Assembly: GCA_904424815.1 (NCBI GenBank)
Contig: CAJGBI010000001.1
Coordinates: 547,010-611,009 of the forward strand
Reading direction: 5' to 3'
Length of the DNA stretch: 64,000 nucleotides
From: Puniceicoccaceae bacterium Marseille-Q1082
GTDB lineage: Bacteria > Verrucomicrobiota > Verrucomicrobiia > Opitutales > Intestinicryptomonadaceae
Position 1 is the first letter of the stretch. Every line of letters starts with the position of its first letter. Of this stretch, positions 1-64,000 are shown in pieces. Position numbers and translations under genes: made by a program. Under the pieces are notes generated by a model that made no database searches, was not told the DNA's origin, and was given only the letters and a program-made list of their open reading frames with translations.

Positions 1-506
1 ATTTTGTCATACGCTATTTCGGCAGAATTTTCTCCAACCCCGCGTCGATATTCACCGCCGACATGCTCCGCCCCGAATTGCAGGATATGGACGCTTTCGC
101 GGACGGCATGGACAACATGGTCGGCGCCCACCGCCGGGCCGCCGAGACGTATTTCGAGGACGGCTCGATAGAGGGCGCGTGCCCGCCGCTCAAAGCCCTG
201 CTTTACATAATGCGCGACGGATCCTACGAGGGCAGGACGCTCGACGACCCTGATTTGCGCGCGATGTTCACCCGCGAGAGCATATTGAAGTCCGAGTGGT
301 ATGCGGAGCGCCTGATAACGCGCCAGCAGATAGAGCTCGCCTCCCTCCAAAACACAATCCGCGGGCTCTCCGCCCAGGAGCCTAAAACCGAGGACGCGTC
401 GGCGAAAATCTCCGAGTTGCAGTCGAGGCTAAAGACGGTAAAGGGCATCAACTACCTGAAATCCCTCGCCGGAACCATAGGCGCGGATCCGTTTATCGGC
501 GTATAA
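1..506 (+). CDS. C-terminal part of a large protein, possibly PPi-type PEP carboxykinase (partial)
   Basis: The reading frame is open from the left edge (codons start at base 3), so this is the last ~168 residues of a longer protein whose start lies outside the window. The first internal ATG is at 63. The visible part is soluble and has a run around ELQDMDAFADGMDNMV and ACPPLKALLYIM, then a helical, charged tail. The pattern faintly recalls, from memory, the C-terminal region of the ~1100-residue pyrophosphate-dependent phosphoenolpyruvate carboxykinases. That is a recollection and not a demonstrated match. A hairpin terminator follows the stop codon, so the gene ends its transcription unit. 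Confidence 0.6.
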   Translation, partial: FVIRYFGRIFSNPASIFTADMLRPELQDMDAFADGMDNMVGAHRRAAETYFEDGSIEGACPPLKALLYIMRDGSYEGRTLDDPDLRAMFTRESILKSEWYAERLITRQQIELASLQNTIRGLSAQEPKTEDASAKISELQSRLKTVKGINYLKSLAGTIGADPFIGV

Positions 507-521
507 GCAGCCGGCGGGCGG

Positions 522-560
522 TTTTCCGCGCCTTGCAACAGGCGCGGAAGGCGGTTTTTT
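522..560 (+). terminator. Rho-independent terminator after the first gene
   Basis: A 9-bp perfect stem (TTCCGCGCC at 524-532 with GGCGCGGAA at 541-549) has an 8-nt loop and is followed by GGCGG and six T (555-560). It lies 16 nt after the stop at 506. The gap from 561 to 739 shows nothing further that I can support. Confidence 0.7.
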
Positions 561-739
561 AAGCGGCGCGGCTAAAGCCGTATCCCCGAAAGGCGGCGCC
601 CCGTCGAGGGGCGCTCCGCATGGTTCCGGCGCATTGCGAAGCGGCGCGCAATGGGCGGTGTCGCATTCTGAAAATCGGCCGCGGCAATGCTCTATTCGCG
701 CGTGGGCTTATTGCCGGCGGGCGAAGGGAGCCGCGCGGC

Positions 740-3700
740 TCATCTTGCGGATTGCGCCGACTCTATGGCTTCCGCTATTTCCCTCCGGCGTTTTTCTATC
801 GGGGCGGGGTCGTAGGAATATTCGGTCATGGAGGCGGTTATGCTTTCGGGGACGGCGAGGAGTTTTTCGAGCTTCGCGCGCGTTTTGGCGTCGAGAGCGC
901 CGGATTTTTCGCGCAGCAGATTTTTTAGAATTGCGAGATACCCGTAGTCCTCCACGCCCTCGCGCAACATTTCAAGGCGCACAGTCGCGACCGTTTCGTC
1001 TCCGGCCTCGGCGGGTTTTCCGCGCGAGAGCGGTTCCGGAGGATAGAAGAGCCTGCCGTCGCCGTTGCCCCATGCGTTTTTGCTCCCCGGCGCAAGGCTG
1101 TACCCCGCGGCCCAGCTCATCGGGTCGAAGTACGGGTTTTGCAGGCTGTCCGGATAGGCGGTGCGGCTGTTCATATAAGTGGAGCTCCATATTAGTATTC
1201 CGGAGACGTCGTATTTGAATGTTTGCCATAGCCACGCGCGCAGGTCTGTCCCCGGATGGTCTACAAAAATTCCGACGTACGGGGCGCGGGGCTGCATGCA
1301 TATGTACCACCATATTTGCCTGCCTTTTTTTATCTGTTCGGCGCATGCGGCGGGCGAGTGCTCGCGCGTGACGGGGCACCAGATATCCACGCAGCCGTCA
1401 AGCTCCTTAACGGGCTGTTCGGTGAGCATGGTTTTTATGCGCGGGGCGTAGCGCTTTATCTTTTCCAGTTCGCGTTTCACGAACGGGTAGTCCTTTTCCT
1501 CGGGTTCGTCGAAGGTGTAGGTGTAGAAAATATTTTCCCAGCCGTTTTCGGCGATGTGCCTGTCGATTTGCCCGAGGTAGTCGGCGAGCACCGCTTCGTA
1601 GCGCGGGTCGCCATCGGCGATTTCGCGGATTTTCGCCTTTGTGCGCGTGTGGAAAGACCCTCCGCCGATTCCCTCTATCCACAGCTGTATGGCGTTGACG
1701 CGGAATTTTTCAACGAGTTCGCGCGTCTTTTGGTCGAAATTCTTCCAGTTGAAAACGACTTTCGGTGTTTTAGACTTGTCGCCCGACGGATATTCAAATC
1801 TGAATTCGGGGGCGAGCGCGTTGTACGGCGAAATCCCCGCCTCAGCGAGCTTGCCCTTGAGTTGCGCGGCGACTTTGCCCCTGGCGGCTTTCGGATCTTT
1901 GTAATACGGCAGAAGGTTGCTTTCAAACGCCCCGACAGCCGAGCGGACGGCGGGGGTGTCGGGCAGCCTGAATCCGTAGACGCGCAGCGACACTGGAATT
2001 TTTCGCGATTCCCCTCCGGAGGAAATTTCGAGCTCTCCGCGGTAGGTTCCCTTTTGCGCGTCTGGCGGGACGAAGAACCTCAGCCACACCGGCTGGGTGG
2101 AGTTTTCCGCCGCTTCAAATTCTCCGGATTTGATGCGGAAGAGCGGGTCGGGCCAGTCGCCCCTCTCTCCGAGAGCGTCGGTCGGGCGGGATATCGGGAC
2201 GTATCCGACGCGGAACATCTCGACATTTTCGGAGGGAATTTTTGCGCCGGTTTCGGGATTTTCCAAATCGGAGATTTTTATTTGAACGCGCATTTTCCCC
2301 TTTTGCGACCTGAACGCCAGCTGCACGGCCTCGCGCTCGTTCGCGGCGGCGGAGATTGAAATTGACTCTTTCCCCGCTTTCGGAGCGGGGCAGCTCCTCG
2401 CGAGTTTCGCCGCGGACGGAGTCTCCCACGCCGCCATCCCGCCGATATCCGGGCAGATTCGCGCCCCGTACGGGTCGCGGGCGAGGAGGCATTTGCTCGA
2501 TTCCTTCGCGCGGTATTCCGCCGACCACGCGCCGGACGACACGCAAACCCTTTTCATATCCGCGAGCTTCGCAGGAAGCGGGATTTTTACGGAGTTCCAG
2601 CCCTTTTGCAAATCGGCGCGGACGTAGGTTTCGGAGTTTCTTGCGTCCAAGTCCTCGAAAGAAGCGCTAAATTGCGCCTTACGCGGCGATTCGGCGAAGG
2701 CTTTGAGCGCGATTTCCGCGGAATCGGGCCCGACGCTTTTTCTTTCGATTTTGATTTTGTCCGACAAGCGGGCGCGCAGTTCGCCCGCGAGCTTTCCTTC
2801 CGCGTCGGGCGCGTTTTCTCCGACGGCGGCCTTGTATTTGAGCATGTTTATCTGCATGGCGCCGCCCTTTTCGCCGGCGGCGGCTATTTTCAGAAAAATT
2901 TTTTTCGCCGGAAAAAGCTTTTTGGGAAGTTTTGCGGAATATGCGGATTTGCCCGAAAATTCCGCGACCTCCACGAAGTTTTCGCCGTCGTTTGACGCTA
3001 AGAGGCGCGCAGCGAGTTTCGACGGATTGTAGCATACCGAAAATTCCGTTTCAGCCGACAGCTGCCGGAGCCCCCGGGGGGCCAATTCAAAAACGGCGTG
3101 CTCTCCGCGCGGAATTACCCATCGGTTGTCGTTAAAATACACGCCTGCGCTCGCCGAAACTTTTTGGAAGGCGTCGTAGCCGAATTGCCACTGGGAGTCG
3201 AAGATGTAAAACCCTCCTTTGAGCGATTCGCTCGGAGACAGGGCGGGGGAGGCCGGCACGGGAAAATATTCCAGAATTTCGATATTTTTGAAATCGAGCC
3301 TTCCTCCGGTGTTCCATCCCCCGAGGCGGAGCGTCGTTTGCAGACGCGTAGGGCTTGCGGTAGTTCCGAAAACCGCTTCGCATTCCGAAAACGAGCCTCC
3401 CGTCTGCCCGAAATTTTTGTTTATGAATTTCGTGCCGGCGATTATCGCGCCCGAGCCGGTATTGCCCATGGCGGAAAACTTCAAGGCGTAGGCGGCGGAC
3501 GGTTCGAGCTTTGCGCCCGCCGCAAAGCCCGCCGAGGCGTCTCCGAGCTTTCCGTCTACGGAGAGCGTCCCGTCTTCCAAAATCCGCGTTTTTGCGGTTT
3601 TGGTAGGGCCAAAGGGTTTCCATTCAAGGCCTGCGAGGGCCGCCGGCGCGAGCGCCGCGACCGCCAGCAGAGCGAGTTTTGCCGTATTCGTGATGTCCAT
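740..3700 (-). CDS. Secreted DUF4091 (GH123-like) glycoside hydrolase-type protein
   Basis: 986 residues from the ATG at 3700, which begins a signal peptide (MDITNTAKLALLAVAALAPAALA). The open frame runs further upstream to 4021 but overlaps the divergent gene, so the shorter start is preferred. The N-terminal two thirds look like beta-sandwich, carbohydrate-binding-type modules. The C-terminal third has DUF4091/GH123 hallmarks: YTYTFDEPEE near residue 730 with the Asp-Glu pair expected of the family, then WWYICMQP, a GILIWSS strand, GDGRLFYPP and RLEMLREGVEDYGYL. GH123 enzymes are N-acetylgalactosaminidases, but DUF4091 proteins are broader and the substrate cannot be read here. It is a single gene transcribed divergently from the TonB operon. 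Confidence 0.85.
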   Translation of the reverse strand: MDITNTAKLALLAVAALAPAALAGLEWKPFGPTKTAKTRILEDGTLSVDGKLGDASAGFAAGAKLEPSAAYALKFSAMGNTGSGAIIAGTKFINKNFGQTGGSFSECEAVFGTTASPTRLQTTLRLGGWNTGGRLDFKNIEILEYFPVPASPALSPSESLKGGFYIFDSQWQFGYDAFQKVSASAGVYFNDNRWVIPRGEHAVFELAPRGLRQLSAETEFSVCYNPSKLAARLLASNDGENFVEVAEFSGKSAYSAKLPKKLFPAKKIFLKIAAAGEKGGAMQINMLKYKAAVGENAPDAEGKLAGELRARLSDKIKIERKSVGPDSAEIALKAFAESPRKAQFSASFEDLDARNSETYVRADLQKGWNSVKIPLPAKLADMKRVCVSSGAWSAEYRAKESSKCLLARDPYGARICPDIGGMAAWETPSAAKLARSCPAPKAGKESISISAAANEREAVQLAFRSQKGKMRVQIKISDLENPETGAKIPSENVEMFRVGYVPISRPTDALGERGDWPDPLFRIKSGEFEAAENSTQPVWLRFFVPPDAQKGTYRGELEISSGGESRKIPVSLRVYGFRLPDTPAVRSAVGAFESNLLPYYKDPKAARGKVAAQLKGKLAEAGISPYNALAPEFRFEYPSGDKSKTPKVVFNWKNFDQKTRELVEKFRVNAIQLWIEGIGGGSFHTRTKAKIREIADGDPRYEAVLADYLGQIDRHIAENGWENIFYTYTFDEPEEKDYPFVKRELEKIKRYAPRIKTMLTEQPVKELDGCVDIWCPVTREHSPAACAEQIKKGRQIWWYICMQPRAPYVGIFVDHPGTDLRAWLWQTFKYDVSGILIWSSTYMNSRTAYPDSLQNPYFDPMSWAAGYSLAPGSKNAWGNGDGRLFYPPEPLSRGKPAEAGDETVATVRLEMLREGVEDYGYLAILKNLLREKSGALDAKTRAKLEKLLAVPESITASMTEYSYDPAPIEKRRREIAEAIESAQSAR

Positions 3701-3866
3701 TGCCGCCGATTGCGTTTTTGCATATTTGATAGAAAAACCGCGCGGAATGCAAACAAGTTTCTCGCGCGGATTTGGAAATGCGCCGGACGCCGCCTGCGCT
3801 GGAAGGCGCGTTTTTTTTTGACTAAATTGTTTGCGTTGCGTCTTTCCGGTCGCGATACTCCCTGAC

Positions 3867-5255
3867 ATGCAACGCTTATGTGTTTTTATCGCGGTTTTTG
3901 CCGCATATGCCGCGCTCTTTGCCGATTCCGCAGATTTTGAAAAAATCTTTCGGGAGCGCGCGAAGTCTTGCGCAACCGTAAAATACATTTTTGAGGCCGA
4001 GGAGATCCGCAGGGAAATCACCGTTTCCGGAACCGTGGCGACAAAGGACGGGATAATTTTATTGCCGTCCTCCGCGGTTCCGTATTACTGGCGCCCGTCG
4101 AACCTCAAGGATTTCCGCGTGTTCTTCGACGGCGGGGATTCCGACGGGTACCGCGCGGATTTTCTCGGCGTGGACGACCAGTGGTCGGCCTATTTTATAA
4201 AATTGCGCGACGGGCTTCCGGAGGGCCTGCGGCCGGTGACGGATTTCAAAGAGACGGGGCTTTTTGTCGGCAAGGACCTCTGGGGCGCCGTCCTCGCGCC
4301 CGATCTCGACAGCGCGCCGCTGCTTTACAGGTCGTACGTGGCGGTGTCGGGAATGTCGGAGAAGGACGAGGCCGTATGCGCGCGGCCCGTTGCGGGGACG
4401 GGCCTTCCGGTGTTCGATTCCGCCGGCAATTTCGCGGGCTGGGGGCAGAACGCGGCGGTCGACGCATACACCTTTTATTTTCGCAACGGCGACAGCGGCC
4501 CCATTGAACTCTGCGACGACCTTGTCACGCGCGTGCTTGTCCCGGCGGAAAACTTCCGGAAAATTCTCGAAAGGGTTCCGTCGAGGCCCGAGGGCGACAA
4601 AATCGGATGGCTGGGCATAGCGGACTTTCAGGCGGTCAAGCGCGACGCCGCAAAATTTTTGGGCATCGAGAAAATCGGCGCGGTGGCGGTCGGAAGGGTA
4701 TTCGACGGCTCCCCCGCGGACAAGGCGGGAATCAGGAGGGGCGATATAATCGTCTCTTTCGACGGGAAAGATCTGCCGAGGCTGAAATCCGACGCAAACA
4801 CGCTCGCGTCTTTCATATTCAAAATGGAGGGCATGAAGCCCGGGCAGAAGCACAGGCTCGGCGTGCTGCGCGGCGACAAAACCGTATCCGTTGAGTTTGA
4901 GGCCGCCGCGTATCCGCTCGAATTTCGCGAAAGCCGCTACGCCTATTTCAAGCGGCTCGGGTTTTCCGTGCGCGAATTTGTGATAGACGACGCCTTGGCG
5001 CGCAAAATGCAGAAGCCCGCGATGGACGCGCCCGTGGTGCAGTTTGTCAAGCCCAACAGCCCCGCGAGCTCCGCGCAGCCCAACGGCCTCGGGCAGTCGG
5101 AGATAATCAGGGAGATAAACTCCGTGCCGGTAAAGTCGTACAGCCAGGCGGTGGAGATTCTCTCCAAGATAAATTCGGACGAATCCGCCAAGGATCTCGT
5201 GATTCTCTCTGAGGACTACAAGGAGACAAAGCTTTTGAGGATAAAGCTCGACTGA
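3867..5255 (+). CDS. Secreted two-PDZ protein with degenerate trypsin-like domain
   Basis: 462 residues, starting at the ATG that opens a signal peptide (MQRLCVFIAVFAAYAALFA); the frame extends upstream but without signal character. Residues ~30-220 resemble a worn-down DegP-type protease domain. Where the catalytic loop G-D/N-S-G-G-P would lie, near residue 177, the protein reads GTGLPVFDSAGNFAGWG, with no Ser. PDZ1 spans ~247-340 (GWLGIADF, GSPADKAGIRRGDIIVSFDG) and PDZ2 ~365-460 (VVQFVKPNSPAS, LGQSEIIREINSVPV). It is probably a non-catalytic periplasmic adaptor. It is first in the TonB operon, 2 nt before the DUF3450 gene, so a role linked to TonB-dependent transport is a reasonable inference. 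Confidence 0.8.
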   Translation: MQRLCVFIAVFAAYAALFADSADFEKIFRERAKSCATVKYIFEAEEIRREITVSGTVATKDGIILLPSSAVPYYWRPSNLKDFRVFFDGGDSDGYRADFLGVDDQWSAYFIKLRDGLPEGLRPVTDFKETGLFVGKDLWGAVLAPDLDSAPLLYRSYVAVSGMSEKDEAVCARPVAGTGLPVFDSAGNFAGWGQNAAVDAYTFYFRNGDSGPIELCDDLVTRVLVPAENFRKILERVPSRPEGDKIGWLGIADFQAVKRDAAKFLGIEKIGAVAVGRVFDGSPADKAGIRRGDIIVSFDGKDLPRLKSDANTLASFIFKMEGMKPGQKHRLGVLRGDKTVSVEFEAAAYPLEFRESRYAYFKRLGFSVREFVIDDALARKMQKPAMDAPVVQFVKPNSPASSAQPNGLGQSEIIREINSVPVKSYSQAVEILSKINSDESAKDLVILSEDYKETKLLRIKLD

Positions 5256-5257
5256 CG

Positions 5258-5836
5258 ATGAGAACGCTCTTGCTTATAATGGCGGCCGCAACTACGGCGG
5301 CGGCGGGGGATTTCGGCGAAATCGACGCTCTTTTGAGGCGCGGCGCCGAGGCTAAGATAGCCCTCGCCAACTCACGCGAAAAGTTCGCGGAGGAGGCGCG
5401 GACGCTCGACGCAGAAATTTCCGCATCCGAGGCGTTGCGCGCGGAGCTTGAAAGGCGGGTGGCGGCGCTCGAAAAGAGGCTCGCCAAATCCGCAGAAAAC
5501 GACGCCGCGGCCGGGGAAAAAATCGCGCGCGACGAAAAAAGTTTTTCCGAAATATCCAAGATTCTCGACGCGCTCTACGCGCGGCTTTCGGAAAGGCTCG
5601 CCGCCGCGAAATCGGGCGTGTTTCCGCTTTCAAAGGCGGAATTTGCTGCGAAGCCCCCGAACGAAAAGTTTAGGGAGTTCGCCTCGCTCTACGCGCGCGC
5701 CGCGGCGGCAGACCGCGCGTATTCCGACGAGGCGGGCGGCGTCAAAACGGGAATTTTCCTGCCGGCTTCGGGGGCCGAGAGAGAGGGCGGGATAGTTTGG
5801 CTTAGAGCGGGCGGCGGCGCGGAGGGCGGAAAATGA
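5258..5836 (+). CDS. DUF3450-like periplasmic coiled-coil protein of a TonB system
   Basis: 192 residues. A short signal peptide (MRTLLLIMAAATTAAAG) precedes an almost uninterrupted heptad-rich coiled coil over residues ~20-115 (ALANSREKFAEEARTLDAEI), then a small C-terminal globular part. DUF3450 proteins sit directly before the long ExbB (TtpC) in Vibrio-type TonB2 clusters, and the position here is identical. It overlaps the next gene by 4 nt (ATGA), so translation is coupled. The family call rests mainly on context, length and coiled-coil design; I see no diagnostic motif that would prove it alone. Confidence 0.7.
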   Translation: MRTLLLIMAAATTAAAGDFGEIDALLRRGAEAKIALANSREKFAEEARTLDAEISASEALRAELERRVAALEKRLAKSAENDAAAGEKIARDEKSFSEISKILDALYARLSERLAAAKSGVFPLSKAEFAAKPPNEKFREFASLYARAAAADRAYSDEAGGVKTGIFLPASGAEREGGIVWLRAGGGAEGGK

Positions 5837-7095
5837 GGCGGATTTTTGCAGCGGCGGCCGTTTGCGCGTGCGCATGCGCTTTCGCGTCGGACTTGAAGAC
5901 GTCCGCGTACGAGTCCGCGCGCGCCGCCGAGGGCGAGCTCGCCGAATTCGGGCGCGTTCGGGCGGAAAAAATATCCGAAAAAAAGGCCGAGCTCGACGCG
6001 CTATCTGCGCAAATCCGCGCCCTGCGCGGGCGCGAAGAGGCTTTGCGCTCCGCTCTCGCGGAGCGCGCGTCGCTCGCGTCGGCGTCGGCGTTTTGCGACT
6101 CCCGCGCGGGAGAGCTCGCGGCGGACATAAGCGAGTTTTCGGCGTCGTTTTTCCCCGCTTCCGCCCCGTTTGCGCCGCGCTCGTCCGCGGCGGAATGCCT
6201 TCAAAAGCTCGAGTCCGAATCCGGCGCGTGGCTCGAAAAGCTCTTCAATCCGCTCGCGCCTGCGCCGTTTTCGGCGAAACTCCCGGGATCCCGCGAAAAA
6301 ATCGCCGGAAAAATGTTCCGCGTCGGGGCGTTCGAGTACTTTGTTTCCCCGACCCGCGCGGGCTTTCTCGATTCCTCCGGCGTCCTGTACGGCGAAAAAT
6401 TCGCTCCGGAAATCCGCGCGTTTTTCGCGGGGGAGTCGAACGTCCTGCCGGCGGACGTGTCGGGCGGCGCGATATTCGCCGCCGATAGGAACGCGCGGGA
6501 CATTTTCGAGGAAATTTCCCTCGGCGGAATATGGATGTATCCGATTCTGTTTTTGGGCTTTTTGTCGGCGGCTGTGTTCGCGTATAAGCTCGCGTATTTC
6601 GCGCGCGTGCGCAGGGCGCCCGAGGGCATTGCGAGGCGCGTGAAGGAGCTGCTCGCGCGCTCCGACGAAGACGGCGCGCTGGAGGCCGCGAGATCGGCGG
6701 GGTATCCGTATTCGCGACTGCTTCTCGACTTGGCGCGTTCGCGCGGCCTGCCGCGCGCCGCCCTCGAAGAAGTTTCGTACGAGTCCATGCTCGAGGCGGG
6801 CGAGCGGCTATTTTCGGGGCTTTCGGTGCTGTCGGTTTCGGCGGCGGTGGCGCCTCTGCTCGGGCTTCTCGGAACCGTCACGGGCATAATAAAGACTTTC
6901 GGCGACCTGTCTTTTTCGGGTGCGGGGCAGGCGCAGTTCATAAGCGCGGGCATAAGCGAGGCTCTCATAACCACCGAATACGGGCTCGTCGTCGCAATTC
7001 CCGCCTACGTCGCGCACGCGGTGTTTTCGAGGCGCGCGAAGTCCGTGCTCTCTGACATGGAAAAATTGGCGTCGTCCTATTTGAGCGGGGATTAA
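5833..7095 (+). CDS. Long ExbB/TolQ-type proton channel subunit with periplasmic coiled-coil domain (TtpC-like)
   Basis: 420 residues. A signal peptide (MRRIFAAAAVCACACAFA) is followed by a ~200-residue periplasmic domain that begins with a coiled coil. Three membrane segments follow: ~235-258 (IWMYPILFLGFLSAAVFA), ~335-358 (AAVAPLLGLLGTVTGII) and ~375-395. The motif LLGLLGTVTGIIKTF and the stretch ISEALITTEYGLVVAIP are the MotA/TolQ/ExbB signature. The extra periplasmic half is what separates TtpC-like proteins from ordinary ExbB. It would form a channel with the next two gene products. The stop codon abuts the next start. Confidence 0.88.
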   Translation: MRRIFAAAAVCACACAFASDLKTSAYESARAAEGELAEFGRVRAEKISEKKAELDALSAQIRALRGREEALRSALAERASLASASAFCDSRAGELAADISEFSASFFPASAPFAPRSSAAECLQKLESESGAWLEKLFNPLAPAPFSAKLPGSREKIAGKMFRVGAFEYFVSPTRAGFLDSSGVLYGEKFAPEIRAFFAGESNVLPADVSGGAIFAADRNARDIFEEISLGGIWMYPILFLGFLSAAVFAYKLAYFARVRRAPEGIARRVKELLARSDEDGALEAARSAGYPYSRLLLDLARSRGLPRAALEEVSYESMLEAGERLFSGLSVLSVSAAVAPLLGLLGTVTGIIKTFGDLSFSGAGQAQFISAGISEALITTEYGLVVAIPAYVAHAVFSRRAKSVLSDMEKLASSYLSGD

Positions 7096-7632
7096 ATGCA
7101 AAACTTTCTGACGGCATTCGCGGAGACTTTCAGGGCGGGCGGCATACTTATGGCGCCGCTGGCGGTCCTGGCTTTCTATCTCTATTTTTCGGGAATAGGG
7201 CTGTGCGCGAGGCTCGCGAAAATCAAGAGGATTTGCGATTCAGACGTGCTCTTTTGCGCCGCGTTTGAGGAATTTTCCGGAAAGCGCAATCTGGCGCGCG
7301 ACGCCAAGACAAAGTTCTCGCGCCTTAGAATGGAGCTGATGGCGGGCGTTGACAGGCGTATCATGTTCCTGAAAATACTCTCGTCGGTAGCCCCCCTGAT
7401 AGGCCTGCTCGGAACGGTTTCGGGAATGTGCGCGAGCATCGCCTCCGCCGGAGACGACCCGCAGGGCGTGGCCGACGGAATTTCCGTGGCCCTCATAACG
7501 ACGCAGGCGGGGCTTGTAGTGGCCATCCCGTCGTGGATAATAGCGATTTGCGCGTCGGCGCTCTCGGCGAAAATCCTCGCGGTTCTCTCGCGCCGCGAGT
7601 CCGTTATGATACGCGAGGAGGCGTCCGCATGA
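7096..7632 (+). CDS. exbB: ExbB-family proton channel subunit
   Basis: 178 residues, normal for a short ExbB. TM1 lies near residues 15-35 ([19 protein letters not shown]). TM2 carries [13 protein letters not shown] (~96-112), and TM3 follows [20 protein letters not shown] (~133-155). These are the conserved MotA/TolQ/ExbB elements. It starts on the base after the long ExbB stop and overlaps exbD by 4 nt. Two different ExbB-type subunits in one operon are typical of TonB2/TtpC systems, which drive TonB-dependent outer-membrane receptors. No such receptor is encoded in this window. Confidence 0.88.
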
Positions 7633-8036
7633 GCCTGCGCAGGCCGAGATTCGAGGACGAAGAGCCGGCGTCGGCGATCAACATATCGCCGCTCATCGAC
7701 GTGATTTTTATCCTGCTGATTTTTTTCATAGTCACGATGGTCTTCGCCGAGAACGACGCGATGGGCGTGGACGCCCCGCGCGCCTCCAATTCGCAGTCTC
7801 CCGATTCGTCGGCGGCGGTAGTCTCGATAACTTCGGACGGAAGCGTCGCGATAGGCCGCGACAGGTATTCGCTTCCGGCGCTGAAAATTCCGCTGGGCGC
7901 GCGCCTCGCAAAGTCGTCGGGCGCGCTCGTCATAAACGCCGACTCCTCCGTTCCGGTAAAGAGGCTCGTGGAGGTAATGGACTGCGCCAAGGAGTGCGGA
8001 GCGCGCGAAATATACGTGGCGACCAGAAAGAAATGA
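7629..8036 (+). CDS. exbD: ExbD/TolR family energy-transduction protein
   Basis: 135 residues. The start is the ATG overlapping the exbB stop (ATGA). The short cytoplasmic N-terminus is followed by [19 protein letters not shown], which contains the single transmembrane helix with the conserved proton-relay Asp (PLIDV). A periplasmic ExbD fold follows, with [37 protein letters not shown] and a C-terminal strand. It is a stoichiometric partner of the two ExbB subunits and overlaps tonB by 4 nt. Confidence 0.92.
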
Positions 8037-8710
8037 AGCCGTCGTTCGACATACCGGAAAACAGGCCCGCGGCTGTTTTTTTCGCCGCGGCTCTCACGCT
8101 TGCGACGTTTTCGATTCTCCCCATTTCACTCGCGGGGGTGGATATGTCGAATAATCCGGCTGAATACGTCAGGGTGCGCTCGTTCGCGGGCGCATCCGAA
8201 GCCTCTCCGAAACCGTCGCCGTCGCCGCGCACGCCGCGGGGGCTCAGGGCGTTTTCCGCGCCAGCCGCGCTCGACGCCCCGCCGTTTGCCTCAAAGCTCG
8301 CGGTTCCCGCCTCTCCGGAAATAGTCGAGGCTCCTCCGGAGTTTTTGTCGGGCGGCGCGGACGCCGGAAATTTTTCTTTCGGCGAAGCCCCCGGGGAGGC
8401 TTTCGCAAACGCGGCGTTCGAGCTTTCGGAGCTCGACTCCGTGCCGCGCCTCCTGAAAGCAGCCCGAATAAAATATCCTCCGAAGCTCTACCGGCGGGGC
8501 GTCGAGGGAGAGGCGAGGCTGCTTGTGGAGATAGACGAGGGCGGGCGCGTGCAGGTTCTCGGCGTCGAGAGCTGCACGGACCCCCTTTTCGCGGAGGCCG
8601 CGCGCGCCGCCGCTTCCGAATTTCTCTACGAATCCCCGACGAAGGGCGGCGAGAAAGTCCGCGCGCGCTTCGTGCTGCCGGTGCCGTTTAAAATTTCCGA
8701 ACTGAAATGA
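8033..8710 (+). CDS. tonB: TonB-family energy transducer
   Basis: 225 residues. The N-terminal anchor at ~11-32 (AAVFFAAALTLATFSILPIS) is followed by a Pro/Ala/Ser-rich linker crossing the periplasm (ASPKPSPSPRTPRG). The C-terminal TonB domain begins near residue 140 (LLKAARIKYPPKLYRRGVEG) and has the YP and EG positions typical of the fold. Its start overlaps the exbD stop and its end overlaps the TPR gene by 4 nt. It would carry proton-motive energy to outer-membrane receptors. The linker is shorter and less KP/EP-repetitive than in E. coli TonB, which is usual for TonB2-type proteins. Confidence 0.85.
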   Translation: MKPSFDIPENRPAAVFFAAALTLATFSILPISLAGVDMSNNPAEYVRVRSFAGASEASPKPSPSPRTPRGLRAFSAPAALDAPPFASKLAVPASPEIVEAPPEFLSGGADAGNFSFGEAPGEAFANAAFELSELDSVPRLLKAARIKYPPKLYRRGVEGEARLLVEIDEGGRVQVLGVESCTDPLFAEAARAAASEFLYESPTKGGEKVRARFVLPVPFKISELK

Positions 8711-9948
8711 GACGACTTTTCGCATTGATGTTTTTTCTGCCGGCGGCAGCCGCGGCGCAGTCGCCGCTCGAATCGCCGTTCGGCAACCTGCCTACCGCCA
8801 CGAAGCGCGAGGCCGCCGCATTGAGGGAGGCGTTCGCCGATGGCGCGGACGCCGCGAAAATTCTCAAAGAGGCGGTCGCGGACGGGAGGGACGGGGCGGC
8901 GGTGACCTTCAATCTCGGCAACGCGCTGTTCAGGAACGGCGACTACGCCGGGGCGGCGAAGGCGTATTCGGCTGCCCTTTCCAAAATCCCCAACTTTTTT
9001 GCGGCGCGCAAAAATTTGGCGTATTCCCTCGACAGGCTCGGCGACGTGGAGCGCGCGAGGGAAAATTTCGCCAAGGCGCTCGCGCTCTCGGGCGGCTCCG
9101 ACGCCGACATTCTGCTGTGGCTTGCGTCGCACTATTCAGGGAAGTCGGATTGGAGCTCGGCCCTTTCCTGCGTTGACGCCGCGCTCGTTCACGCGCCGGA
9201 GCGCGCCGGCGCCGAGTACGCGAAAGCTTTTTACCTTTTCAATCTCGGCAGGCACGCGGAGGCCGCCAAAACTTGCGAGCGCATTTTGGCGAAAAATTTT
9301 CCGGACGCGGCGGCATTGAAGCTTTTGGGGAAGTGCAGGGCGAAGTCGGGGGATTTGCCCGGGGCTATCGCCGCGCTCTCTATGGTGCCGCAAGACGACC
9401 CCGATTTCCGCTCCGCCGAAATTCTGCGCGCAGACATATTCTTTTCGGCGCGCGCGTATGAGGAGGCCGCCAAAATATACGAAAGCCTCGGGGAGGACGG
9501 GCGGCTCGGCGCGGCGGCGGAAGCCCTCGCGCGCGCGGGCGAGTTTGAAAAGGCCTTGGGGGTTCTCGCGAAGCTTCCGGACTCCGCCGGAAAATTCAGG
9601 TCGCAGGCGCGCGCGCATATCGGCCTCGGCGACGCGGAAGGCGCGAAAAAATCCCTCTCCGCCTGCCTTGCGGCGGAGCCCGACGACCCGTACGCATGTT
9701 TCGAGCTCGCGAAGCTCTCGTTCGCCGGCGGCGACTACAACCTCGCGAAAATACTTTACAACAGGGCGCAAAAGGACGAAACCTATTCGGTTGCCGCCAA
9801 AGTCGGGCTGATGTCCGTGGCCGTCAAAACCGGCGCGCTTGGCGAGGCGGTTTCGATAGCCTCCGCCCTCTACGCGCAGACCCGCCGCGCGGAGGTCGGG
9901 GAATATCTGGAATATCTGAAAAATGCGAAAAAAGCCGAAGATATGTAG
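8707..9948 (+). CDS. Secreted TPR-repeat protein of the TonB cluster
   Basis: 413 residues with a signal peptide (MRRLFALMFFLPAAAAAQ). Many tandem tetratricopeptide units follow, for example VTFNLGNALFRNGDYAGAAK, ARKNLAYSLDRLGDVERARE and CFELAKLSFAGGDYNLAKI. TtpC/TonB2 clusters often end in a periplasmic TPR protein at just this place, and in Vibrio such a protein supports TonB2-dependent uptake. Cys is sparse and no enzymatic motif is visible. The gene overlaps folP by 26 nt, so the TonB block and the folate block are probably read as one transcript. Confidence 0.82.
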   Translation: MRRLFALMFFLPAAAAAQSPLESPFGNLPTATKREAAALREAFADGADAAKILKEAVADGRDGAAVTFNLGNALFRNGDYAGAAKAYSAALSKIPNFFAARKNLAYSLDRLGDVERARENFAKALALSGGSDADILLWLASHYSGKSDWSSALSCVDAALVHAPERAGAEYAKAFYLFNLGRHAEAAKTCERILAKNFPDAAALKLLGKCRAKSGDLPGAIAALSMVPQDDPDFRSAEILRADIFFSARAYEEAAKIYESLGEDGRLGAAAEALARAGEFEKALGVLAKLPDSAGKFRSQARAHIGLGDAEGAKKSLSACLAAEPDDPYACFELAKLSFAGGDYNLAKILYNRAQKDETYSVAAKVGLMSVAVKTGALGEAVSIASALYAQTRRAEVGEYLEYLKNAKKAEDM

Positions 9949-10747
9949 CGCGTCCGCGCCGCTGATAATGGGGATTTTGAACGTCACCCCCGACTCCTTT
10001 TCGGACGGCGGGCTGTATCTTTCCCCGTCCGCCATGCTCGAGAGGGCGCGCGCGATGGTTCGCGACGGCGCGGGCATAATCGACATCGGCGCGGAGTCCA
10101 CCCGCCCGGGAGGGGCGGAGACGGGGGAGGGCGAGGAGCTCTCGCGCCTCATTCCCGCAATCCGCGCTGTCAGGGCGGAATTTCCCGACGTTCCGATTTC
10201 AGCCGACACCCGCAGGCCGTCGGTTGCGGCGCGCGCGGCGGAGGCGGGCGCCGACATAATAAACGACGTCGTCTCCGACATCTCCGGAGGCTATCCGATG
10301 GCGAAGGCGGCCGCCGAAGCGGGGATTCCTCTCGTAATAACCCACAACATCCGCGGCATTCAAAAAGAGGGGGATTTTTTTGAAAATTTTATTTCCGACA
10401 TGCGCTCGAGGGTTGCCGCCGCGCTCGCGGCTGGCGTGGAGCGGGATTGCGTGATTCTCGACCCCGGCATCGGCTTCGGAAAGACGCCGCGGCAGAACGC
10501 CGAGCTCGTCGCGCGCCTTGCGGAGCTTAGGGCGCTTGGGTTTCCGGTGCTGCTGGGAGTTTCGCGCAAGTCGATGTTTTCTCCGATAGTCGGCGACGAT
10601 TTTTCCGACAGGGACGACGCGACGATGGCGGCGGGCGTATTTGCGGTTTTGCAAAATTCCGCGGACATTTTGCGCGTTCACGATGTCAAAAGAAATGCGA
10701 ACGCCGTCAAAACGGCGGTTGCGCTCAAAAATTTATGGACGAAATAA
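9923..10747 (+). CDS. folP: Dihydropteroate synthase
   Basis: 274 residues. It condenses p-aminobenzoate with dihydropterin pyrophosphate in folate synthesis and is the sulfonamide target. Signatures are in order: MGILNVTPDSFSDGG (~16-30), IDIGAESTRPGG (~52-63), ADTRRPSVA (~94-102), INDVVSD (~114-120) and LDPGIGFGKT (~180-189). The late helix-loop VSRKSMF (~211) provides the SRK motif. The ATG lies inside the TPR gene (26-nt overlap). The next Met would remove the first strand, so the longer start is kept. It overlaps folB by 13 nt. Confidence 0.95.
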   Translation: MRKKPKICSASAPLIMGILNVTPDSFSDGGLYLSPSAMLERARAMVRDGAGIIDIGAESTRPGGAETGEGEELSRLIPAIRAVRAEFPDVPISADTRRPSVAARAAEAGADIINDVVSDISGGYPMAKAAAEAGIPLVITHNIRGIQKEGDFFENFISDMRSRVAAALAAGVERDCVILDPGIGFGKTPRQNAELVARLAELRALGFPVLLGVSRKSMFSPIVGDDFSDRDDATMAAGVFAVLQNSADILRVHDVKRNANAVKTAVALKNLWTK

Positions 10748-11109
10748 TCATAGAAAATTTGAAACTTTCCGGAAGGCACGGGTGCTTTGCGTTCGAGCGC
10801 GACAGGCCCGGAGATTTCGAGGTGTCGATGCGCCTTTTCCTGCCGCTCGGCGCCGCCGCCAAAACCGACGAACTGTCGGACACCGTGGACTATCCCGCGG
10901 CGATGGCGATAGCCGAGGGCGTTCTGAAAGGCGAGAGCGTAAGGCTTATCGAAAAACTCGCCGACACGATAGCCGAAAGGCTCTTTGTCCGCTTTGAAAG
11001 GCTCGCGGAAGCCGAGGTGGAGGTTGCGAAGCTCGGCGTCGACGTCGGGTACGATTTTAAAAAAATATCTGCGCGCATAAGGCGCAAAAGGGGGGACTAC
11101 ATAAAATGA
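10735..11109 (+). CDS. folB: Dihydroneopterin aldolase
   Basis: 124 residues, the family's usual size. It makes 6-hydroxymethyl-dihydropterin from dihydroneopterin. The family layout is clear: IIIENLKLSGRHGCFAFERD at the start, the TVDYPAAMAIAEG helix, RLIEKLADTIAERLF with the catalytic-pocket Glu, and the C-terminal strand VEVAKLGVDVGYDF. It lies between folP and folK with a 13-nt overlap before and a 4-nt overlap after, so three consecutive folate steps are translationally linked. Confidence 0.93.
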   Translation: MDEIIIENLKLSGRHGCFAFERDRPGDFEVSMRLFLPLGAAAKTDELSDTVDYPAAMAIAEGVLKGESVRLIEKLADTIAERLFVRFERLAEAEVEVAKLGVDVGYDFKKISARIRRKRGDYIK

Positions 11110-11594
11110 AGGCTTCAAAAGTGGTTTTGGCGCTCGGGTCCAACATGGGCAACCGCCGCGAAAACATCGTCAGGGCGGTTTCAATGCTGGAGGAGTTTTG
11201 CGCGTTTGAGGCGAAGTCGCGCATATACGAGACGTCTCCCGTAGGGTACGCCGAGCAGCGGGATTTTCTCAACGCCGCGGTGTTTGGCGAAACGCTCGCC
11301 GAGCCGCTCGAGCTCCTGCGCCAGTGCAAGAGGCTCGAGTCCGAGCTCGGGCGGAGGGCGAATTTCAGAAACGGCCCGCGCCCGATAGACATCGACATAA
11401 TATTTTACGAAAACGAGTCGGTTTCGACCGAAGAGCTGACCGTTCCGCACCCGAGGTGGCGCGAGCGCGACTTCGTGACGACGCCGCTTGTTGACCTCCT
11501 CGAGCAGGGGGCGTTCGACGGCGGGGCGCTTGCGGAATTAAAGCGGGAAATCGGCGCGTTTTCCAAAATGTTCGAGCCGTTTTCGGCGTTTTGA
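11106..11594 (+). CDS. folK: 2-amino-4-hydroxy-6-hydroxymethyldihydropteridine pyrophosphokinase (HPPK)
   Basis: 162 residues. It transfers pyrophosphate from ATP to hydroxymethyl-dihydropterin, supplying FolP. Hallmarks are VVLALGSNMGNRRENI near the N-terminus, YETSPVGYAEQRDFLNAAV, then the metal-binding and signature segment RNGPRPIDIDIIFYENES (~94-111), and VPHPRWRERDFVTTPL. The start overlaps the folB stop by 4 nt. rsmI follows immediately. Confidence 0.95.
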   Translation: MKASKVVLALGSNMGNRRENIVRAVSMLEEFCAFEAKSRIYETSPVGYAEQRDFLNAAVFGETLAEPLELLRQCKRLESELGRRANFRNGPRPIDIDIIFYENESVSTEELTVPHPRWRERDFVTTPLVDLLEQGAFDGGALAELKREIGAFSKMFEPFSAF

Positions 11595-11596
11595 AA

Positions 11597-12286
11597 ATGG
11601 AAGCCGGCACGCTGTATGTGGTGGCGACGCCGATAGGCAACCTCGCCGACATTTCCGAGCGCGCAAGGGAGACGCTCGCGCTGTGCGACGTCGTCGCCTG
11701 CGAGGACACCCGCGTGACGGGCGCGCTGCTAAACAGGCTCGGGCTGAAAAAGGAGATGTTCGTCAACGAAAATTCGCGCGAAAAGTCCGCGGCGCCCGCG
11801 CTTCTCAAAATGCTCTCGGAGGGCAAAAACATAGCTCTCGTAAGCGACGCCGGCACTCCGTGCGTCAGCGACCCGGGGTTTAGGATAGTGCGCGCGTGCC
11901 GCGCGGCGGGCGTAAAAGTTTCGCCCGTTCCCGGGCCGTGCGCCTTCGTGTCGGCTCTATGCGCGTCGGGGCTGCCGAGCGACTCCTTTTTGTTCGCGGG
12001 CTTTCTGCCCCCAAAGGCCTCCGCGCGGCGGGCGTATTTCGGGAAGTACGCGGATTTCCCGCACTCGCTCATATTTTACGAGTCTCCGTACAGGATAGAA
12101 AAATTCGCCGCCGACGCGCTCGAGATTTTCGGGGAAAACCGCGCCGCGTGCTTCGCGAAGGAGATAACCAAATTTTACGAGAGGTTTTTTGTTGGCAAAC
12201 TCGGCGGCGTTTGCGGCGAACTCAAATCGGCGTCGACCAAGGGCGAATTTACGGTGATAATAGCCCCAAGGGGCTTCGAGCTCTGA
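11597..12286 (+). CDS. rsmI: 16S rRNA 2'-O-ribose C1402 methyltransferase
   Basis: 229 residues from the ATG at 11597. A TTG at 11591 overlapping the folK stop would add two residues. It is a tetrapyrrole-methylase-fold enzyme. GTLYVVATPIGNLADIS and CEDTRVTGALLNRLG start the substrate site, VSDAGTPCVSDPG (~93) forms the AdoMet-binding region, and PVPGPCAFVSALCASGLPSD and GFLPPK are also conserved. Full-length RsmI is usually near 280 residues; this one lacks most of the C-terminal helical extension and ends just after EFTVIIAP. That looks like a naturally short form, because ppx starts 2 nt later. Confidence 0.92.
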   Translation: MEAGTLYVVATPIGNLADISERARETLALCDVVACEDTRVTGALLNRLGLKKEMFVNENSREKSAAPALLKMLSEGKNIALVSDAGTPCVSDPGFRIVRACRAAGVKVSPVPGPCAFVSALCASGLPSDSFLFAGFLPPKASARRAYFGKYADFPHSLIFYESPYRIEKFAADALEIFGENRAACFAKEITKFYERFFVGKLGGVCGELKSASTKGEFTVIIAPRGFEL

Positions 12287-12288
12287 CG

Positions 12289-13203
12289 ATGGACGGAATT
12301 CTTGCGATAGACATAGGCTCGAATACGATAAAGTGCCTGCTCGGCCGCGCGCGGGGCGGCGAGGTTGAGAGGGTTTTCGAGCGCACCGCGCAGGCGCGCA
12401 TATCCGCGGGGCGGGGCAGGCTCGTGGCGGGGGCGGCGGAGATCATATCGGAGGCGGCTGCCGCGTTCGAGGCGGAGGCGCGCGGGTTCGGGGAAAACTT
12501 TTCGACGGTCGCCGTCGCTACCTCCGCCATTCGCGACTCTCCGCAGGGACCCCAAGTGGCGGCGGAGGTTTTCCGCCGCTGCGGGGTTCGGGTGCAAATT
12601 CTCGACGGGCGGTCGGAGGCGCGGCTGTCCTTTCTCGGCGCGATGAGCGACCCGCTGATCGACTCCTCCCTGCCGTGCGCGTATTTCGATTTGGGCGGCG
12701 GAAGCCTTGAAGTCGTTTTCGGGCGCGGCGGGGAGGTCGGGAGGTCGGCGAGCATGCCCATAGGCGCGGTGAACCTTGCGCGCGAATTTCTGAAAGACCC
12801 GCGCGCTCCCGTTTCGGAGCGGGACGCGCGGGCGATTGAGGAGCGCGCCCGCGCGGCGATTGACGCAGGCCTGGATTTCCCGATTCCCGATTTCAAAATC
12901 CTCGCTGGCGCGGGGGGCGCGGTAGCGGCGGCGCGCTTTGCGAAAAAGGCGCTCGGGCTCGGCGGAGAGGAAAACAGAATATCGCTTTCGCAGATGCGCG
13001 GGCTCCTTGGCGGCGTTTGCGCGCTCGGCGCCGAGGCGCGCAAACGGGAGTACGGCGTGGAAGAAGGCAGAACCGACATAGTTCCCGCGGCTTTCGCGTG
13101 CATTTGCGCGCTCATGGAAAAACTCGGCGCGCGGGAAATCGTCCACACGTTTTGCAATCTGAGGTGCGGGCTGGTGCTTTCGTCCTCCGGCGGGCGCGGC
13201 TGA
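12289..13203 (+). CDS. Ppx/GppA-family phosphatase
   Basis: 304 residues, starting at the ATG 2 nt after rsmI. ASKHA fold: phosphate-1 loop ILAIDIGSNTIKCLLG at the N-terminus, AVATSAIRDSPQG (~80), phosphate-2 loop YFDLGGGSLEVVFG (~128-141) and the adenosine-type loop ILAGAGGAVAAARF (~204). It hydrolyses exopolyphosphate or the guanosine pentaphosphate pppGpp; the sequence does not tell which. It lacks the C-terminal HD-type domain of long Ppx proteins, so it is the short form. It is last in the 12-gene run, and a minus-strand gene converges 28 nt later. Confidence 0.9.
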   Translation: MDGILAIDIGSNTIKCLLGRARGGEVERVFERTAQARISAGRGRLVAGAAEIISEAAAAFEAEARGFGENFSTVAVATSAIRDSPQGPQVAAEVFRRCGVRVQILDGRSEARLSFLGAMSDPLIDSSLPCAYFDLGGGSLEVVFGRGGEVGRSASMPIGAVNLAREFLKDPRAPVSERDARAIEERARAAIDAGLDFPIPDFKILAGAGGAVAAARFAKKALGLGGEENRISLSQMRGLLGGVCALGAEARKREYGVEEGRTDIVPAAFACICALMEKLGAREIVHTFCNLRCGLVLSSSGGRG

Positions 13204-13231
13204 GGACGCGGCGGAAGCGGAAAAGAGATTG

Positions 13232-14212
13232 CTATTCGCGCCCTAAAAATTCCCGCGCCTCTCCGAGCCCGAAAGAGTAGCATTCGCCCATGCCCGGCAT
13301 GGTCATAAAGATGTGCGGCGCCCCCTTCGCGCATACGGCACGCGCGGGGACTCCGGAAGCGGCGAGCTTTTCGGCGAATTTGAAGCACTGGTCGCGCAAG
13401 ATGTCGTGCGAGGCGTAGACTATGAGGGTCGGCGGAAATCCGGAGACGTCCGCGAATTCCAGCGGCGAAACTTCGGCGGACTTCCTCTTTTCCGCGTCCG
13501 CGCAGTAGGAGAGGTTGAAGGCGTCCATCGCTCCGGCGTCGAGCGCGAAACCGCCGGCGAATTTTTCCCACGATTCTCCCCTGTAAAACATGCTCGTCAC
13601 CGGATAGAAGAGCGCGAGTTTTTCGGGCGGCGGCAGGCCTTCCGATTTTGCGGCTGCCGCCGCCGCTATCGCCAGATGCCCGCCCGCGCTGTCGCCGCAG
13701 AGCGAGATTTTGCCGCCCGCGATTCCGAGGCGCCCCGAATTTTCGCGCGCCCACGCGAGGGCGTCCAGTACGTCATGGAGCGCGGCGGGGTGGGGAAATT
13801 CGGGCGATAGCCTGTATTCGGGCGCGATTACCGCAAAGTCGCGCGCCAGGTCGGAGCAGACTTTTGCGCAGGTTTCTATCGCGCCTATCGTCCAGCCCCC
13901 GCCGTGGAGGTATATCACCGCCGGTTTCGGGTTCCGCGCGCCGGAATTGTACACCCTCACCCTCATGCGCCCGCCGCCGCGCAGCGGCGCGCTTTCCTCA
14001 AAAAACTCCGCTCCGGAGATTTTTTCGGAGTTTGCTATCCTTTGGGCGCGGATAAGGTTCAGCATCCGCGAATTTCCGTTTGCGGCTCCGGATATGGCGC
14101 GCGCTATGAGCTCCCCGCCGCGCTTCGGGAATTTTTCCAGAAACGCCGAGACCTCGGGTTTTAGCGGGCATTCGGACGGGGCTTCTACCGAAAAATATTT
14201 TTCGCTTTCCAT
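13232..14212 (-). CDS. Alpha/beta-hydrolase esterase of the hormone-sensitive-lipase (GDXG) family
   Basis: 326 residues from the ATG at 14212; the frame extends to 14311 but without a convincing start. HSL-family features are AVIYLHGGGWTIGAIE (the oxyanion-hole HGGGW), VIAPEYRLSPEFPHPAALHD and nucleophile elbow CGDSAGGHLA (GDSAG). The Asp is probably in IVYASHDILRDQ, and the His in GAPHIFMT. There is no signal peptide, so it is probably a cytoplasmic carboxylesterase. The substrate is unknown. The gene converges on ppx and lies downstream of gyrA on the same strand, separated by a hairpin. Confidence 0.88.
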   Translation of the reverse strand: MESEKYFSVEAPSECPLKPEVSAFLEKFPKRGGELIARAISGAANGNSRMLNLIRAQRIANSEKISGAEFFEESAPLRGGGRMRVRVYNSGARNPKPAVIYLHGGGWTIGAIETCAKVCSDLARDFAVIAPEYRLSPEFPHPAALHDVLDALAWARENSGRLGIAGGKISLCGDSAGGHLAIAAAAAAKSEGLPPPEKLALFYPVTSMFYRGESWEKFAGGFALDAGAMDAFNLSYCADAEKRKSAEVSPLEFADVSGFPPTLIVYASHDILRDQCFKFAEKLAASGVPARAVCAKGAPHIFMTMPGMGECYSFGLGEAREFLGRE

Positions 14213-14234
14213 TTTTTTCCCAATAAACGGGCAA

Positions 14235-14260
14235 GCCCGCCCGCTGAAAAACGGGCGGGC
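14235..14260. terminator. Hairpin between gyrA and the esterase gene
   Basis: A perfect 9-bp GC stem (14235-14243 with 14252-14260) and an 8-nt loop lie 66 nt past the gyrA stop. No real T tract follows on the minus strand, so it may weakly terminate or protect the gyrA mRNA end rather than act as a full terminator. Confidence 0.45.
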
Positions 14261-14325
14261 AGCCTTTCCGTTTTGCCGAAACCTTTTTGCGCGGTTCCGG
14301 CGGAAGTTCATGGCATTTCAGTTTG

Positions 14326-16794
14326 TCATTCCGCGGAATCCGGCGCGGCGGCGGAATCCTCGGAGGATATGTCGTCGTCCTTTGCGTCGATTATGCGGCA
14401 GATTCCAATGAGCTTGTCGCCTTCGGCGAGGTTGATGAGGCGCACGCCCTGCGTCGTCCGCCCGATTATGCGGACGTCCTTGACGGGAGAGCGCACCGCC
14501 TGGCCGCCCTGCGTGAACATCATAATTTCGTCGTCGTCTTTCACCGAGAGCGCGCCGGCGACCCCGTGGGTCTTGATGGCGATCACTCCCGAGCCGCCGC
14601 GGTTTTGCAGGCGGTATTCGTCGTAGGAGGTGCGCTTGCCCTGTCCCATTTCGCCGGCTATCAGCAGCGTGGAGTTGGGATCTACCACGACTATCGCCTT
14701 CACGCAGTCGTTTTCCTTTTTGAGCGTGACCCCCCTTACGCCGCGCGTGGCGCGCCCCTGGGCGCGCAGGTCGCTCTCGTTAAAGCGTATCGACATGCCC
14801 GCGTAGGTGACGAGTATGACGTTGGCGTCGTTTTCGGCGAGAACCACCCCTATGAGGTCGTCGCCTTCGTCGAGCGTTATTCCGATTATCCCGCCTTTGC
14901 GGCAGTTTTTGTACTCCGAGAGGATCGTCTTTTTGACGACGCCGTTTTTGGTCGCCATTATGAGCGAATGGTGGGCGTCGTCGAGGTTTTTGACGCATAT
15001 CATGGCGGCGACTTTTTCGTCGGGCTGGAGCGCGAGGACGTTCTTTATTGAGCGCCCCTTTGAAGTGCGCGTGCCCTCGGGGATCTCGTAGACCTTTTCG
15101 ACGTAGACGCGGCCGTTGTTCATGAAGAACATTATGTAGTCGTGCGTGGAGGCGGTGAAGATGTGCTCGATGAAATCCTCGTCGTACTGCCCGCTGCCGA
15201 TTACACCCTTGCCGCCGCGCCTCTGCGAGCGGTAGGCGCTTACGCTCGTGCGCTTGATGAACCCGTTGTGGGAGACGGAAATTATGCAGCCCTCGTTGGC
15301 GATGACGTCCTCCATTCTGAATTCGCCCTCGGCGGCCATGAACTGCGTCTTGCGGGGCGAGGGGTATTTTTCGCGCATTTCGACGAGCTCCTTCTTTATG
15401 ACGGACAGCAGCTTTTTCTCGTTTTTGAGTATGGAGTTGTACTCCTCGATGAGGCGCATGAGCTCCATGTACTCGTTTTCGATTTTCTCGCGTTCAAGTC
15501 CCGTCAGCTGGTGCAGGCGCAGGTCGAGAATCGCGTTCGCCTGCCGCTCGGTGAGCGGGTATTTCGCCATGAGGGAGGTCCTCGCCTCGTCGCGGTCCTT
15601 TGACGCCCTGATGATTTTGATGAAGTCGTCGAGGTTGTTGAGCGCGATTTTATAGCCCTCGAGAATGTGGGCGCGGTCTTCTGCCTTGCGCAGCAGGTAG
15701 CAGGTGCGGCGGTAGACGACCTCGCGGCGGTGCTCGATGTAGCATTCGAGCATTTCGCGGATGTTCATGAGCTTGGGCTTGCGCTTGTCGAGCGCAAGCA
15801 GTATCACGCCGAACGACGACTCGAGCTGCGTGTGCTTGAAGAGCTTGTTGAGCACCACTCTCGGCGATTCCCCGCGCTTGAGTTCCACTACGACCCTCGT
15901 GTTTTCGTCGGACTCGTTGCGTATGTCGCTGACTTCGGTGAGAACCTTGTCCGCCACGAGCTGGGCGATGTTCTCCACGAGCGAGTTTCTGTTGACGTTG
16001 TAGGGGATTTCCGTGATGACGATCTGCTCCTTGCCGTTTTTGAGCTCCTCGACGCTCGCGACCCCGCGGGTTTTGACGATTCCGCGGCCGGTCTTCATGT
16101 AGCTGTCTATTCCGCCCCTGCCGACGATGACGCCGCCCGTCGGGAAGTCGGGGCCCTTTATGGCCTTTTGCAGCTCCTCGAACGGCGTCGAGGGGTTGTC
16201 TATTAGCATGCAGATTCCGTCTATGAGCTCGCCGAGGTTGTGCGGCGGTATGTTGGTCGTCATGCCGACGGCGATGCCCGTCGAGCCGTTCATCAACAGG
16301 GTGGGCAGGGCGGACGGGAGGACGACGGGCTCGGTGGTGGTCTCCTTGTAGTTGGGCATGAAGTCCACCGTGTCGCTGTCGATGTCCATCAGAAGGTCTT
16401 CGGCGATTTCTGCGAGCTTGCACTCCGTGTACCTGTACGCGGCGGGGCTGTCGCCCTCTATGGAGCCGAAGTTGCCCTGCGGCATAACGAGCGGATAGCG
16501 CATGACCCAGTCCTGCGCAAGGCGCGTCAGGGTGTCGTAGACGGACGAGTCCCCGTGCGGGTGGTAGTTTTTGAGGACTTCCCCCACGACGCCCGCGCAC
16601 TTGTCGAACGCGCGGTTGTGCAGAAGCCCCTCGCGCAGCATGGCGTATAGCACGCGCCGCTGGACGGGCTTGAGGCCGTCGCGCACGTCGGGGAGGGCGC
16701 GGGAAATGATGACGGACATCGAGTAGTCGATGTACGCGCTCTGCATTATCTGGGTAATGCTCGAATTTATTATGGTTTCGTTTTCGGTGTACAT
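14326..16794 (-). CDS. gyrA: DNA gyrase subunit A
   Basis: 822 residues. It breaks and rejoins DNA in type IIA topoisomerase action. The catalytic Tyr is residue 122 ([10 protein letters not shown]). The quinolone region reads [10 protein letters not shown] with Ser83 and Asp87, the same numbers and residues as sensitive E. coli GyrA. The C-terminal beta-pinwheel starts near 500 and has a canonical GyrA box QRRGGKG at ~524-530, which marks it as gyrase and not ParC. The C-terminus is acidic. It is the second gene of gyrB-gyrA with a 19-nt gap. No parC/parE is present here. Confidence 0.98.
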
Positions 16795-16813
16795 TGCGCT
16801 GAAATTTTATCCG

Positions 16814-19420
<2,607 letters not shown>

Positions 19421-19428
19421 TTAGTAAT

Positions 19429-19457
19429 ATTATAAGGGGGCGCGGAATGCGCAATAA
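19429..19457 (-). promoter_or_regulatory. Probable gyrB promoter
   Basis: On the minus strand there is a perfect -10 TATAAT (plus positions 19429-19434), 17 nt from a weak -35 TTATTG (19452-19457), in a locally AT-rich stretch. The start point would be near 19420, giving a leader of about 120 nt before the gyrB ATG. Confidence 0.5.
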
Positions 19458-19519
19458 TTAAATGGGGAAAATCGAAAATATTTGCGCCCCGAATTCCGAT
19501 AAAAAAGCTTGAAAAGCGC

Positions 19520-19549
19520 AAAAAAATCCGCGCCGGAAGGCGGCGCGGA
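19520..19549 (-). terminator. Rho-independent terminator of the uppS-ispG operon
   Basis: A perfect 9-bp stem (19527-19535 with 19541-19549) and a 5-nt loop are followed on the minus strand by seven T (19520-19526). It lies 30 nt past the ispG stop. Confidence 0.85.
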
Positions 19550-19578
19550 CGCGGCGGAAAATTTTTCCGGATCCCCGT

Positions 19579-21405
19579 TCAGTCGGAAGGGGCGTCGGTC
19601 CATCTGCCCTCTTTTTTGATGAGGGCCACGAGCCGCTCGATGGATTCTTCCTGCGGAATGTTCCTTTCCACGCAGAGTTTGTTTTTATAGAGGTTGATTT
19701 TGCCAGGCGCCCCGCCGACGTATCCGAAATCCGCGTCCGCCATTTCCCCCGGGCCGTTTACTATGCAGCCCATCACGCCGATTGTGACGTCTTTGAGATG
19801 GCGCGTGGCTGCCTGGATTTTGGCGAAGGCGTCTTGAATGTCGTAGAGCGTGCGGCCGCAGCTCGGGCAGGCGATGTATTCGGCTTTCGAGCGGCGGGTG
19901 CGCGCGCCCTGCAATATGGCGAGGCAGTATTCGGCGTCTTTTTGCGGGTCGCCGGAAATTTCCGCGGAGGCGACGTCGCCTATGCCGTCGGCCATGAGGG
20001 AGCCTATGTAAATCGACGCTTCGCCCAGAAGCGCCATTTCTCCGGCGTCGGGAGCGGCGGAGAGGGATTTGTCGAATTTGAGCCAAATAGGCGCGCCTAT
20101 GCCGAGCTCGCGCAGGGTTGCGGCGAACATTCTCGCCTCGCCGACGGAGTGGCGGCCGCCGGTCGGCGGAGGGGCGATGAGGACGACATTTCCCGCGCGT
20201 TCAAGCGCGCCCGCCAGCCCCGCGAGATCCTCCGTGCGGACCTGCGCTGCGACGGCGGCGACTTTCGCGGCGTCGGCGAGCAGTTTTTCGGAATCTCCCG
20301 CGCCGTATTTGCGGATTTCGATTTTGCCGCCGCCTTTGAGGGAGGCTTCGCCGTTTTCTACGCAGAAGTCGGCGCAGCCGCTCGCGCCGAACGACGCCGC
20401 CGCAGGAACCGCCTTCGCGCCGATTCTGAGGCCTCCGAGATCGACAGTTCGGCATTCGCGGCGCGAGTACGAATAGAAGTCTATTCCCTCCGGCTTTTGC
20501 GCCGCGGGCTTTTGCGCGCGGACTTTTTCGGCGAGCCGCGCGAGCGAGATCGCGACGGGAATTTCCTCGACGGGGTCTTCGGTGAGGGAGACGCGGATGG
20601 TGTCGCCGAGCCCGTCGAAGAGCAGGCCGCCTATGCCCATCGAGCTCTTTATGCGCGCGTCGATTCCGAACCCGGCCTCCGTGACGCCGAGGTGCAGGGG
20701 ATAGTTGCCGCCCAGCTCCGCCGCCATTTTTGAGGCGGCGAGCCTGTACGCCTGCGTCATCACGCGCGTGTTGCTGGATTTGAATGAAAACAGAAAATTG
20801 CGGAAGCCCTCGTCGAGGCACATCTTGGCAAATTCAAAGGCGGCTGCGACCATGCCTTCGGGGGTGTCCCCGTAGCGGCGTATGATTCGGTCGGAGAGCG
20901 AGCCGTGGTTTGTGCCTATGCGAATGGCCCGCCCCAGCTCCTTGCACCGGCGGACGAGCGGGGCGAACTTTTCGCGCGCGCGCTCCAGGCCGGCGGCGTA
21001 TTCGGAATCCGAGTATCCGCCGGGCTTGTCCGTGCGCTGCCTGTCGGTGAAGTTGCCCGGGTTTATGCGGATTTTCTCGACGTGCTCGACGGCCTCCATC
21101 GCGGTTTCCGGCAGAAAGTGTATGTCGGCGACAAGGGGCGTTGAAAATCCGGCGGCCCTGAACTTTTTGGATATGTCGCCGAGCGCCCGCGCGGCCTCGA
21201 GGTTTTGCGCCGTCAGCCTGACTATCCGGCAGCCCGCCTCGGCGAGCTGTATGCACTGCCGCACGGACGCCTCCACGTCGCACGTTTTGGTGTTCGTCAT
21301 GGATTGGACGACTATTTCGCCGCCGCCGATTTCCACGTCGCCGACTTTCACGGCGCGGACCGGCGTCTTGACGCAGTTAAATCTGGATACGCAGTAGTTA
21401 TTCAT
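19579..21405 (-). CDS. ispG: (E)-4-hydroxy-3-methylbut-2-enyl-diphosphate synthase, long form
   Basis: 608 residues, the long GcpE type of plants, Chlamydiae and Bacteroidetes, rather than the ~370-residue E. coli type. It reductively converts MEcPP to HMBPP in the MEP isoprenoid pathway using a 4Fe-4S cluster. The TIM-barrel starts with VKVGDVEIGGGEIVVQSMTN. The extra middle domain lies around residues 290-490. Cluster ligands are CPSC (~513-516) and MGCIVNGPGE (~545), which also carries the ligand Glu. It overlaps rseP by 8 nt and is last in the operon. With dxr two genes upstream, two MEP steps are co-transcribed. Confidence 0.95.
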   Translation of the reverse strand: MNNYCVSRFNCVKTPVRAVKVGDVEIGGGEIVVQSMTNTKTCDVEASVRQCIQLAEAGCRIVRLTAQNLEAARALGDISKKFRAAGFSTPLVADIHFLPETAMEAVEHVEKIRINPGNFTDRQRTDKPGGYSDSEYAAGLERAREKFAPLVRRCKELGRAIRIGTNHGSLSDRIIRRYGDTPEGMVAAAFEFAKMCLDEGFRNFLFSFKSSNTRVMTQAYRLAASKMAAELGGNYPLHLGVTEAGFGIDARIKSSMGIGGLLFDGLGDTIRVSLTEDPVEEIPVAISLARLAEKVRAQKPAAQKPEGIDFYSYSRRECRTVDLGGLRIGAKAVPAAASFGASGCADFCVENGEASLKGGGKIEIRKYGAGDSEKLLADAAKVAAVAAQVRTEDLAGLAGALERAGNVVLIAPPPTGGRHSVGEARMFAATLRELGIGAPIWLKFDKSLSAAPDAGEMALLGEASIYIGSLMADGIGDVASAEISGDPQKDAEYCLAILQGARTRRSKAEYIACPSCGRTLYDIQDAFAKIQAATRHLKDVTIGVMGCIVNGPGEMADADFGYVGGAPGKINLYKNKLCVERNIPQEESIERLVALIKKEGRWTDAPSD

Positions 21406-23191
21406 GCTTTTTGAAGGAAATGTCCCTTAGGTAGTATTGCGAGGACTGTTCGGCGGCGGACTCGTATTCCGAGTCGCCGTTCCAGCGCAGAAATCCGAGG
21501 TAGACCACATACCCCATGAGCGCGATGAACAGTATCGAGAACGCCGCCTGCACCGCGGCGAAAAACGAGCGAGGAAGGGGCTTCCCGCGGATTTTTTCTA
21601 TGATTGCGAACATTATGTGCCCGCCGTCGAGCACGGGAATTGGCAGCATGTTGAGTATGGCGAGGTTTATGTTCAGCAATACCGCGAACGAGAGCATAAG
21701 CGATATGTCGGTGAGCGACAGGCGGTATATCACCCTGCCTATGTCGACGGGCCCCGCGAGGCTCGAAATTCCGATGTCGCTCTGCGGGTTGGCGAGGCCG
21801 GCTATCGCAGAATACGTGCGCTCCACGCTGTCGCGGAACTGTTCGGCGACGGACGGGTGGCGCATCACCGTGACGTTTTCGAGCGTGTAGCCGAGCATCA
21901 TCCTTTCTTTCGGCGGAAGTATTTCGGAGGTCGAAGAGGCCGGCAGGTGCGCGGATTTCAAGTCCATGCGCGCTCCGGAAAAGTGCATTCTTCCGCCGAC
22001 AATGCCGACGTTTGCGTTAACGAGCGCGTTGAGCTGAGAAAGCGACTCTATGCGCTGCAAAGCCAGCTGGTAGAGTATGTCGCCCGGCGAGATTTTCGCA
22101 AACCTCGGGTCGTCGGTGTCAATCGAGAGTAGCTTTACGGTTTCAGCCGCGCCCGACGACGGGTCCTTGGGCGGTATTGATATGAAAGACAGCGACCCCG
22201 CGCCGTCCGGAAGGGTGATTTTGCAGAGCGGCTTTGTGAGGGCGATTTTCTCGGGCGCAATTTTCAGCTTTACGGGCTTTCCTCCGCGGATTACGCCCAA
22301 ATCCACGGTTTTGCCCTCGGGAATTTCCGCGAGCATGTCGGAGAGCTGCATGTTGGAATAGAGCTTCCGGCCGTCTATGGATTCCACGATGTCGCCGGGC
22401 TTCGCCCCCGCCTCCATCGCGGGGGAGTCGGGAAACAGCCCTGAAATTTTCATGGTCATGGCGGGCGAAACGCCGATCATGCGCATTTCGTCGCCGGAGG
22501 CGGCGTTGGTCTTTACGAGTTCCGGAAACACGTCCGCCGCGAAAACTTTTCCGCCCCTTTCGACTTCCAGGACGGCTTTCGGCGCGCCGGACTCGGTGCG
22601 GCCGGAGCCTATGGCGATTTTCTCCATTATTTGCAGGAAGTCCGAGACCTTCGAGCCGTCCACCGAAAGTATTTTGTCGCCGGGCAATAGCCCCGCCTTT
22701 CGGGCTGGGGATTCCACCGTTTTGCCGTCCGCGCCGGTGATGGTTTTGGACACATACCCAATGACGGTCGTAGTCTCGAAGTCGTTGGACGGCACTCCGA
22801 ATATCCAGACGAAAACCGCCAGAACCGCCGCCAGCAGCACGTTGAAGAACGCGCCCGCCGCGCTGACTATTATTTTGTCAAGGCACGACGCCCTCGGAAG
22901 GGTTTTCGCCTCCGAGCCGTCCGTACCCTCGAGCGCGCCCAAATCCGCCAGCTGCGGTATGGCTACATACCCCCCGAGCGGCAGGGCGCTCAAAACGTAT
23001 TCGCAGCCGTCTTTTCCCCTGCGCGAGAGCAGTATCGGGCCGAATCCCACGGAGAATCTGAGCACTTTAAGCCCGCGCAGCTTTGCGGCGAGAAAGTGCC
23101 CGAGCTCGTGTATGAATATCGAGCCGCCGAAGAACAGCAGCACCAGAACCGTCGCCCAGGCGTTGGAAAATATGTCGGGATCCGAAGCCAT
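21398..23191 (-). CDS. rseP: RseP-type site-2 membrane metalloprotease
   Basis: 597 residues, longer than E. coli RseP (450). The zinc site HELGH is at residues 28-32 in the first membrane helix (FGGSIFIHELGHFLAAK), and the second metal motif is NMLPIPVLDGGH near the C-terminus. Between them lie two PDZ-like domains (AGLLPGDKILSVDG and AMEAGAKPGDIVESIDG) plus an extended periplasmic region. It probably cleaves anti-sigma factors or signal-peptide remnants in the inner membrane. The place after dxr and cdsA is the classic bacterial order. The terminal ~50 residues hold the last helices and a charged tail. Confidence 0.93.
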   Translation of the reverse strand: MASDPDIFSNAWATVLVLLFFGGSIFIHELGHFLAAKLRGLKVLRFSVGFGPILLSRRGKDGCEYVLSALPLGGYVAIPQLADLGALEGTDGSEAKTLPRASCLDKIIVSAAGAFFNVLLAAVLAVFVWIFGVPSNDFETTTVIGYVSKTITGADGKTVESPARKAGLLPGDKILSVDGSKVSDFLQIMEKIAIGSGRTESGAPKAVLEVERGGKVFAADVFPELVKTNAASGDEMRMIGVSPAMTMKISGLFPDSPAMEAGAKPGDIVESIDGRKLYSNMQLSDMLAEIPEGKTVDLGVIRGGKPVKLKIAPEKIALTKPLCKITLPDGAGSLSFISIPPKDPSSGAAETVKLLSIDTDDPRFAKISPGDILYQLALQRIESLSQLNALVNANVGIVGGRMHFSGARMDLKSAHLPASSTSEILPPKERMMLGYTLENVTVMRHPSVAEQFRDSVERTYSAIAGLANPQSDIGISSLAGPVDIGRVIYRLSLTDISLMLSFAVLLNINLAILNMLPIPVLDGGHIMFAIIEKIRGKPLPRSFFAAVQAAFSILFIALMGYVVYLGFLRWNGDSEYESAAEQSSQYYLRDISFKKHE

Positions 23192-23195
23192 TTTT

Positions 23196-24362
23196 TTACC
23201 GTGCGGCGGCCTCCGCTATTTCCGCCGCGCGCGCGCGCGCCAGAGCGTCGTCGTCGAGGATGTCGTCGAGGGTTTGCGGGTCTTTGGCGTCCACCGCCTC
23301 GAGGGTTTTGCCGACGACGTCCGCTATTTTTATCCACGGCAATTTGCCCGCTATGAAGCGCGAGACGGCTACCTCGTTTGCGGCGTTGAAAACCGCCGTG
23401 GCTGTTCCGCCCGCTTTGAGGGCGTCGAAGGCGTGGCGCAGGCAGGGGAAGCGGCCGGTGTCGGGCGGGGCGAAGTCTATGGAAATAGCCTTCGAGAAGT
23501 CGAGCGGCTCGCACACGCACGCGCCGCGCTCGGGGTACAGAAGGCTGTGGGAAATCGCGAAAGTCATCGACGGCGGCGAGAGGTGCGCGAGCACCGAGCC
23601 GTCGACAAACTGCACCATGGAGTGTACGAGGCTTTGCCTCTGCACGACCACCTGGATTCTCTCGGGCTCCACCCCGAAGAGCCATTTCGCCTCTATCACT
23701 TCAAGCCCCTTGTTTGCGAGGGTGGACGAGTCTATCGTCACCTTGGGGCCCATTTTCCAGTTGGGGTGTTTGAGGGCCTGTTCGGGGGTTATGGAGAGCA
23801 TTTGCTCGCGCGTGTAATCGCGGAACATTCCGCCGGAGGCGGTGATTATGAGCTTTGCAACGTTGCGCGCCCTCTCGCCGTTGAGGCACTGGAATATCGC
23901 GTTGTGCTCGGAGTCGAGCGGGAGTATGGCGACATTGTTTTCGCGCGCGCCGGCCATCACGAATTTGCCCGCCATCACGAGCAGCTCCTTGTTCGCGAGC
24001 GCGATGTCTTTGCCCGCGCGAATGGCGGCGAGCGTGGGTTTCAGCGCCTGCGTCCCGACGACGGCTGCGACCAGCGTGTCGGCTTCGGGCAGCAGCGATA
24101 TTTCTTCCAGACCCTCTTCGCCGCGGTAGAGCCTGCGGTTTTTGAAGAGCCCCGACGCTTTGGCCTCGTCGAACGCGGCGCCGTCGAAAATCGCAACGTG
24201 GCCGACATTGAATTCGTCTGCGATTTTCGCGAGCTTTTCGTAATTCTTTTTGCCCGCGATTCCTACGACATTCAGCCGCTCGGGATTGCCCCTGACGACT
24301 TTCAGCGTGCTGTCGCCGATGGAGCCGGTGGCTCCCAGTATCACAAGATTCTTGCGTTTCAT
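23196..24362 (-). CDS. dxr: 1-deoxy-D-xylulose 5-phosphate reductoisomerase
   Basis: 388 residues from the ATG at 24362, which overlaps the cdsA stop. It is the second step of the MEP pathway and the fosmidomycin target. NADPH loop: LVILGATGSIGDSTLKV. Then ANKELLVMAG, LPLDSEHNAIFQCL (Asp and Glu metal ligands), ASGGMFRDY, HPNWKMGPKVTIDSSTLANK and GLEVIEAKWLF. Length and motif order match the family. The start of the frame upstream (24662) is only non-coding extension antiparallel to cdsA. Confidence 0.96.
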   Translation of the reverse strand: MKRKNLVILGATGSIGDSTLKVVRGNPERLNVVGIAGKKNYEKLAKIADEFNVGHVAIFDGAAFDEAKASGLFKNRRLYRGEEGLEEISLLPEADTLVAAVVGTQALKPTLAAIRAGKDIALANKELLVMAGKFVMAGARENNVAILPLDSEHNAIFQCLNGERARNVAKLIITASGGMFRDYTREQMLSITPEQALKHPNWKMGPKVTIDSSTLANKGLEVIEAKWLFGVEPERIQVVVQRQSLVHSMVQFVDGSVLAHLSPPSMTFAISHSLLYPERGACVCEPLDFSKAISIDFAPPDTGRFPCLRHAFDALKAGGTATAVFNAANEVAVSRFIAGKLPWIKIADVVGKTLEAVDAKDPQTLDDILDDDALARARAAEIAEAAAR

Positions 24363-25195
24363 AGCGTTAAAAGTATTGCCGACAGCAGGAATGTTCCGGC
24401 GGGGGCGGACAGAAGAACCGAGTCCGCGAGGTCGAGCGCCCCTCCGATGCCGGGAATCGCCGCGCCGGAGTCCTTTACGCCCGCGGCGCGCTTGAATATG
24501 GATTCGAGCAGGTCCGAGAGTATCGCGACCGCCCCTATGGCGGCTCCGGCGAGCGCGGCGACCGGCGGGGTGAATTGCGGAGGAAGGATTTCCGAAAATC
24601 CGCACGCTATCGCCGCGGAGACCGCCGCGGAGGAAAACACTCCTCCCGCCGCGCCTTCCCACGTTTTTTTCGGGCTTATGGAGGGCGCCATTTTATGCCT
24701 TCCGAACGCAGAGCCTATGACGTACGCGCCTACGTCGGAAAATTTCGCCGCCGCCAATATCCATATCGCGAGAACTATCCCCCCGTATCTGGTGCTTCCG
24801 GAGGAGCCTATTACAACCAGCCACTGGAGCATGAAGGGGATTGCGCATACGGCGGCAAGCGTGGGCAGCAGCGTCTTGGAAAACAGCTCTTTGCGGGGGT
24901 CTCTTATCAAGAGGCAGGCGGAGGCTGCGGCGCATAGGGAGAAGGCTATGGCCCCGCCGAGGGGGGTTTCTATCGACATTCCGAAAAACGCGCCCGCAAT
25001 AATCGCCGCCGAAGAGCATTGGGCGATTTTCCCCGAGGGGGAGAGCCCCATTTTGCGCATTATGCAGAGTGCCTCGCGCAGGGCGGCCGCGGATAGGATG
25101 GCGATTAACGCAGCCCACCCGAGGCTGTCGAAATACGCTATGGCAAGCAACGTCGCCGCCCAAAGCAGAATCGTGCTGAATATTCTGGCGAGCAT
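24359..25195 (-). CDS. cdsA: Phosphatidate cytidylyltransferase
   Basis: 278 residues with about eight hydrophobic helices. It makes CDP-diacylglycerol in the inner membrane. The C-terminal signature region is recognisable (SPKKTWEGAAGG, then SDLLESIFKRAAGVKDSG). In the following block, where the family usually has PG-x-H-G-G-x-x-D-R-x-D, the protein reads PGIGGALDLADS. The usual His is Ile and the usual Arg is Leu, as checked against the bases on the minus strand. The gene sits between uppS and dxr with a 9-nt gap and a 4-nt overlap. Function is still very likely, and the substitution may be lineage-typical. Confidence 0.9.
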   Translation of the reverse strand: MLARIFSTILLWAATLLAIAYFDSLGWAALIAILSAAALREALCIMRKMGLSPSGKIAQCSSAAIIAGAFFGMSIETPLGGAIAFSLCAAASACLLIRDPRKELFSKTLLPTLAAVCAIPFMLQWLVVIGSSGSTRYGGIVLAIWILAAAKFSDVGAYVIGSAFGRHKMAPSISPKKTWEGAAGGVFSSAAVSAAIACGFSEILPPQFTPPVAALAGAAIGAVAILSDLLESIFKRAAGVKDSGAAIPGIGGALDLADSVLLSAPAGTFLLSAILLTL

Positions 25196-25204
25196 GTGGA
25201 GGTG

Positions 25205-25942
25205 TCAGAGTTGGTCGGCGGTTTTCCCGTATCTGCGCTCGCGGCGCTTAAATTCGCTTACTGCCTTGAAAAACTCCTCTTCGCCGAAGTCCGGCCAGTA
25301 GACGTCGGTAAAATAGAGCTCGGAATACGCCGCCTGCAAAGTCAAAAAATTGCTCAGGCGCTGTTCGCCGGAAGTGCGGATTATGAGGTCAGGGTCGGGC
25401 ATTCCCGCGGTGTCGAGGCCGGATGAGAACATATCCCAGTCTATGGCGGAGGGGTCGATTTCCCCGCGCGCAGCCTTTTGGGCGAGCAGCCTAGCGGCTT
25501 TTGCCGCCTCCGCGCGCGACCCGTAGTTGAGGGCGAGCGCGAGCGTGCCTTCGGAAAATTCGCGGGTCTTTTCTTCAAGGTCTCGGACGGCCTTTTCGCA
25601 TTCGGGCGGGAGGGCTGAAACCTCCCCGATGGCCGTGAATTTTACGCGGTTTTCGACGAGCTCGCGGCCGTATTTCTCTATCGACGACACGAGAAGCTTC
25701 ATGAGGGCGGCTACCTCATCGGGCGGCCGGCTCCAGTTTTCGGAAGAGAACGCATATAGGGTAAGGAACTTGACGCCGACTTTTTTAGCAGCCGAAAGCA
25801 CTTCGCGGATTCTTTTTGCGCCCTCGTTGTGCCCGTAGATGCGGGGCTTGCCGCGCTCTTTTGCCCATCTTCCGTTGCCGTCCATTATTATGGCTACATG
25901 AACCGGCGCGTTTTCTTTGGCTTTGTCAAATTCGGTGGGCAT
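25205..25942 (-). CDS. uppS: Isoprenyl (undecaprenyl) diphosphate synthase
   Basis: 245 residues from the ATG at 25942; an upstream start at 25978 would run into the SRP RNA terminator region. A cis-prenyltransferase that makes the lipid carrier for peptidoglycan. Motifs: HVAIIMDGNGRWAKERG with the catalytic Asp, GHNEGAKRIREV, LTLYAFSSENWSRP, and the closing RTSGEQRLSNFLTLQAAYSE and YWPDF. It is first in the operon uppS-cdsA-dxr-rseP-ispG, which ties isoprenoid precursor supply to envelope lipid steps. Confidence 0.96.
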   Translation of the reverse strand: MPTEFDKAKENAPVHVAIIMDGNGRWAKERGKPRIYGHNEGAKRIREVLSAAKKVGVKFLTLYAFSSENWSRPPDEVAALMKLLVSSIEKYGRELVENRVKFTAIGEVSALPPECEKAVRDLEEKTREFSEGTLALALNYGSRAEAAKAARLLAQKAARGEIDPSAIDWDMFSSGLDTAGMPDPDLIIRTSGEQRLSNFLTLQAAYSELYFTDVYWPDFGEEEFFKAVSEFKRRERRYGKTADQL

Positions 25943-25960
25943 GAATGAAAAAATGAAAAA

Positions 25961-26062
25961 GGGGGTCAGGCGACCCACGGCACATTTGGGAGGTCGCTAC
26001 CGTTGCTTCCTTCCGGATCTGGCGGGGTTCGCGCCGCCGCAAATTGCATGGGGCCCGACCTT
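25961..26062 (-). ncRNA. ffs: Bacterial small signal recognition particle RNA (4.5S)
   Basis: Read on the minus strand, the centre is CAGATCCGGAAGGAAGCAA, which matches the universal SRP helix-8 apical loop (GGAA tetraloop, AGCA-type internal loop). It is followed by CGGTAGCGACC and TGTGCCGTGGG. The 5' GGTCGGGCCCCATG pairs with the 3' CGTGGGTCGCCTGACC, closing a single ~100-nt hairpin, the short bacterial form without an Alu domain. A CCCCC-TTTTT end follows. It guides Ffh and FtsY in co-translational targeting. It lies just upstream of uppS on the same strand. Confidence 0.93.
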
Positions 26063-26068
26063 GCCGTT

Positions 26069-26098
26069 CATAACCTCAAAAAAACTCTCCTCTTGCAA
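26069..26098 (-). promoter_or_regulatory. Possible ffs promoter
   Basis: On the minus strand TTGCAA (26093-26098) lies 18 nt before GTTATG (26069-26074), which puts transcription start at about 26062, the expected 5' end of the SRP RNA. Both boxes deviate from consensus. Confidence 0.4.
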
Positions 26099-26213
26099 GC
26101 ATTTTCCCCCGTTTTCGCCAAGTTTTTTGGCTTCCGGAGGCGGCGGGCGGCCGCCTCGGAGCTTTCCCGCGCCCGGGCGCGCCGGCGCGAAATATGAAGC
26201 GCGGGATTTTGCG

Positions 26214-26241
26214 CAAAAAAGGCTCCGGAAAAACCGGAGCC
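26214..26241 (-). terminator. Rho-independent terminator of the PEP-CTERM gene at 26263
   Basis: A perfect 8-bp stem GGCTCCGG/CCGGAGCC (26221-26228 and 26234-26241) with an A5 loop on the plus strand. On the minus strand it is followed by six T. It lies 21 nt past the stop codon. Confidence 0.88.
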
Positions 26242-26262
26242 TTTGCCGGAAAAATTTTTTCG

Positions 26263-27885
26263 CTATTTTCTTCTGCGGAGCGCGGCGGAAACGAGGGCTA
26301 CGGCGCCGAGAATAGCGGCGATTGCCGCCGGTTCGGGAACGGCGGAGAAGGAGACCGTAAGCGTGTTGCCCGCCCATTCAAAGTCGGCGAAGCCGTTTAA
26401 AAGGTTTTTGGCGGCAAAGTCGTCGTTTGCGTCTTCGGAAAACCCTTCGAGCGCGTTTGCGGTTATGAGCTCCAAAACCGTTCCGTCCTCTATGAAAGCC
26501 GAGGCGTCAAAGCCCGAAAAGTCTATCCCGATCTTTCCGCCGCCGGATTTTGAGAAAGTTCCCTCTATTCTCAGCATATCGGGCAGGCCGCTGGCGAGCG
26601 CGTCGGCATTGTAAAATATTATGTCGCCGCCGAGCCATTCGGCGGATGATACCGTTACCCCGCCGTCTATGCCTCCGAACCCGTCGCCCGTCATGGCGAG
26701 CTTCCCGAGAGCAGACGTGCTGTGAATAATGAGGGCGCCGCTCTCCACTTCCACTCCGCCCGTAAATTCGGCGTCGGCGCGGATTATCTGTGTGGCGCCG
26801 TCCCGCCCCGCCATTTTCACGCTCATGACGGTGTTCAGTTCCGTTTTTTCGCCGTCCATGTTGACGGAGTTTTCAGTGAACGCGCCCGAAAATTCGCAGT
26901 CGGTTTTGTTGGCGAATATCAGCTTTACCGCGCTTGCTTCAAGCGTCCTTGAATTGTTTGCGACCGTTCCGGTTCCGGCGAGGCCGCCGATTTTTATATA
27001 TGTGTCGGTAGCCGGCATCGCCGGATCTCCTCTTGCCCAGGTTACGGTGGAAGTCCTGTTTAACAGGTTCCAAATGGGGCTTTTGCCCGACGAGTTTCGC
27101 GCCATGTTTACGATTCCGTCGATTGCGACGTCGGGGACGTTTTCGGAATGGACGGCGTCGGCGGCGTTGTCCCAAACGTTCATATTTACAATGGCGTTGC
27201 CGCTTATGTTGAAATTCCCGAAAACCGTCAGGCGTTTCGGGCCGGCGGAGTCCGAAATATACACAGAATCCCCGATATGGGTGTCGCCCTCGTCAATCGT
27301 GGCGCGTCCGATGCCGGCGGCTTCGGAGCCTATGTTGAATCTCGCGTAGTTTTCCCCGCTGCCGATATTCATTTCGCCCACGGAAATTTCAGCCTGCGAT
27401 GTATTTGAATTGCTTGCTCCGAATGTCACTCCACTATCCCAGTAGCTTTCAGGAGCCGCGCCGGTATATGTGAAAACGCCGATATTCCAGTATGGATTCG
27501 AAGCTCCGGAAACGAGTTTTATCGACGTGGAGCCCCCAGTTTGGTGGAATCCGTCGCCCGCCCAGTATCCGGTATCCATGGCGTTGTGGTTTATTATCGA
27601 AATGGAGTTTGCCTGGAACATTGAGTGCCAGATTCTATAATAAATACAGTCCTGCCTTCCGGAAACGGGAAGATACGCTCCGTAATCGAATACCCAGTTG
27701 GCGTCGGGCGAATTCATGTCGGTTCCTTCCGGAGGCGCTGCGTATTCAGTGTCGGAAACGCTCCAATTGCCCGCAGTGAACGGGTCGACTTCTTCGTTTG
27801 CGGCTTCGGCGCCTGCCCATATATAGTAAGTGTTTTCCTGCGCTGCGGCGTACTGCGCCGCAAAATAGGCGGCAAACGGAATCAT
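26263..27885 (-). CDS. Secreted PEP-CTERM sorting-signal protein (paralogue 1)
   Basis: 540 residues. It begins with a hydrophobic, signal-like segment (MIPFAAYFAAQYAAAQ). A low-complexity, beta-strand-rich body follows, full of Gly, Asn, Ser and Thr with recurring short strands (GALIIHSTSALGKLAM, GIDGGVTVSSAEWLGGD). The end is the exosortase signal VPEPAAIAAILGAVAL plus an RRRK tail. The C-terminal ~200 residues align with the protein at 48655 (IDFSGFDA, NLLNGFADFEW, NTLTVSF). Such proteins are exported and anchored or released by an exosortase not encoded here. The start is uncertain: the first ATG lacks the positively charged region and has no ribosome-binding site. Confidence 0.85.
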   Translation of the reverse strand: MIPFAAYFAAQYAAAQENTYYIWAGAEAANEEVDPFTAGNWSVSDTEYAAPPEGTDMNSPDANWVFDYGAYLPVSGRQDCIYYRIWHSMFQANSISIINHNAMDTGYWAGDGFHQTGGSTSIKLVSGASNPYWNIGVFTYTGAAPESYWDSGVTFGASNSNTSQAEISVGEMNIGSGENYARFNIGSEAAGIGRATIDEGDTHIGDSVYISDSAGPKRLTVFGNFNISGNAIVNMNVWDNAADAVHSENVPDVAIDGIVNMARNSSGKSPIWNLLNRTSTVTWARGDPAMPATDTYIKIGGLAGTGTVANNSRTLEASAVKLIFANKTDCEFSGAFTENSVNMDGEKTELNTVMSVKMAGRDGATQIIRADAEFTGGVEVESGALIIHSTSALGKLAMTGDGFGGIDGGVTVSSAEWLGGDIIFYNADALASGLPDMLRIEGTFSKSGGGKIGIDFSGFDASAFIEDGTVLELITANALEGFSEDANDDFAAKNLLNGFADFEWAGNTLTVSFSAVPEPAAIAAILGAVALVSAALRRRK

Positions 27886-28124
27886 AAAGGCTGTTAATGA
27901 GGTGAGATTCAGAGTTTTCGTGTAAATTTCAAATGGAGGAGAGTGTTTTGAATGTTAAGATTATTTTGTAATATAAAATCCCCCGCCCATTCCGTTTTTG
28001 CCGCCTTGCAAAAAATTTACCTCCTTCATCCGCTTTTTTCTCCGTCCGCTCCCCTTGGCGGGGCGCTTCCCATGCCTGCTCCCCGAGCCTTCATTATGGA
28101 TGCGGAAAGAATTGCTCGAAGGAC
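27886..28124. other. Gene-free interval between tpiA terminator and PEP-CTERM gene
   Basis: AT-rich for this genome near 27950-27985, with a TATATT on the minus strand that might be a -10 element, but no -35 at the right distance. A 77-residue open frame on the plus strand (27952-28185) runs through the tpiA terminator and has no coding character. I see no RNA gene. Confidence 0.4.
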
Positions 28125-28159
28125 AAAAAAAACGGCCGGCGCAAACGCGCCTGCCGCCG
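28125..28159 (-). terminator. Terminator of pgk-tpiA
   Basis: On the minus strand a GC-rich stem with a small bulge (CGGCGGCAGGCGC pairing with GCGCCGGCCG around a GTTT loop) is followed by eight T (28125-28132), 34 nt after the tpiA stop. Confidence 0.8.
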
Positions 28160-28192
28160 TGCGGGGCTTAGCCCGATTTTTTTAGAGCGCCT

Positions 28193-28957
28193 TTACGCCT
28201 TTGCCGCGCTTTCGACGAGGGCGACAAAGCTGTCGGCTTTGAGGGCCGCGCCGCCAATGAGCCCGCCGTCGATGTCTTTTTCGGCGAGCAGCGCGTCGGC
28301 GTTTTCAGGCTTCATCGAGCCTCCGTAAAGTATTTGGATTCCCTCGGCGACTTCCGAGCCGAAAGCGTCGGAGAGAATCTTGCGGATTGCCGCGTGGACT
28401 TCCTGCGCCATGGCGGGTGTTGCGGTCTTGCCGGTGCCTATCGCCCATACGGGTTCGTAGGCTATGACGACGTTGGCGGCTTCGTCTTTTGTCAAACCTT
28501 CGAGACCCTTGACGGTCTGTTCGGAAACGATGTCGAGCGTCTTGCCGGCCTCGCGCTCTTCGAGCTTTTCGCCGACGCAGAGGATGGGCTTCATGCCGTT
28601 GGCGAGAACCGCCTTGACCTTTTTATTGATTAGGCAGTTGCATTCCTTGAAATACTCGCGGCGCTCACTGTGCCCGAGTATCACGTAAGCGCAGCCGAAC
28701 TCTTTGAGCATGTCGGCGGCGACTTCGCCGGTGAACGCGCCGCTCTTTTCAAAGTGCATGTTCTGCGCGCCGAGCTTTATCTCGGAACCCGCGAGCGCTT
28801 TTGACGCCGCGTCTATGGCGGTGAAGGGGGGGCATACGGCAACGTCGACTTTCGTCTGCGAGCCGATTTTTTCCCTTATCGCGCCGATGAGGGCGGCCGC
28901 TTCGGCGGCCGTCTTGTTCATTTTCCAGTTGCCTGCTATGAAGTATTTGCGGGACAT
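28193..28957 (-). CDS. tpiA: Triosephosphate isomerase
   Basis: 254 residues. It interconverts dihydroxyacetone phosphate and glyceraldehyde 3-phosphate. N-terminal AGNWKMNKTAAEA carries the catalytic Lys, LGHSERREYF the catalytic His, and YEPVWAIGTGKTATP the catalytic Glu and flexible loop 6. GGSMKPENA and DGGLIGGAALK form the phosphate-binding end. A clear Shine-Dalgarno (AAGGAATAAAAA) precedes the ATG, almost identical to the one before gapA. It lies 25 nt after pgk. Confidence 0.98.
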   Translation of the reverse strand: MSRKYFIAGNWKMNKTAAEAAALIGAIREKIGSQTKVDVAVCPPFTAIDAASKALAGSEIKLGAQNMHFEKSGAFTGEVAADMLKEFGCAYVILGHSERREYFKECNCLINKKVKAVLANGMKPILCVGEKLEEREAGKTLDIVSEQTVKGLEGLTKDEAANVVIAYEPVWAIGTGKTATPAMAQEVHAAIRKILSDAFGSEVAEGIQILYGGSMKPENADALLAEKDIDGGLIGGAALKADSFVALVESAAKA

Positions 28958-28982
28958 TTTTTATTCCTTTTTGCGTTTGAAA

Positions 28983-30185
28983 TTATTTTCTGTCGAGGAC
29001 GGCGACCCCGGGGAGCTCCTTGCCTTCGAGGAATTCCAGCGAGGCTCCGCCGCCCGTGGAAATGAACGTCACGTCCTTGGCGTATCCGCTCTTCTTTACG
29101 GCCTTGACGGAGTCTCCGCCGCCGACGATGCTGACGGCGTCGCTCTTGGCGACTGCTTCGGCGATGGCGAAAGTGCCTGCCGCGCACGCCTTGATTTCAA
29201 AAATTCCCATGGGGCCGTTCCAGAGAATGGTCTTGCTCTTGGAAATTTCGCCCTTGTAGAGCTCTACGGTCTTGGGGCCGATGTCCACGCCCGACCAGCC
29301 GTCTTCGATGTCTTCCATTACTTTGAGCTCCCCGACGGTTCCGCCGGCGAAGTCTATGGAATTTGAAACGACGTTGTCAACGGGCAGGAGGAAGTTGACG
29401 CCCTTGGCTTTCGCCTTTTCGAGGGCGGCCTTGGCGAGGTCCACCTTGTCGGCTTCAACGAGGCTGCTGCCGACCTTCTTGCCCTTCGCGAGCGCGAAAG
29501 TGTACGCCATCGCGCCGCCGATGAGCATGGAGTCGCACTTGTCGAGGAGCGAGTCTATGACGGTGATTTTGTCGGAGACTTTCGCGCCGCCGAGTATGAC
29601 GGTGAAGGGGCGGTCGGGATTTTCCGTCTTGGAGCCGAGGAATTCGAGCTCTTTTTCTATGAGCAGGCCCGCCACCTTGACCGGAAGGTATGCGGCGACT
29701 CCGGCGGTCGTTGCGTGCGCCCTGTGGGCCGTGCCGAAAGCGTCGTTTACGTAGGCTTCCGCACCCGTGTCTTCCGCGAGCTTTTTGGCGAATTCGGGGT
29801 CGTTTTTCTTTTCTTCGGGGTAGAAGCGGGAATTTTCGAGGAGCACGACGTCTCCAGGCTTCATTGCAGCGCACGCCTCCTTGACTTTCGGGCCGATGCA
29901 GTCGTCCACGAAAGCGACGGGCTTGCCGAGCTTTTCGGAGAGCGCCTTCGCGACGGGCGCGAGCGAAAACTGGGTGTCCGCCTTGCTCTTCGGGCGGCCG
30001 AGGTGGCTTGTGAGCACCGCCATCGCGCCCTCGTCGATGAGGTATTTTATGGTCGGCAGAGCCGCGACTATGCGGGTGTCGTCGCTGATTTCGCCCTTGT
30101 TGTCGAAGGGAACGTTGAAGTCCACGCGCACGAAGACTTTTTTGCCTTTGAGGTTTACGTCCTTTATAGTCTTTATCTGTGACAT
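28983..30185 (-). CDS. pgk: Phosphoglycerate kinase
   Basis: 400 residues, the full family length. It makes ATP from 1,3-bisphosphoglycerate. N-terminal domain: [37 protein letters not shown] and [13 protein letters not shown]-terminal nucleotide domain: [31 protein letters not shown] and the closing [13 protein letters not shown]. First gene of pgk-tpiA. gapA is on the same strand 5 kb upstream, so the glycolytic genes are near each other but in separate units. Confidence 0.98.
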
Positions 30186-30290
30186 ATTTTTTGCGGTTGG
30201 TTTTTGTTGAAATTTTCACGCAATAATGCGCGCGCTCCGCCGAAATGCAAGATTTTTAAGACGCGGGCGCGCGGCGCGCAGGCGGGGTGT

Positions 30291-30311
30291 AAAAATGCGG
30301 CTTCACGCCGC
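30291..30311 (-). terminator. Weak terminator at the end of the TetR/membrane-protein operon
   Basis: On the minus strand GCGGC-GTGAA-GCCGC is followed by ATTTTT. The stem (30297-30311) overlaps the stop codon region of the membrane-protein gene. With only 5 bp it is a modest signal. Confidence 0.4.
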
Positions 30312-30926
30312 GCGGCCGGAAGCGTCCGCGGGGGCGGCCTCGGAAATTTTTTCCGTCATGGCGGCGGAGGCGAGTATCAGGCAGTAGGCGGCGAGCTCGA
30401 AGCCCTCCTCATAGAGTTCGGCGTTTGAGACCTCGAATATGTGCTCAAACATATACCCTGTCCAGAGCAGGGCGCACGCCGCGGCCATAAGAACCCCGCG
30501 CGCAGACATGATAAAGCGGAGCGCAGTTTTCAAATAGTGCCTGAATTTCATGGCGGCGCCGATGAGGGCTATGGAGAATCCGGCAATGAGCGTTATCGCG
30601 CGCCCCTTTCCGTAGAGCATAAACACCGCGGCGGCGGGAAGCCCCATTTTGTCGAAATCGACCTCCCGCAGTATGAACGCCCACATCAGCACCGCGAAAA
30701 ACAGCGTTATCATGCGCTCCCTTTTGCCGCCCTTTCGCAAGAGGGCGGTCACATAATATATAAATGCGCACGCCAGCAGGACGGCTTGCAGTATTTCGAG
30801 CGCGCCGCCCTCCGAATAAACCCAGCCCGTTTCGCCGAGTGCGAACACTGAAATCGCCGCCGAGGCGAGGGTAATTGCGGATATTGAGAACGCGGCCATG
30901 ATAAACGTCTTCGATTTGCCTTTCAT
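30303..30926 (-). CDS. Six-helix inner-membrane protein of unknown function, TetR-linked
   Basis: 207 residues. Six hydrophobic segments are visible: IMAAFSISAITLASAAISVF, EILQAVLLACAFIYYVTALL, MITLFFAVLMWAFILREVDF, ITLIAGFSIALIGAAM, GVLMAAACALLWTGYMF and FELAAYCLILASAAM. The third carries a conserved-looking REVDFDKMGLP just after the membrane. There is no transporter, kinase or protease motif. Its start overlaps the tetR stop by 4 nt, so it is co-translated with its probable regulator. The TetR context suggests a role in response to a membrane-active or toxic compound, but that is only an inference. Confidence 0.75.
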   Translation of the reverse strand: MKGKSKTFIMAAFSISAITLASAAISVFALGETGWVYSEGGALEILQAVLLACAFIYYVTALLRKGGKRERMITLFFAVLMWAFILREVDFDKMGLPAAAVFMLYGKGRAITLIAGFSIALIGAAMKFRHYLKTALRFIMSARGVLMAAACALLWTGYMFEHIFEVSNAELYEEGFELAAYCLILASAAMTEKISEAAPADASGRAA

Positions 30927-31501
30927 TTTTCAAAATTTTTTTCAAAGGCGTCGGCTACCTTGTCAAAAATGCCGAGAATTTCCCTGTCGCCCGTGATGAG
31001 GTGGAACATCGACGCCCCGATCGTTATCGAGGAGGCGATTTTGACGATTTCCGAGCAATCCGCGCCGTCGGCGGAGGGGGAATCCTCCTTTATGGCGCGC
31101 TCCATCTTGGAAAACAGGCTGTTGAACTCGGCGGCGTAGTCCCCCGACCAGAGCGCCATGTTTGAGAAGTCCATGAGCATTTTGCGCTTGTCGGGGGACT
31201 TCAAGAGGGCGTTTTTTGATTGCCTGAGTATTTCGGCAGCGTTTTCGGGGCCGCTCCTTTTGCCCTTGGGGGTCTTGTTGAAGTCTTTGAGAAAGGAGGA
31301 CGTAAGGTTTCTTACAACCTCTATAAAGAGGGCGTCTTTGCTGTTGAAATGGTACGTTATCTGGCCGAGCGAAACGCAGGCGTCTTCGGCTATGTCGCGC
31401 ATAGAAACCTGGGCGTACCCCTTTTTGCCTATCAGCTTTTCGGCGGAGAGCAGTATTTTCTCTCGGGTGCCGGTCGTCTCTTTTTCGCGCGGTTCGTTCA
31501 T
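30923..31501 (-). CDS. TetR-family transcriptional repressor
   Basis: 192 residues. The N-terminal helix-turn-helix spans ~12-60: TREKILLSAEKLIGKKGYAQ, then VSMRDIAEDACVSLGQITYH with the family's YHFNSKDAL. The C-terminal ligand-binding half is all-helical and has no close relative that I recognise. A promoter (TTGACA, 18 nt, TTCTAT) and a 26-bp palindrome overlapping its start site lie directly upstream, so the gene is very probably self-repressed. It is the first gene of a two-gene operon with a membrane protein, its likely target. Confidence 0.92.
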   Translation of the reverse strand: MNEPREKETTGTREKILLSAEKLIGKKGYAQVSMRDIAEDACVSLGQITYHFNSKDALFIEVVRNLTSSFLKDFNKTPKGKRSGPENAAEILRQSKNALLKSPDKRKMLMDFSNMALWSGDYAAEFNSLFSKMERAIKEDSPSADGADCSEIVKIASSITIGASMFHLITGDREILGIFDKVADAFEKNFEK

Positions 31502-31506
31502 TGGGG

Positions 31507-31532
31507 TTTTAGCTTGTACGTACGTGCTAAAA
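31507..31532. promoter_or_regulatory. Palindromic operator for the TetR regulator
   Basis: A 26-bp palindrome with arms TTTTAGC (31507-31513) and GCTAAAA (31526-31532) around a central GTACGTAC (31516-31523), broken only by two mismatched base pairs. It begins 6 nt upstream of the tetR ATG and covers the predicted start of transcription, the typical place for TetR autorepression. Confidence 0.75.
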
Positions 31533-31561
31533 TAGAATGTCCGCCTCCGTTTCTATGTCAA
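31532..31561 (-). promoter_or_regulatory. Promoter of the tetR-membrane protein operon
   Basis: Minus strand: a perfect -35 TTGACA (plus 31556-31561), an 18-nt spacer and a -10 TTCTAT (31532-31537). The -10 touches the palindromic operator, so a bound repressor would block the polymerase. Confidence 0.7.
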
Positions 31562-31620
31562 ACAAATTCGGAAAATTTTCGCGCTAAAAAACATTATCTT
31601 GCAAATCGGATTGCCGCGTC

Positions 31621-31642
31621 CTTTTCCGGCGCGCCGGAAAAG
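31621..31642. repeat. 22-bp perfect palindrome
   Basis: CTTTTCCGGCG followed by its exact complement CGCCGGAAAAG with no spacer. It lies in the gene-free interval 31533-31799, between the tetR promoter and the sialidase terminator. It could be a protein-binding site. No T tract follows, so it is not a standard terminator. Confidence 0.5.
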
Positions 31643-31652
31643 TTGCGCGCGC

Positions 31653-31691
31653 AAAAAAATCCGCTTTCCGTCCAAATCGGAAAGCGGATTT
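31653..31691 (-). terminator. Terminator of the sialidase-like gene
   Basis: A perfect 14-bp stem (31657-31670 with 31678-31691) with a 7-nt loop. On the minus strand it runs into seven T (31653-31659). It lies about 110 nt past the stop at 31800. Confidence 0.85.
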
Positions 31692-31799
31692 CCGCCGCCG
31701 GAAGCGCGCCTTTTGCGCCTTTCGGCAAATCTTGAAATTCCCCTCGGCGGGCGCGCAGGATTTCGCGGGGCGCGGGCGGTATCCGGCGCGGGCCAGGCG

Positions 31800-33194
31800 T
31801 CAGAGCAGGTTGTCGTCCGCCCGCCTGCCTCCGCCGTGTTTTGAGGGGGAGGATATTTCCATTTTCAGAGCGGAACCGGGGCTTACGAGTTTGCCCGCCT
31901 CTATATCCGCCTCCGTAATTTTTGCCATCAGAATCTCCTGTTTTTTGTACCCTCCTCGGGCGTGGTCGTAGGCGATGTAAAAACGGCCGTTGTGCTCGCA
32001 TACCGACGGGTAGCTCGTCTGGCGCTCGTCGAGCAGAATTTTTTTGGGGAAGGTCTTTCCGTCGTCGTAGCTGATGAAAGCCGTCATGCAGTAGCGCGCC
32101 CCTCCCGGCCTGAAAGTTTTCCCGTCGGGGCCGCGGACTTCGCCGAACACCGGCTTGCCGTCCTTCATTTCCGCGATGGAAACGTCGTTTGCCACGAGTA
32201 TCAGGTTGCCGGATTTCGCCCTGAAAAGCACGGCTTTCGTGTCTATCGAGACTTTGAGGGGGAATCCGACCTCCCTCCACGTTTTCCCGCCGTCGCGCGA
32301 TTCGAAGCCGGTGACGGGATCGCCCCACTTGCGCCTGAGCGTTGAGAAGAGCGAGCCGTCTTTGCGCAGTATTACGGACTGCTCGGCGAAAGTCGTCTTT
32401 GGGTCGCTCCTTTTCGAGTCTATGAGGCGCGAGGCGAATTCGATTTTGCCGCCGCGCGACTCTTTTATGAAGAACGCCCTTTGCGGGTTGCCGCCCATCG
32501 AAAACGTGTCGCCCGCGCGCAGAATCGACCCGTCCGGAAACACCGCGGGCTTCATCACGGAGGCGTTGTTTTTGCAGACGAGCCTCGGCGCCGACCAGCC
32601 TGTGGATTCGCTTTCGGGGTCGAGCATCACAAATTCCCAGGTCGCGGTCGGGCCGATTTGCCTGTCGCCGACGTCCATGTTTCTTACGACCGTAAAGCGT
32701 ATCTTTCCGTCGGCGTCCTTCCAGAGCAGCGGGTCGCTCGACGAGCCGTTGAGAACCTTCGAGGGGTCGAACACGAACACTTCCTTCCATGACTTTCCCC
32801 CGTCGGAGCTCGTCGAAACCACCGCGAATTGCGCGGTGTGTATTGTCTCGTTGGGCTGGTGGGCGAATATTTTGTCTTTCGGGGAAAATCTCTCGCCGCC
32901 CTCGATTTGCTCGTTGCTGCCGAAATACGCCGCCCAGAGCCTTCCGCCGTCGGAGACCTCTATCGTGGGGCAGCCCTGGAATATGCGCAGATTCATGCGG
33001 TACGGCGCCCTTCCTTTTTTGTTTATGATTTTTTGCAGGTACGGAGGGGTTTTCGCCGTTATGCCGTAGGGAAATTTTTGGGATATGTCGTCCGGCGGCG
33101 GCATTGAGACGTCGCCGACGATTTCGGAAACGCCGCCGCAAAAGGCGGCGGAGGCAAAAAACAGGATAGCGAGCGGACAAATCAGCTTTTTCAT
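31800..33194 (-). CDS. Secreted sialidase-like (BNR/Asp-box) beta-propeller protein
   Basis: 464 residues with a signal peptide (MKKLICPLAILFFASAAFCG). Three Asp boxes are clear: SSDGGKSWKEV (~130), SRDGGKTWREV (~296) and SYDDGKTFPKK (~374). Near residue 70, RIFQGCPTIEVSDGGRLWAA matches the R-x-x-Q-G-x-P-x-I-E entry typical of the exo-alpha-sialidase-like family in Bacteroidetes and Verrucomicrobia. The arginine triad cannot be assigned by eye, so activity on sialic acids is unproven; related proteins act on other acidic sugars. An overlapping 536-codon frame (31594-33204) is a shadow. A GH10 gene lies upstream on the same strand. Confidence 0.82.
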   Translation of the reverse strand: MKKLICPLAILFFASAAFCGGVSEIVGDVSMPPPDDISQKFPYGITAKTPPYLQKIINKKGRAPYRMNLRIFQGCPTIEVSDGGRLWAAYFGSNEQIEGGERFSPKDKIFAHQPNETIHTAQFAVVSTSSDGGKSWKEVFVFDPSKVLNGSSSDPLLWKDADGKIRFTVVRNMDVGDRQIGPTATWEFVMLDPESESTGWSAPRLVCKNNASVMKPAVFPDGSILRAGDTFSMGGNPQRAFFIKESRGGKIEFASRLIDSKRSDPKTTFAEQSVILRKDGSLFSTLRRKWGDPVTGFESRDGGKTWREVGFPLKVSIDTKAVLFRAKSGNLILVANDVSIAEMKDGKPVFGEVRGPDGKTFRPGGARYCMTAFISYDDGKTFPKKILLDERQTSYPSVCEHNGRFYIAYDHARGGYKKQEILMAKITEADIEAGKLVSPGSALKMEISSPSKHGGGRRADDNLL

Positions 33195-33329
33195 GAACTT
33201 CCAATATTTTTTGCGCGCCGCAGCGTCAATGAAATTTCGCCGCGGTGACCGCCGCAAATGTTCCGGCGCGCGTCCGGCAATTTGCCGTTTGCGGGCTCGG
33301 GGCGGCGTTTTTCGCCCCGAAAATTTGCC

Positions 33330-33379
33330 CCGCCAAAATTTTTCCTCCGCCGCGGTTGGGTTCGGAAAATTTTTGGCGG
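33330..33379 (-). terminator. Long hairpin downstream of the xylanase gene
   Basis: Arms 33330-33345 and 33364-33379 form a 16-bp stem with one A-A mismatch, starting 18 nt past the xylanase stop. A second hairpin (CGGGGCG/CGCCCCG, about 33298-33319) follows. There is no U tract, so it may stabilise the 3' end or terminate inefficiently. Confidence 0.45.
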
Positions 33380-33397
33380 GCGAGCGCGGCAAAAAAG

Positions 33398-34999
33398 CTA
33401 TTTCAAATTATAGTATGCGAATTTTTCCGAGCCGTCCGGAGATTTCCACGATATTCTGTACTTCCCCCGGAATCCGCGGAATTTTATGTCGCCGTTAGCG
33501 TCGGGAAGGGCGTCGAGGCTCGTTTTCCACTCCTTGTTGATTAGCTCGTCGAGGGCGAAAAAGGCGGGCTTGGGGTTCATTCCGCGCGTGAAAAGCCCCG
33601 ATATGGCGGGCTCTTTCGGGGCGCCGCAGTCGTCGAGCACATTCCACCACGTAATGCCCATTGAGGGCTTTTGGCTGAACCAGATTCTATAGAGGTTTCT
33701 GGCGACTATCGCCTGTACCATGCGCCCGCGCTCGGTGTCGTCGGGGGCGGAGATGGTGATTTCGCTCATATGTATCGGCTTGCCGGCGGCGCCTATCTTT
33801 TGGAAATCCTCCCAGATTTGCTTCGGGGTGACTTTGCGCATGTGCATTTCGTAGGAGGCGTTTTTGGGCTCGTCTCCGTTTGCGATGGCGCCGATTATCG
33901 CGGGGTCGAAAATGTGCATCTGCCAGCCTACTATGTCGATTTTGCACCCGCGCGAGACGAGGTCTTTTATTTGTTCGCCGTATTTGTCGAGGTAAAACGG
34001 CCCGTAGGGATTTTCGTTTATGTTGAGTTTTACGCTTTCGGGAAAGCGCTTTTGCGCTTCACGGAAGCCCTTGAACGTGTAGTCGGCGGGCATAAAGCCG
34101 TAGCGGGGGTTTTTGCAGAATACCCCGCCGGCGTTCATGCTTCCCTCGGCAAATTCCTGGAGGCTCTCGTTTACGACGTCCCAGCTGTTGACTCTGCCGC
34201 CGTAGTATTCCGCGAGTTCCGCGATGCGCTTGGCGAACGCCTTTTCAAAATTGCGCCCGAAATTCGGCATGTATTTGTCGAACTCTTCTGAGGTCATCTT
34301 GCGGTAGAAATCGGTGTATTGTTCGGGGACGTTTTTTACGTCGCGCCTGATTGGCGATTTCAGTATCTTTGCGAGCTTTTCCCTCTCGCCGCCCTCGGCG
34401 CATTTGTCGAAGAGCCATGCGGGAATGCTGTACGAGCGGTTGCCCCAGACGAGCGTGTGCCCGTGGACGCGCACGCCCCTGGCTTTCAGGAAATCGATTA
34501 CGGGGTCAGTCGGAGGGCGGCGCCAATGGATTTGCCCTTTGGGGTCCCCGCACTTTTCCCAAAATTCCTGAGAATCCCAATACTCGCCGCGGTAGCGGGG
34601 GCGGCCGTCCTGCATCTCGAATTTGTCCCAGTAAAACGCGACGGTGGCGGAGTTGAAGAGCGTGCCGAAGAGCGACCTGTATTTGGCGTTGAGCGTTTTA
34701 TCGCCGAGCTGGTCGAAATTGAATATGTGCGCCCCGAAGAAAAATTCGTGGGAAATCTGCTCGACGCGGACTTTTGAGCCCTTTTCGATTTCCCCGACTT
34801 TGAATGAGGCGTCAGCCTTGCGGTTGGCCTCGATGTCGGCGTCTATTTTCTTCTGGACCTCGGGATTCCACAGATCCCAATACTTTTGGGACATCACTTT
34901 GCCGGAGTCCTCCTCCGCGCTTTTTGGGATTTTTATTTCGGCGTTAGCCGCAAGCGCGGCGAGATGGGCGGCGAGCAATGCAAATGCGATTTTTTTCAC
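33398..34999 (-). CDS. Secreted endo-1,4-beta-xylanase, family GH10
   Basis: 533 residues from a GTG at 34999 that opens a standard signal peptide (start, then KKIAFALLAAHLAALAANA); a TTG at 35035 is the other option and no ATG is available. The GH10 barrel has VRVHGHTLVWGNRS, the acid/base Glu in NSWDVVNESL (~276), the nucleophile Glu in HMSEITIS (~412) and ITWWNVLDDCG with the conserved Trp. A ~90-residue N-terminal beta-domain and a short C-terminal beta-strand tail frame the barrel. It is transcribed towards the sialidase-like gene but separated from it by hairpins. Confidence 0.93.
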   Translation of the reverse strand: MKKIAFALLAAHLAALAANAEIKIPKSAEEDSGKVMSQKYWDLWNPEVQKKIDADIEANRKADASFKVGEIEKGSKVRVEQISHEFFFGAHIFNFDQLGDKTLNAKYRSLFGTLFNSATVAFYWDKFEMQDGRPRYRGEYWDSQEFWEKCGDPKGQIHWRRPPTDPVIDFLKARGVRVHGHTLVWGNRSYSIPAWLFDKCAEGGEREKLAKILKSPIRRDVKNVPEQYTDFYRKMTSEEFDKYMPNFGRNFEKAFAKRIAELAEYYGGRVNSWDVVNESLQEFAEGSMNAGGVFCKNPRYGFMPADYTFKGFREAQKRFPESVKLNINENPYGPFYLDKYGEQIKDLVSRGCKIDIVGWQMHIFDPAIIGAIANGDEPKNASYEMHMRKVTPKQIWEDFQKIGAAGKPIHMSEITISAPDDTERGRMVQAIVARNLYRIWFSQKPSMGITWWNVLDDCGAPKEPAISGLFTRGMNPKPAFFALDELINKEWKTSLDALPDANGDIKFRGFRGKYRISWKSPDGSEKFAYYNLK

Positions 35000-35035
35000 G
35001 GAAAAACAATAAAAGGCATTTGCAAAAGCTTTCAA

Positions 35036-35348
35036 GAGGCAATTCCGGCAAAAAACGGTAAACAGTTAATTTATTCGGCGCCCGAATACCGCCCGGGAAA
35101 ATGGAAAATGAGGGGCAAAAGCGCCCCGTTTTTTTTATTTCCCCTGGCTTGGCGAGGCAGGGAAATTTTTCTTTTTAATGAAATTTTATTGCGTACCGCC
35201 AATAGGCGGCCGCGCAGGATAGAATGCGCCGCAAACGTGCGCCCGTTCTGCATGGCCGCGGCTTTATCGCGGGGAATTCATGGGATTTTTTTGCTTTATC
35301 GAACGCGGGTAAACCGGCGGTTTTGCAGGCTCTATGCGGCGCGGGCGC
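35036..35348. other. Gene-free interval upstream of the xylanase gene
   Basis: About 300 bases with no credible coding frame. It holds one terminator-like hairpin on the plus strand (35112-35136) and presumably the xylanase promoter; I cannot assign -35/-10 boxes with confidence. Confidence 0.4.
35112..35136 (+). terminator. Orphan plus-strand terminator
   Basis: GGGGC-AAAAGC-GCCCC followed by G and eight T (35129-35136). There is no plus-strand gene upstream of it; the nearest gene is the minus-strand xylanase. Confidence 0.55.
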
Positions 35349-35379
35349 AAAAAAAAAGGCGCGCCGTGAAAGCGCGCCC
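35349..35379 (-). terminator. Terminator of gapA
   Basis: On the minus strand a GC stem (GGGCGCGC pairing with GCGCGCC, loop TTTCAC) is followed by nine T (35349-35357). On the plus strand it is followed by TTTTT, so it may act both ways. Confidence 0.8.
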
Positions 35380-35386
35380 GTTTTTG

Positions 35387-35413
35387 CGCAGGAATGCGCG
35401 GAGCATTCCTGCG
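35387..35413. repeat. Perfect 11-bp hairpin between gapA stop and its terminator
   Basis: CGCAGGAATGC, loop GCGGA, then GCATTCCTGCG. It lies 16 nt past the gapA stop and just before the terminator, as an additional 3' UTR structure. Confidence 0.55.
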
Positions 35414-35429
35414 TTAATGCGTTCCGCCC

Positions 35430-36476
<1,047 letters not shown>

Positions 36477-36686
36477 TCATTGTCGGAACTCGCGGCGGTG
36501 TTGCAACACTTTTTTTCGGAAAAAACTCCCGAAAAGCGGGCACGGTCGAAAGTCCGAAGGGCGCGGGGACTGGGGCGGGCGCGCTTTTTGCCGCGGATTT
36601 TCGGCATTTCGGGCGTTTTTGCTTGCGAAACGCCGGCGGATTCGGGAAATTTCAGAAAATTTTAACTTTTCCCGAAGGTGCCTTCC

Positions 36687-36815
36687 ATGAGAGACGACAA
36701 AAATCCGATCGAGACGAAGTACAAGACCGACAAGTTCTTCGTCGGCGTTTACGCGCTCGTGGCGGCGATGGTGGTATTGCAGATTGCGATAATCGCGTGG
36801 GGGGCGGTCAGCTGA
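36687..36815 (+). CDS. 42-residue single-span membrane peptide
   Basis: A short frame from ATG 36687 to TGA 36813-36815. The N-terminal ~16 residues are charged (MRDDKNPIETKYKTDKFF), followed by one hydrophobic helix (VGVYALVAAMVVLQIAIIAW) and a short GAVS end. GAAGGTG 9 nt upstream may serve as a ribosome-binding site. The stop is 1 nt before the CPBP protease ATG, as in a translationally linked operon, which argues that it is real. No known family recognised; it may be a partner of a membrane complex. Confidence 0.6.
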   Translation: MRDDKNPIETKYKTDKFFVGVYALVAAMVVLQIAIIAWGAVS

Positions 36816-36816
36816 A

Positions 36817-37458
36817 ATGTTTCAGGACGACGCTCTCTACTCTATCGCGATGTTTGCGGCCGCGGCGTGGCTCTTTAAAATGTGGGTTTGCGATCTGCGC
36901 GGGTTCGCGGCGGACGGGAAGGGGCGCAAGGGGGAATTCCCCGGGGCGAGGCCGGCGTCTCTTGGATTGTCCGCGGCAGGCGCGATGTGCGGGCTGGTTT
37001 TGCTCGCGGGAATCACGGCGGCGGAAATAGCGTCGGGCGAAGTCGGGGAGCAGACAAAAGTTTCGTTTTGGGCGCTGTTTTCATGGGTTGGGGCGGCGTT
37101 TATAGAAGAGCTCGTATTCAGGGGGTACCTCGTCGTCGAAAACCGCGGCAGGGCCGCGCTCTGGGGGAGCGTTTTCGCCTTTTCCCTGCTGTTCGCGCTG
37201 TGCCATCCGTTTTTCTGGGATTTTTCAGTCCCCGAGGGCGGGTCGGTTTTCGACGGGGTTTTCAGCCTCGATTTCTCCGCAAAAGCCTTCCGCGACTCCG
37301 CAAACGTGTTCGCATCGTCGATAGTCTTTTACATATTGAGGTTTTGCCCGCAAAACGGAATGCGCTCCCTGGTTCCGTGCGTGGCGGCGCACCTGGCTTA
37401 CAACGTCGGCGTCTTCTGCGTCAAGGCGGCGCAGGGATTTGTCGTATGGACTTTCTGA
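36817..37458 (+). CDS. CPBP-family intramembrane metalloprotease (Abi-type)
   Basis: 213 residues and several membrane helices. The three CPBP/Rce1 motifs are present: FIEELVFRGYLVV (EExxxR, ~99), FALCHPFFW (the His of motif 2, ~130) and AAHLAYNVGVF (HxxxN, ~193). Prokaryotic members process or modify peptides, and some are bacteriocin self-immunity proteins. The substrate here is unknown. It follows the 42-residue membrane peptide by 1 nt and overlaps the dus gene by 13 nt, so it is in the middle of a small operon. Confidence 0.85.
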   Translation: MFQDDALYSIAMFAAAAWLFKMWVCDLRGFAADGKGRKGEFPGARPASLGLSAAGAMCGLVLLAGITAAEIASGEVGEQTKVSFWALFSWVGAAFIEELVFRGYLVVENRGRAALWGSVFAFSLLFALCHPFFWDFSVPEGGSVFDGVFSLDFSAKAFRDSANVFASSIVFYILRFCPQNGMRSLVPCVAAHLAYNVGVFCVKAAQGFVVWTF

Positions 37459-38399
37459 AAAGGAATTTTCTGTTTTTGGCGCCGATGGCGGGCTACACCA
37501 ACGGCGCGTGCCGCAGGATTTTCCGCGAGTCCGGCGGCGCGGACGGCTGCGTGAGCGAATTCGTCTACTGCCGCGCCGTCCTGTCGGAAGCCGCCCGCGT
37601 GTTTGAAAAGATGGCTTTCGACGACGCCGAGCGCCCGTTCGGAATCCAGATATTCGGCTCCGACCCGAGCGAGATGGCCGACGCCGCGTCTCTCATAGAG
37701 GAAAGGCTTTCGCCGGATTTCATAGACGTGAATTTCGGCTGCCCCGCGCCGAACGCCGTCGGGGCGGGGGCGGGCAGCGCGCTTTTGCGGGACGTTCCGC
37801 GGATGTCAAAAATCGTCTCCGCCATGGTCGGCGCGCTCAAAAAGACCCCCGTCACCGCGAAGATGCGCTCGGGCTGGTCGCTCGGCGAGATCGCCGTTCC
37901 CCGCGCCGCGCTCGCATTGCAGGACGCGGGGGCTAAAATGATCACCCTCCACGGGCGCACGAAATCGCAGGGGTATTCGGGCGATGCGGATTGGGATTTG
38001 ATAGAGCGCACCGCGCGCAGCCTTTCGATTCCGCTAATCGGCAACGGGTCGGCGGAAAAGCTTGCCGCCGGCAGTCTGCGCGGCAGCGCGTGCGCGGGTT
38101 TTATGATAGGCAGGGCGGCGCTCGGGAACCCGTGGGTGTTTTTGAAGGTAAGGGGCGAAATCGAGGGCAGGGAATTTACTCCCCCGCCGCCCTCGAAGCG
38201 CGCGCGGCTTGCCCTGCGGTACGCGCGGCTTATGTGCGACGGCAGGGATTCCGGCGTCTCCCCCGAAAACATAACCCATATAAGGAGCCAGACGATACGC
38301 TTTTTGAAGGGCGGGGCGGGCTTCAAAAAAGCGCGCGTCGAAATTTTAAAAATCAAAACTTTGGACGAATTGGAAAACATATTATGCGGATTTTTCTGA
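37446..38399 (+). CDS. dus: tRNA-dihydrouridine synthase
   Basis: 317 residues from the ATG at 37446, inside the end of the CPBP gene. FMN-dependent reduction of uridine in tRNA D-loops. TIM-barrel marks: FLFLAPMAGYTNGACRRIF, GIQIFGSDP, FIDVNFGCPAPNAVGAGAGS with the catalytic Cys (~98), VTAKMRSGW, TLHGRTKSQGYSGDADW, and the FMN phosphate site LIGNGSAE and GFMIGRAALGNPW. Which of DusA/B/C it equals is not clear; DusB-like is most usual in this phylum. It overlaps the following TPR gene by 16 nt. Confidence 0.93.
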   Translation: MDFLKRNFLFLAPMAGYTNGACRRIFRESGGADGCVSEFVYCRAVLSEAARVFEKMAFDDAERPFGIQIFGSDPSEMADAASLIEERLSPDFIDVNFGCPAPNAVGAGAGSALLRDVPRMSKIVSAMVGALKKTPVTAKMRSGWSLGEIAVPRAALALQDAGAKMITLHGRTKSQGYSGDADWDLIERTARSLSIPLIGNGSAEKLAAGSLRGSACAGFMIGRAALGNPWVFLKVRGEIEGREFTPPPPSKRARLALRYARLMCDGRDSGVSPENITHIRSQTIRFLKGGAGFKKARVEILKIKTLDELENILCGFF

Positions 38400-39634
38400 A
38401 AATGTTTTTTGTCCTCGCCGCGGCGGGGGCGGCGTTCGCCGAAAGCGGCGGGACGGCGAAGGATTTCATAGAGAGGGGCGCTTCATTCTTCGCCCGCGGA
38501 GACTACGCGGCCGCCAGGGAGCTCCTTTCGCAGGTCGAGCTCGACGGTTCGGCGGAGTCCGGAATGGCGGCGTTTTTCCTCGCCTCAATCGGCGCGAACG
38601 AGGGGGCTGCGGACGCTTTCAAGCTCTTCGAGTACGCGGCCGTTCATGCGCCCGGCGACATGAAAATTACCGCCGCAGTCCAGTGCGCGCGCATAGCGCT
38701 GCTGAACGGCAAGCCGGAGATCGCCGAAAAATCCCTCGCCGGATTCGCCGGCGGCGGGGCTTCGCCGGAGGTTGCGTGGTACTACTCTTCCGCCCTGTGG
38801 AGGCTCGGCAAAAAAGAGGAAGCCCTCAAGAATTTCCGCGGGCCGCTCGAAAAATATTTCTCCGACCCCTCGGCGATAGGCGTTGACGTTTTTATAGACG
38901 CGCGCATATCGAAAGACGCTTTCGCGGAGGCCGTCGACGCGGCGGGCTTGAAGCCGTCGAACGCCGCATCCGCCGCGCGCCTCGAAATTCTCGAAGGCAA
39001 AAAAATAACCCCCGCCCAGCCCGGACTCTCTCTCTTCTGCCAAATCGAAAAAATCGACCAAATCCGCGCGGGAGGTTCGGACGATTTCGACGCCGCGGCC
39101 CTCGAAGAGTCGCTCTCAAAATATTCGCGCGCTCCGTTTTCGTGGCGCGCCGCCCTGATTTTGTCGGAGTACTACACCTCGAAAAAAGACTATGAAAAGG
39201 GCGCGGCTTTCGCAAAAACCGCTCAGTTTCTCGCGCCGCCGGAAATCGCCTATCAGGGCAGGCTGCTCATCGCGGAGGCCGACGCCCTGAGGCTCATGAA
39301 AAAATATTCCGAGGCCGACGCCGTGTATCTGAAAGTTGTCATGAACAAGAAAGCGCGCGGCGAGCTCGCCGCCGAAGCCGTGTACAAAACCGGCCTCAAC
39401 TGGTTTGAGCAGGGCGAGTGGGCGAAGGCGCACGCCTACTTTGAAAGGGTTTTCATATCGTATTTCAAATTTGAATACTGGGGCGCGCGCGCCTACTATT
39501 ACGACGCCCAGGCGCTCTACTCGCTCGGCCTGCGGCGCGACGCGAACGCCACCCTTATCGAATATTTTCGCCGCGCCGCAGACCGCAAATCCGAAATATA
39601 CAAAAAGGCGCGGGAATACTATAATTCCATCTGA
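38384..39634 (+). CDS. Secreted TPR-like repeat protein
   Basis: 416 residues beginning with a signal peptide (MRIFLKMFFVLAAAGAAFA). The start lies in the last codons of dus. TPR-like helix pairs recur along the chain: ASFFARGDYAAARELLSQVE, YSSALWRLGKKEEALKNF, LILSEYYTSKKDYEKGAAFA, GRLLIAEADALRLMKKYSEA and YKTGLNWFEQGEWAKAHAYF. The pattern resembles YbgF/BamD-type periplasmic scaffolds but no specific assignment is possible. The first 124-bp palindromic repeat of the window begins 8 nt after its stop. Confidence 0.78.
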   Translation: MRIFLKMFFVLAAAGAAFAESGGTAKDFIERGASFFARGDYAAARELLSQVELDGSAESGMAAFFLASIGANEGAADAFKLFEYAAVHAPGDMKITAAVQCARIALLNGKPEIAEKSLAGFAGGGASPEVAWYYSSALWRLGKKEEALKNFRGPLEKYFSDPSAIGVDVFIDARISKDAFAEAVDAAGLKPSNAASAARLEILEGKKITPAQPGLSLFCQIEKIDQIRAGGSDDFDAAALEESLSKYSRAPFSWRAALILSEYYTSKKDYEKGAAFAKTAQFLAPPEIAYQGRLLIAEADALRLMKKYSEADAVYLKVVMNKKARGELAAEAVYKTGLNWFEQGEWAKAHAYFERVFISYFKFEYWGARAYYYDAQALYSLGLRRDANATLIEYFRRAADRKSEIYKKAREYYNSI

Positions 39635-39642
39635 TTCGCTTA

Positions 39643-39766
39643 GGGCGCGTGAAAAGGGGGTTGATGCTCCGTTAGGAAAGCCGGCAGGACCGCTCGCGTA
39701 TGTTTAATACGCCACGCGCCCCTGTCGGCTTTCCTATACTCGCCTGAACCCCCTTTTGACGCGCCC
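39643..39766 (+). repeat. 124-bp palindromic repeat, full unit (copy A1)
   Basis: Begins GGGCGCGTGAAAAGGGGGTT and ends in the near-exact complement AACCCCCTTTTGACGCGCCC. Inside, AGGAAAGCCGGCAGG pairs with CCTGTCGGCTTTCCT, and the tip is GCGTAT-GTTTA-ATACGC. The two internal loops keep the same size as in the other copies. It starts 8 nt after the TPR gene stop (39634). It is the same length as the copies at 43489 and 58443. Confidence 0.9.
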
Positions 39767-39802
39767 TTCGGTGTCGTCTTAGTTTAGGGCACTGGTTTAC
39801 TG

Positions 39803-39908
39803 TTGATGCTCCGTTAGGAAAGCCGGCAGGACTGCTCGCGTATGTCAAATACGCCGCGCGCCCCTTCCGGCTTTCCTATACTCGCCTGAACCCCCTTTTG
39901 ACGCGCCC
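39803..39908 (+). repeat. 106-bp partial unit of the palindromic repeat (A2)
   Basis: Copies the unit from TTGATGCTCCGTT to the right arm ACGCGCCC but lacks the left outer arm. A 36-bp spacer (39767-39802, TTCGGTGTCGTC...) joins it to the full unit. The same spacer and partial unit occur at the other two sites. Confidence 0.85.
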
Positions 39909-39966
39909 TTTTAAACTTGGCGAATAAATCCATTAAAAACTCTTAAAACTCTTTCAGAACCATCCG
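39909..39966 (+). repeat. Tail module of the repeat cluster
   Basis: The sequence from TTTTAAACTTGGCGAATAAA to CAGAACCATCCGCC also occurs, inverted, at about 58240-58298. It marks the far part of a composite element and is truncated here. The gap from 39635 to 40075 contains only this cluster and the LysM terminator. Confidence 0.8.
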
Positions 39967-40019
39967 CCGCCGTGCGGGCGCAAATTGGGCAAGACCGGAG
40001 TTGCGCTTAATATCCGCGG

Positions 40020-40052
40020 AAAAAAGCGGGCAGAAGTTCAACTCCCGCCCGC
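40020..40052 (-). terminator. Terminator of the LysM gene
   Basis: On the minus strand GCGGGC (40047-40052) pairs with GCCCGC (40026-40031) around a 15-nt loop and is followed by six T (40020-40025), 23 nt past the stop. Confidence 0.7.
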
Positions 40053-40075
40053 TCTTGCGAAAAGTTTTTCGCCCT

Positions 40076-40672
40076 CTATTTCGGGATTACCACTTTCTGG
40101 CCGATCATGAGGCGCGAGGGGCGCAAGTCGGGGTTCGCCCTTATGAGCGCATCTATGGTCGTCTTGTATTTTATCGCTATTTTTGCGAAAGTGTCGCCGC
40201 TTTGGATTATGTGGATTCCGCCTTCGGCGGCGGTTGCCCTGTTGTCGGATTGCGGCTGGGGGGCTGCGGAGGTCGCCTCCGCGCGCCGTGGAGCCGCCTG
40301 GCGTTTGGCGAGGTCTTCCAGCGCCTTATTGAAGTCGGCTATGGACTTGCGGTTATCGGAAATCATGGAGCTCAGCCGCCTCACGGCGTCGTTCGTCTGC
40401 TTCGCGAGGTTCTCGACGCGGTTGCCGTCGCCGGATTTCAAGTCCTCGAGCTGGAGGGCGAGCGAATCCACCCTGTCGCCGAGCTTCTTTATCTCGAGCG
40501 ACAACGCCGCGGCTTTTTCTATTTTATCGGTCATGTTCGCGGAGACGTCGCCGGATTTTTTCATCGCGAATATTCCGAGAACGAGCGCGACTATGCCGAC
40601 GCCCAGACCCAGCAATCCCATCGCGGGCAGCAGGGCCTGCGACCTATCGGTTTTTATGATTTCTTCTTCCAT
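40076..40672 (-). CDS. Membrane-anchored LysM-domain protein
   Basis: 198 residues. A cytoplasmic start (MEEEIIKTDRSQ) is followed by a single membrane helix at ~15-37 (ALLPAMGLLGLGVGIVALVL), a coiled-coil stretch (~45-120) and a Pro/Ala-rich linker. The C-terminal LysM domain at ~152-198 reads IHIIQSGDTFAKIAIKYKTT, ALIRANPDL and LMIGQKVVIPK. It probably binds peptidoglycan from the inner membrane; no catalytic domain is present. It is transcribed divergently from glnD, 126 nt apart. Confidence 0.88.
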   Translation of the reverse strand: MEEEIIKTDRSQALLPAMGLLGLGVGIVALVLGIFAMKKSGDVSANMTDKIEKAAALSLEIKKLGDRVDSLALQLEDLKSGDGNRVENLAKQTNDAVRRLSSMISDNRKSIADFNKALEDLAKRQAAPRRAEATSAAPQPQSDNRATAAEGGIHIIQSGDTFAKIAIKYKTTIDALIRANPDLRPSRLMIGQKVVIPK

Positions 40673-40798
40673 TTTAGCGCGTTTAAAAAATTTTTGTTTT
40701 TATGCGGCCGGTCGATATTTCTTTCAAATTCTCCGACAATTTGGCAGAATGTTTTCAAAATTTCAATAAGATTTACCTCTGGCTAAATTCCGTTTGCG

Positions 40799-43489
40799 AT
40801 GGGCTGGTTTCAACTTCCGGAAAACGCCGCGCGAAGGTGCGCGGAATTTCTCGCCGGCCGAAAGGACGCCGGCGCGGCGGTCAAAGAGTGCCTGCGCGCC
40901 TCCCGCGCGGAGGCTTTGGACGCGCATTTGCGCGGCGCGCCCGGCGGCGCGGTGTGCGCGGCGATGTCGGCCGCGGTCGACGAGGCCGTAAAATTCCTCT
41001 GGAACAGGTTCCTCGAAAAGCGGCTGCGCAAGGACGGGCGCATAGGCGCCAAGGCGTGCATAGCCGCCATCGGGGGGTACGGGCGTTCGGAGCTCTCTCC
41101 GAACAGCGATATCGACATACTTTTTCTCTACGAGGACGGCGTTGGCGACGGAATAAAAGAGCTCCTCGTGGACGGCGTGATGTATCCGCTCTGGGACACC
41201 GGCGTGAAGCTGGGCCACACGAGCGCGACCGAAAGCGAAATTCTCGGGCGGGCCTCCGAGGACATACTTCTGAAAAACTCCCTTCTCGACGCCCGCCTCG
41301 TCTGCGGCGCCCCCACGCTCTATTCGCGCTTCCGGCGGGTGTTTGACGCCGCTTGCCAATTCACCAAAAAGGAGCACTTTGACAGCCTGATGCGCTTAAA
41401 GCGCGACCGCCACGCCGCATTCAACTGGACCCCGTACATACAGGAGCCCAACATAAAAAACGGAATCGGAGGCCTGCGCGACTTTCAGACGATGCGCTGG
41501 AAGGCTCTGCTGAACTTCGGCTCCCCGAGGATAGAGGCTCTCCTGCGGAGGGGGTTGCTTTCCGCCGTAGAATACAAAGTCTTGCGCCGCGCGTTCGACT
41601 TTTTGCTCAGGGTGCGCAACGACCTCCACTTCCAGACGAACCGCCCGACCGACGTCCTCGACCTCGAAAAGCAGCCGTTGGTCGCCGAGCGCCTCGGGTT
41701 TGCGGGTGCGACGGAGGAGGAGCGAGTCGAGGCTTTTATGCGCGAGGTCTACAAATCTTTCCGTGCGGTCGATACGCTCGCCAAGACCGCCAGAAAACGC
41801 ATGGGGGTGCGCCTGCCGAAAGACGTTTTGGCGACCATGCGCCAGCTGGGGGCGCGCGTTCCGCGCAACCGAAAGTACGAAATCGACGGCTTTTGCGCGT
41901 ACCGCGGCGAAATCAGCGCGGTGCGCAGGGGCGTTTTCAAGCGCAAGCCCGCGCGCATTCTGCGGCTTTTTCAATACTGCCAGGCCTACGGGTGCGCGCC
42001 GAGCGACACCCTTGAAGTCGAGCTCAAAGACGCCAGGGAGTTCATCGACGACGCCTACCGCGCCGACCCCGAGAATAAAAGGAGGTTTCTCTCCATTCTC
42101 CAATTCAGGGGCGGCGTTTTTCCCGCGCTTGAAGTAATGCACTATTGGGGAGTTCTCGGGCGCTTCATTCCGGAATTCATGGACATTACCTGCATGGTTC
42201 AGCGCGAGTTCTACCACCGCTATACGGCGGACATGCACACCCTAAATTGCATCGCCCACCTCGACAAAATCTTTTGCGCGCGCAAGTCCGACGGCCTGTA
42301 TTGGCACTACCACAAGGTTCTCACGGGAATGCGCAACCCGATGCTCGCGTACCTTATCCTCTTTCTGCACGACATCGGCAAGGGCGACGGGATGCGCGGC
42401 CATGCGGAGGTTGGCGCGGAGATAGCCGGCAGGGTTTTGCGGCGGCTCGGCGTTCCGGACGAGGACGCGGACACCGCCGTGCTCATCGTCAAGAACCACC
42501 TCGAAATGGCGCGCTTCTGGCAGTCTCACGACATAGAGGACGAGGGGGAAATCGCGAAGTTCGCGGCTATCGCGGGCGACGAGGAAACCCTGAAATTGCT
42601 CTACATAACCACGTTTTGCGACGCAAGCGGCACAGCCGAGGGCTTTTGGAACTCATACAAGCAGGGCTTGCACGAGAGCCTTTACCGCGAGACGCTCTCA
42701 TATATCCGAAAAGGGGCGGGCGCCGAAAACACGTTTGCTAAAAAACGTTTAAAGGCCCTCGCGGAGCTGAGCGCGCTGCCCGAATTCGAAGGGCGGCGGG
42801 AACTTGTGGAAGAGCACATGCTCTGCATGCCCCCGAGCTATTTTTCCTTCCACAACCAAAGCGACGTCTCTATGCACATAAGGCTCGTGGCGGCGCTGAA
42901 AAGGCGCAAAAATCCCGACTCTCCCGTGTTCGAGTGGATAGACGACCCAAACCGCAGCATAACTCGCCTCTGCGCCGTCTCCAACGACAGGGCGGGCATG
43001 TTTTCGGTTCTCGCGGGGGTTTTGAGCATATCCGGCTTCGACATTCTCGGCTCAAAGGTCCTGACGCGCTCCGACGGCGTGACCATAAACACCTTTTACC
43101 TCACGGGGCTCTCCGGCGGGGTTTCCAACAACATGCGCATACGCGAGCTCTTTTCGCGCCGCGTAGCCTCGGCGCTCGCCGACAACCGCGCGCTCGACGC
43201 GGAGGTCGACGAGATGTTCTACGGCTCTCGGCGGCGCAGGAACGAGTCCGTTTTGTCAGACGTGTTTTTGCGCCGCGAAAGCGGCAAGACGGTTCTCGAA
43301 GTGCGCGGCCGCGACAGGGCTGGGCTGCTGTACAAAATCGCAGGAACCGTGCGCGATTGCGGATACGATATCGTGTTTGCCCGCATCAACACCGAAGCCG
43401 GATGGGCGCGCGACACTTTCCACATTTGCGCGCATCCGCTCGCCGAGACGAAAGCAGAGCTTGTAGAAAGCCTAAAATTCCTCTATTAG
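40799..43489 (+). CDS. glnD: Bifunctional [protein-PII] uridylyltransferase/UMP-removing enzyme
   Basis: 896 residues with the full GlnD layout. Nucleotidyltransferase: IGGYGRSELSPNSDIDILFL (~93-112). HD phosphohydrolase: FLHDIGKGDGMRGH (~520) plus VKNHLEMARFWQSHD. ACT1 starts near 719 (TRLCAVSNDRAGMFSVLAGV) and ACT2 near 832 (LEVRGRDRAGLLYKIAG). It senses glutamine and modifies PII proteins; no glnB is in the window. The end is unusual: the stop TAG is the beginning of the palindromic repeat (TTAGGGCGCG), so the C-terminus is set by the repeat junction. Confidence 0.96.
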   Translation: MGWFQLPENAARRCAEFLAGRKDAGAAVKECLRASRAEALDAHLRGAPGGAVCAAMSAAVDEAVKFLWNRFLEKRLRKDGRIGAKACIAAIGGYGRSELSPNSDIDILFLYEDGVGDGIKELLVDGVMYPLWDTGVKLGHTSATESEILGRASEDILLKNSLLDARLVCGAPTLYSRFRRVFDAACQFTKKEHFDSLMRLKRDRHAAFNWTPYIQEPNIKNGIGGLRDFQTMRWKALLNFGSPRIEALLRRGLLSAVEYKVLRRAFDFLLRVRNDLHFQTNRPTDVLDLEKQPLVAERLGFAGATEEERVEAFMREVYKSFRAVDTLAKTARKRMGVRLPKDVLATMRQLGARVPRNRKYEIDGFCAYRGEISAVRRGVFKRKPARILRLFQYCQAYGCAPSDTLEVELKDAREFIDDAYRADPENKRRFLSILQFRGGVFPALEVMHYWGVLGRFIPEFMDITCMVQREFYHRYTADMHTLNCIAHLDKIFCARKSDGLYWHYHKVLTGMRNPMLAYLILFLHDIGKGDGMRGHAEVGAEIAGRVLRRLGVPDEDADTAVLIVKNHLEMARFWQSHDIEDEGEIAKFAAIAGDEETLKLLYITTFCDASGTAEGFWNSYKQGLHESLYRETLSYIRKGAGAENTFAKKRLKALAELSALPEFEGRRELVEEHMLCMPPSYFSFHNQSDVSMHIRLVAALKRRKNPDSPVFEWIDDPNRSITRLCAVSNDRAGMFSVLAGVLSISGFDILGSKVLTRSDGVTINTFYLTGLSGGVSNNMRIRELFSRRVASALADNRALDAEVDEMFYGSRRRRNESVLSDVFLRRESGKTVLEVRGRDRAGLLYKIAGTVRDCGYDIVFARINTEAGWARDTFHICAHPLAETKAELVESLKFLY

Positions 43490-43612
43490 GGCGCGTGAAA
43501 AGGGGGTTGATGCTCCGTTAGGAAAGCCGGCAGGACCGCTCGCGTATGTCAAATACGCCACGCGCCCCTTCCGGCTTTCCTATACTCGCCTGAACCCCCT
43601 TTTGACGCGCCC
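43489..43612 (+). repeat. 124-bp palindromic repeat, full unit (copy B1)
   Basis: Same outer arms, inner stem and GCGTAT-GTCAA-ATACGC tip as at 39643, exactly 124 bp. Its first G is the last base of the glnD stop codon, in the same orientation relative to the gene as the other copies. Confidence 0.9.
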
Positions 43613-43648
43613 TTTCGTGTCGTCTTCGTTTAGGGTACTGGTTTACCG

Positions 43649-43731
43649 TTGATGCTCCGTTGGGAAAGCCGGCAGGACCGCTCGCGTATGTCAAAAATAC
43701 GCCGCGCGCCCTTTTATTCGCCCGAACTTAG
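43649..43731 (+). repeat. Hybrid partial repeat unit (B2)
   Basis: Starts like the 106-bp unit (TTGATGCTCCGTTGGGAAAG) after the same spacer. After the tip it jumps to the ending CGCCCTTTTATTCGCCCGAACTTA, which elsewhere belongs to a third module (58197-58220, inverted). It looks like a recombination between two units that deleted the material between them. Confidence 0.75.
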
Positions 43732-43769
43732 GAATTAACCCCATTGCAGGCGGATTTGCAGGCGCTTGC

Positions 43770-44801
43770 CTATTTCCCGTTCGGCGCGAATTTTTTTGCC
43801 ATGTTTTCAGCGTAAGGGGAATCTGTAAGCAGGTATTTGCCCAGGAAGGCCTCCAGCGGCGTCTTGCTGTCGGTGAATACGGCAATCTTGAATTTTCCCC
43901 CGTCTTTTAGCAGGTAAGCAAAGTCGGGGCGCGGGGTTTCGCCGTCTTTCGTGCGCAAAAATATCATCGCGTATACGGGGCTTGCGTCCATCGCCTTTAA
44001 GTATTTTTTGCCCCATGAAAAGTAATCCCCCAGCGCCTTTCTGCGCTGCTCTTCGGTCATTGAGCCGAATTGCGCGTCGAAAGCCGCCTTTGTGCGCGGC
44101 GTCAGGAATTTCCCGTATTCGTCGATTTTCCACGAGTAGAACACGTTTTGCGCCGCGCGGTAGAATTTCGAGGCCTCGTGCGAATCCGCGTCGGGCAGTT
44201 CTTCGAGCGACACGAGCGGTCCGTTGGCAAAGTTCAAAAACGGGAGGGATTTTTTCTCGAGCTCGGCGAGGATTTTTGCGTCGGACTCCGTCAGGGGCTT
44301 GACGGCGCCGCGGTTTGTTTCTCGCGATTTCGCGGCTCCGTCCGCCATGACTTGCAGGATCGGGTCGTTGAAGGACGGAAGCCAGGCGTATTTTTCGGAA
44401 TCCCTCTTGAAGACCATAAAATTGACGTTGGGGCGGCCTTTCGGCATGGGCGCGGAGGCGGCGGGAAATACCGCAAAATATTCGCCGATTTTCGCCGAGG
44501 CGAGAAATTTTGACGGGTCGGGACGGGCGATTTTTTTGTACGCGGCGGCGCGGCGGGCTTCGGAGGCGGATAGCCCGAGCGCTTTCGGGTCGGACGCCAG
44601 GGCGGATTTGGCGGCCTCAAAAAGCCCCCTTTCGTCCTCCGGAATTTCCGCGACGACCGCGGCCTTTGATTCTATCGGCGCGGAATCCGCGGACGGAAAC
44701 GATACGGGATAGGCGCGCAGCCGCGCGGTTTCGGCGGCGCAGAGAGCCGCATTTAGCGATATTGCGGCGGCCGCCGCCGGAAGGTATTTTAGGATTTTCA
44801 T
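43770..44801 (-). CDS. Secreted protein of unknown function
   Basis: 343 residues from the ATG at 44801, with a signal peptide (MKILKYLPAAAAAISLNAALCAA). The mature chain is mixed alpha/beta without a motif that I recognise. There is a FMVFKRDSEKYAWLPSFNDP segment (~130) and, near the end, YAMIFLRTKDGETPRPDFAYLLKDGGKFKI, which resembles the short beta-meander of small NTF2-like or lumicin-type tails but is not diagnostic. The gene starts 4 nt after the rlmH stop and is co-transcribed with it. A repeat cluster lies beyond its 3' end. No function can be given. Confidence 0.7.
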   Translation of the reverse strand: MKILKYLPAAAAAISLNAALCAAETARLRAYPVSFPSADSAPIESKAAVVAEIPEDERGLFEAAKSALASDPKALGLSASEARRAAAYKKIARPDPSKFLASAKIGEYFAVFPAASAPMPKGRPNVNFMVFKRDSEKYAWLPSFNDPILQVMADGAAKSRETNRGAVKPLTESDAKILAELEKKSLPFLNFANGPLVSLEELPDADSHEASKFYRAAQNVFYSWKIDEYGKFLTPRTKAAFDAQFGSMTEEQRRKALGDYFSWGKKYLKAMDASPVYAMIFLRTKDGETPRPDFAYLLKDGGKFKIAVFTDSKTPLEAFLGKYLLTDSPYAENMAKKFAPNGK

Positions 44802-44805
44802 AAAT

Positions 44806-45243
44806 TCAGTGGTGGTATCCCGCGTTAGCGGATATGGTTTTTGCCCTGTAAATTTGTTCGAGAAGCACGGCGCGCGCAAATTCGTGCGTGAAAGTCATCG
44901 GCGACATCGACATTACGACGTCCGCCCTCGCGCGCACCCTGTCCGACAGGCCGTAGGGGCCGCCTATGGCGAACGCGCTGCCGCCGCGCTGCAAGTCGGC
45001 CTCAAGCGCGCGGGAAAATTCGCGCGAGCCCATTAGGATTCCCTCTTCGCTCATCGCGTAGACCCGCCCCTTGAAATTCGCGAGCTTCGCGAGTATTGCG
45101 TCGGCTTCCGCCTCCGCGCCTGCGTCCCTGACTTCGGCGATCTCGACGCCGCCGTAGCGCGAGAGCCTTTTGGCGTATTCCGCGCAGAGGGATTTGAGTT
45201 CGGCGCATTTCATTTTGCCGACCGCTATGATTTTGGTAGCCAT
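44806..45243 (-). CDS. rlmH: 23S rRNA pseudouridine-1915 N3-methyltransferase
   Basis: 145 residues (family about 155). A SPOUT-fold enzyme acting on assembled 70S ribosomes. Features: KIIAVGKMKCAEL at the start, RVYAMSEEGILMGSREFSRA, the AdoMet knot loop AFAIGGPYGLSDRVR (~92), MSMSPMTFTHEFARAVLLEQ and the invariant C-terminal end NAGYHH. It is the first gene of a two-gene unit with the secreted protein and is divergent from pyrD. Confidence 0.95.
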   Translation of the reverse strand: MATKIIAVGKMKCAELKSLCAEYAKRLSRYGGVEIAEVRDAGAEAEADAILAKLANFKGRVYAMSEEGILMGSREFSRALEADLQRGGSAFAIGGPYGLSDRVRARADVVMSMSPMTFTHEFARAVLLEQIYRAKTISANAGYHH

Positions 45244-45407
45244 TTTATTCGCCTTGCCTCCGCGCGGCTGGCGCGGGCGGGGGTGTTCCCCTTAAATATA
45301 AGGGCGGCGCGCGGCGCGCGGTCAAGCATTATCGCGGGATTTGCGGGACGTTTTGTCTTGCCGGAGCGCGCGGAACGGGTTTAAAGTCCGGCAAGTTTTT
45401 TCAAGAA

Positions 45408-46481
45408 ATGGACCCCCTATTCGAAAACATAATACGCCCCGCGCTGTTTACGCAGGACCCCGAAACGATGCACGAACTTGCCCTCAAAGCAATGACGATA
45501 GTCGGGGCGGTTCCGCCGCTCAGGGCGGCGATGGAGTATTTCAACCTCATCAAGACGCCGAAGCCGATAAAGATTTTCGGGCTCGAATTTCCCAACAGGG
45601 TGGGGCTCGCCGCCGGATTCGACAAAGACGCCTATGCGTGGAGGGGGGCGGCCGCGATGGGTTTCGGGCACGTCGAGATAGGCACGGTTTCGATGCTCAA
45701 ACAGACCGGCAATCCCCGCCCGAGAATTTTCAGGTACCCGTCGAGCGAGGCTATCGTAAACGGCTGCGGGTTTCCCAACGACGGCGCGGAGCAGATAGCC
45801 GCGAGGCTCTCGAAAGTTTTGGGCAAGCATAGGGACATAACGAAAAAGTGCCCGCTTGGAATCAACATAGGCAAGTCAAAGATAACCCCCCTCGAAGAGG
45901 CGGCGGCGGACTACCTTTTCAGCTTCAGCGCCCTCGCGGATTTCGCGGACTTTTTCACGATAAACGTGAGCAGCCCCAACACTCCCGAGCTGCGCAGGCT
46001 CCAGGGCAGGGACTTCCTCCCGAACCTCCTGGCTGCCATTTCCAAGGCGAACGAGGACAGGGCGAAAAAGCTGGGGGTGGCGCGCATTCCGATAATATTG
46101 AAAATCGCCCCGGACCTTTCGTTTGAGGAAATCGACGCGATACTCTCGATTCTCGAAGAGCTGAATCTCGACGGGATATGCGCCACCAACACCACGGTAT
46201 CGAGGCCGGCCGGCCACCCCGAGTACGAAAAGACCGGCGGGCTGAGCGGCAAGCCGCTCTTTGAAAAGTCGCTTGAAATCGTCAGGTACATATCCAAGGC
46301 GACCGACGGGAAGCTGCCGATTATCGGAGTCGGCGGAATCACCGACGTGCGGCGCGCGGGCGAGATGATGAACGCGGGCGCGAGCCTCGTGCAGATATAT
46401 TCGGGCATGATTTACCGCGGGCCGTTCTTCGCGCGCTCGATAGCCAACTCCCTGATTTGGCGCGACTCCGAATGGGTTTAG
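45408..46481 (+). CDS. pyrD: Dihydroorotate dehydrogenase, class 2 (quinone)
   Basis: 357 residues. It oxidises dihydroorotate with FMN and passes electrons to quinone. The N-terminal helices (LFENIIRPALFTQDPETMHE) form the membrane-facing domain found only in class 2. Core: NRVGLAAGFDKDA, HVEIGTVSMLKQTGNPRPRI, VNGCGFPNDG, FTINVSSPNTPELRRLQ with the catalytic Ser region, PIILKIAPDLS, CATNTTVSRP and GVGGITDVR. It stands alone in front of efp with a 133-nt gap. A longer N-terminal extension is absent. Confidence 0.96.
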   Translation: MDPLFENIIRPALFTQDPETMHELALKAMTIVGAVPPLRAAMEYFNLIKTPKPIKIFGLEFPNRVGLAAGFDKDAYAWRGAAAMGFGHVEIGTVSMLKQTGNPRPRIFRYPSSEAIVNGCGFPNDGAEQIAARLSKVLGKHRDITKKCPLGINIGKSKITPLEEAAADYLFSFSALADFADFFTINVSSPNTPELRRLQGRDFLPNLLAAISKANEDRAKKLGVARIPIILKIAPDLSFEEIDAILSILEELNLDGICATNTTVSRPAGHPEYEKTGGLSGKPLFEKSLEIVRYISKATDGKLPIIGVGGITDVRRAGEMMNAGASLVQIYSGMIYRGPFFARSIANSLIWRDSEWV

Positions 46482-46614
46482 CCGCCGCGCCGCTCCGAAA
46501 AAATTGTTGACCGCCCATGCCCAAACCCTAACCTTTCACACTCCTTTATCGCAAGGGCGCTCCGCGCGGCTTCCGGCGGGGCGAAACTCCAAAACAGGCA
46601 AAACACAAAACGCA

Positions 46615-47172
46615 ATGGCATCACCAACCGACATCAGAAAAGGCAGAGTTATAATGTACAACGGCGTCCCGCACGCCGTGATGAGCATGCTTCACCGCAC
46701 GCAGGGCAGGCAGGCGGGCTTCGTCCAGACTGTTCTCAGGAACCTCTCAAACAACTCCTCCACTGCGGTGAAATTCCGCTCCACCGATTCTGTGGAATTC
46801 TGCCACACGACCAACAAGCCGTTTGAATTTTCCTACGTTGACGGCGACCACTTCCATTTCATCGACCCCGAAACTTACGACGACATCGTTCTGATGCAGG
46901 ACACCATCGGCGACGACGTGAAGTGGCTTGTGGAGGGAGTGCAGTACAACATTCTCTTTGTCGACGGCAACCCCGTTTCGATTGAGCTGCCAAACAACAT
47001 GGAGATAAAGGTCGCCGAGGCCGCCGAGGGGCTGAGGGGCGACACGTCGTCGGCGCCGACGAAGCCCGTGACGCTCGCCAACGGCGTCGTAATCCAGGTT
47101 CCGCTCTTCATAAAACAGGGCGACGTCGTCAAGGTTCGCACGGAGGACAACACCTACATCAGCAGGGCGTAG
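46615..47172 (+). CDS. efp: Translation elongation factor P
   Basis: 185 residues from the ATG at 46615; the frame extends to 46504 without support. Three beta-barrel domains relieve ribosome stalling at polyproline. The start is typical (MASPTDIRKGRVIMYNG). The tip loop, where E. coli has Lys34 in PGKGQAF, reads TQGRQAGF and puts Arg32 at the tip, the residue that EarP rhamnosylates in other bacteria. Domain III ends in VPLFIKQGDVVKVRTED and YISRA. No epmA, epmB or earP gene is in the window. argA follows after 48 nt. Confidence 0.95.
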   Translation: MASPTDIRKGRVIMYNGVPHAVMSMLHRTQGRQAGFVQTVLRNLSNNSSTAVKFRSTDSVEFCHTTNKPFEFSYVDGDHFHFIDPETYDDIVLMQDTIGDDVKWLVEGVQYNILFVDGNPVSIELPNNMEIKVAEAAEGLRGDTSSAPTKPVTLANGVVIQVPLFIKQGDVVKVRTEDNTYISRA

Positions 47173-47220
47173 CCTTGCGCGCATTCACGCGCCCGAAAAC
47201 CCTTAAAGAATTGCCGCCAG

Positions 47221-48534
47221 ATGGAAAAAGCCGGCACGGACATACGCAAAGTCACCATAAAGGCGTCCGACTTGCGCGGAATATTGGAGTATGTGCCGAT
47301 TTACCGCGGGCAGACTTTCGTCATCGCGCTCGACGGCGCGATAATCGCGGGCGCGAATTTTGCGAACGTCGTCACCGACATCGCGGTTTTGCGCAGTCTG
47401 GGAATAAACGTCGCGCTCGTGCACGGCATAGGCAGGCAGCTCGTCGACGGCGCGCGCGAGCGCGGCATAGCAATCAGCGACGTCCACGGCGAAAAACCCG
47501 TGGACGACGCCACTATTTCGCTCTCTCGCAAAATATCGGGGTTTGTGGCGCAGGCCATAGCCGACGCTTTTTCCGCGCGCGATTTGCGCTGCGTTTCGGC
47601 GAATGTCGTGAGAGCGACGGAAGTCGGGATAATTTCCGGCGTAAACTACCTCAACGCCGGAAAGCCGGAAAAGATAGACTTCAAGGCGATTTCCGACCTG
47701 CTATCGCTCGGGATGGTTCCGGTTTTGTCGCCGGTTGCGGTCAACAGGCATGGGAGGGTTTTCAGGCTCAATTCCGACGCCCTCGCCTCCGAGGTGGCGG
47801 AGGGGCTGCGGGCGACGAAGCTCATATACCTCACGTCGTCGTCGGGCATACTCGCGGGCAATCCGCATCCGAAGGCCTTTCCGGTCGAGGAGCTTCGGGG
47901 GCTGGTCGAAAACTCTCCGGAGTCGATCAAGCCGGAGCTTCTCTCCAAGTGCCGCTGCGCCCTGAAAGCCCTCGACGGCGCGCACACGCGCAGGGCGCAC
48001 ATTCTCGACGGCGGCGAATTCGCGTGCCTGCTCACCGAGCTCTTCGAAAAGGTCGGGTGCGGCACTATGATTTACGCCGACGAATACCAGAAAATCCGCC
48101 GCGCCACGCCCGACGACGCGAACGCCATATACCATATTTCTATGGTTTCGGCGCGCACGCAGAACCTCGTGTACAGGCCGCTCGGGGAGATACGCGAAAA
48201 CATTTCCAGCTATTTCGTCTACGAGCTCGATTCGAGCATTATTGCGATAGTCAGCCTGCTCGACCTCGGAGAGGGGGCGGCTGAGCTGGCGAGCCTGCAC
48301 GTCCAGCCGTTTTACCAGGGCAACGACGTGGGCACGCGCATGGCGGAGTTCATAGAGCGCGAGGCGCGCAGAACGGGTTTCAAACGCCTTTTCTGCCTCA
48401 GCACAAAGAGCGCGCCGTTTTTCACCGACGTGTGCGGTTTTGCGGAAGTCTCGCCCGAAAAGCTCCCGAAGGCGCGCCTTGAAAAGTATGTCGCCGGCGG
48501 GCGCCATTCAAAAGTTTTCGTGAAGGATTTGTAG
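47221..48534 (+). CDS. argA: N-acetylglutamate synthase (amino-acid N-acetyltransferase)
   Basis: 437 residues, two domains like E. coli ArgA (443). The N-terminal amino-acid-kinase fold (~25-290) has the ALVHGIGRQL loop and LSPVAVNRHGRVFRLNSDAL. The C-terminal GNAT acetyltransferase domain (~297-437) has KIRRATPDDANAIYHI, ELASLHVQPFYQGNDVGTRM with the acetyl-CoA-binding Q-x-x-x-G-x-G/T pattern, and LFCLSTKSAPFF. First step of arginine synthesis, usually inhibited by arginine through the kinase-like domain. No other arg gene is nearby. Confidence 0.93.
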   Translation: MEKAGTDIRKVTIKASDLRGILEYVPIYRGQTFVIALDGAIIAGANFANVVTDIAVLRSLGINVALVHGIGRQLVDGARERGIAISDVHGEKPVDDATISLSRKISGFVAQAIADAFSARDLRCVSANVVRATEVGIISGVNYLNAGKPEKIDFKAISDLLSLGMVPVLSPVAVNRHGRVFRLNSDALASEVAEGLRATKLIYLTSSSGILAGNPHPKAFPVEELRGLVENSPESIKPELLSKCRCALKALDGAHTRRAHILDGGEFACLLTELFEKVGCGTMIYADEYQKIRRATPDDANAIYHISMVSARTQNLVYRPLGEIRENISSYFVYELDSSIIAIVSLLDLGEGAAELASLHVQPFYQGNDVGTRMAEFIEREARRTGFKRLFCLSTKSAPFFTDVCGFAEVSPEKLPKARLEKYVAGGRHSKVFVKDL

Positions 48535-48597
48535 TTTTTTCCCGGAGTTTCGGTTGTTTTTTCCGGCGCATTGCTCTTTCTAATGCAAACGATTGAG

Positions 48598-48640
48598 AAA
48601 TGTGCTTGACATTTTTTGGGCACATTTTTTATGTATTATT
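48598..48640 (+). promoter_or_regulatory. Promoter and flanking inverted repeat of the PEP-CTERM gene at 48655
   Basis: TTGACA (48606-48611) with TATGTA or TTATGT 17-18 nt later gives a good sigma-70 promoter. The -35 box sits between the arms of an 8-bp perfect inverted repeat, AAATGTGC (48598-48605) and GCACATTT (48620-48627), which suggests an operator. A strong AAGGAG ribosome-binding site follows, 7 nt before the ATG. Confidence 0.6.
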
Positions 48641-48654
48641 AAAAAGGAGAATAT

Positions 48655-50148
48655 ATGAAACTGTTGAAATTTTTCGGTAAACCGTTTTTTGCATTTTCAA
48701 TGCTTTCCGGCGCGCTTTTTGCCGAGAATTACGAGCTCAATTTTATAGACGCAAGCAAAGCGTGGAACAATGAATCCATTTGGACGCCGTCGGGCGTTCC
48801 CGGAGCGTCGGACAACGTGACGATTTCTGCAAATCTTTCGACGGAAGTAGAAATAACCGTTTCCGATTTCACCGAAGTCGGCAACATAACCATAGACGGG
48901 CTTTACATAGGGGCGAGGTTTTATATAGGAACTTCTCCCTCAGGATCTACCATACATGGCAATCTCGTAATAGGAGACACCTACATGGTCGATGGCGGCA
49001 TATGGCGCGCCGCCGCCCTCAGAGGAAAAGACCATAACCTGACAATAGAAGGCTCGATAATTTTCGACGCCACCGGCGCAAGCAGGAACATAGATGGAAC
49101 CGACCGCATCAGCAGGCCGGCATTCAATCTCGGCGGAGATTGGGGCTCAACCGTTTCCGGCAGCATAGAGGTAGGGAAAAACGCCGCCGTAGATTCCAAG
49201 ACCGGTTTGAAAACCGCTATTCTTCTCGACACTTCCAAGTCGGGCGTGTTTCAGAATCTCACCATAGGCGCGGCGACCAACACCGAGAAGGGCGTTGTTA
49301 TCCACAATGTCGCGCAGTTGAATTACGAAGCCGGCCAAGTAGACACGCGCTTTACGATAGCGAAGATAGGCGGCAGCTATATTTGCGACCAGAACATATC
49401 CATTGGCGGGATAAACGGCTACGGAACTCTCGCCACGAACATGGTCAATAAAGACGCAAATGGAGATCCCGTATCGCCCAAGGCCAATCTCACTTTTACG
49501 AATGCGGCCGGAGTGCACACCACATTTTCCGGAAGAGTAATACGCGAAAACGATTCGTACGGCGATACCATACATATAACGATGGACGGGCAGGGAAAAC
49601 AGACTTTCAAGGTTCAAGAAGTAGGCAGTTCGAGCACAGTTTTGCAGTCTGTTTCCGTAAAGAACGGCGTTCTTGAATTTTCCTCCCCGTTTAATTCAGG
49701 CGCGCTCAGCGTCGAAGGCGGCGTATTCAGCGCAATCGACGGCGGGGCGTCTTTCGCTTCCGCGACGTGGTCGGGAGGGACGTTCGCATTTGCCGCCGAG
49801 CCTTTTCTGGGAGGAATTGCCGACAAGATTTCCGTAGATGGCAAGTTCGTCAAGGCCGCAGACGGCAAGATTGCCATAGACTTTTCCGGTCTCGACGCCG
49901 AAAGCGTGCTCGGCGCGACTTACGACCTCATTTCCGCGTCGGTTTTCGAGGATGCGTCCGGCATGAGCCTTTCGGATTCCGACGCCGACGAATATTTTTA
50001 CGCCCTGAATCTGATAAACGCCTTTGCGGACTTTTCCTGGAACGGAAACACGTTGCAAGTGACTTTCTCGCAGGTGCCGGAGCCCGCGGCGTTCGCGGCT
50101 GTCATAGGAGCCGCCGCGCTCGCCCTGGCGGTTCGCCGCCGCAAATAG
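48655..50148 (+). CDS. Secreted PEP-CTERM sorting-signal protein (paralogue 2)
   Basis: 497 residues. Signal peptide MKLLKFFGKPFFAFSMLSGALFA, then a beta-rich, Gly/Asn/Ser/Thr-rich body with short repeated strands (VGNITIDGLYIGARFYIG, HGNLVIGDTYMVDGGIW, NLTIGAATNTEKGVV) suggestive of a beta-helix or passenger-like fold. The C-terminal ~200 residues match the protein at 26263 (KIAIDFSGLDA, NLINAFADFSWNGNTLQVTF). Exosortase signal VPEPAAFAAVIGAAALALAV plus RRRK. The gene is visibly more AT-rich than its neighbours and has its own promoter and terminator. Confidence 0.88.
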   Translation: MKLLKFFGKPFFAFSMLSGALFAENYELNFIDASKAWNNESIWTPSGVPGASDNVTISANLSTEVEITVSDFTEVGNITIDGLYIGARFYIGTSPSGSTIHGNLVIGDTYMVDGGIWRAAALRGKDHNLTIEGSIIFDATGASRNIDGTDRISRPAFNLGGDWGSTVSGSIEVGKNAAVDSKTGLKTAILLDTSKSGVFQNLTIGAATNTEKGVVIHNVAQLNYEAGQVDTRFTIAKIGGSYICDQNISIGGINGYGTLATNMVNKDANGDPVSPKANLTFTNAAGVHTTFSGRVIRENDSYGDTIHITMDGQGKQTFKVQEVGSSSTVLQSVSVKNGVLEFSSPFNSGALSVEGGVFSAIDGGASFASATWSGGTFAFAAEPFLGGIADKISVDGKFVKAADGKIAIDFSGLDAESVLGATYDLISASVFEDASGMSLSDSDADEYFYALNLINAFADFSWNGNTLQVTFSQVPEPAAFAAVIGAAALALAVRRRK

Positions 50149-50175
50149 GGCGCGGAAAATTTGCATTTCCAAAAA

Positions 50176-50203
50176 GGCTTCGCAATTTGCGGAGCTTTTT
50201 TTT
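50176..50203 (+). terminator. Terminator of the PEP-CTERM gene at 48655
   Basis: GCTTCGC (50177-50183) pairs with GCGGAGC (50189-50195, one G-U) and is followed by eight T (50196-50203), 28 nt past the stop. Confidence 0.85.
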
Positions 50204-50400
50204 GCGCCCGCGCGGAAGTCCGCGGACAGTTTTGCGTTCTCTGCGGGCGGTAGCGGCGGAGAAAAAATTTGCGCCGGAGGAAGAAATATTTTTTTCGAAA
50301 GGGATTTTTTGTCGCGGGGAAGGCCGAAAGACGAGCGCCGGAAGCGATTTTAACTGTTAAACAAGAAAGAGGAAAATATCCTTTGCAATAGAATGTGATA

Positions 50401-50425
50401 GGTTTAAGAAAACAAACATTAAACC
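50401..50425. promoter_or_regulatory. Inverted repeat upstream of the third PEP-CTERM gene
   Basis: GGTTTAA (50401-50407) and TTAAACC (50419-50425) form a perfect 7-bp inverted repeat with an 11-nt centre, 11 nt before the ATG, in an AT-rich leader. The position suits an operator or a translational hairpin. No standard ribosome-binding site is seen here. Confidence 0.45.
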
Positions 50426-50435
50426 GGTATCTGTT

Positions 50436-51836
50436 ATGAAAAATATCCCGAATATCAAAAAATTGCGCTTGTCGCCCGCCTTTGCCATTGCCTTTGCCGC
50501 GGCCGCCATTTCTTCCCTATGTTGCGCCGCTTCCGCTTCCGCCCAGGAGTCCTATTATTGGCGCGGAGGAAACTGGGGCGGTGATTTTTCTACAAACGAC
50601 GCCTGCTGGTATGCAGATCCCGAGGGAACCGAACTTCGCGAATCTCCCCCGTCGTCCACGTCCGACCTGATTTTCGACGCCAACAATACCGGCATGCCGC
50701 ATGTGCGCCTCGACCAGAACAGAGGCGGGCTTACTGTCAATTCGGTGACGGCGACCGTCGCAACGGAAATCAATATGACGAATTCCATGACCGTCCTAAA
50801 CGATTGGTCGAGCTACGTTTCCGCTGACACAAAATATTCCCCGGCATACGACAGCGGCATGGCTGCGGGAAAATCGCTTAGAATAGTCGCAGATACCGTA
50901 AACTTTCTGACCGTCGGCGGCGACATGACGCTTTCGACGGACAAATATTTTACCTCGCGCTTCAGGCTCGGAAATACCAACAGCCAGTCGGCGTTCACGC
51001 TGACGGTTGGAGGGGCGTTGAACTTTGTCAAGAACGGTTCGGACACCGTCGGCTACCATGCCTTTGACATGATTGCTTCCGACAGCAATACCGGAACTGC
51101 GTTTTCGCTAAATATCGGCGGGTTGAGTTCGAGCGGCAAGGCGGTTTATATGACGACCGCAAAGAACGGCTCAATAAGCGTAAATTTCAACAATAACCCC
51201 TCCGGCGCGTTTGCGGGCGGCTCGTTCGAGGGGGTGTTTGCGGCGGATAGCGGAGTGAGTTCGCAGCTCAACATAATGATGAACGGCAGCGGCAGGCAGG
51301 AGATGACCATCTACAAGGCTTCCAACGGCTCGCTCCACGGCTTTGAGAATGACCTGGACGGCAAGGCGGACATGTCGATAGGCAATCTCACGGTAAACAA
51401 CGGCGAATTTGTAATGAATACGGAAGTCGCGGTCGAGAACTTGTATCTCTCCGGCGGGAGGCTGAAATTTTCCTCAGCCGAAAAAGTCGGGGGCATGACG
51501 ATAGACGGCGGGACGCTCCTGTTCGGCGGGACAATAAATGTGGGGGATTTGACTGTGGCGGCGTATTCGGCGGACGTGGTGTTTTCCGCCGAGGATTTGG
51601 CCGCGCACGAGATAACTGTGTTTGAGTTCGACTATTTGACAGACGATTTTGACGCCAATAGCGTGTTTTCCGCGTACAACGAGTTCGGGCAGGAGCTCGG
51701 GGGGAGGTTTGAGCTGACAGGGGAGATGGGCGGCTCCGGAAGCCTTGTGTACGTGGTGCCCGAACCCGCGGCGGTTGCGGCGTTCATCGGGGCGGCCGCG
51801 CTGATGTTCGCCCTCCGCCGCGGCGGGCGGCGATAG
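50436..51836 (+). CDS. Secreted PEP-CTERM sorting-signal protein (paralogue 3)
   Basis: 466 residues. A long, positively charged signal peptide (KKLRLSPAFAIAFAAAAISS) precedes a beta-rich body with the same kind of short strand repeats (NLTVNNGEFVMNTEVAVENL, GMTIDGGTLLFGGTINVGD). YYWRGGNWGGDF near the mature N-terminus resembles YYIWAGAEAANEE of the protein at 26263. Exosortase signal VPEPAAVAAFIGAAALMFAL with an RRGGRR tail. It shares the body type but is the most diverged of the three. It probably encodes a surface or extracellular-matrix protein. Confidence 0.88.
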   Translation: MKNIPNIKKLRLSPAFAIAFAAAAISSLCCAASASAQESYYWRGGNWGGDFSTNDACWYADPEGTELRESPPSSTSDLIFDANNTGMPHVRLDQNRGGLTVNSVTATVATEINMTNSMTVLNDWSSYVSADTKYSPAYDSGMAAGKSLRIVADTVNFLTVGGDMTLSTDKYFTSRFRLGNTNSQSAFTLTVGGALNFVKNGSDTVGYHAFDMIASDSNTGTAFSLNIGGLSSSGKAVYMTTAKNGSISVNFNNNPSGAFAGGSFEGVFAADSGVSSQLNIMMNGSGRQEMTIYKASNGSLHGFENDLDGKADMSIGNLTVNNGEFVMNTEVAVENLYLSGGRLKFSSAEKVGGMTIDGGTLLFGGTINVGDLTVAAYSADVVFSAEDLAAHEITVFEFDYLTDDFDANSVFSAYNEFGQELGGRFELTGEMGGSGSLVYVVPEPAAVAAFIGAAALMFALRRGGRR

Positions 51837-51858
51837 CGGCGTTCGGTTGATTGCCCGC

Positions 51859-51897
51859 AAAAAAATCCCCGCGCCGGCATCCGCGGGGATTTTTTTT
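51859..51897. terminator. Bidirectional terminator between convergent genes
   Basis: A perfect 12-bp stem (AAAATCCCCGCG with CGCGGGGATTTT, 51862-51873 and 51882-51893) has A and T runs on either side, so it can stop transcripts from the PEP-CTERM gene (plus) and pilT (minus). Confidence 0.88.
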
Positions 51898-51930
51898 GCC
51901 TTTTGGCGGCGGGGCGCGCCCGATTCGCTG

Positions 51931-53040
51931 TTATCTCAAATTTTCGAGCTCCCGGGCGTCTATGTGGGGGCTGGCGCGCATTTTGGCGAGCAAGTCCGCC
52001 CTGAACGGAGATTTCGAGAGCGCTTCGGCCGCTTCGACCGTTCCGCTTTCGACGAGCGCGAGGAGAGAGTCGTCCATGGTGAACATCCCCTCGCGCTTCC
52101 CCATCTGCATTGTGCTGTATATTTGCGGCACTTTCTGTTCGCGTATCAGGTTTCTGACCGCTGAATTTGCGACCAGCACCTCAAACGCCGCGATGAGTCC
52201 GCCCGCTTTCTTTACGAGCAGAGTTTGGGTGAGCACGCCTATGAGGTTTTCCGAAATCATCATCCTTATCTGCGGCTGTTCCGCCGCGTCGAACTGCCCT
52301 ATGAGCCTGTCGATCGTCGAAACCGCCGTGCGGGTGTGCAGGGAGGCTATCACAAGATGCCCCGTCTCCGAGAGCTCTATTGCGGTTCGCGTGGTCTCGA
52401 TGTCGCGCATTTCGCCGATTACGACGATGTCGGGGTTTTCGCGCACGCTCGAGCGCAGGGCGGAGTAGAAGTCCGGCGTGTGGACGCCGACCTCGCGCTG
52501 GGTAAACAGGGACTCTCGGCTTCTTATCACGTGCTCTATCGGGTCTTCAATTGTGAGCACATGCGCCTTGCGCGTGGAATTTATTATGTCCAGCAGCGCC
52601 GCTATGGTCGTCGTCTTGCCGGAGCCGTTGGCGCCGGTGACGAGAAACAGCCCGCTCTTGCGGTTGCATACGTCGGTGACGGAAAACGGAAGCCCGATTT
52701 CGCTCGCGCTCATGCGGCTGGGGGGAATCATTCGCAGGGCGGCGCCGAGCCCGTTTTGGCTTCTGTAAATATTGGCCCTGAGCCTCATTCCGGATATGCA
52801 GGAAAACGCGCAGTCCACGTCTTCGCCCCTCTCGTATTTTTCGAGCATTATCTTTTTTTCGTCGGGCGAAAGGTTGTCGAAAATCTGGGCGACAAGCGCC
52901 TCTATGTCGGCGGAGCCGCATTCGGCAAGTTCGATGAGCGCGTTGTCTATGCGTATTCTCGGGCGCATGGCGCCGCGCAGGTGTATGTCTGTTGCGTTCC
53001 TGCGGTAGGCTGTTTCTATTATCGAGTCAAGTTCGTTCAT
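51931..53040 (-). CDS. pilT: PilT-type twitching-motility ATPase
   Basis: 369 residues from the ATG at 53040. GspE/PilT secretion ATPase that drives pilus retraction. N-terminal PAS-like domain with ATDIHLRGAMRPRIRID. Walker A is VTGANGSGKTTT, with Asn where many PilT have Pro-Thr. Asp box TIEDPIEHVIRSRESLF, Walker B DIVVIGEMRD, and His box TGHLVIASLHTRTAVSTIDR. The usual C-terminal AIRNLIRE-type element reads SAVRNLIREQKVPQI. The start overlaps the rsmD stop by 4 nt. No pilin or other pil gene lies nearby. Confidence 0.94.
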   Translation of the reverse strand: MNELDSIIETAYRRNATDIHLRGAMRPRIRIDNALIELAECGSADIEALVAQIFDNLSPDEKKIMLEKYERGEDVDCAFSCISGMRLRANIYRSQNGLGAALRMIPPSRMSASEIGLPFSVTDVCNRKSGLFLVTGANGSGKTTTIAALLDIINSTRKAHVLTIEDPIEHVIRSRESLFTQREVGVHTPDFYSALRSSVRENPDIVVIGEMRDIETTRTAIELSETGHLVIASLHTRTAVSTIDRLIGQFDAAEQPQIRMMISENLIGVLTQTLLVKKAGGLIAAFEVLVANSAVRNLIREQKVPQIYSTMQMGKREGMFTMDDSLLALVESGTVEAAEALSKSPFRADLLAKMRASPHIDARELENLR

Positions 53041-53636
53041 GTTGCCTTTATTTTGAATATTATCTGCGACGGCTTTCCCGCCGATTTCTTGCCGAGCCTC
53101 CGCAACTGCTCGAACTCGAACGCGAACGGCTTGGGGGCGCTTTCGAGCGAAAAGTCTGCGGGGGCTTCGAGGACGAAAAACATGTTTTCGCGGCAGATTT
53201 TGCAAAACATCGAAAATATTTTTACGGCCGTTTTCGGGTCGCAAAGCATGGAGTAGGGAGGGTCGGCGAAGACTATGTCGTAGCGCGCGCTCTCAAATAG
53301 CGACGCGCTCTTCACGCAGTCGCACGGCACTATCCGCGCGGAGAAGTCCGCCCCCGCGCCTGCCGCCGCCTTCTTTACGCGCTCTATGTTGCGGCGCAGC
53401 GCGGCGAGCGCCAGCCGGTCGGTCTCGGCGAAAGTCACGCTGGCCGCCCCGCGGCTTGCCGCCTCCAATCCGTACGAGCCGGTCCCGGCGAAGAGGTCGA
53501 GAACCGCCGCGCCCTCCACCGCGCAGCCGAGGGACGAGAAAATCGCCTGGCGCGCCGCGTCTGTCGCGGGGCGCACGGCGTCTGTCCGCGGGACGTCGAG
53601 CAATATTCCTCTTGCCAAGCCCGATGTGATCCTCAT
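53037..53636 (-). CDS. rsmD: 16S rRNA (guanine-966-N2)-methyltransferase
   Basis: 199 residues. It methylates G966 of 16S rRNA in the assembled small subunit. Motifs: MRITSGLARGILLDVP at the start, RPATDAARQAIFSSLG, the AdoMet loop VLDLFAGTGSYGLEAASRGA and the catalytic DPPY in YDIVFADPPYSML. It overlaps pilT by 4 nt. Its ATG is only 12 nt from the divergent LpxR-like start, so its promoter probably lies inside that coding sequence. Confidence 0.95.
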   Translation of the reverse strand: MRITSGLARGILLDVPRTDAVRPATDAARQAIFSSLGCAVEGAAVLDLFAGTGSYGLEAASRGAASVTFAETDRLALAALRRNIERVKKAAAGAGADFSARIVPCDCVKSASLFESARYDIVFADPPYSMLCDPKTAVKIFSMFCKICRENMFFVLEAPADFSLESAPKPFAFEFEQLRRLGKKSAGKPSQIIFKIKAT

Positions 53637-53648
53637 GATTTTGCGAGT

Positions 53649-54668
53649 ATGGCATCCCGTCGCGCTTTGTCAAATATTCTGCCCGCCGTTTTTTTAGCGG
53701 CTTCGCTCTCGGCGCAGCCCGCCGCGCAGCTCTCCGGAGGCGGAACCCCCGAATGGAGGGCGGTTTCGTTCACCGTTGAAAACGACTACGGGTTTTCAGA
53801 CAGGTATTACACCAACGGACTGAAACTTTCGTACACCCAAAGCGGCAGGGATTTCTGGACGAGCCGCCTGCAATTCGCCCTCCTCGACCTCTTCGCCCCC
53901 GATGGCGCGCAGGCGTACGAGAGCGTGTCGGTCGGGCAGATGATGTGCGTGTCCTCGGACATAAACTGGCCGAACCCTCCCGAGCGGGACAGGCCGTACG
54001 CCGGATGGCTCTACGCGGGCTTTGGGGCGCACGTCGCCACGCGCGACACTCTCGATTCCTTTACCGTAAACCTCGGAGTTGTCGGGCCTATTTCGCTCGC
54101 CGAGGACGCCCAAAAGCTCTACCACAGCATCATAGGCGCCGATTGGCCGATGGGCTGGCACGACCAGATAAAAAACGAGCCCGGAATCGTGCTCTCTTAC
54201 CGCCACTCCCAAAGGATAGCGCGCGGGGAAATCGAGTCTTTGGATTTCGACGCCGTGGCGTCCGCCGCGCTCGATCTGGGCAATGTCATTACGCAGGGCG
54301 AGGCGAGGGCGTTTTTGCGGTTCGGCAAAAACCTTCCGCACAATTTCGAGCCCAACAGAATCGACTATTCCTCGGGCAACGACGTGGCGTGGATTCCGCC
54401 GGAAGGGCTTCCCGACTGGCATTTATACGGTTTTGTCGGCGGGGCCGCGCGGTTTGTGGGCTACGACATCACGCTTAACGGAAACACGTTCGCGGACAGC
54501 CGCAGCGTTGTCCCCAAGTGGCTCGTCGGGGAATTTATGGCGGGCGTTTCGGCGAGGTACGAGTCTGTGAGCTTCGACCTGACCTACACGCTGAGAACCG
54601 CGGAGTTCAACCATCAGGAACACCCCGTGCACATGTTCTGGGCGGCGACCCTTAAATATTCGTTCTAA
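53649..54668 (+). CDS. LpxR-like lipid A deacylase (DUF2219) outer-membrane protein
   Basis: 339 residues. Signal peptide SRRALSNILPAVFLAASLSAQ, then a beta-barrel ending in an aromatic residue (LKYSF), as outer-membrane proteins do. DUF2219/LpxR motifs: FTVENDYGFSDRYYTNGLKL (Asn, Asp and Ser/Thr of the active site), RDRPYAGWLYAG, GWHDQIKNEPG with the likely catalytic His, and SYRHSQ. In Salmonella, LpxR removes the 3'-acyloxyacyl group of lipid A. The close match suggests lipid A trimming here. It begins 12 nt from the divergent rsmD start. Confidence 0.88.
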   Translation: MASRRALSNILPAVFLAASLSAQPAAQLSGGGTPEWRAVSFTVENDYGFSDRYYTNGLKLSYTQSGRDFWTSRLQFALLDLFAPDGAQAYESVSVGQMMCVSSDINWPNPPERDRPYAGWLYAGFGAHVATRDTLDSFTVNLGVVGPISLAEDAQKLYHSIIGADWPMGWHDQIKNEPGIVLSYRHSQRIARGEIESLDFDAVASAALDLGNVITQGEARAFLRFGKNLPHNFEPNRIDYSSGNDVAWIPPEGLPDWHLYGFVGGAARFVGYDITLNGNTFADSRSVVPKWLVGEFMAGVSARYESVSFDLTYTLRTAEFNHQEHPVHMFWAATLKYSF

Positions 54669-54692
54669 GAATTCCGGAGCGCGCGCGGGCTT

Positions 54693-57600
54693 TTACTCCG
54701 CCGCGAGCTCGAAGAAAGCCGACGGCCCGTTTTTGAGTTTGGACGTGTCTATCGACGCCCTTATATATTCCGCGTCCGATCGCGAGCTTAGCTCCTGTAC
54801 GCGCGCGCCGTTCATTCCGAGGGCGTAGAGTTTGAAGGCCCGGGCGTTTTTGTTTTTGAGCCTGAACGAGAATTTGCCCGTCTTGTAGAGGACGGGCGGG
54901 GTCCCCATTGACATAAGCCCGCGCATTGAGTCGTCCACAAACTCCATGCCGGTGTTGAGGGCGTTCGTGGAGTATGCCACCACTATGCGCTTCGACTCCG
55001 AAAGCGGCTTGCCGTCCACGCTCACGGCGGCGACGCACCCGCGCTCGCCCATGCGGGTGACCGCGAAGTCGGAGAGCTCGCATTTGCCCTTTGCCTCTGC
55101 GCACATGCCCTGCAATCTCGGGGTGTCGACCGTCATGAAGTTTTTATTGGAGTCGAGGAAGAGTTCGCCCGTCGCGCTCTCGAAAATTCCCTTCTTTGCG
55201 TCCGTCCTGTTAGATTCCGGAATCAGCCCGCGCTTTTTGAACTGCCCGACGACCGCGTCGGTGTCGAATCCGTCCTTGGAGTCCAGGACGACCGAATAGC
55301 CCGGGTACGTCACTATCGCAGAGCCCCCCGAGGACTTCACCACGATTTCGTCTTCTCCGGCAGGCGCGGAGGAGTCCGGCAGCAGCGAGAGCTTTGCCAC
55401 GAGCGCGAGCTTCGACTGCCCCGAATTCATTCCGTAGCCTATGAACAATTTTTCGATCGCTTCGGCCGTGGAGTAATCCACGCGCACCGACGGCTTGGCT
55501 TCGGACACGTCCCTGCGCAGCAGCATGTGGGCGGCGAGAAATTCCGACACCTTGTTCACGGGGTCGTGAGCGCATCCGAACGGGCGTATCATCGCCGGCG
55601 TCGGGCATGTTGAAACCGCCTGCGCGTGCACGGTCAGCGCGCCGTACCCCTGCATGGCGGCGTACGCGGCGATGGAAAACGGCTGCTCGTAGCGGTATTT
55701 GTTCCAAAATACGTGCCCGTATTCGGTGATTAGCATAGGCTTTCTCCAAATGGCGGATCCGGCGATTCCCCTGAACACGCCGTCCGCGTCGGAGAGCGAG
55801 CTGTTCTGCGCCATCCTGGTCACCCCGCCGAGCGTCGGCGACGGATGGGCGTGGTATGAGTGCATAGTGACTATCGGCATGTTCTGCCTCACCGAGGCGT
55901 AGGAGAAATTTTTTATCATGTCGAAATTCACGCACAGCCCCTTGTATCCGATTTCCCTGAGGCTCTTTTCAAACCACTTCCACATTTCGGTTGTCCTTTC
56001 GAGCTTAAAGGCTTCTACGTCGCGCGCGGCGGCCTTCGCGCTTGGCTGTTTGCCGTATGAAAACACTTTCACTTCGTCCCAGGACTTCGCCGACGCCCCC
56101 CACGCCTCGTTGTATTTTTCGAGCGAGCCGCCGTAGCGCCTTTTGAGGAAATCCAGCCAGTGCGGCTTCATAACCTCCGGTTTTTGGTTGCGGAGGAATC
56201 CGAATTCCTGCTCGTTTTTGCCGTTGACTATCGCAAGCACAGGATCGTCCACGAGGCGCGTGCCTGTATACGGATTCACGTGCGTAAGGAGCTTTTTTAC
56301 CCCTTCAAACCAGTTCTTTCGCGCGCTTTCCTTGAAGAAGAGGTCGAAATTGTAGTCCCTTCCGGAATCATCGGGCCACCACGTGTTGCCGAGCTCAAAC
56401 CCGTAGCGGCTGCACATGGCGTCGAGGTTCAGGTATATGCCGTTTTTTTTCAGGCAGTATATGTAGTAGTCTATGCGCTCGAGGAGCTTTTCGTTGAATT
56501 CCAGCGGCTCTTTCGCCCCTCCCATCAGCGCGAAGTCGAAGTAGTGGAAGCGCACCATGTTGTACCCCTGTATGCGCAGCTGCCTTACGTATTCCTCCGT
56601 GCTTTCTTTCGTGGCGGTGAGGGTGTTGTAGGTGTGCCCCTGGTCGGCCACGGTCTGGAAGGCGACGGGTACCCCGGGATTGTCCTCGAGCTCTAAATGC
56701 CCGTCTTTCGAGGCGACCACGCGCGCCTTTACCTCCCCGATGTTCCAGAGGGCGGAGCAGTCGAGGGCGGAGCCCTCTATGACGCCGCAGTCCGGCAGAA
56801 CCGGCATGGCCCGCCATTCTTTATTTTCGGCGGTGATGAATTTGCATTCGGAAGGGAAGGGGAACTTCTCTTTCGAGAGGGTCGCCGCCGCGACAATCCA
56901 CGGGATTTTGGATTTTCGGAATTCCACCGCCGCCACCTTTCCGAATCCCTCGGGGATTTTGAGCCGCGTGGAATATAGGCCGTTGGATTTTCTATATCCC
57001 TTGGAGGCGAGCCACGCCGCGCCCACCGCCGCGTTTTTGAGCTCCTTTTGGACGTTTTCCCAGCCCGCGACGTCGACGCCGCCCGCGAGCCTGAATATGT
57101 GCTCCTTTCCGTCCTCGCCGAATATTGCAATTTCCCCGACCTCGCCTCTCCCGGGCGTTTCGAGGGCGTTGAGGACGTAGAGGTACTTTGCTTCCTGCGG
57201 CACAGAGAGCGGGATTTTTGCCGATTCCGCCCCCATTTTCGGGCTTCCCGCGGGTTTTATGAGCAGGGCGGATTTCCCGCCGTTGGACTCGGGCGAGAGC
57301 GCCATGTACGGGACGTTTGCGAATGTTGCCGTGTGCTTGTAGTTGAATTTGGAGGCGTCCTCATCCGCGCCGAGGTCGAACCATCCGCCCTTTCCGTCGC
57401 CGGCGGTTTCGTCGGCATATCCGACGTTGGCGGCTTTTCTCATATCGAGCGAGGAAGACTTCTTTCCCACTTTCACGTTCCTGAAATGGAGCTTTCCGAA
57501 AGACTGTTCGAAGCCGATGTTGAGGCGCGCGCCCGTAGCGTCGTGCGGGACGCGGACCAGAGTTTTTATTTTTTGCCAGTCGAAATCTCCGGTCGGCATC

Positions 57601-57962
57601 TGCGGGCCGCCGTACACATTGCCGGAGGGGGCGTTGACGACGAGCATGAATTTTGCGCCGTTATAGTATTTGGGCCCCGGCGCGACATTCTCGCCCATGG
57701 CCTCCCCGCTCACTTCGAGGACGCCTCCGCGCGCTTTTGATATGTCAACCGGCAGCGACAATCCGCCGAAGCCGATGCGCTCCGGGACTTCGATTTTCAG
57801 CGAGCCGCTCTCGCCCCTTTTACCCTTTTCAAAGGACAGCTTTGCGTCGGAATGGTATTTTGCGACGGCTTCCGCGGAGTCGAAAGGCTCGTAAAATAAG
57901 GTTTCGCCCGCAAATAGCGCGGAATATGCTATGGACAAGATGGAAGCCAGTATGCGTTTCAT
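54693..57962 (-). CDS. Large secreted glycoside hydrolase of the GH-A clan (GH5/GH39-like)
   Basis: 1089 residues from the ATG at 57962 (signal peptide MKRILASILSIAYSALFAG). The N-terminal ~400 residues hold beta-sandwich modules of carbohydrate-binding type. A TIM barrel follows: QGYNMVRFHYFDFALMGG, YLNLDAMCSRYGFE, the acid/base site VNGKNEQEFG (Glu near 582) and the probable nucleophile in MLITEYGHVFW (~746). The C-terminal ~250 residues are beta-rich (SSGGSAIVTYPGYSVVLDS). The family number cannot be fixed by eye. It converges on the LpxR-like gene, 24 nt apart. Confidence 0.82.
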   Translation of the reverse strand: MKRILASILSIAYSALFAGETLFYEPFDSAEAVAKYHSDAKLSFEKGKRGESGSLKIEVPERIGFGGLSLPVDISKARGGVLEVSGEAMGENVAPGPKYYNGAKFMLVVNAPSGNVYGGPQMPTGDFDWQKIKTLVRVPHDATGARLNIGFEQSFGKLHFRNVKVGKKSSSLDMRKAANVGYADETAGDGKGGWFDLGADEDASKFNYKHTATFANVPYMALSPESNGGKSALLIKPAGSPKMGAESAKIPLSVPQEAKYLYVLNALETPGRGEVGEIAIFGEDGKEHIFRLAGGVDVAGWENVQKELKNAAVGAAWLASKGYRKSNGLYSTRLKIPEGFGKVAAVEFRKSKIPWIVAAATLSKEKFPFPSECKFITAENKEWRAMPVLPDCGVIEGSALDCSALWNIGEVKARVVASKDGHLELEDNPGVPVAFQTVADQGHTYNTLTATKESTEEYVRQLRIQGYNMVRFHYFDFALMGGAKEPLEFNEKLLERIDYYIYCLKKNGIYLNLDAMCSRYGFELGNTWWPDDSGRDYNFDLFFKESARKNWFEGVKKLLTHVNPYTGTRLVDDPVLAIVNGKNEQEFGFLRNQKPEVMKPHWLDFLKRRYGGSLEKYNEAWGASAKSWDEVKVFSYGKQPSAKAAARDVEAFKLERTTEMWKWFEKSLREIGYKGLCVNFDMIKNFSYASVRQNMPIVTMHSYHAHPSPTLGGVTRMAQNSSLSDADGVFRGIAGSAIWRKPMLITEYGHVFWNKYRYEQPFSIAAYAAMQGYGALTVHAQAVSTCPTPAMIRPFGCAHDPVNKVSEFLAAHMLLRRDVSEAKPSVRVDYSTAEAIEKLFIGYGMNSGQSKLALVAKLSLLPDSSAPAGEDEIVVKSSGGSAIVTYPGYSVVLDSKDGFDTDAVVGQFKKRGLIPESNRTDAKKGIFESATGELFLDSNKNFMTVDTPRLQGMCAEAKGKCELSDFAVTRMGERGCVAAVSVDGKPLSESKRIVVAYSTNALNTGMEFVDDSMRGLMSMGTPPVLYKTGKFSFRLKNKNARAFKLYALGMNGARVQELSSRSDAEYIRASIDTSKLKNGPSAFFELAAE

Positions 57963-58064
57963 AAAAGTTGCCGTGTTAAAGTTTGAAAATACAACTTCCG
58001 CCCCGGCTTTCAAGAATTTTGATTAAGGTGGCGCGGTGGCGGCGCAAGGCGCGCTTCCATAAGA

Positions 58065-58201
58065 AACTTAGCCCTTGCGGCGATAGGCAAAGCCGATGCG
58101 CCTATCCCGCCTTGCCGGCAATATCGTTTTTTCCATTTCCGAAGGCGGAAATAGCCAATCCCCTACCAATTGCCCCTTGCTCTCGGATTTTAGGCTAAGT
58201 T
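58065..58201. repeat. Segment bounded by 9-bp inverted repeats next to the repeat cluster
   Basis: AACTTAGCC (58065-58073) and GGCTAAGTT (58193-58201) are exact inverted copies bracketing 119 bp, which also contains a GATAGGC/GCCTATC hairpin (58082-58106). It lies between the glycosidase start and the repeat modules in the 57963-58575 gap and has no coding content. Confidence 0.5.
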
Positions 58202-58298
58202 CGGGCGAATAAAAGGGGCGCACGGCGTATTTGACATACGCGGATGGTTCTGAAAGAGTTTTAAGAGTTTTTAATGGATTTATTCGCCAAGTTTAAAA
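58202..58298 (-). repeat. Tail and third module of the repeat cluster (C3)
   Basis: On the minus strand, TTTTAAACTTGGCGAATAAA...AACCATCCGCG is followed by GTATGTCAAATACGCC and CCCCTTTTATTCGCCCGAA. The first part equals the tail at 39909-39966, and the second equals the end of the hybrid at 43649-43731. This site therefore shows the most complete form of the composite element. Confidence 0.75.
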
Positions 58299-58404
58299 GG
58301 GCGCGTCAAAAGGGGGTTCAGGCGAGTATAGGAAAGCCGGTAGGGGCGCGCGGCGTATTAAACATACGCGAGCGGTTCTGGCAGCTTTCCCAACGGAGTA
58401 TCAG
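58299..58404 (-). repeat. 106-bp partial unit of the palindromic repeat (C2)
   Basis: Inverted copy of the 39803-39908 unit, the same 106-bp length, with several substitutions. One outer arm is again missing, and it is joined to the full unit by a related ~38-bp spacer (58405-58442). Confidence 0.85.
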
Positions 58405-58442
58405 CGGTAAACCGTACCCTAAAAAACTAAGGCGACACGAAA

Positions 58443-58566
58443 GGGCGCGTCAAAAGGGGGTTCAGGCGAGTATAGGAAAGCCGGCAGGGGCGCGTGGCGT
58501 ATTTGGCATACGCGAGCGGTCCTGCCGGCTTTCCTAACGGAGCATCAACCCCCTTTTCACGCGCCC
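58443..58566 (-). repeat. 124-bp palindromic repeat, full unit (copy C1)
   Basis: Reverse orientation of the units at 39643 and 43489, same 124-bp length. Read on the minus strand it starts 9 nt after the stop of the M24 peptidase gene. Here the inner stem CCGGCAGG/CCTGCCGG is fully paired, whereas copy A1 has a single mismatch and B1 more. Confidence 0.9.
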
Positions 58567-58575
58567 TAAGATAAA

Positions 58576-59694
58576 TTAGATTACCCATTCGTAGTGGTAG
58601 TTGGAGAGCATACGCGCGCCGGTTTTTGTCACCGCCACCGTATCCTCTATCCTGCACCCTCCCACGCCTCGGTAATACAGTCCCGGTTCTACCGTGACTA
58701 CATTTCCCGCTTTCAATACGCAGCTTTTCGCCCCCAGCGACGGTGATTCGTGTATATCGAGCCCGACTCCGTGCCCCGTCGAGTGGAAAAACCCGCTCCA
58801 TCCGTCTTTCGAGGATTTCGTCTCGTAGCCGTTTTCGATAAAAAAGTTTTTTACGTGCCCGTGAATTTCCGCCCCGTCGACGCCTGCGGAGATTTTAGAG
58901 AGCGCTATCGCCTGCGCGTCCAGCACTGTTTCCACGAGGCGCGCCTGTTCCTTTGACGGTTCGCCCCTTAGAAAAGTCCGCGTCATGTCGCCGTAGTATC
59001 CGGAACTTTTCAGCCGCGGGAAAATGTCCATTACGATCAGCGAGTTTGCGCGGATTGCGCCGCTTCCCTCGTTGTGCGGGTCGCACGCGCCGTCTCCGGC
59101 GGCGACTATGGTGTGCATTGAGTCCGCCCCGAGGGATAGCGCCGCCTTTTCTATTTCCGCGCGCAGAAATTCGCAAGTTAGGGGCCGCGACTCGAATACG
59201 AGTTTCCCCCTCGTTATTTTCGAAATCCTCAGAATTTCCTCCGCGATGGCGAATCCGGCGGCGGCGGCGGAATTTGCGCGGGATATTTCGCGCAGTTCGC
59301 GCTCGGTTTTTATCTCGCGCTCGGGAAAGAGCGGGGCGGCGCGGATTTCGACGTCGAAGCCTTCTCGGCATAAGTCGGCGTAAAATTTGGCGGGGAAGTT
59401 TTCGGCGACCGCCAGCGCGGAAACCCTTTTTGATTTCAGGATTTTGCAGAGGGCGGAAAAATCGGAATACGGAACTTTCGCGCGCGCGCACGTTTCGGAG
59501 ACGTCGAATATCTCGTCGAGATTCGCCCCGCGCGCGGCCCTTCCGGCTTCGAGCGGGCTCAGGAGGGCGCACTTCCTGCCGCCGAGCGTGAACGCGAAAA
59601 ACGGATCGGGGATTTGGATCCCCGCGAAATACAGGAGGTTGGCGTCGGTCTCGGAAGACCCGCGCAAGAGCAGCTCTCTCTTTTTCCGGTTCAT
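58576..59694 (-). CDS. M24-family metallopeptidase (Xaa-Pro aminopeptidase-like)
   Basis: 372 residues from the ATG at 59694. The N-terminal creatinase-like domain (~1-150) begins ELLLRGSSETDANLLYFAG. The C-terminal pita-bread domain has the dinuclear metal ligands in order: Asp in IVMDIFPR, Asp in GDMTRTFLRG, His in STGHGVGLDIHE, Glu in VTVEPGLYYRG and Glu in GCRIEDTVAVT. It probably releases the N-terminal residue of Xaa-Pro peptides in the cytoplasm, or acts as a related dipeptidase. It ends 9 nt before the palindromic repeat and starts divergently from the DUF192 lipoprotein gene. Confidence 0.93.
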   Translation of the reverse strand: MNRKKRELLLRGSSETDANLLYFAGIQIPDPFFAFTLGGRKCALLSPLEAGRAARGANLDEIFDVSETCARAKVPYSDFSALCKILKSKRVSALAVAENFPAKFYADLCREGFDVEIRAAPLFPEREIKTERELREISRANSAAAAGFAIAEEILRISKITRGKLVFESRPLTCEFLRAEIEKAALSLGADSMHTIVAAGDGACDPHNEGSGAIRANSLIVMDIFPRLKSSGYYGDMTRTFLRGEPSKEQARLVETVLDAQAIALSKISAGVDGAEIHGHVKNFFIENGYETKSSKDGWSGFFHSTGHGVGLDIHESPSLGAKSCVLKAGNVVTVEPGLYYRGVGGCRIEDTVAVTKTGARMLSNYHYEWVI

Positions 59695-59739
59695 TGAAAT
59701 TATTGTTGCGTGCGAATTTTGTTTATACAAATTAAAAAT

Positions 59740-60222
59740 ATGAAAATTTGCAATTTTCGGATTCCTCCGGCTATTGCCGCGGCGGCGGTTTTGGCATGGG
59801 GCTGCGCCGATGCGCAGAAGCGCGCGGCGGGATTTGAAGAGGAGTTTGAGCTGTCTGTCGGCGGGAAAGAGTTCAGCGCGCAGGTAGCGGTGACGGATTC
59901 GGAGAAGGCGCGCGGGCTGATGTTCCGCGACTTTTTGAAAGAAGACGGCGGGATGGTGTTCGTCTACGATTCGCCGCAGCGGGCGTCGTTTTGGATGAAG
60001 AACACGAAGATTCCGCTCGACCTTGCGTTTTTTACCGCGGACGGGACGCTGACGGAAGTCAAGAAGCTCTACCCAAACAATCTCGACCCCGTGGCGTCCT
60101 CGCGGGACGACATAACGTATTGCATAGAGATGAATTCGGGCTGGTTTTCGAAAAACGGCGTCTATCCGCCCGCCAAACTCGACATGCGCAAACTTGAGGC
60201 GGCGATAGGCGCGAGAAAATGA
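59740..60222 (+). CDS. DUF192 lipoprotein
   Basis: 160 residues from the ATG at 59740; a GTG at 59710 is less likely. The signal peptide ends in AAVLAWGC, a lipobox-like site with Cys as the first mature residue. The DUF192 core follows: FSAQVAVTDSEKARGLMFRD, GGMVFVYDSPQRASFWMKNT, KIPLDLAFFTADG and a final helix. DUF192 proteins are small beta-rich periplasmic domains of unknown biochemical role. The stop overlaps the next start by 4 nt. Confidence 0.9.
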   Translation: MKICNFRIPPAIAAAAVLAWGCADAQKRAAGFEEEFELSVGGKEFSAQVAVTDSEKARGLMFRDFLKEDGGMVFVYDSPQRASFWMKNTKIPLDLAFFTADGTLTEVKKLYPNNLDPVASSRDDITYCIEMNSGWFSKNGVYPPAKLDMRKLEAAIGARK

Positions 60223-60479
60223 AACGCCTTTCAAAGTGTAAAAAAATCGCGGTTCTGGGGATCGCGGCGGCGGTTGCGGCGTGCGTTTACGCTGCCAGCT
60301 GCCGCGCAATCTATTCCAAAATGACGCCGTGGCAGCTGGAGCAGAAAATCGACCCCGAGGCGGGGACGGGCAGCACAAAGCTCAAAGCGCACATAGATTC
60401 CGCCACATACGCGGGGATAGCCTTTTGCGCTGCGGCTCTCGCGGCCTTTGCCGCGTTCAAAAAATATTCCGGAAAATGA
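60219..60479 (+). CDS. Small two-span membrane protein
   Basis: 86 residues. A basic start (MKRLSKCKK) precedes a first hydrophobic helix (IAVLGIAAAVAACVYAASC). A short loop (MTPWQLEQKIDPEAGTGS) and a second helix (YAGIAFCAAALAAFAAF) follow, then a basic end. No family recognised. It overlaps both neighbours by 4 nt (DUF192 gene and mnmE), which supports real translation. Confidence 0.65.
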   Translation: MKRLSKCKKIAVLGIAAAVAACVYAASCRAIYSKMTPWQLEQKIDPEAGTGSTKLKAHIDSATYAGIAFCAAALAAFAAFKKYSGK

Positions 60480-61825
60480 GGGACACCATTGCCGCAATAT
60501 CGACTCCCGCGGGGGAATCGGCCATAGCGTCTGTCAGGCTCAGCGGGCCTGAGTGCGCGGAAATCGCCCGGGCGGTTTTCGGCGCGGAGGAAATTCCGGC
60601 GCGCAGGATGAAGTACGGGGCGTACCGCGGCCTCTCCGGCGCGGCGGTGGACGACGTTGCCTTCTGCCTCTACCGCGCGCCCGCCTCTTATACCGGCGAG
60701 GACATGCTCGAGATTTTTCCGCACGGCAACCCGTTCATTCTCCGGAAAATTCTCGAGGATCTCTCGCGCAGGGGCGCGAGGCTCGCCGAGCCCGGGGAAT
60801 TTACGCGCAGGGCGTTTTTGAACGGCAAAATGGATTTGTCGCAGGCGGAGGCGGTCGCCCGCGTGATAAGCGCGCGCTCCGACGCCGCGCTGTCGGCGGC
60901 CCGCAGGCAGCTCGGCGGGGAGATCGGCAGGCGGATAGGCGAGCTGTCGTCGCGCGTGCTCGACATGAAAGCCCTCGTCGAAGCCTATATCGACTTTCCG
61001 GACGAGGATCTTCCGGAGGAGGATTCAGCAAGGCTGTTGGCGGAGGCGGAGGCGGTCCGCTCCGAAATGTCGAGGCTTGCGGAGACTTCCAAGCGCGACG
61101 CGCTGCTGCACGACGGCGTGAGGGTCGCGATAGCGGGGGCGCCGAACGCCGGCAAATCGTCGCTGATGAACGCCCTGCTGGGCAGGAACCGCGCCATAGT
61201 AAGCCCCACCGCCGGCACTACGCGCGACTTCATCGACGACCGCATAATGCTCGGGGAATTTTCGGCGGTCATCACCGACACCGCCGGCCTGCGCTCGGGC
61301 GGCGGGGAAATTGAAAACGAGGGAATGCGCCGCGCCTGCGAAAAGGTCGCCGAGTGCGACCTCTGCCTGCTCGTCGTAGATTCCTCGGCAGGCGTTCCGG
61401 AGCTTCCGGACGAGATTTTCGCCGACAGGAAAAAGTGCATAGCCGTCCTGAACAAGTGCGATTTGCCCGCTTCCGCCCCCGAAAGGTTTTCCGAAATGAC
61501 GGAGGGAATCGAAACGGTGAGGGTTTCATGCGCGACTCTCGCGGGAATCGGAGAGCTGAGGGAGGCTATGCGCGATTTCGTGGGGGCTCGCCTCTCCGGC
61601 GCGGCTTTGTGCGACGTGACAGTCGGCGCCCGCCACGCCGAGGCTCTCGGGAGGGCGGTCGCATCGCTCGGCGGCGCGAGGGATAAAATAGCCTCTTCCG
61701 CCCCCGCAGAGCTCGCAGCCTCCGACCTTGCGGAGGCGCTTTCGGCTCTCGGCGAAATCGTCGGAAAGACGGACTGCGAGGACGTCCTCGACAGGATATT
61801 TTCAAAATTTTGCATAGGCAAATAA
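60476..61825 (+). CDS. mnmE: tRNA modification GTPase MnmE
   Basis: 449 residues from the ATG at 60476. With MnmG it forms cmnm5U34 in tRNA. N-terminal folate-binding domain: RDTIAAISTPAGESAIASVR and EPGEFTRRAFLNGKMDLSQA. Then a helical domain and the inserted G domain: AGAPNAGKSSLMNALLG (G1), SPTAGTTRDFIDD (G2), DTAGLR (G3) and LNKCDLP (G4). The C-terminus is the family's catalytic FCIGK. It overlaps the small membrane protein by 4 nt. A decayed gene begins on the next base, in the same frame. Confidence 0.96.
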   Translation: MRDTIAAISTPAGESAIASVRLSGPECAEIARAVFGAEEIPARRMKYGAYRGLSGAAVDDVAFCLYRAPASYTGEDMLEIFPHGNPFILRKILEDLSRRGARLAEPGEFTRRAFLNGKMDLSQAEAVARVISARSDAALSAARRQLGGEIGRRIGELSSRVLDMKALVEAYIDFPDEDLPEEDSARLLAEAEAVRSEMSRLAETSKRDALLHDGVRVAIAGAPNAGKSSLMNALLGRNRAIVSPTAGTTRDFIDDRIMLGEFSAVITDTAGLRSGGGEIENEGMRRACEKVAECDLCLLVVDSSAGVPELPDEIFADRKKCIAVLNKCDLPASAPERFSEMTEGIETVRVSCATLAGIGELREAMRDFVGARLSGAALCDVTVGARHAEALGRAVASLGGARDKIASSAPAELAASDLAEALSALGEIVGKTDCEDVLDRIFSKFCIGK

Positions 61826-62660
61826 ATCTACTATTACTTGAAAGACAAAAACAGGATCGGTCCGGTCGGGGCTGGGAGAATCCTCGAACTCTACGAAGCC
61901 GGAGTCATCGGAGATTCAACCCTCGTCTGGAACTAAAAAGAGGAATGGGCCAAGTGGAGGCGCTTCGGCGAATGCCGCGCGGAAATTTGCGAAACCCCGA
62001 AAGTCCGCCGCCGTTTTGGGCATTTGCGCGGGCTGGCAAGAAACACCATGTTTTTTAGGGCGTTTCTCGTATCGTCGATAGCGGTTATGGGAGTTCAGGT
62101 TTTTTTACATTGCGCGCAATTACGGGCTGCTTCTGGAGTATCTCGACGGATCCGCTCCGGCGGCGGGCGACGAATTCAAAATCTCGATAGCCGTGGCGGT
62201 CAGGACATTGTCGTTCGTAAACTTCATGCTGGCGGCGATGCTCGCAGCCTGCCTGTTCAGGTGTTTGAAGTGGGCGAAGCACGCGGTGAGAATATGCTAC
62301 GCGTCGTCAAAAAATTTTCAGGTTTTGTTTTCGTCGGGAAATTCGTACAGGTGGTTTTTTCTGCAGCCGTTTAAAATGCTGCGCGCAATATTTGCGACCG
62401 CATCCGAAATGCGCGGGAAAAGCCCCGCTTTTGGCGACAAATTTTTTCTGTTTCCGGTTTGCGCGCTTACGTTCGTTTACGCCGCGATGCTCGCCGTAAA
62501 CTCCTTCATATGGAAGAGCTCGCAGATGGATTTGTCCACGGCGAAGCTCTCGTACTGCTATCTCGCCTACACTTCGGCGGTGGGGATATGCGCAACTGTC
62601 CTGTGGATCGTCTGCATTTCAAAGATATTTTCCATGATTGCCGGTTCGCGCGGAAAATGA
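61826..62660 (+). pseudogene. Decayed GYF-domain membrane protein gene (start lost, in-frame stop, frameshift)
   Basis: Directly after the mnmE stop, in the same frame, the codons read Ile-YYYLKDKNRIGPVGAGRI, then TLVWN-stop-KEEWAKW. That is a GYF_2 domain (YY...GPV...G.I...TLVW..W) whose first codon is ATC where ATG is expected and whose 37th codon is TAA (61934-61936). A membrane segment follows (RAFLVSSIAVMGVQVF). In a seven-T run (62100-62106) the frame shifts and continues as FYIARNYGLLLEYLDG and on to 62660, with three to four more membrane helices and a DUF4328-like YRWFFLQPFKMLRAIF. Intact length would be about 278 residues. Confidence 0.75.
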
Positions 62661-62701
62661 GGCGGCGGAGTTTTACGGAGCTTGGGCGCTCCCGCGCGGA
62701 G

Positions 62702-63700
62702 CTAACGCTTCGGCGCGCCCGCTCCTTTTGAAAAGTCGAAATCCGCAACTATCGGCAGGTGGTCGCTCGCCTCGCGCGCGGCGGGGAAGTTTATTATTTT
62801 CGGCCCTCCGGCGAATTTTTCCATGGGCGCGTTTACTGCAAAATAGTCGTACACATACGCGATGCCCTTTTTCTTCCAATAATACGTGTATGCTCCGGCC
62901 GAAGCGAAGTCGCCGCCGCCGAGCATGCGCGCGCCGAGCTTTTTGAAGTTGCGCATCAGGGCGGGGGAGGGCTCGTTGTTGAAATCCCCCGCTATGACCG
63001 TCGGGCCGCCTCCGGTTATGGAAAATATCCTCGCGTCTATCGCCCGCGCCTCGGCGAATCTGAACGGGTAGAACTGTTCGTCTGCCTTTCTCGCGCCGCT
63101 CTTGCTTTTCAGGTGTATTGAAAACGCGTGCCATGATTTACCGGCGGTTTTGAATTCCGCGCCGATGGTCCCGCGCGGCGAAAAGGTTTTTTCGCCCTTA
63201 AATTCAAATGAGATGTCGGAGCAGTCGTGGAATTTTTCGGGCTTTATGCGCGACATTATCGCCACTCGCGCGTGGGCGTCGAAGGACGTTATGGCGCAGT
63301 AGGGGTAGGCGAGCCCCTCGCGCGCGAGCGCGTCGCGCAGTTCGGCAAGGTACGCTTCATCGCCCATCTCCTGCAATAGAACCACGTCCGCGTTTATTGC
63401 GGAGAGTGTCTTGCGCAGGGCCGCTTTCTCGGCTTCTGGCTTCGGGTGCTCTCGCCACTTTCCGTTGATTGGGCGGTTCGCGACGCAGTAGTTGTGGACA
63501 TTCCATGAGCACACGCGGATTTTTCCGCCCGCTTTCCCCTCCGCCGATTCCGGAATCGGCGCGAGCTCAATGGGGCGCGTCCCGAAGTCCGCCATGCCCG
63601 CGAAATGCGAAATCGCAACCCCTGCCAGCCATATTAGCAGTATGGCGGCGAGCTTGCGGGGCGTCAGCTTTCCGCGCAGCAGCTTTGCCGGAATCCTCAT
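62702..63700 (-). CDS. Membrane-anchored endonuclease/exonuclease/phosphatase-fold protein
   Basis: 332 residues. An N-terminal membrane anchor (LAAILLIWLAGVAISHFAG, ~17-36) precedes an EEP domain. Its motifs are in order: RVCSWNVHNYC (metal-binding Asn), VVLLQEMGDE (catalytic Glu), SIHLKSK, VIAGDFNNEPS (Asp and Asn) and EASDHLPIVADF (Asp-His). It could be a nuclease, phosphodiesterase or sphingomyelinase-like enzyme acting outside the cytoplasm; the sequence does not decide. It lies 6 nt after the end of riboflavin synthase on the same strand, so they may be co-transcribed. Confidence 0.88.
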   Translation of the reverse strand: MRIPAKLLRGKLTPRKLAAILLIWLAGVAISHFAGMADFGTRPIELAPIPESAEGKAGGKIRVCSWNVHNYCVANRPINGKWREHPKPEAEKAALRKTLSAINADVVLLQEMGDEAYLAELRDALAREGLAYPYCAITSFDAHARVAIMSRIKPEKFHDCSDISFEFKGEKTFSPRGTIGAEFKTAGKSWHAFSIHLKSKSGARKADEQFYPFRFAEARAIDARIFSITGGGPTVIAGDFNNEPSPALMRNFKKLGARMLGGGDFASAGAYTYYWKKKGIAYVYDYFAVNAPMEKFAGGPKIINFPAAREASDHLPIVADFDFSKGAGAPKR

Positions 63701-63706
63701 GCGGCG

Positions 63707-64000
63707 TTAGGGCTGGTAGGGAGATTTGTCGCGGTTGCCGGAGGCGATTTTTTCGACGTACTTGGCGAGTAGGTCGAATTCGAGGTTTACGAATTTTCCA
63801 GCCTTGCAGCCGGAGAGGTTAGTCACTTCGAGCGTATGGGGTATCAGCCAGACGGCGAGGGAGTTTTCCCCGGCCTCCGCGACCGTGAGCGAAATTCCGT
63901 CTATGGCGATGCTTCCCTTGTAGACTGCGTATTTTGAAAATTCCGCGGGAACCGCGACTTTCATGTAAAAATTTTTGCCCCTTTGCTCAAAGGTTTCCAC
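63707..64000 (-). CDS. ribE: Riboflavin synthase alpha chain, C-terminal part (partial)
   Basis: Only the last ~97 residues are present; the gene enters from the right edge and its start is outside the window. The visible part is the second lumazine-binding barrel: YKGSIAIDGISLTVAEAGEN, SLAVWLIPHTLEVTNL and GKFVNLEFDLLAKYVEKI, which are strongly diagnostic. The enzyme dismutates two 6,7-dimethyl-8-ribityllumazine molecules into riboflavin. The first codon in the window is GTG, not a real start. The N-terminal half should carry the MFTG motif. Confidence 0.93.
   Translation of the reverse strand: METFEQRGKNFYMKVAVPAEFSKYAVYKGSIAIDGISLTVAEAGENSLAVWLIPHTLEVTNLSGCKAGKFVNLEFDLLAKYVEKIASGNRDKSPYQP

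Follow-up and report, generated by a model that had tools for sequence, protein, structure and literature searches.

Modular palindromic repeats with one polarity at gene 3' ends in a family of Verrucomicrobiota

Results

Three Arrays of Palindromic Units Behind Three Genes

The window, a stretch of 64,000 nt from Puniceicoccaceae bacterium Marseille-Q1082, contains three arrays of palindromic units, each of which begins with a full unit of exactly 124 nt and lies in the orientation of the gene before it (Table 1). With unit 2 as the query in a DNA search of its own genome (G000; 2.70 Mb, three contigs), unit 3 was 98% and unit 1 97% identical over 124 nt. Folded as RNA, units 1 and 2 adopted a single plan, with energies of -84.6 and -80.6 kcal/mol (z = -12.8 and -11.0) that were reached by none of 200 shuffled sequences for either unit. 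The two arms of unit 3 (58442-58493 and 58516-58567) were 81% complementary in an ungapped comparison. Unit 1 started 8 nt past a TGA stop codon, unit 2 overlapped the glnD stop codon by its last base, and unit 3 started 9 nt past the TAA of the M24 peptidase gene. The equal lengths, the folded plan, the positions just past stop codons and a common spacer followed by shorter units had all been claimed in a preliminary description of this DNA, and all were borne out, the fold for units 1 and 2 and the shorter units as second units in all three arrays. Of the host genes that it named, glnD and the M24 peptidase gene were identified by Pfam, and the TPR gene had a weak match under the cut-off.

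Table 1. Genes and repeat units of the three arrays (positions in the window)
Feature	Position	Strand	Basis
Gene before array 1, TPR-like (weak)	37991..39634	+	Open frame; Pfam TPR under cut-off; stop TGA 39632-39634
Unit 1, full palindrome, 124 nt	39643..39766	+	Sequence, genome search, fold
Spacer of array 1, common to arrays 2 and 3	39767..39801	+	Sequence comparison
Second unit of array 1, 107 nt, without outermost left arm	39802..39908	+	Genome match C1:586811-586917
Tail of array 1, present in array 3 too	39909..39967	+	Repeat pair within window
glnD, stop TAG 43487-43489	40799..43489	+	Pfam GlnD_UR_UTase
Unit 2, full palindrome, 124 nt	43489..43612	+	Sequence, genome search, fold
Second unit of array 2, truncated after tip	43648..43714	+	Genome match C1:590657-590723
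Tail of array 3, with third tip hairpin	58213..58298	-	Repeat pairs within window
Second unit of array 3	58299..58403	-	Genome match C1:605308-605412
Unit 3, full palindrome, 124 nt	58443..58566	-	Sequence, genome search
M24 peptidase gene before array 3	58576..60378	-	Pfam Peptidase_M24

The sequence TGATTCGCTTA, ahead of GGGCGCG, was common to unit 1 and to a copy outside the window (C1:614585), and its TGA is the stop codon. Because it is shared despite the different genes, the true left end of the element is probably further out than the 124-nt unit, at the stop codon.

Family Size and Spread

The DNA search of G000 gave 41 matches. The full 124-nt unit was present at five places, and other matches covered only about the inner 78 nt, inside a different outer palindrome. 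The family of 124-bp units proposed earlier is real, and its members belong to one subfamily within a wider modular family.

A covariance model (R1) was built from 28 copies and used to search the genome and its relatives, as had been suggested with the first description. It gave 77 matches in G000 at E ≤ 0.01, a count in which a palindrome may also figure through its antisense reading, and matched 8 of the 19 genomes of the bacterial family (77, 31, 24, 8, 5, 2, 1 and 1 matches); the units of the window are thus not the only copies. Another of the 19, G010, gave zero matches, which is uninformative because housekeeping queries likewise gave none there, and this genome seems unreadable. In an order-wide sample searched with stricter filters, 8 of 273 genomes matched, seven in the same family and one (G023) from another family, the units of which retain GTTGATGCTGCGT...CCTGAAC in their core. 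An exact-pattern scan of a named genome collection, in which G000 and its close relatives may be missing, gave nine matches in groups unrelated by title, about the chance level by rough arithmetic. There were no matches to two patterns in viral contigs, and none to window positions 43489-43770 in plasmids. Searching window positions 39000-59500 against Rfam gave 10 matches at E ≤ 1, every one of them under the gathering score.

Placement and Polarity at Gene Ends

Open frames were scored by codon use, and distances were taken to the nearest stop. The 131 non-overlapping copies yielded 112 first copies, 108 of them with at least 60 nt upstream. In G000, the stop of a same-strand scored gene lay within -30 to +40 nt of the first copy in 48 of 52 cases, compared with an expectation, derived from the window, that 5.0% of positions-with-strand would qualify (binomial P = 7e-58, assuming independent copies). 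This agrees with the earlier statement that the placement is more regular than chance, and the copies are not scattered at random. By the same criterion, the counts were 10/19 in G008, 12/23 in G018, 6/7 in G017, 3/4 in G015, 1/1 in G012, 0/1 in G003 and 0/1 in G013, so the placement rule is tight in G000 and looser in other genomes. By eye, other repeat modules often preceded the copy in G008 and G018; the G003 copy lay 8 nt past a stop, the frame of which scored low. A convergent stop equally close to the right end was found in 0 of 108 cases, which is partly due to the arrays extending rightward. A copy in G018 and another in G008 lay about 8 and 38 nt past tRNA genes, indicating that translation as such is no requirement.

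The Left Arm Often Supplies the Stop Codon

The commonest type of left arm (GATTTGGCGAATGCTTTTGG, allowing up to three mismatches) occurred at 46 places, and the reversed control at none. With the longest open frame taken at each place, the stop codon started at -1 relative to the arm in 21 cases, at +24 in eight, at -3 in five, at +4 in three, and at -2 and -4 in one each (39/46). Three further places fell at -1 when frames were chosen by coding score, the frame at C3:234 being short and weakly scored. Thus, the arm of this type overlapped or touched the stop codon in 42 of 46 places. The remaining four were one at -17, C1:1158417 behind an older T-run hairpin, C2:367655 and C1:1221942. At the -1 places, the gene contributes the T and the element the GA; at the +24 places, DLANAFGE or a variant is added to the protein. 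The motif TTTGAC, which yields TGA in the frame concerned, was present among the 46 only at the three +4 places. Left ends were TGATTTGG or TGATTCG, and inspection of this end by eye in 36 type-A copies and in the copies of the window showed no GTAG or CGTC tag.

The Same Genes in Relatives

Thirteen genes, picked for recognisable C-termini, were compared with relatives. In gdhA, fba, rplS, guaA, metY and nifJ, the C-termini of which are nearly constant, the arm starts where the stop of the relatives is; in glnD, the M24 gene and thrS, which carry the window-type unit, it lies within a few codons of that stop. The tails of hemB, hisF and coaD are variable, and fabG had a single relative at ≥60%. 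Ten of the gene names came from NCBIfam matches of pieces, and glnD and M24 from Pfam; fabG, and ftsK, ahcY and a "LysM-like" gene mentioned below, are what we take these genes to be. The hosts are scattered housekeeping genes.

When R1 was run against the fetched stretches of relatives, only 2 of 117 matched (rplS of G018 and nifJ of G012), a few of the 117 duplicating one place or being cut short; most of these insertions are therefore absent from relatives. The nifJ insertion may be shared by descent. A comparison of 97 upstream proteins found elements at the same gene end in two genomes for rplS, ftsK, the LysM-like gene, nifJ and ahcY, a 33% paralogue pair being excluded. As about 1.4 pairs are expected by rough arithmetic, the excess suggests descent, preferred sites or function.

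Constant Boxes, Exchangeable Stems and Matched Arms

From the outside in, a unit consists of an outer stem; in one type, the box pair GTGAAA/TTTGAC; a further stem; a box pair GATGCTCCGTT/ATACTCGCCTGA or GAATAGCTCCGTT/ATACTCGCTCTTC; a copy-specific stem of about 16 bp; and an innermost box pair GACCGCTC/CACGCGCCC or CACTGGTC/CTCCCACC with a short tip. Eight hand-picked units of about 128-132 nt from six genomes had nearly one fold plan (z = -8.2 to -11.6), the outer arms pairing end to end in the folds as terminal inverted repeats. In alignment A2, pairing was kept in 97.7% of cells, and both sides changed at 21 of 27 pairs; shuffled alignments never attained this degree of pairing or the covariation score, and sliding the structure lowered the values greatly. 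The measure of "further pair types" was not above shuffles (476 of 500 were as high), as expected where whole stems get replaced. The loop boxes stay constant while the stems are rewritten from copy to copy, one left arm is paired with at least five different inner cores, and near-identical copies occur at unrelated genes. Arrays repeating a hairpin-plus-T-run and the right arm CCAAAATCATTGCGCCAAATC extended to the right, and TRF detected them at two loci (170 nt × 4.0 and 172 nt × 4.9); the arrays of the window, which TRF does not flag, are of another type.

If the structure acts in the sense RNA, G.T variants should be better tolerated than A.C variants. Pair variants were counted inside 20 clusters of near-identical units (72 copies), giving 26 G.T, 26 A.C and 56 others. 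Double changes that kept pairing numbered 27, compared with a shuffled mean of 12.1 and maximum of 17 (60 shuffles). Arms matched in this way, with no G.T preference, fit correction between arms at the DNA level or a DNA hairpin. The RNA wobble signature was absent from this small and young sample, in which weak RNA selection may be at work. An initial antisense-RNA look of the mismatches (A.C 66, G.T 12 after collapsing) was discarded; because the asymmetry vanishes within the clusters, we ascribe it to mismatches that are fixed within the constant boxes.

Searches for an Enzyme and for Target Duplications

Y1_Tnp (PF01797) was absent from G000, the only genome searched for it (control rings, 5/14). 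Among the 19 family genomes, with G010 uninformative, there were no matches to IS110 or to the TnpB-type zinc ribbon, and RVT_1 was found in one, G018. None of these four enzyme families tracks the copies. No target duplication was seen by eye at the right end in masked arrays of 12 loci, for which no right boundary could be drawn. A region of 855 bp that flanks two arrays with 94% identity was considered as a full element and dropped, its frames resembling paralogous protein genes.

Discussion

As judged from the copies, their placement and polarity, the stop codons they supply, and the relatives in which the genes end normally, the units are amplified insertions at gene ends. We regard the amplification and the placement of the family as close to certain. 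The reading we favor, with a probability of roughly 0.6, is that these are lineage-specific, non-autonomous, modular palindromic repeats, multiplied in genomes with one polarity at gene 3' ends, and that they would be moved in trans via the hairpin. It is favored by copy numbers from 0 to 77 in one family, by covarying stems with constant boxes, by near-identical copies at unrelated genes, by inner cores that are exchanged while the left arm stays the same, by orthologous gene ends that lack the element, and by matched arms with no G.T preference. It is weakened by the lack of an enzyme in the families searched and of a target duplication definable by eye; in addition, at some genes two or more genomes have an element at the end, which function or descent would explain equally well. 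One of the possibilities raised in the preliminary description was a mobile element, non-autonomous and strict in its choice of sites: copies, empty sites, polarity and placement speak for it, and mobility itself was not seen. The arrays might also bind a protein, a further possibility raised there.

By this mechanism, a trans-acting factor would move or copy the element as hairpin or cruciform DNA. The constant unpaired boxes would serve for recognition, the stems being free to change as long as the arms match, and the stop codon that each copy brings, often together with T-run hairpins, might explain why gene ends tolerate it. More tentatively, the element may recognize any gene 3' end, whether a stop codon or the end of an RNA gene and whatever the sequence, and insert one way within a few nucleotides, so that its own stop replaces the old one and the array comes to lie before or instead of the old terminator. 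We know of no mobile element that does so independently of target sequence.

Selection might instead maintain the units as a functional RNA 3'-end element (a terminator, an mRNA stabilizer, or a hairpin read together with the terminating ribosome), with copies homogenized by gene conversion. We consider this unlikely, even though the strict polarity behind genes, the two copies behind tRNA genes, the strong covariation and the gene ends shared between genomes would all suit it. In a raw count made without a control, 86 of 112 first copies contained a run of six T or were followed by one within 250 nt (36/52 in G000, 25/25 in G018, 12/20 in G008, 7/8 in G017, 3/4 in G015, and 1/1 each in G012, G003 and G013), so the arrays may well terminate transcripts. 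However, a terminator placed immediately at a stop codon is reported to be almost fully repressed in E. coli (PMC4824070), which, the first hairpin being flush with the stop, makes termination more likely further along the array. In addition, the same genes lack the element in most relatives, and the equal numbers of G.T and A.C variants give no support to an RNA 3'-end function, another suggestion of the preliminary description, as the reason for the structure.

Our favored reading of an element moved as a hairpin also differs from that of an ordinary MITE inserting at random, with selection alone leaving copies behind genes. Terminator-like insertions are indeed expected to be tolerated chiefly there, and the pneumococcal SPRITE is described as enriched near gene 3' ends (PMC3049150). 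Nevertheless, selection should permit any spot between the stop codon and the next gene, and both orientations, rather than the observed contact with the stop and the absence of convergent stops; this account is more doubtful still. A REP or REPIN moved by a Y1 (RAYT) transposase that has been lost or lies outside the assembly is improbable. REPs are described as lying mostly near ORF 3' ends, the termini of GTAG REPs often supplying a TAG stop (PMC3733652), but Y1_Tnp is absent from the genome itself, and the left ends and the unit length of about 130 nt do not agree with GTAG or CGTC and 20-40 nt. Integron attC-like recombination sites read as folded single strands, which by analogy would also be variable-stem hairpins with constant unpaired bases behind a stop in gene orientation, are very improbable, given hosts that are scattered housekeeping genes rather than cassettes and the typical R-box pattern not being visible by eye.

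Among known systems, REP, BIME and REPIN sequences with their RAYT are similar in being repeated palindromes near ORF 3' ends with stop-supplying termini, as far as their published descriptions go (PMC3733652; PMC2817692). REPs measure 20-40 bp, carry a GTAG or CGTC tag and come with a Y1 transposase, whereas the present units, of about 130 nt, are nested, show no tag by eye, have a single polarity and codon-level precision, and reside in a genome without Y1_Tnp. ERIC (IRU, RU-1), at 127 bp, is also an imperfect palindrome of about this length; it is transcribed together with its neighbors, and orientation matters for its effects on RNA. It is described from enterobacteria, with terminal inverted repeats and target-site duplications, and no stop-codon placement is reported in the text covered (PMC2229807). 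The pneumococcal BOX is similarly modular, with variable inner modules, and SPRITE is terminator-like and near gene 3' ends (PMC3049150); what distinguishes the present family from both is the combination of nesting, arm exchange and stop-codon placement. Uptake sequences of Neisseria and Pasteurellaceae, as described, also form terminators from repeated complementary motifs behind genes, but those motifs are 9-11 nt long and generally number at least 1,000 per genome, compared with tens of long units here (PMC1852404). Our search of the open-access literature found no repeat family with codon-level placement, the nearest case in the texts covered being the GTAG-REP termini that provide TAG (PMC3733652). 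The family is a variant of palindromic interspersed repeats, REP/MITE-like and in no named family, that is longer, nested, polar and codon-precise.

Accounts of interspersed palindromes usually place them loosely between genes; here they are codon-precise, with one polarity. The placement is found again in several species whose stems are quite unlike one another, and the constant loops resemble a recognition signature. This leaves two accounts: a mobile element that locates gene ends with no need of a target sequence, or stronger selection than hitherto supposed for a hairpin that abuts the stop codon. The family also provides a naturally occurring set of stop-codon replacements for which relatives show the empty sites.

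Further Repeats and Domains in Genomes with the Units

Units, the long nested palindromes, were found ~8 nt downstream of a tRNA-Gly gene in G018 (locus L163) and ~38 nt downstream of a tRNA-Arg gene in G008 (L144). G018 also carries two reverse-transcriptase domains (L244, L245), the sole ones found among the 19 family genomes; G010 is uninformative here, its zeros not being absences because its sequence seems unreadable, with no match to any housekeeping query. Downstream of the single unit in G003 lies a distinct gene-end repeat, GACGGGCACCGGC...GGTTGCACAATTATAC (L103, L257), which also trails guaA.

Two arrays in the organism's own genome, at L036 and L117, are each followed by an 855-bp region, the two regions being 94% identical. 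Frames in this region end in EPAIYAAVAGALSLALAAARRRK, which we take to be PEP-CTERM-like. A further repeated palindromic stretch lies downstream of array 3, behind the M24 peptidase gene, and parts of it were found again near the unit copy at C1:614585 (L003) and in L024.

Positions of features associated with the arrays
Feature	Sequence	Position	Strand
L036	G000 C2	near 334 kb	
L117	G000 C1	near 382 kb	
Palindromic stretch beyond array 3	window	58083-58171	-

At L036, L117, and L045 in G000, some right arms between CCAAAA and CATTGCGCC contain an additional long palindromic insert ending in GCTTTCGTTTT. These inserts are repeats within repeats.
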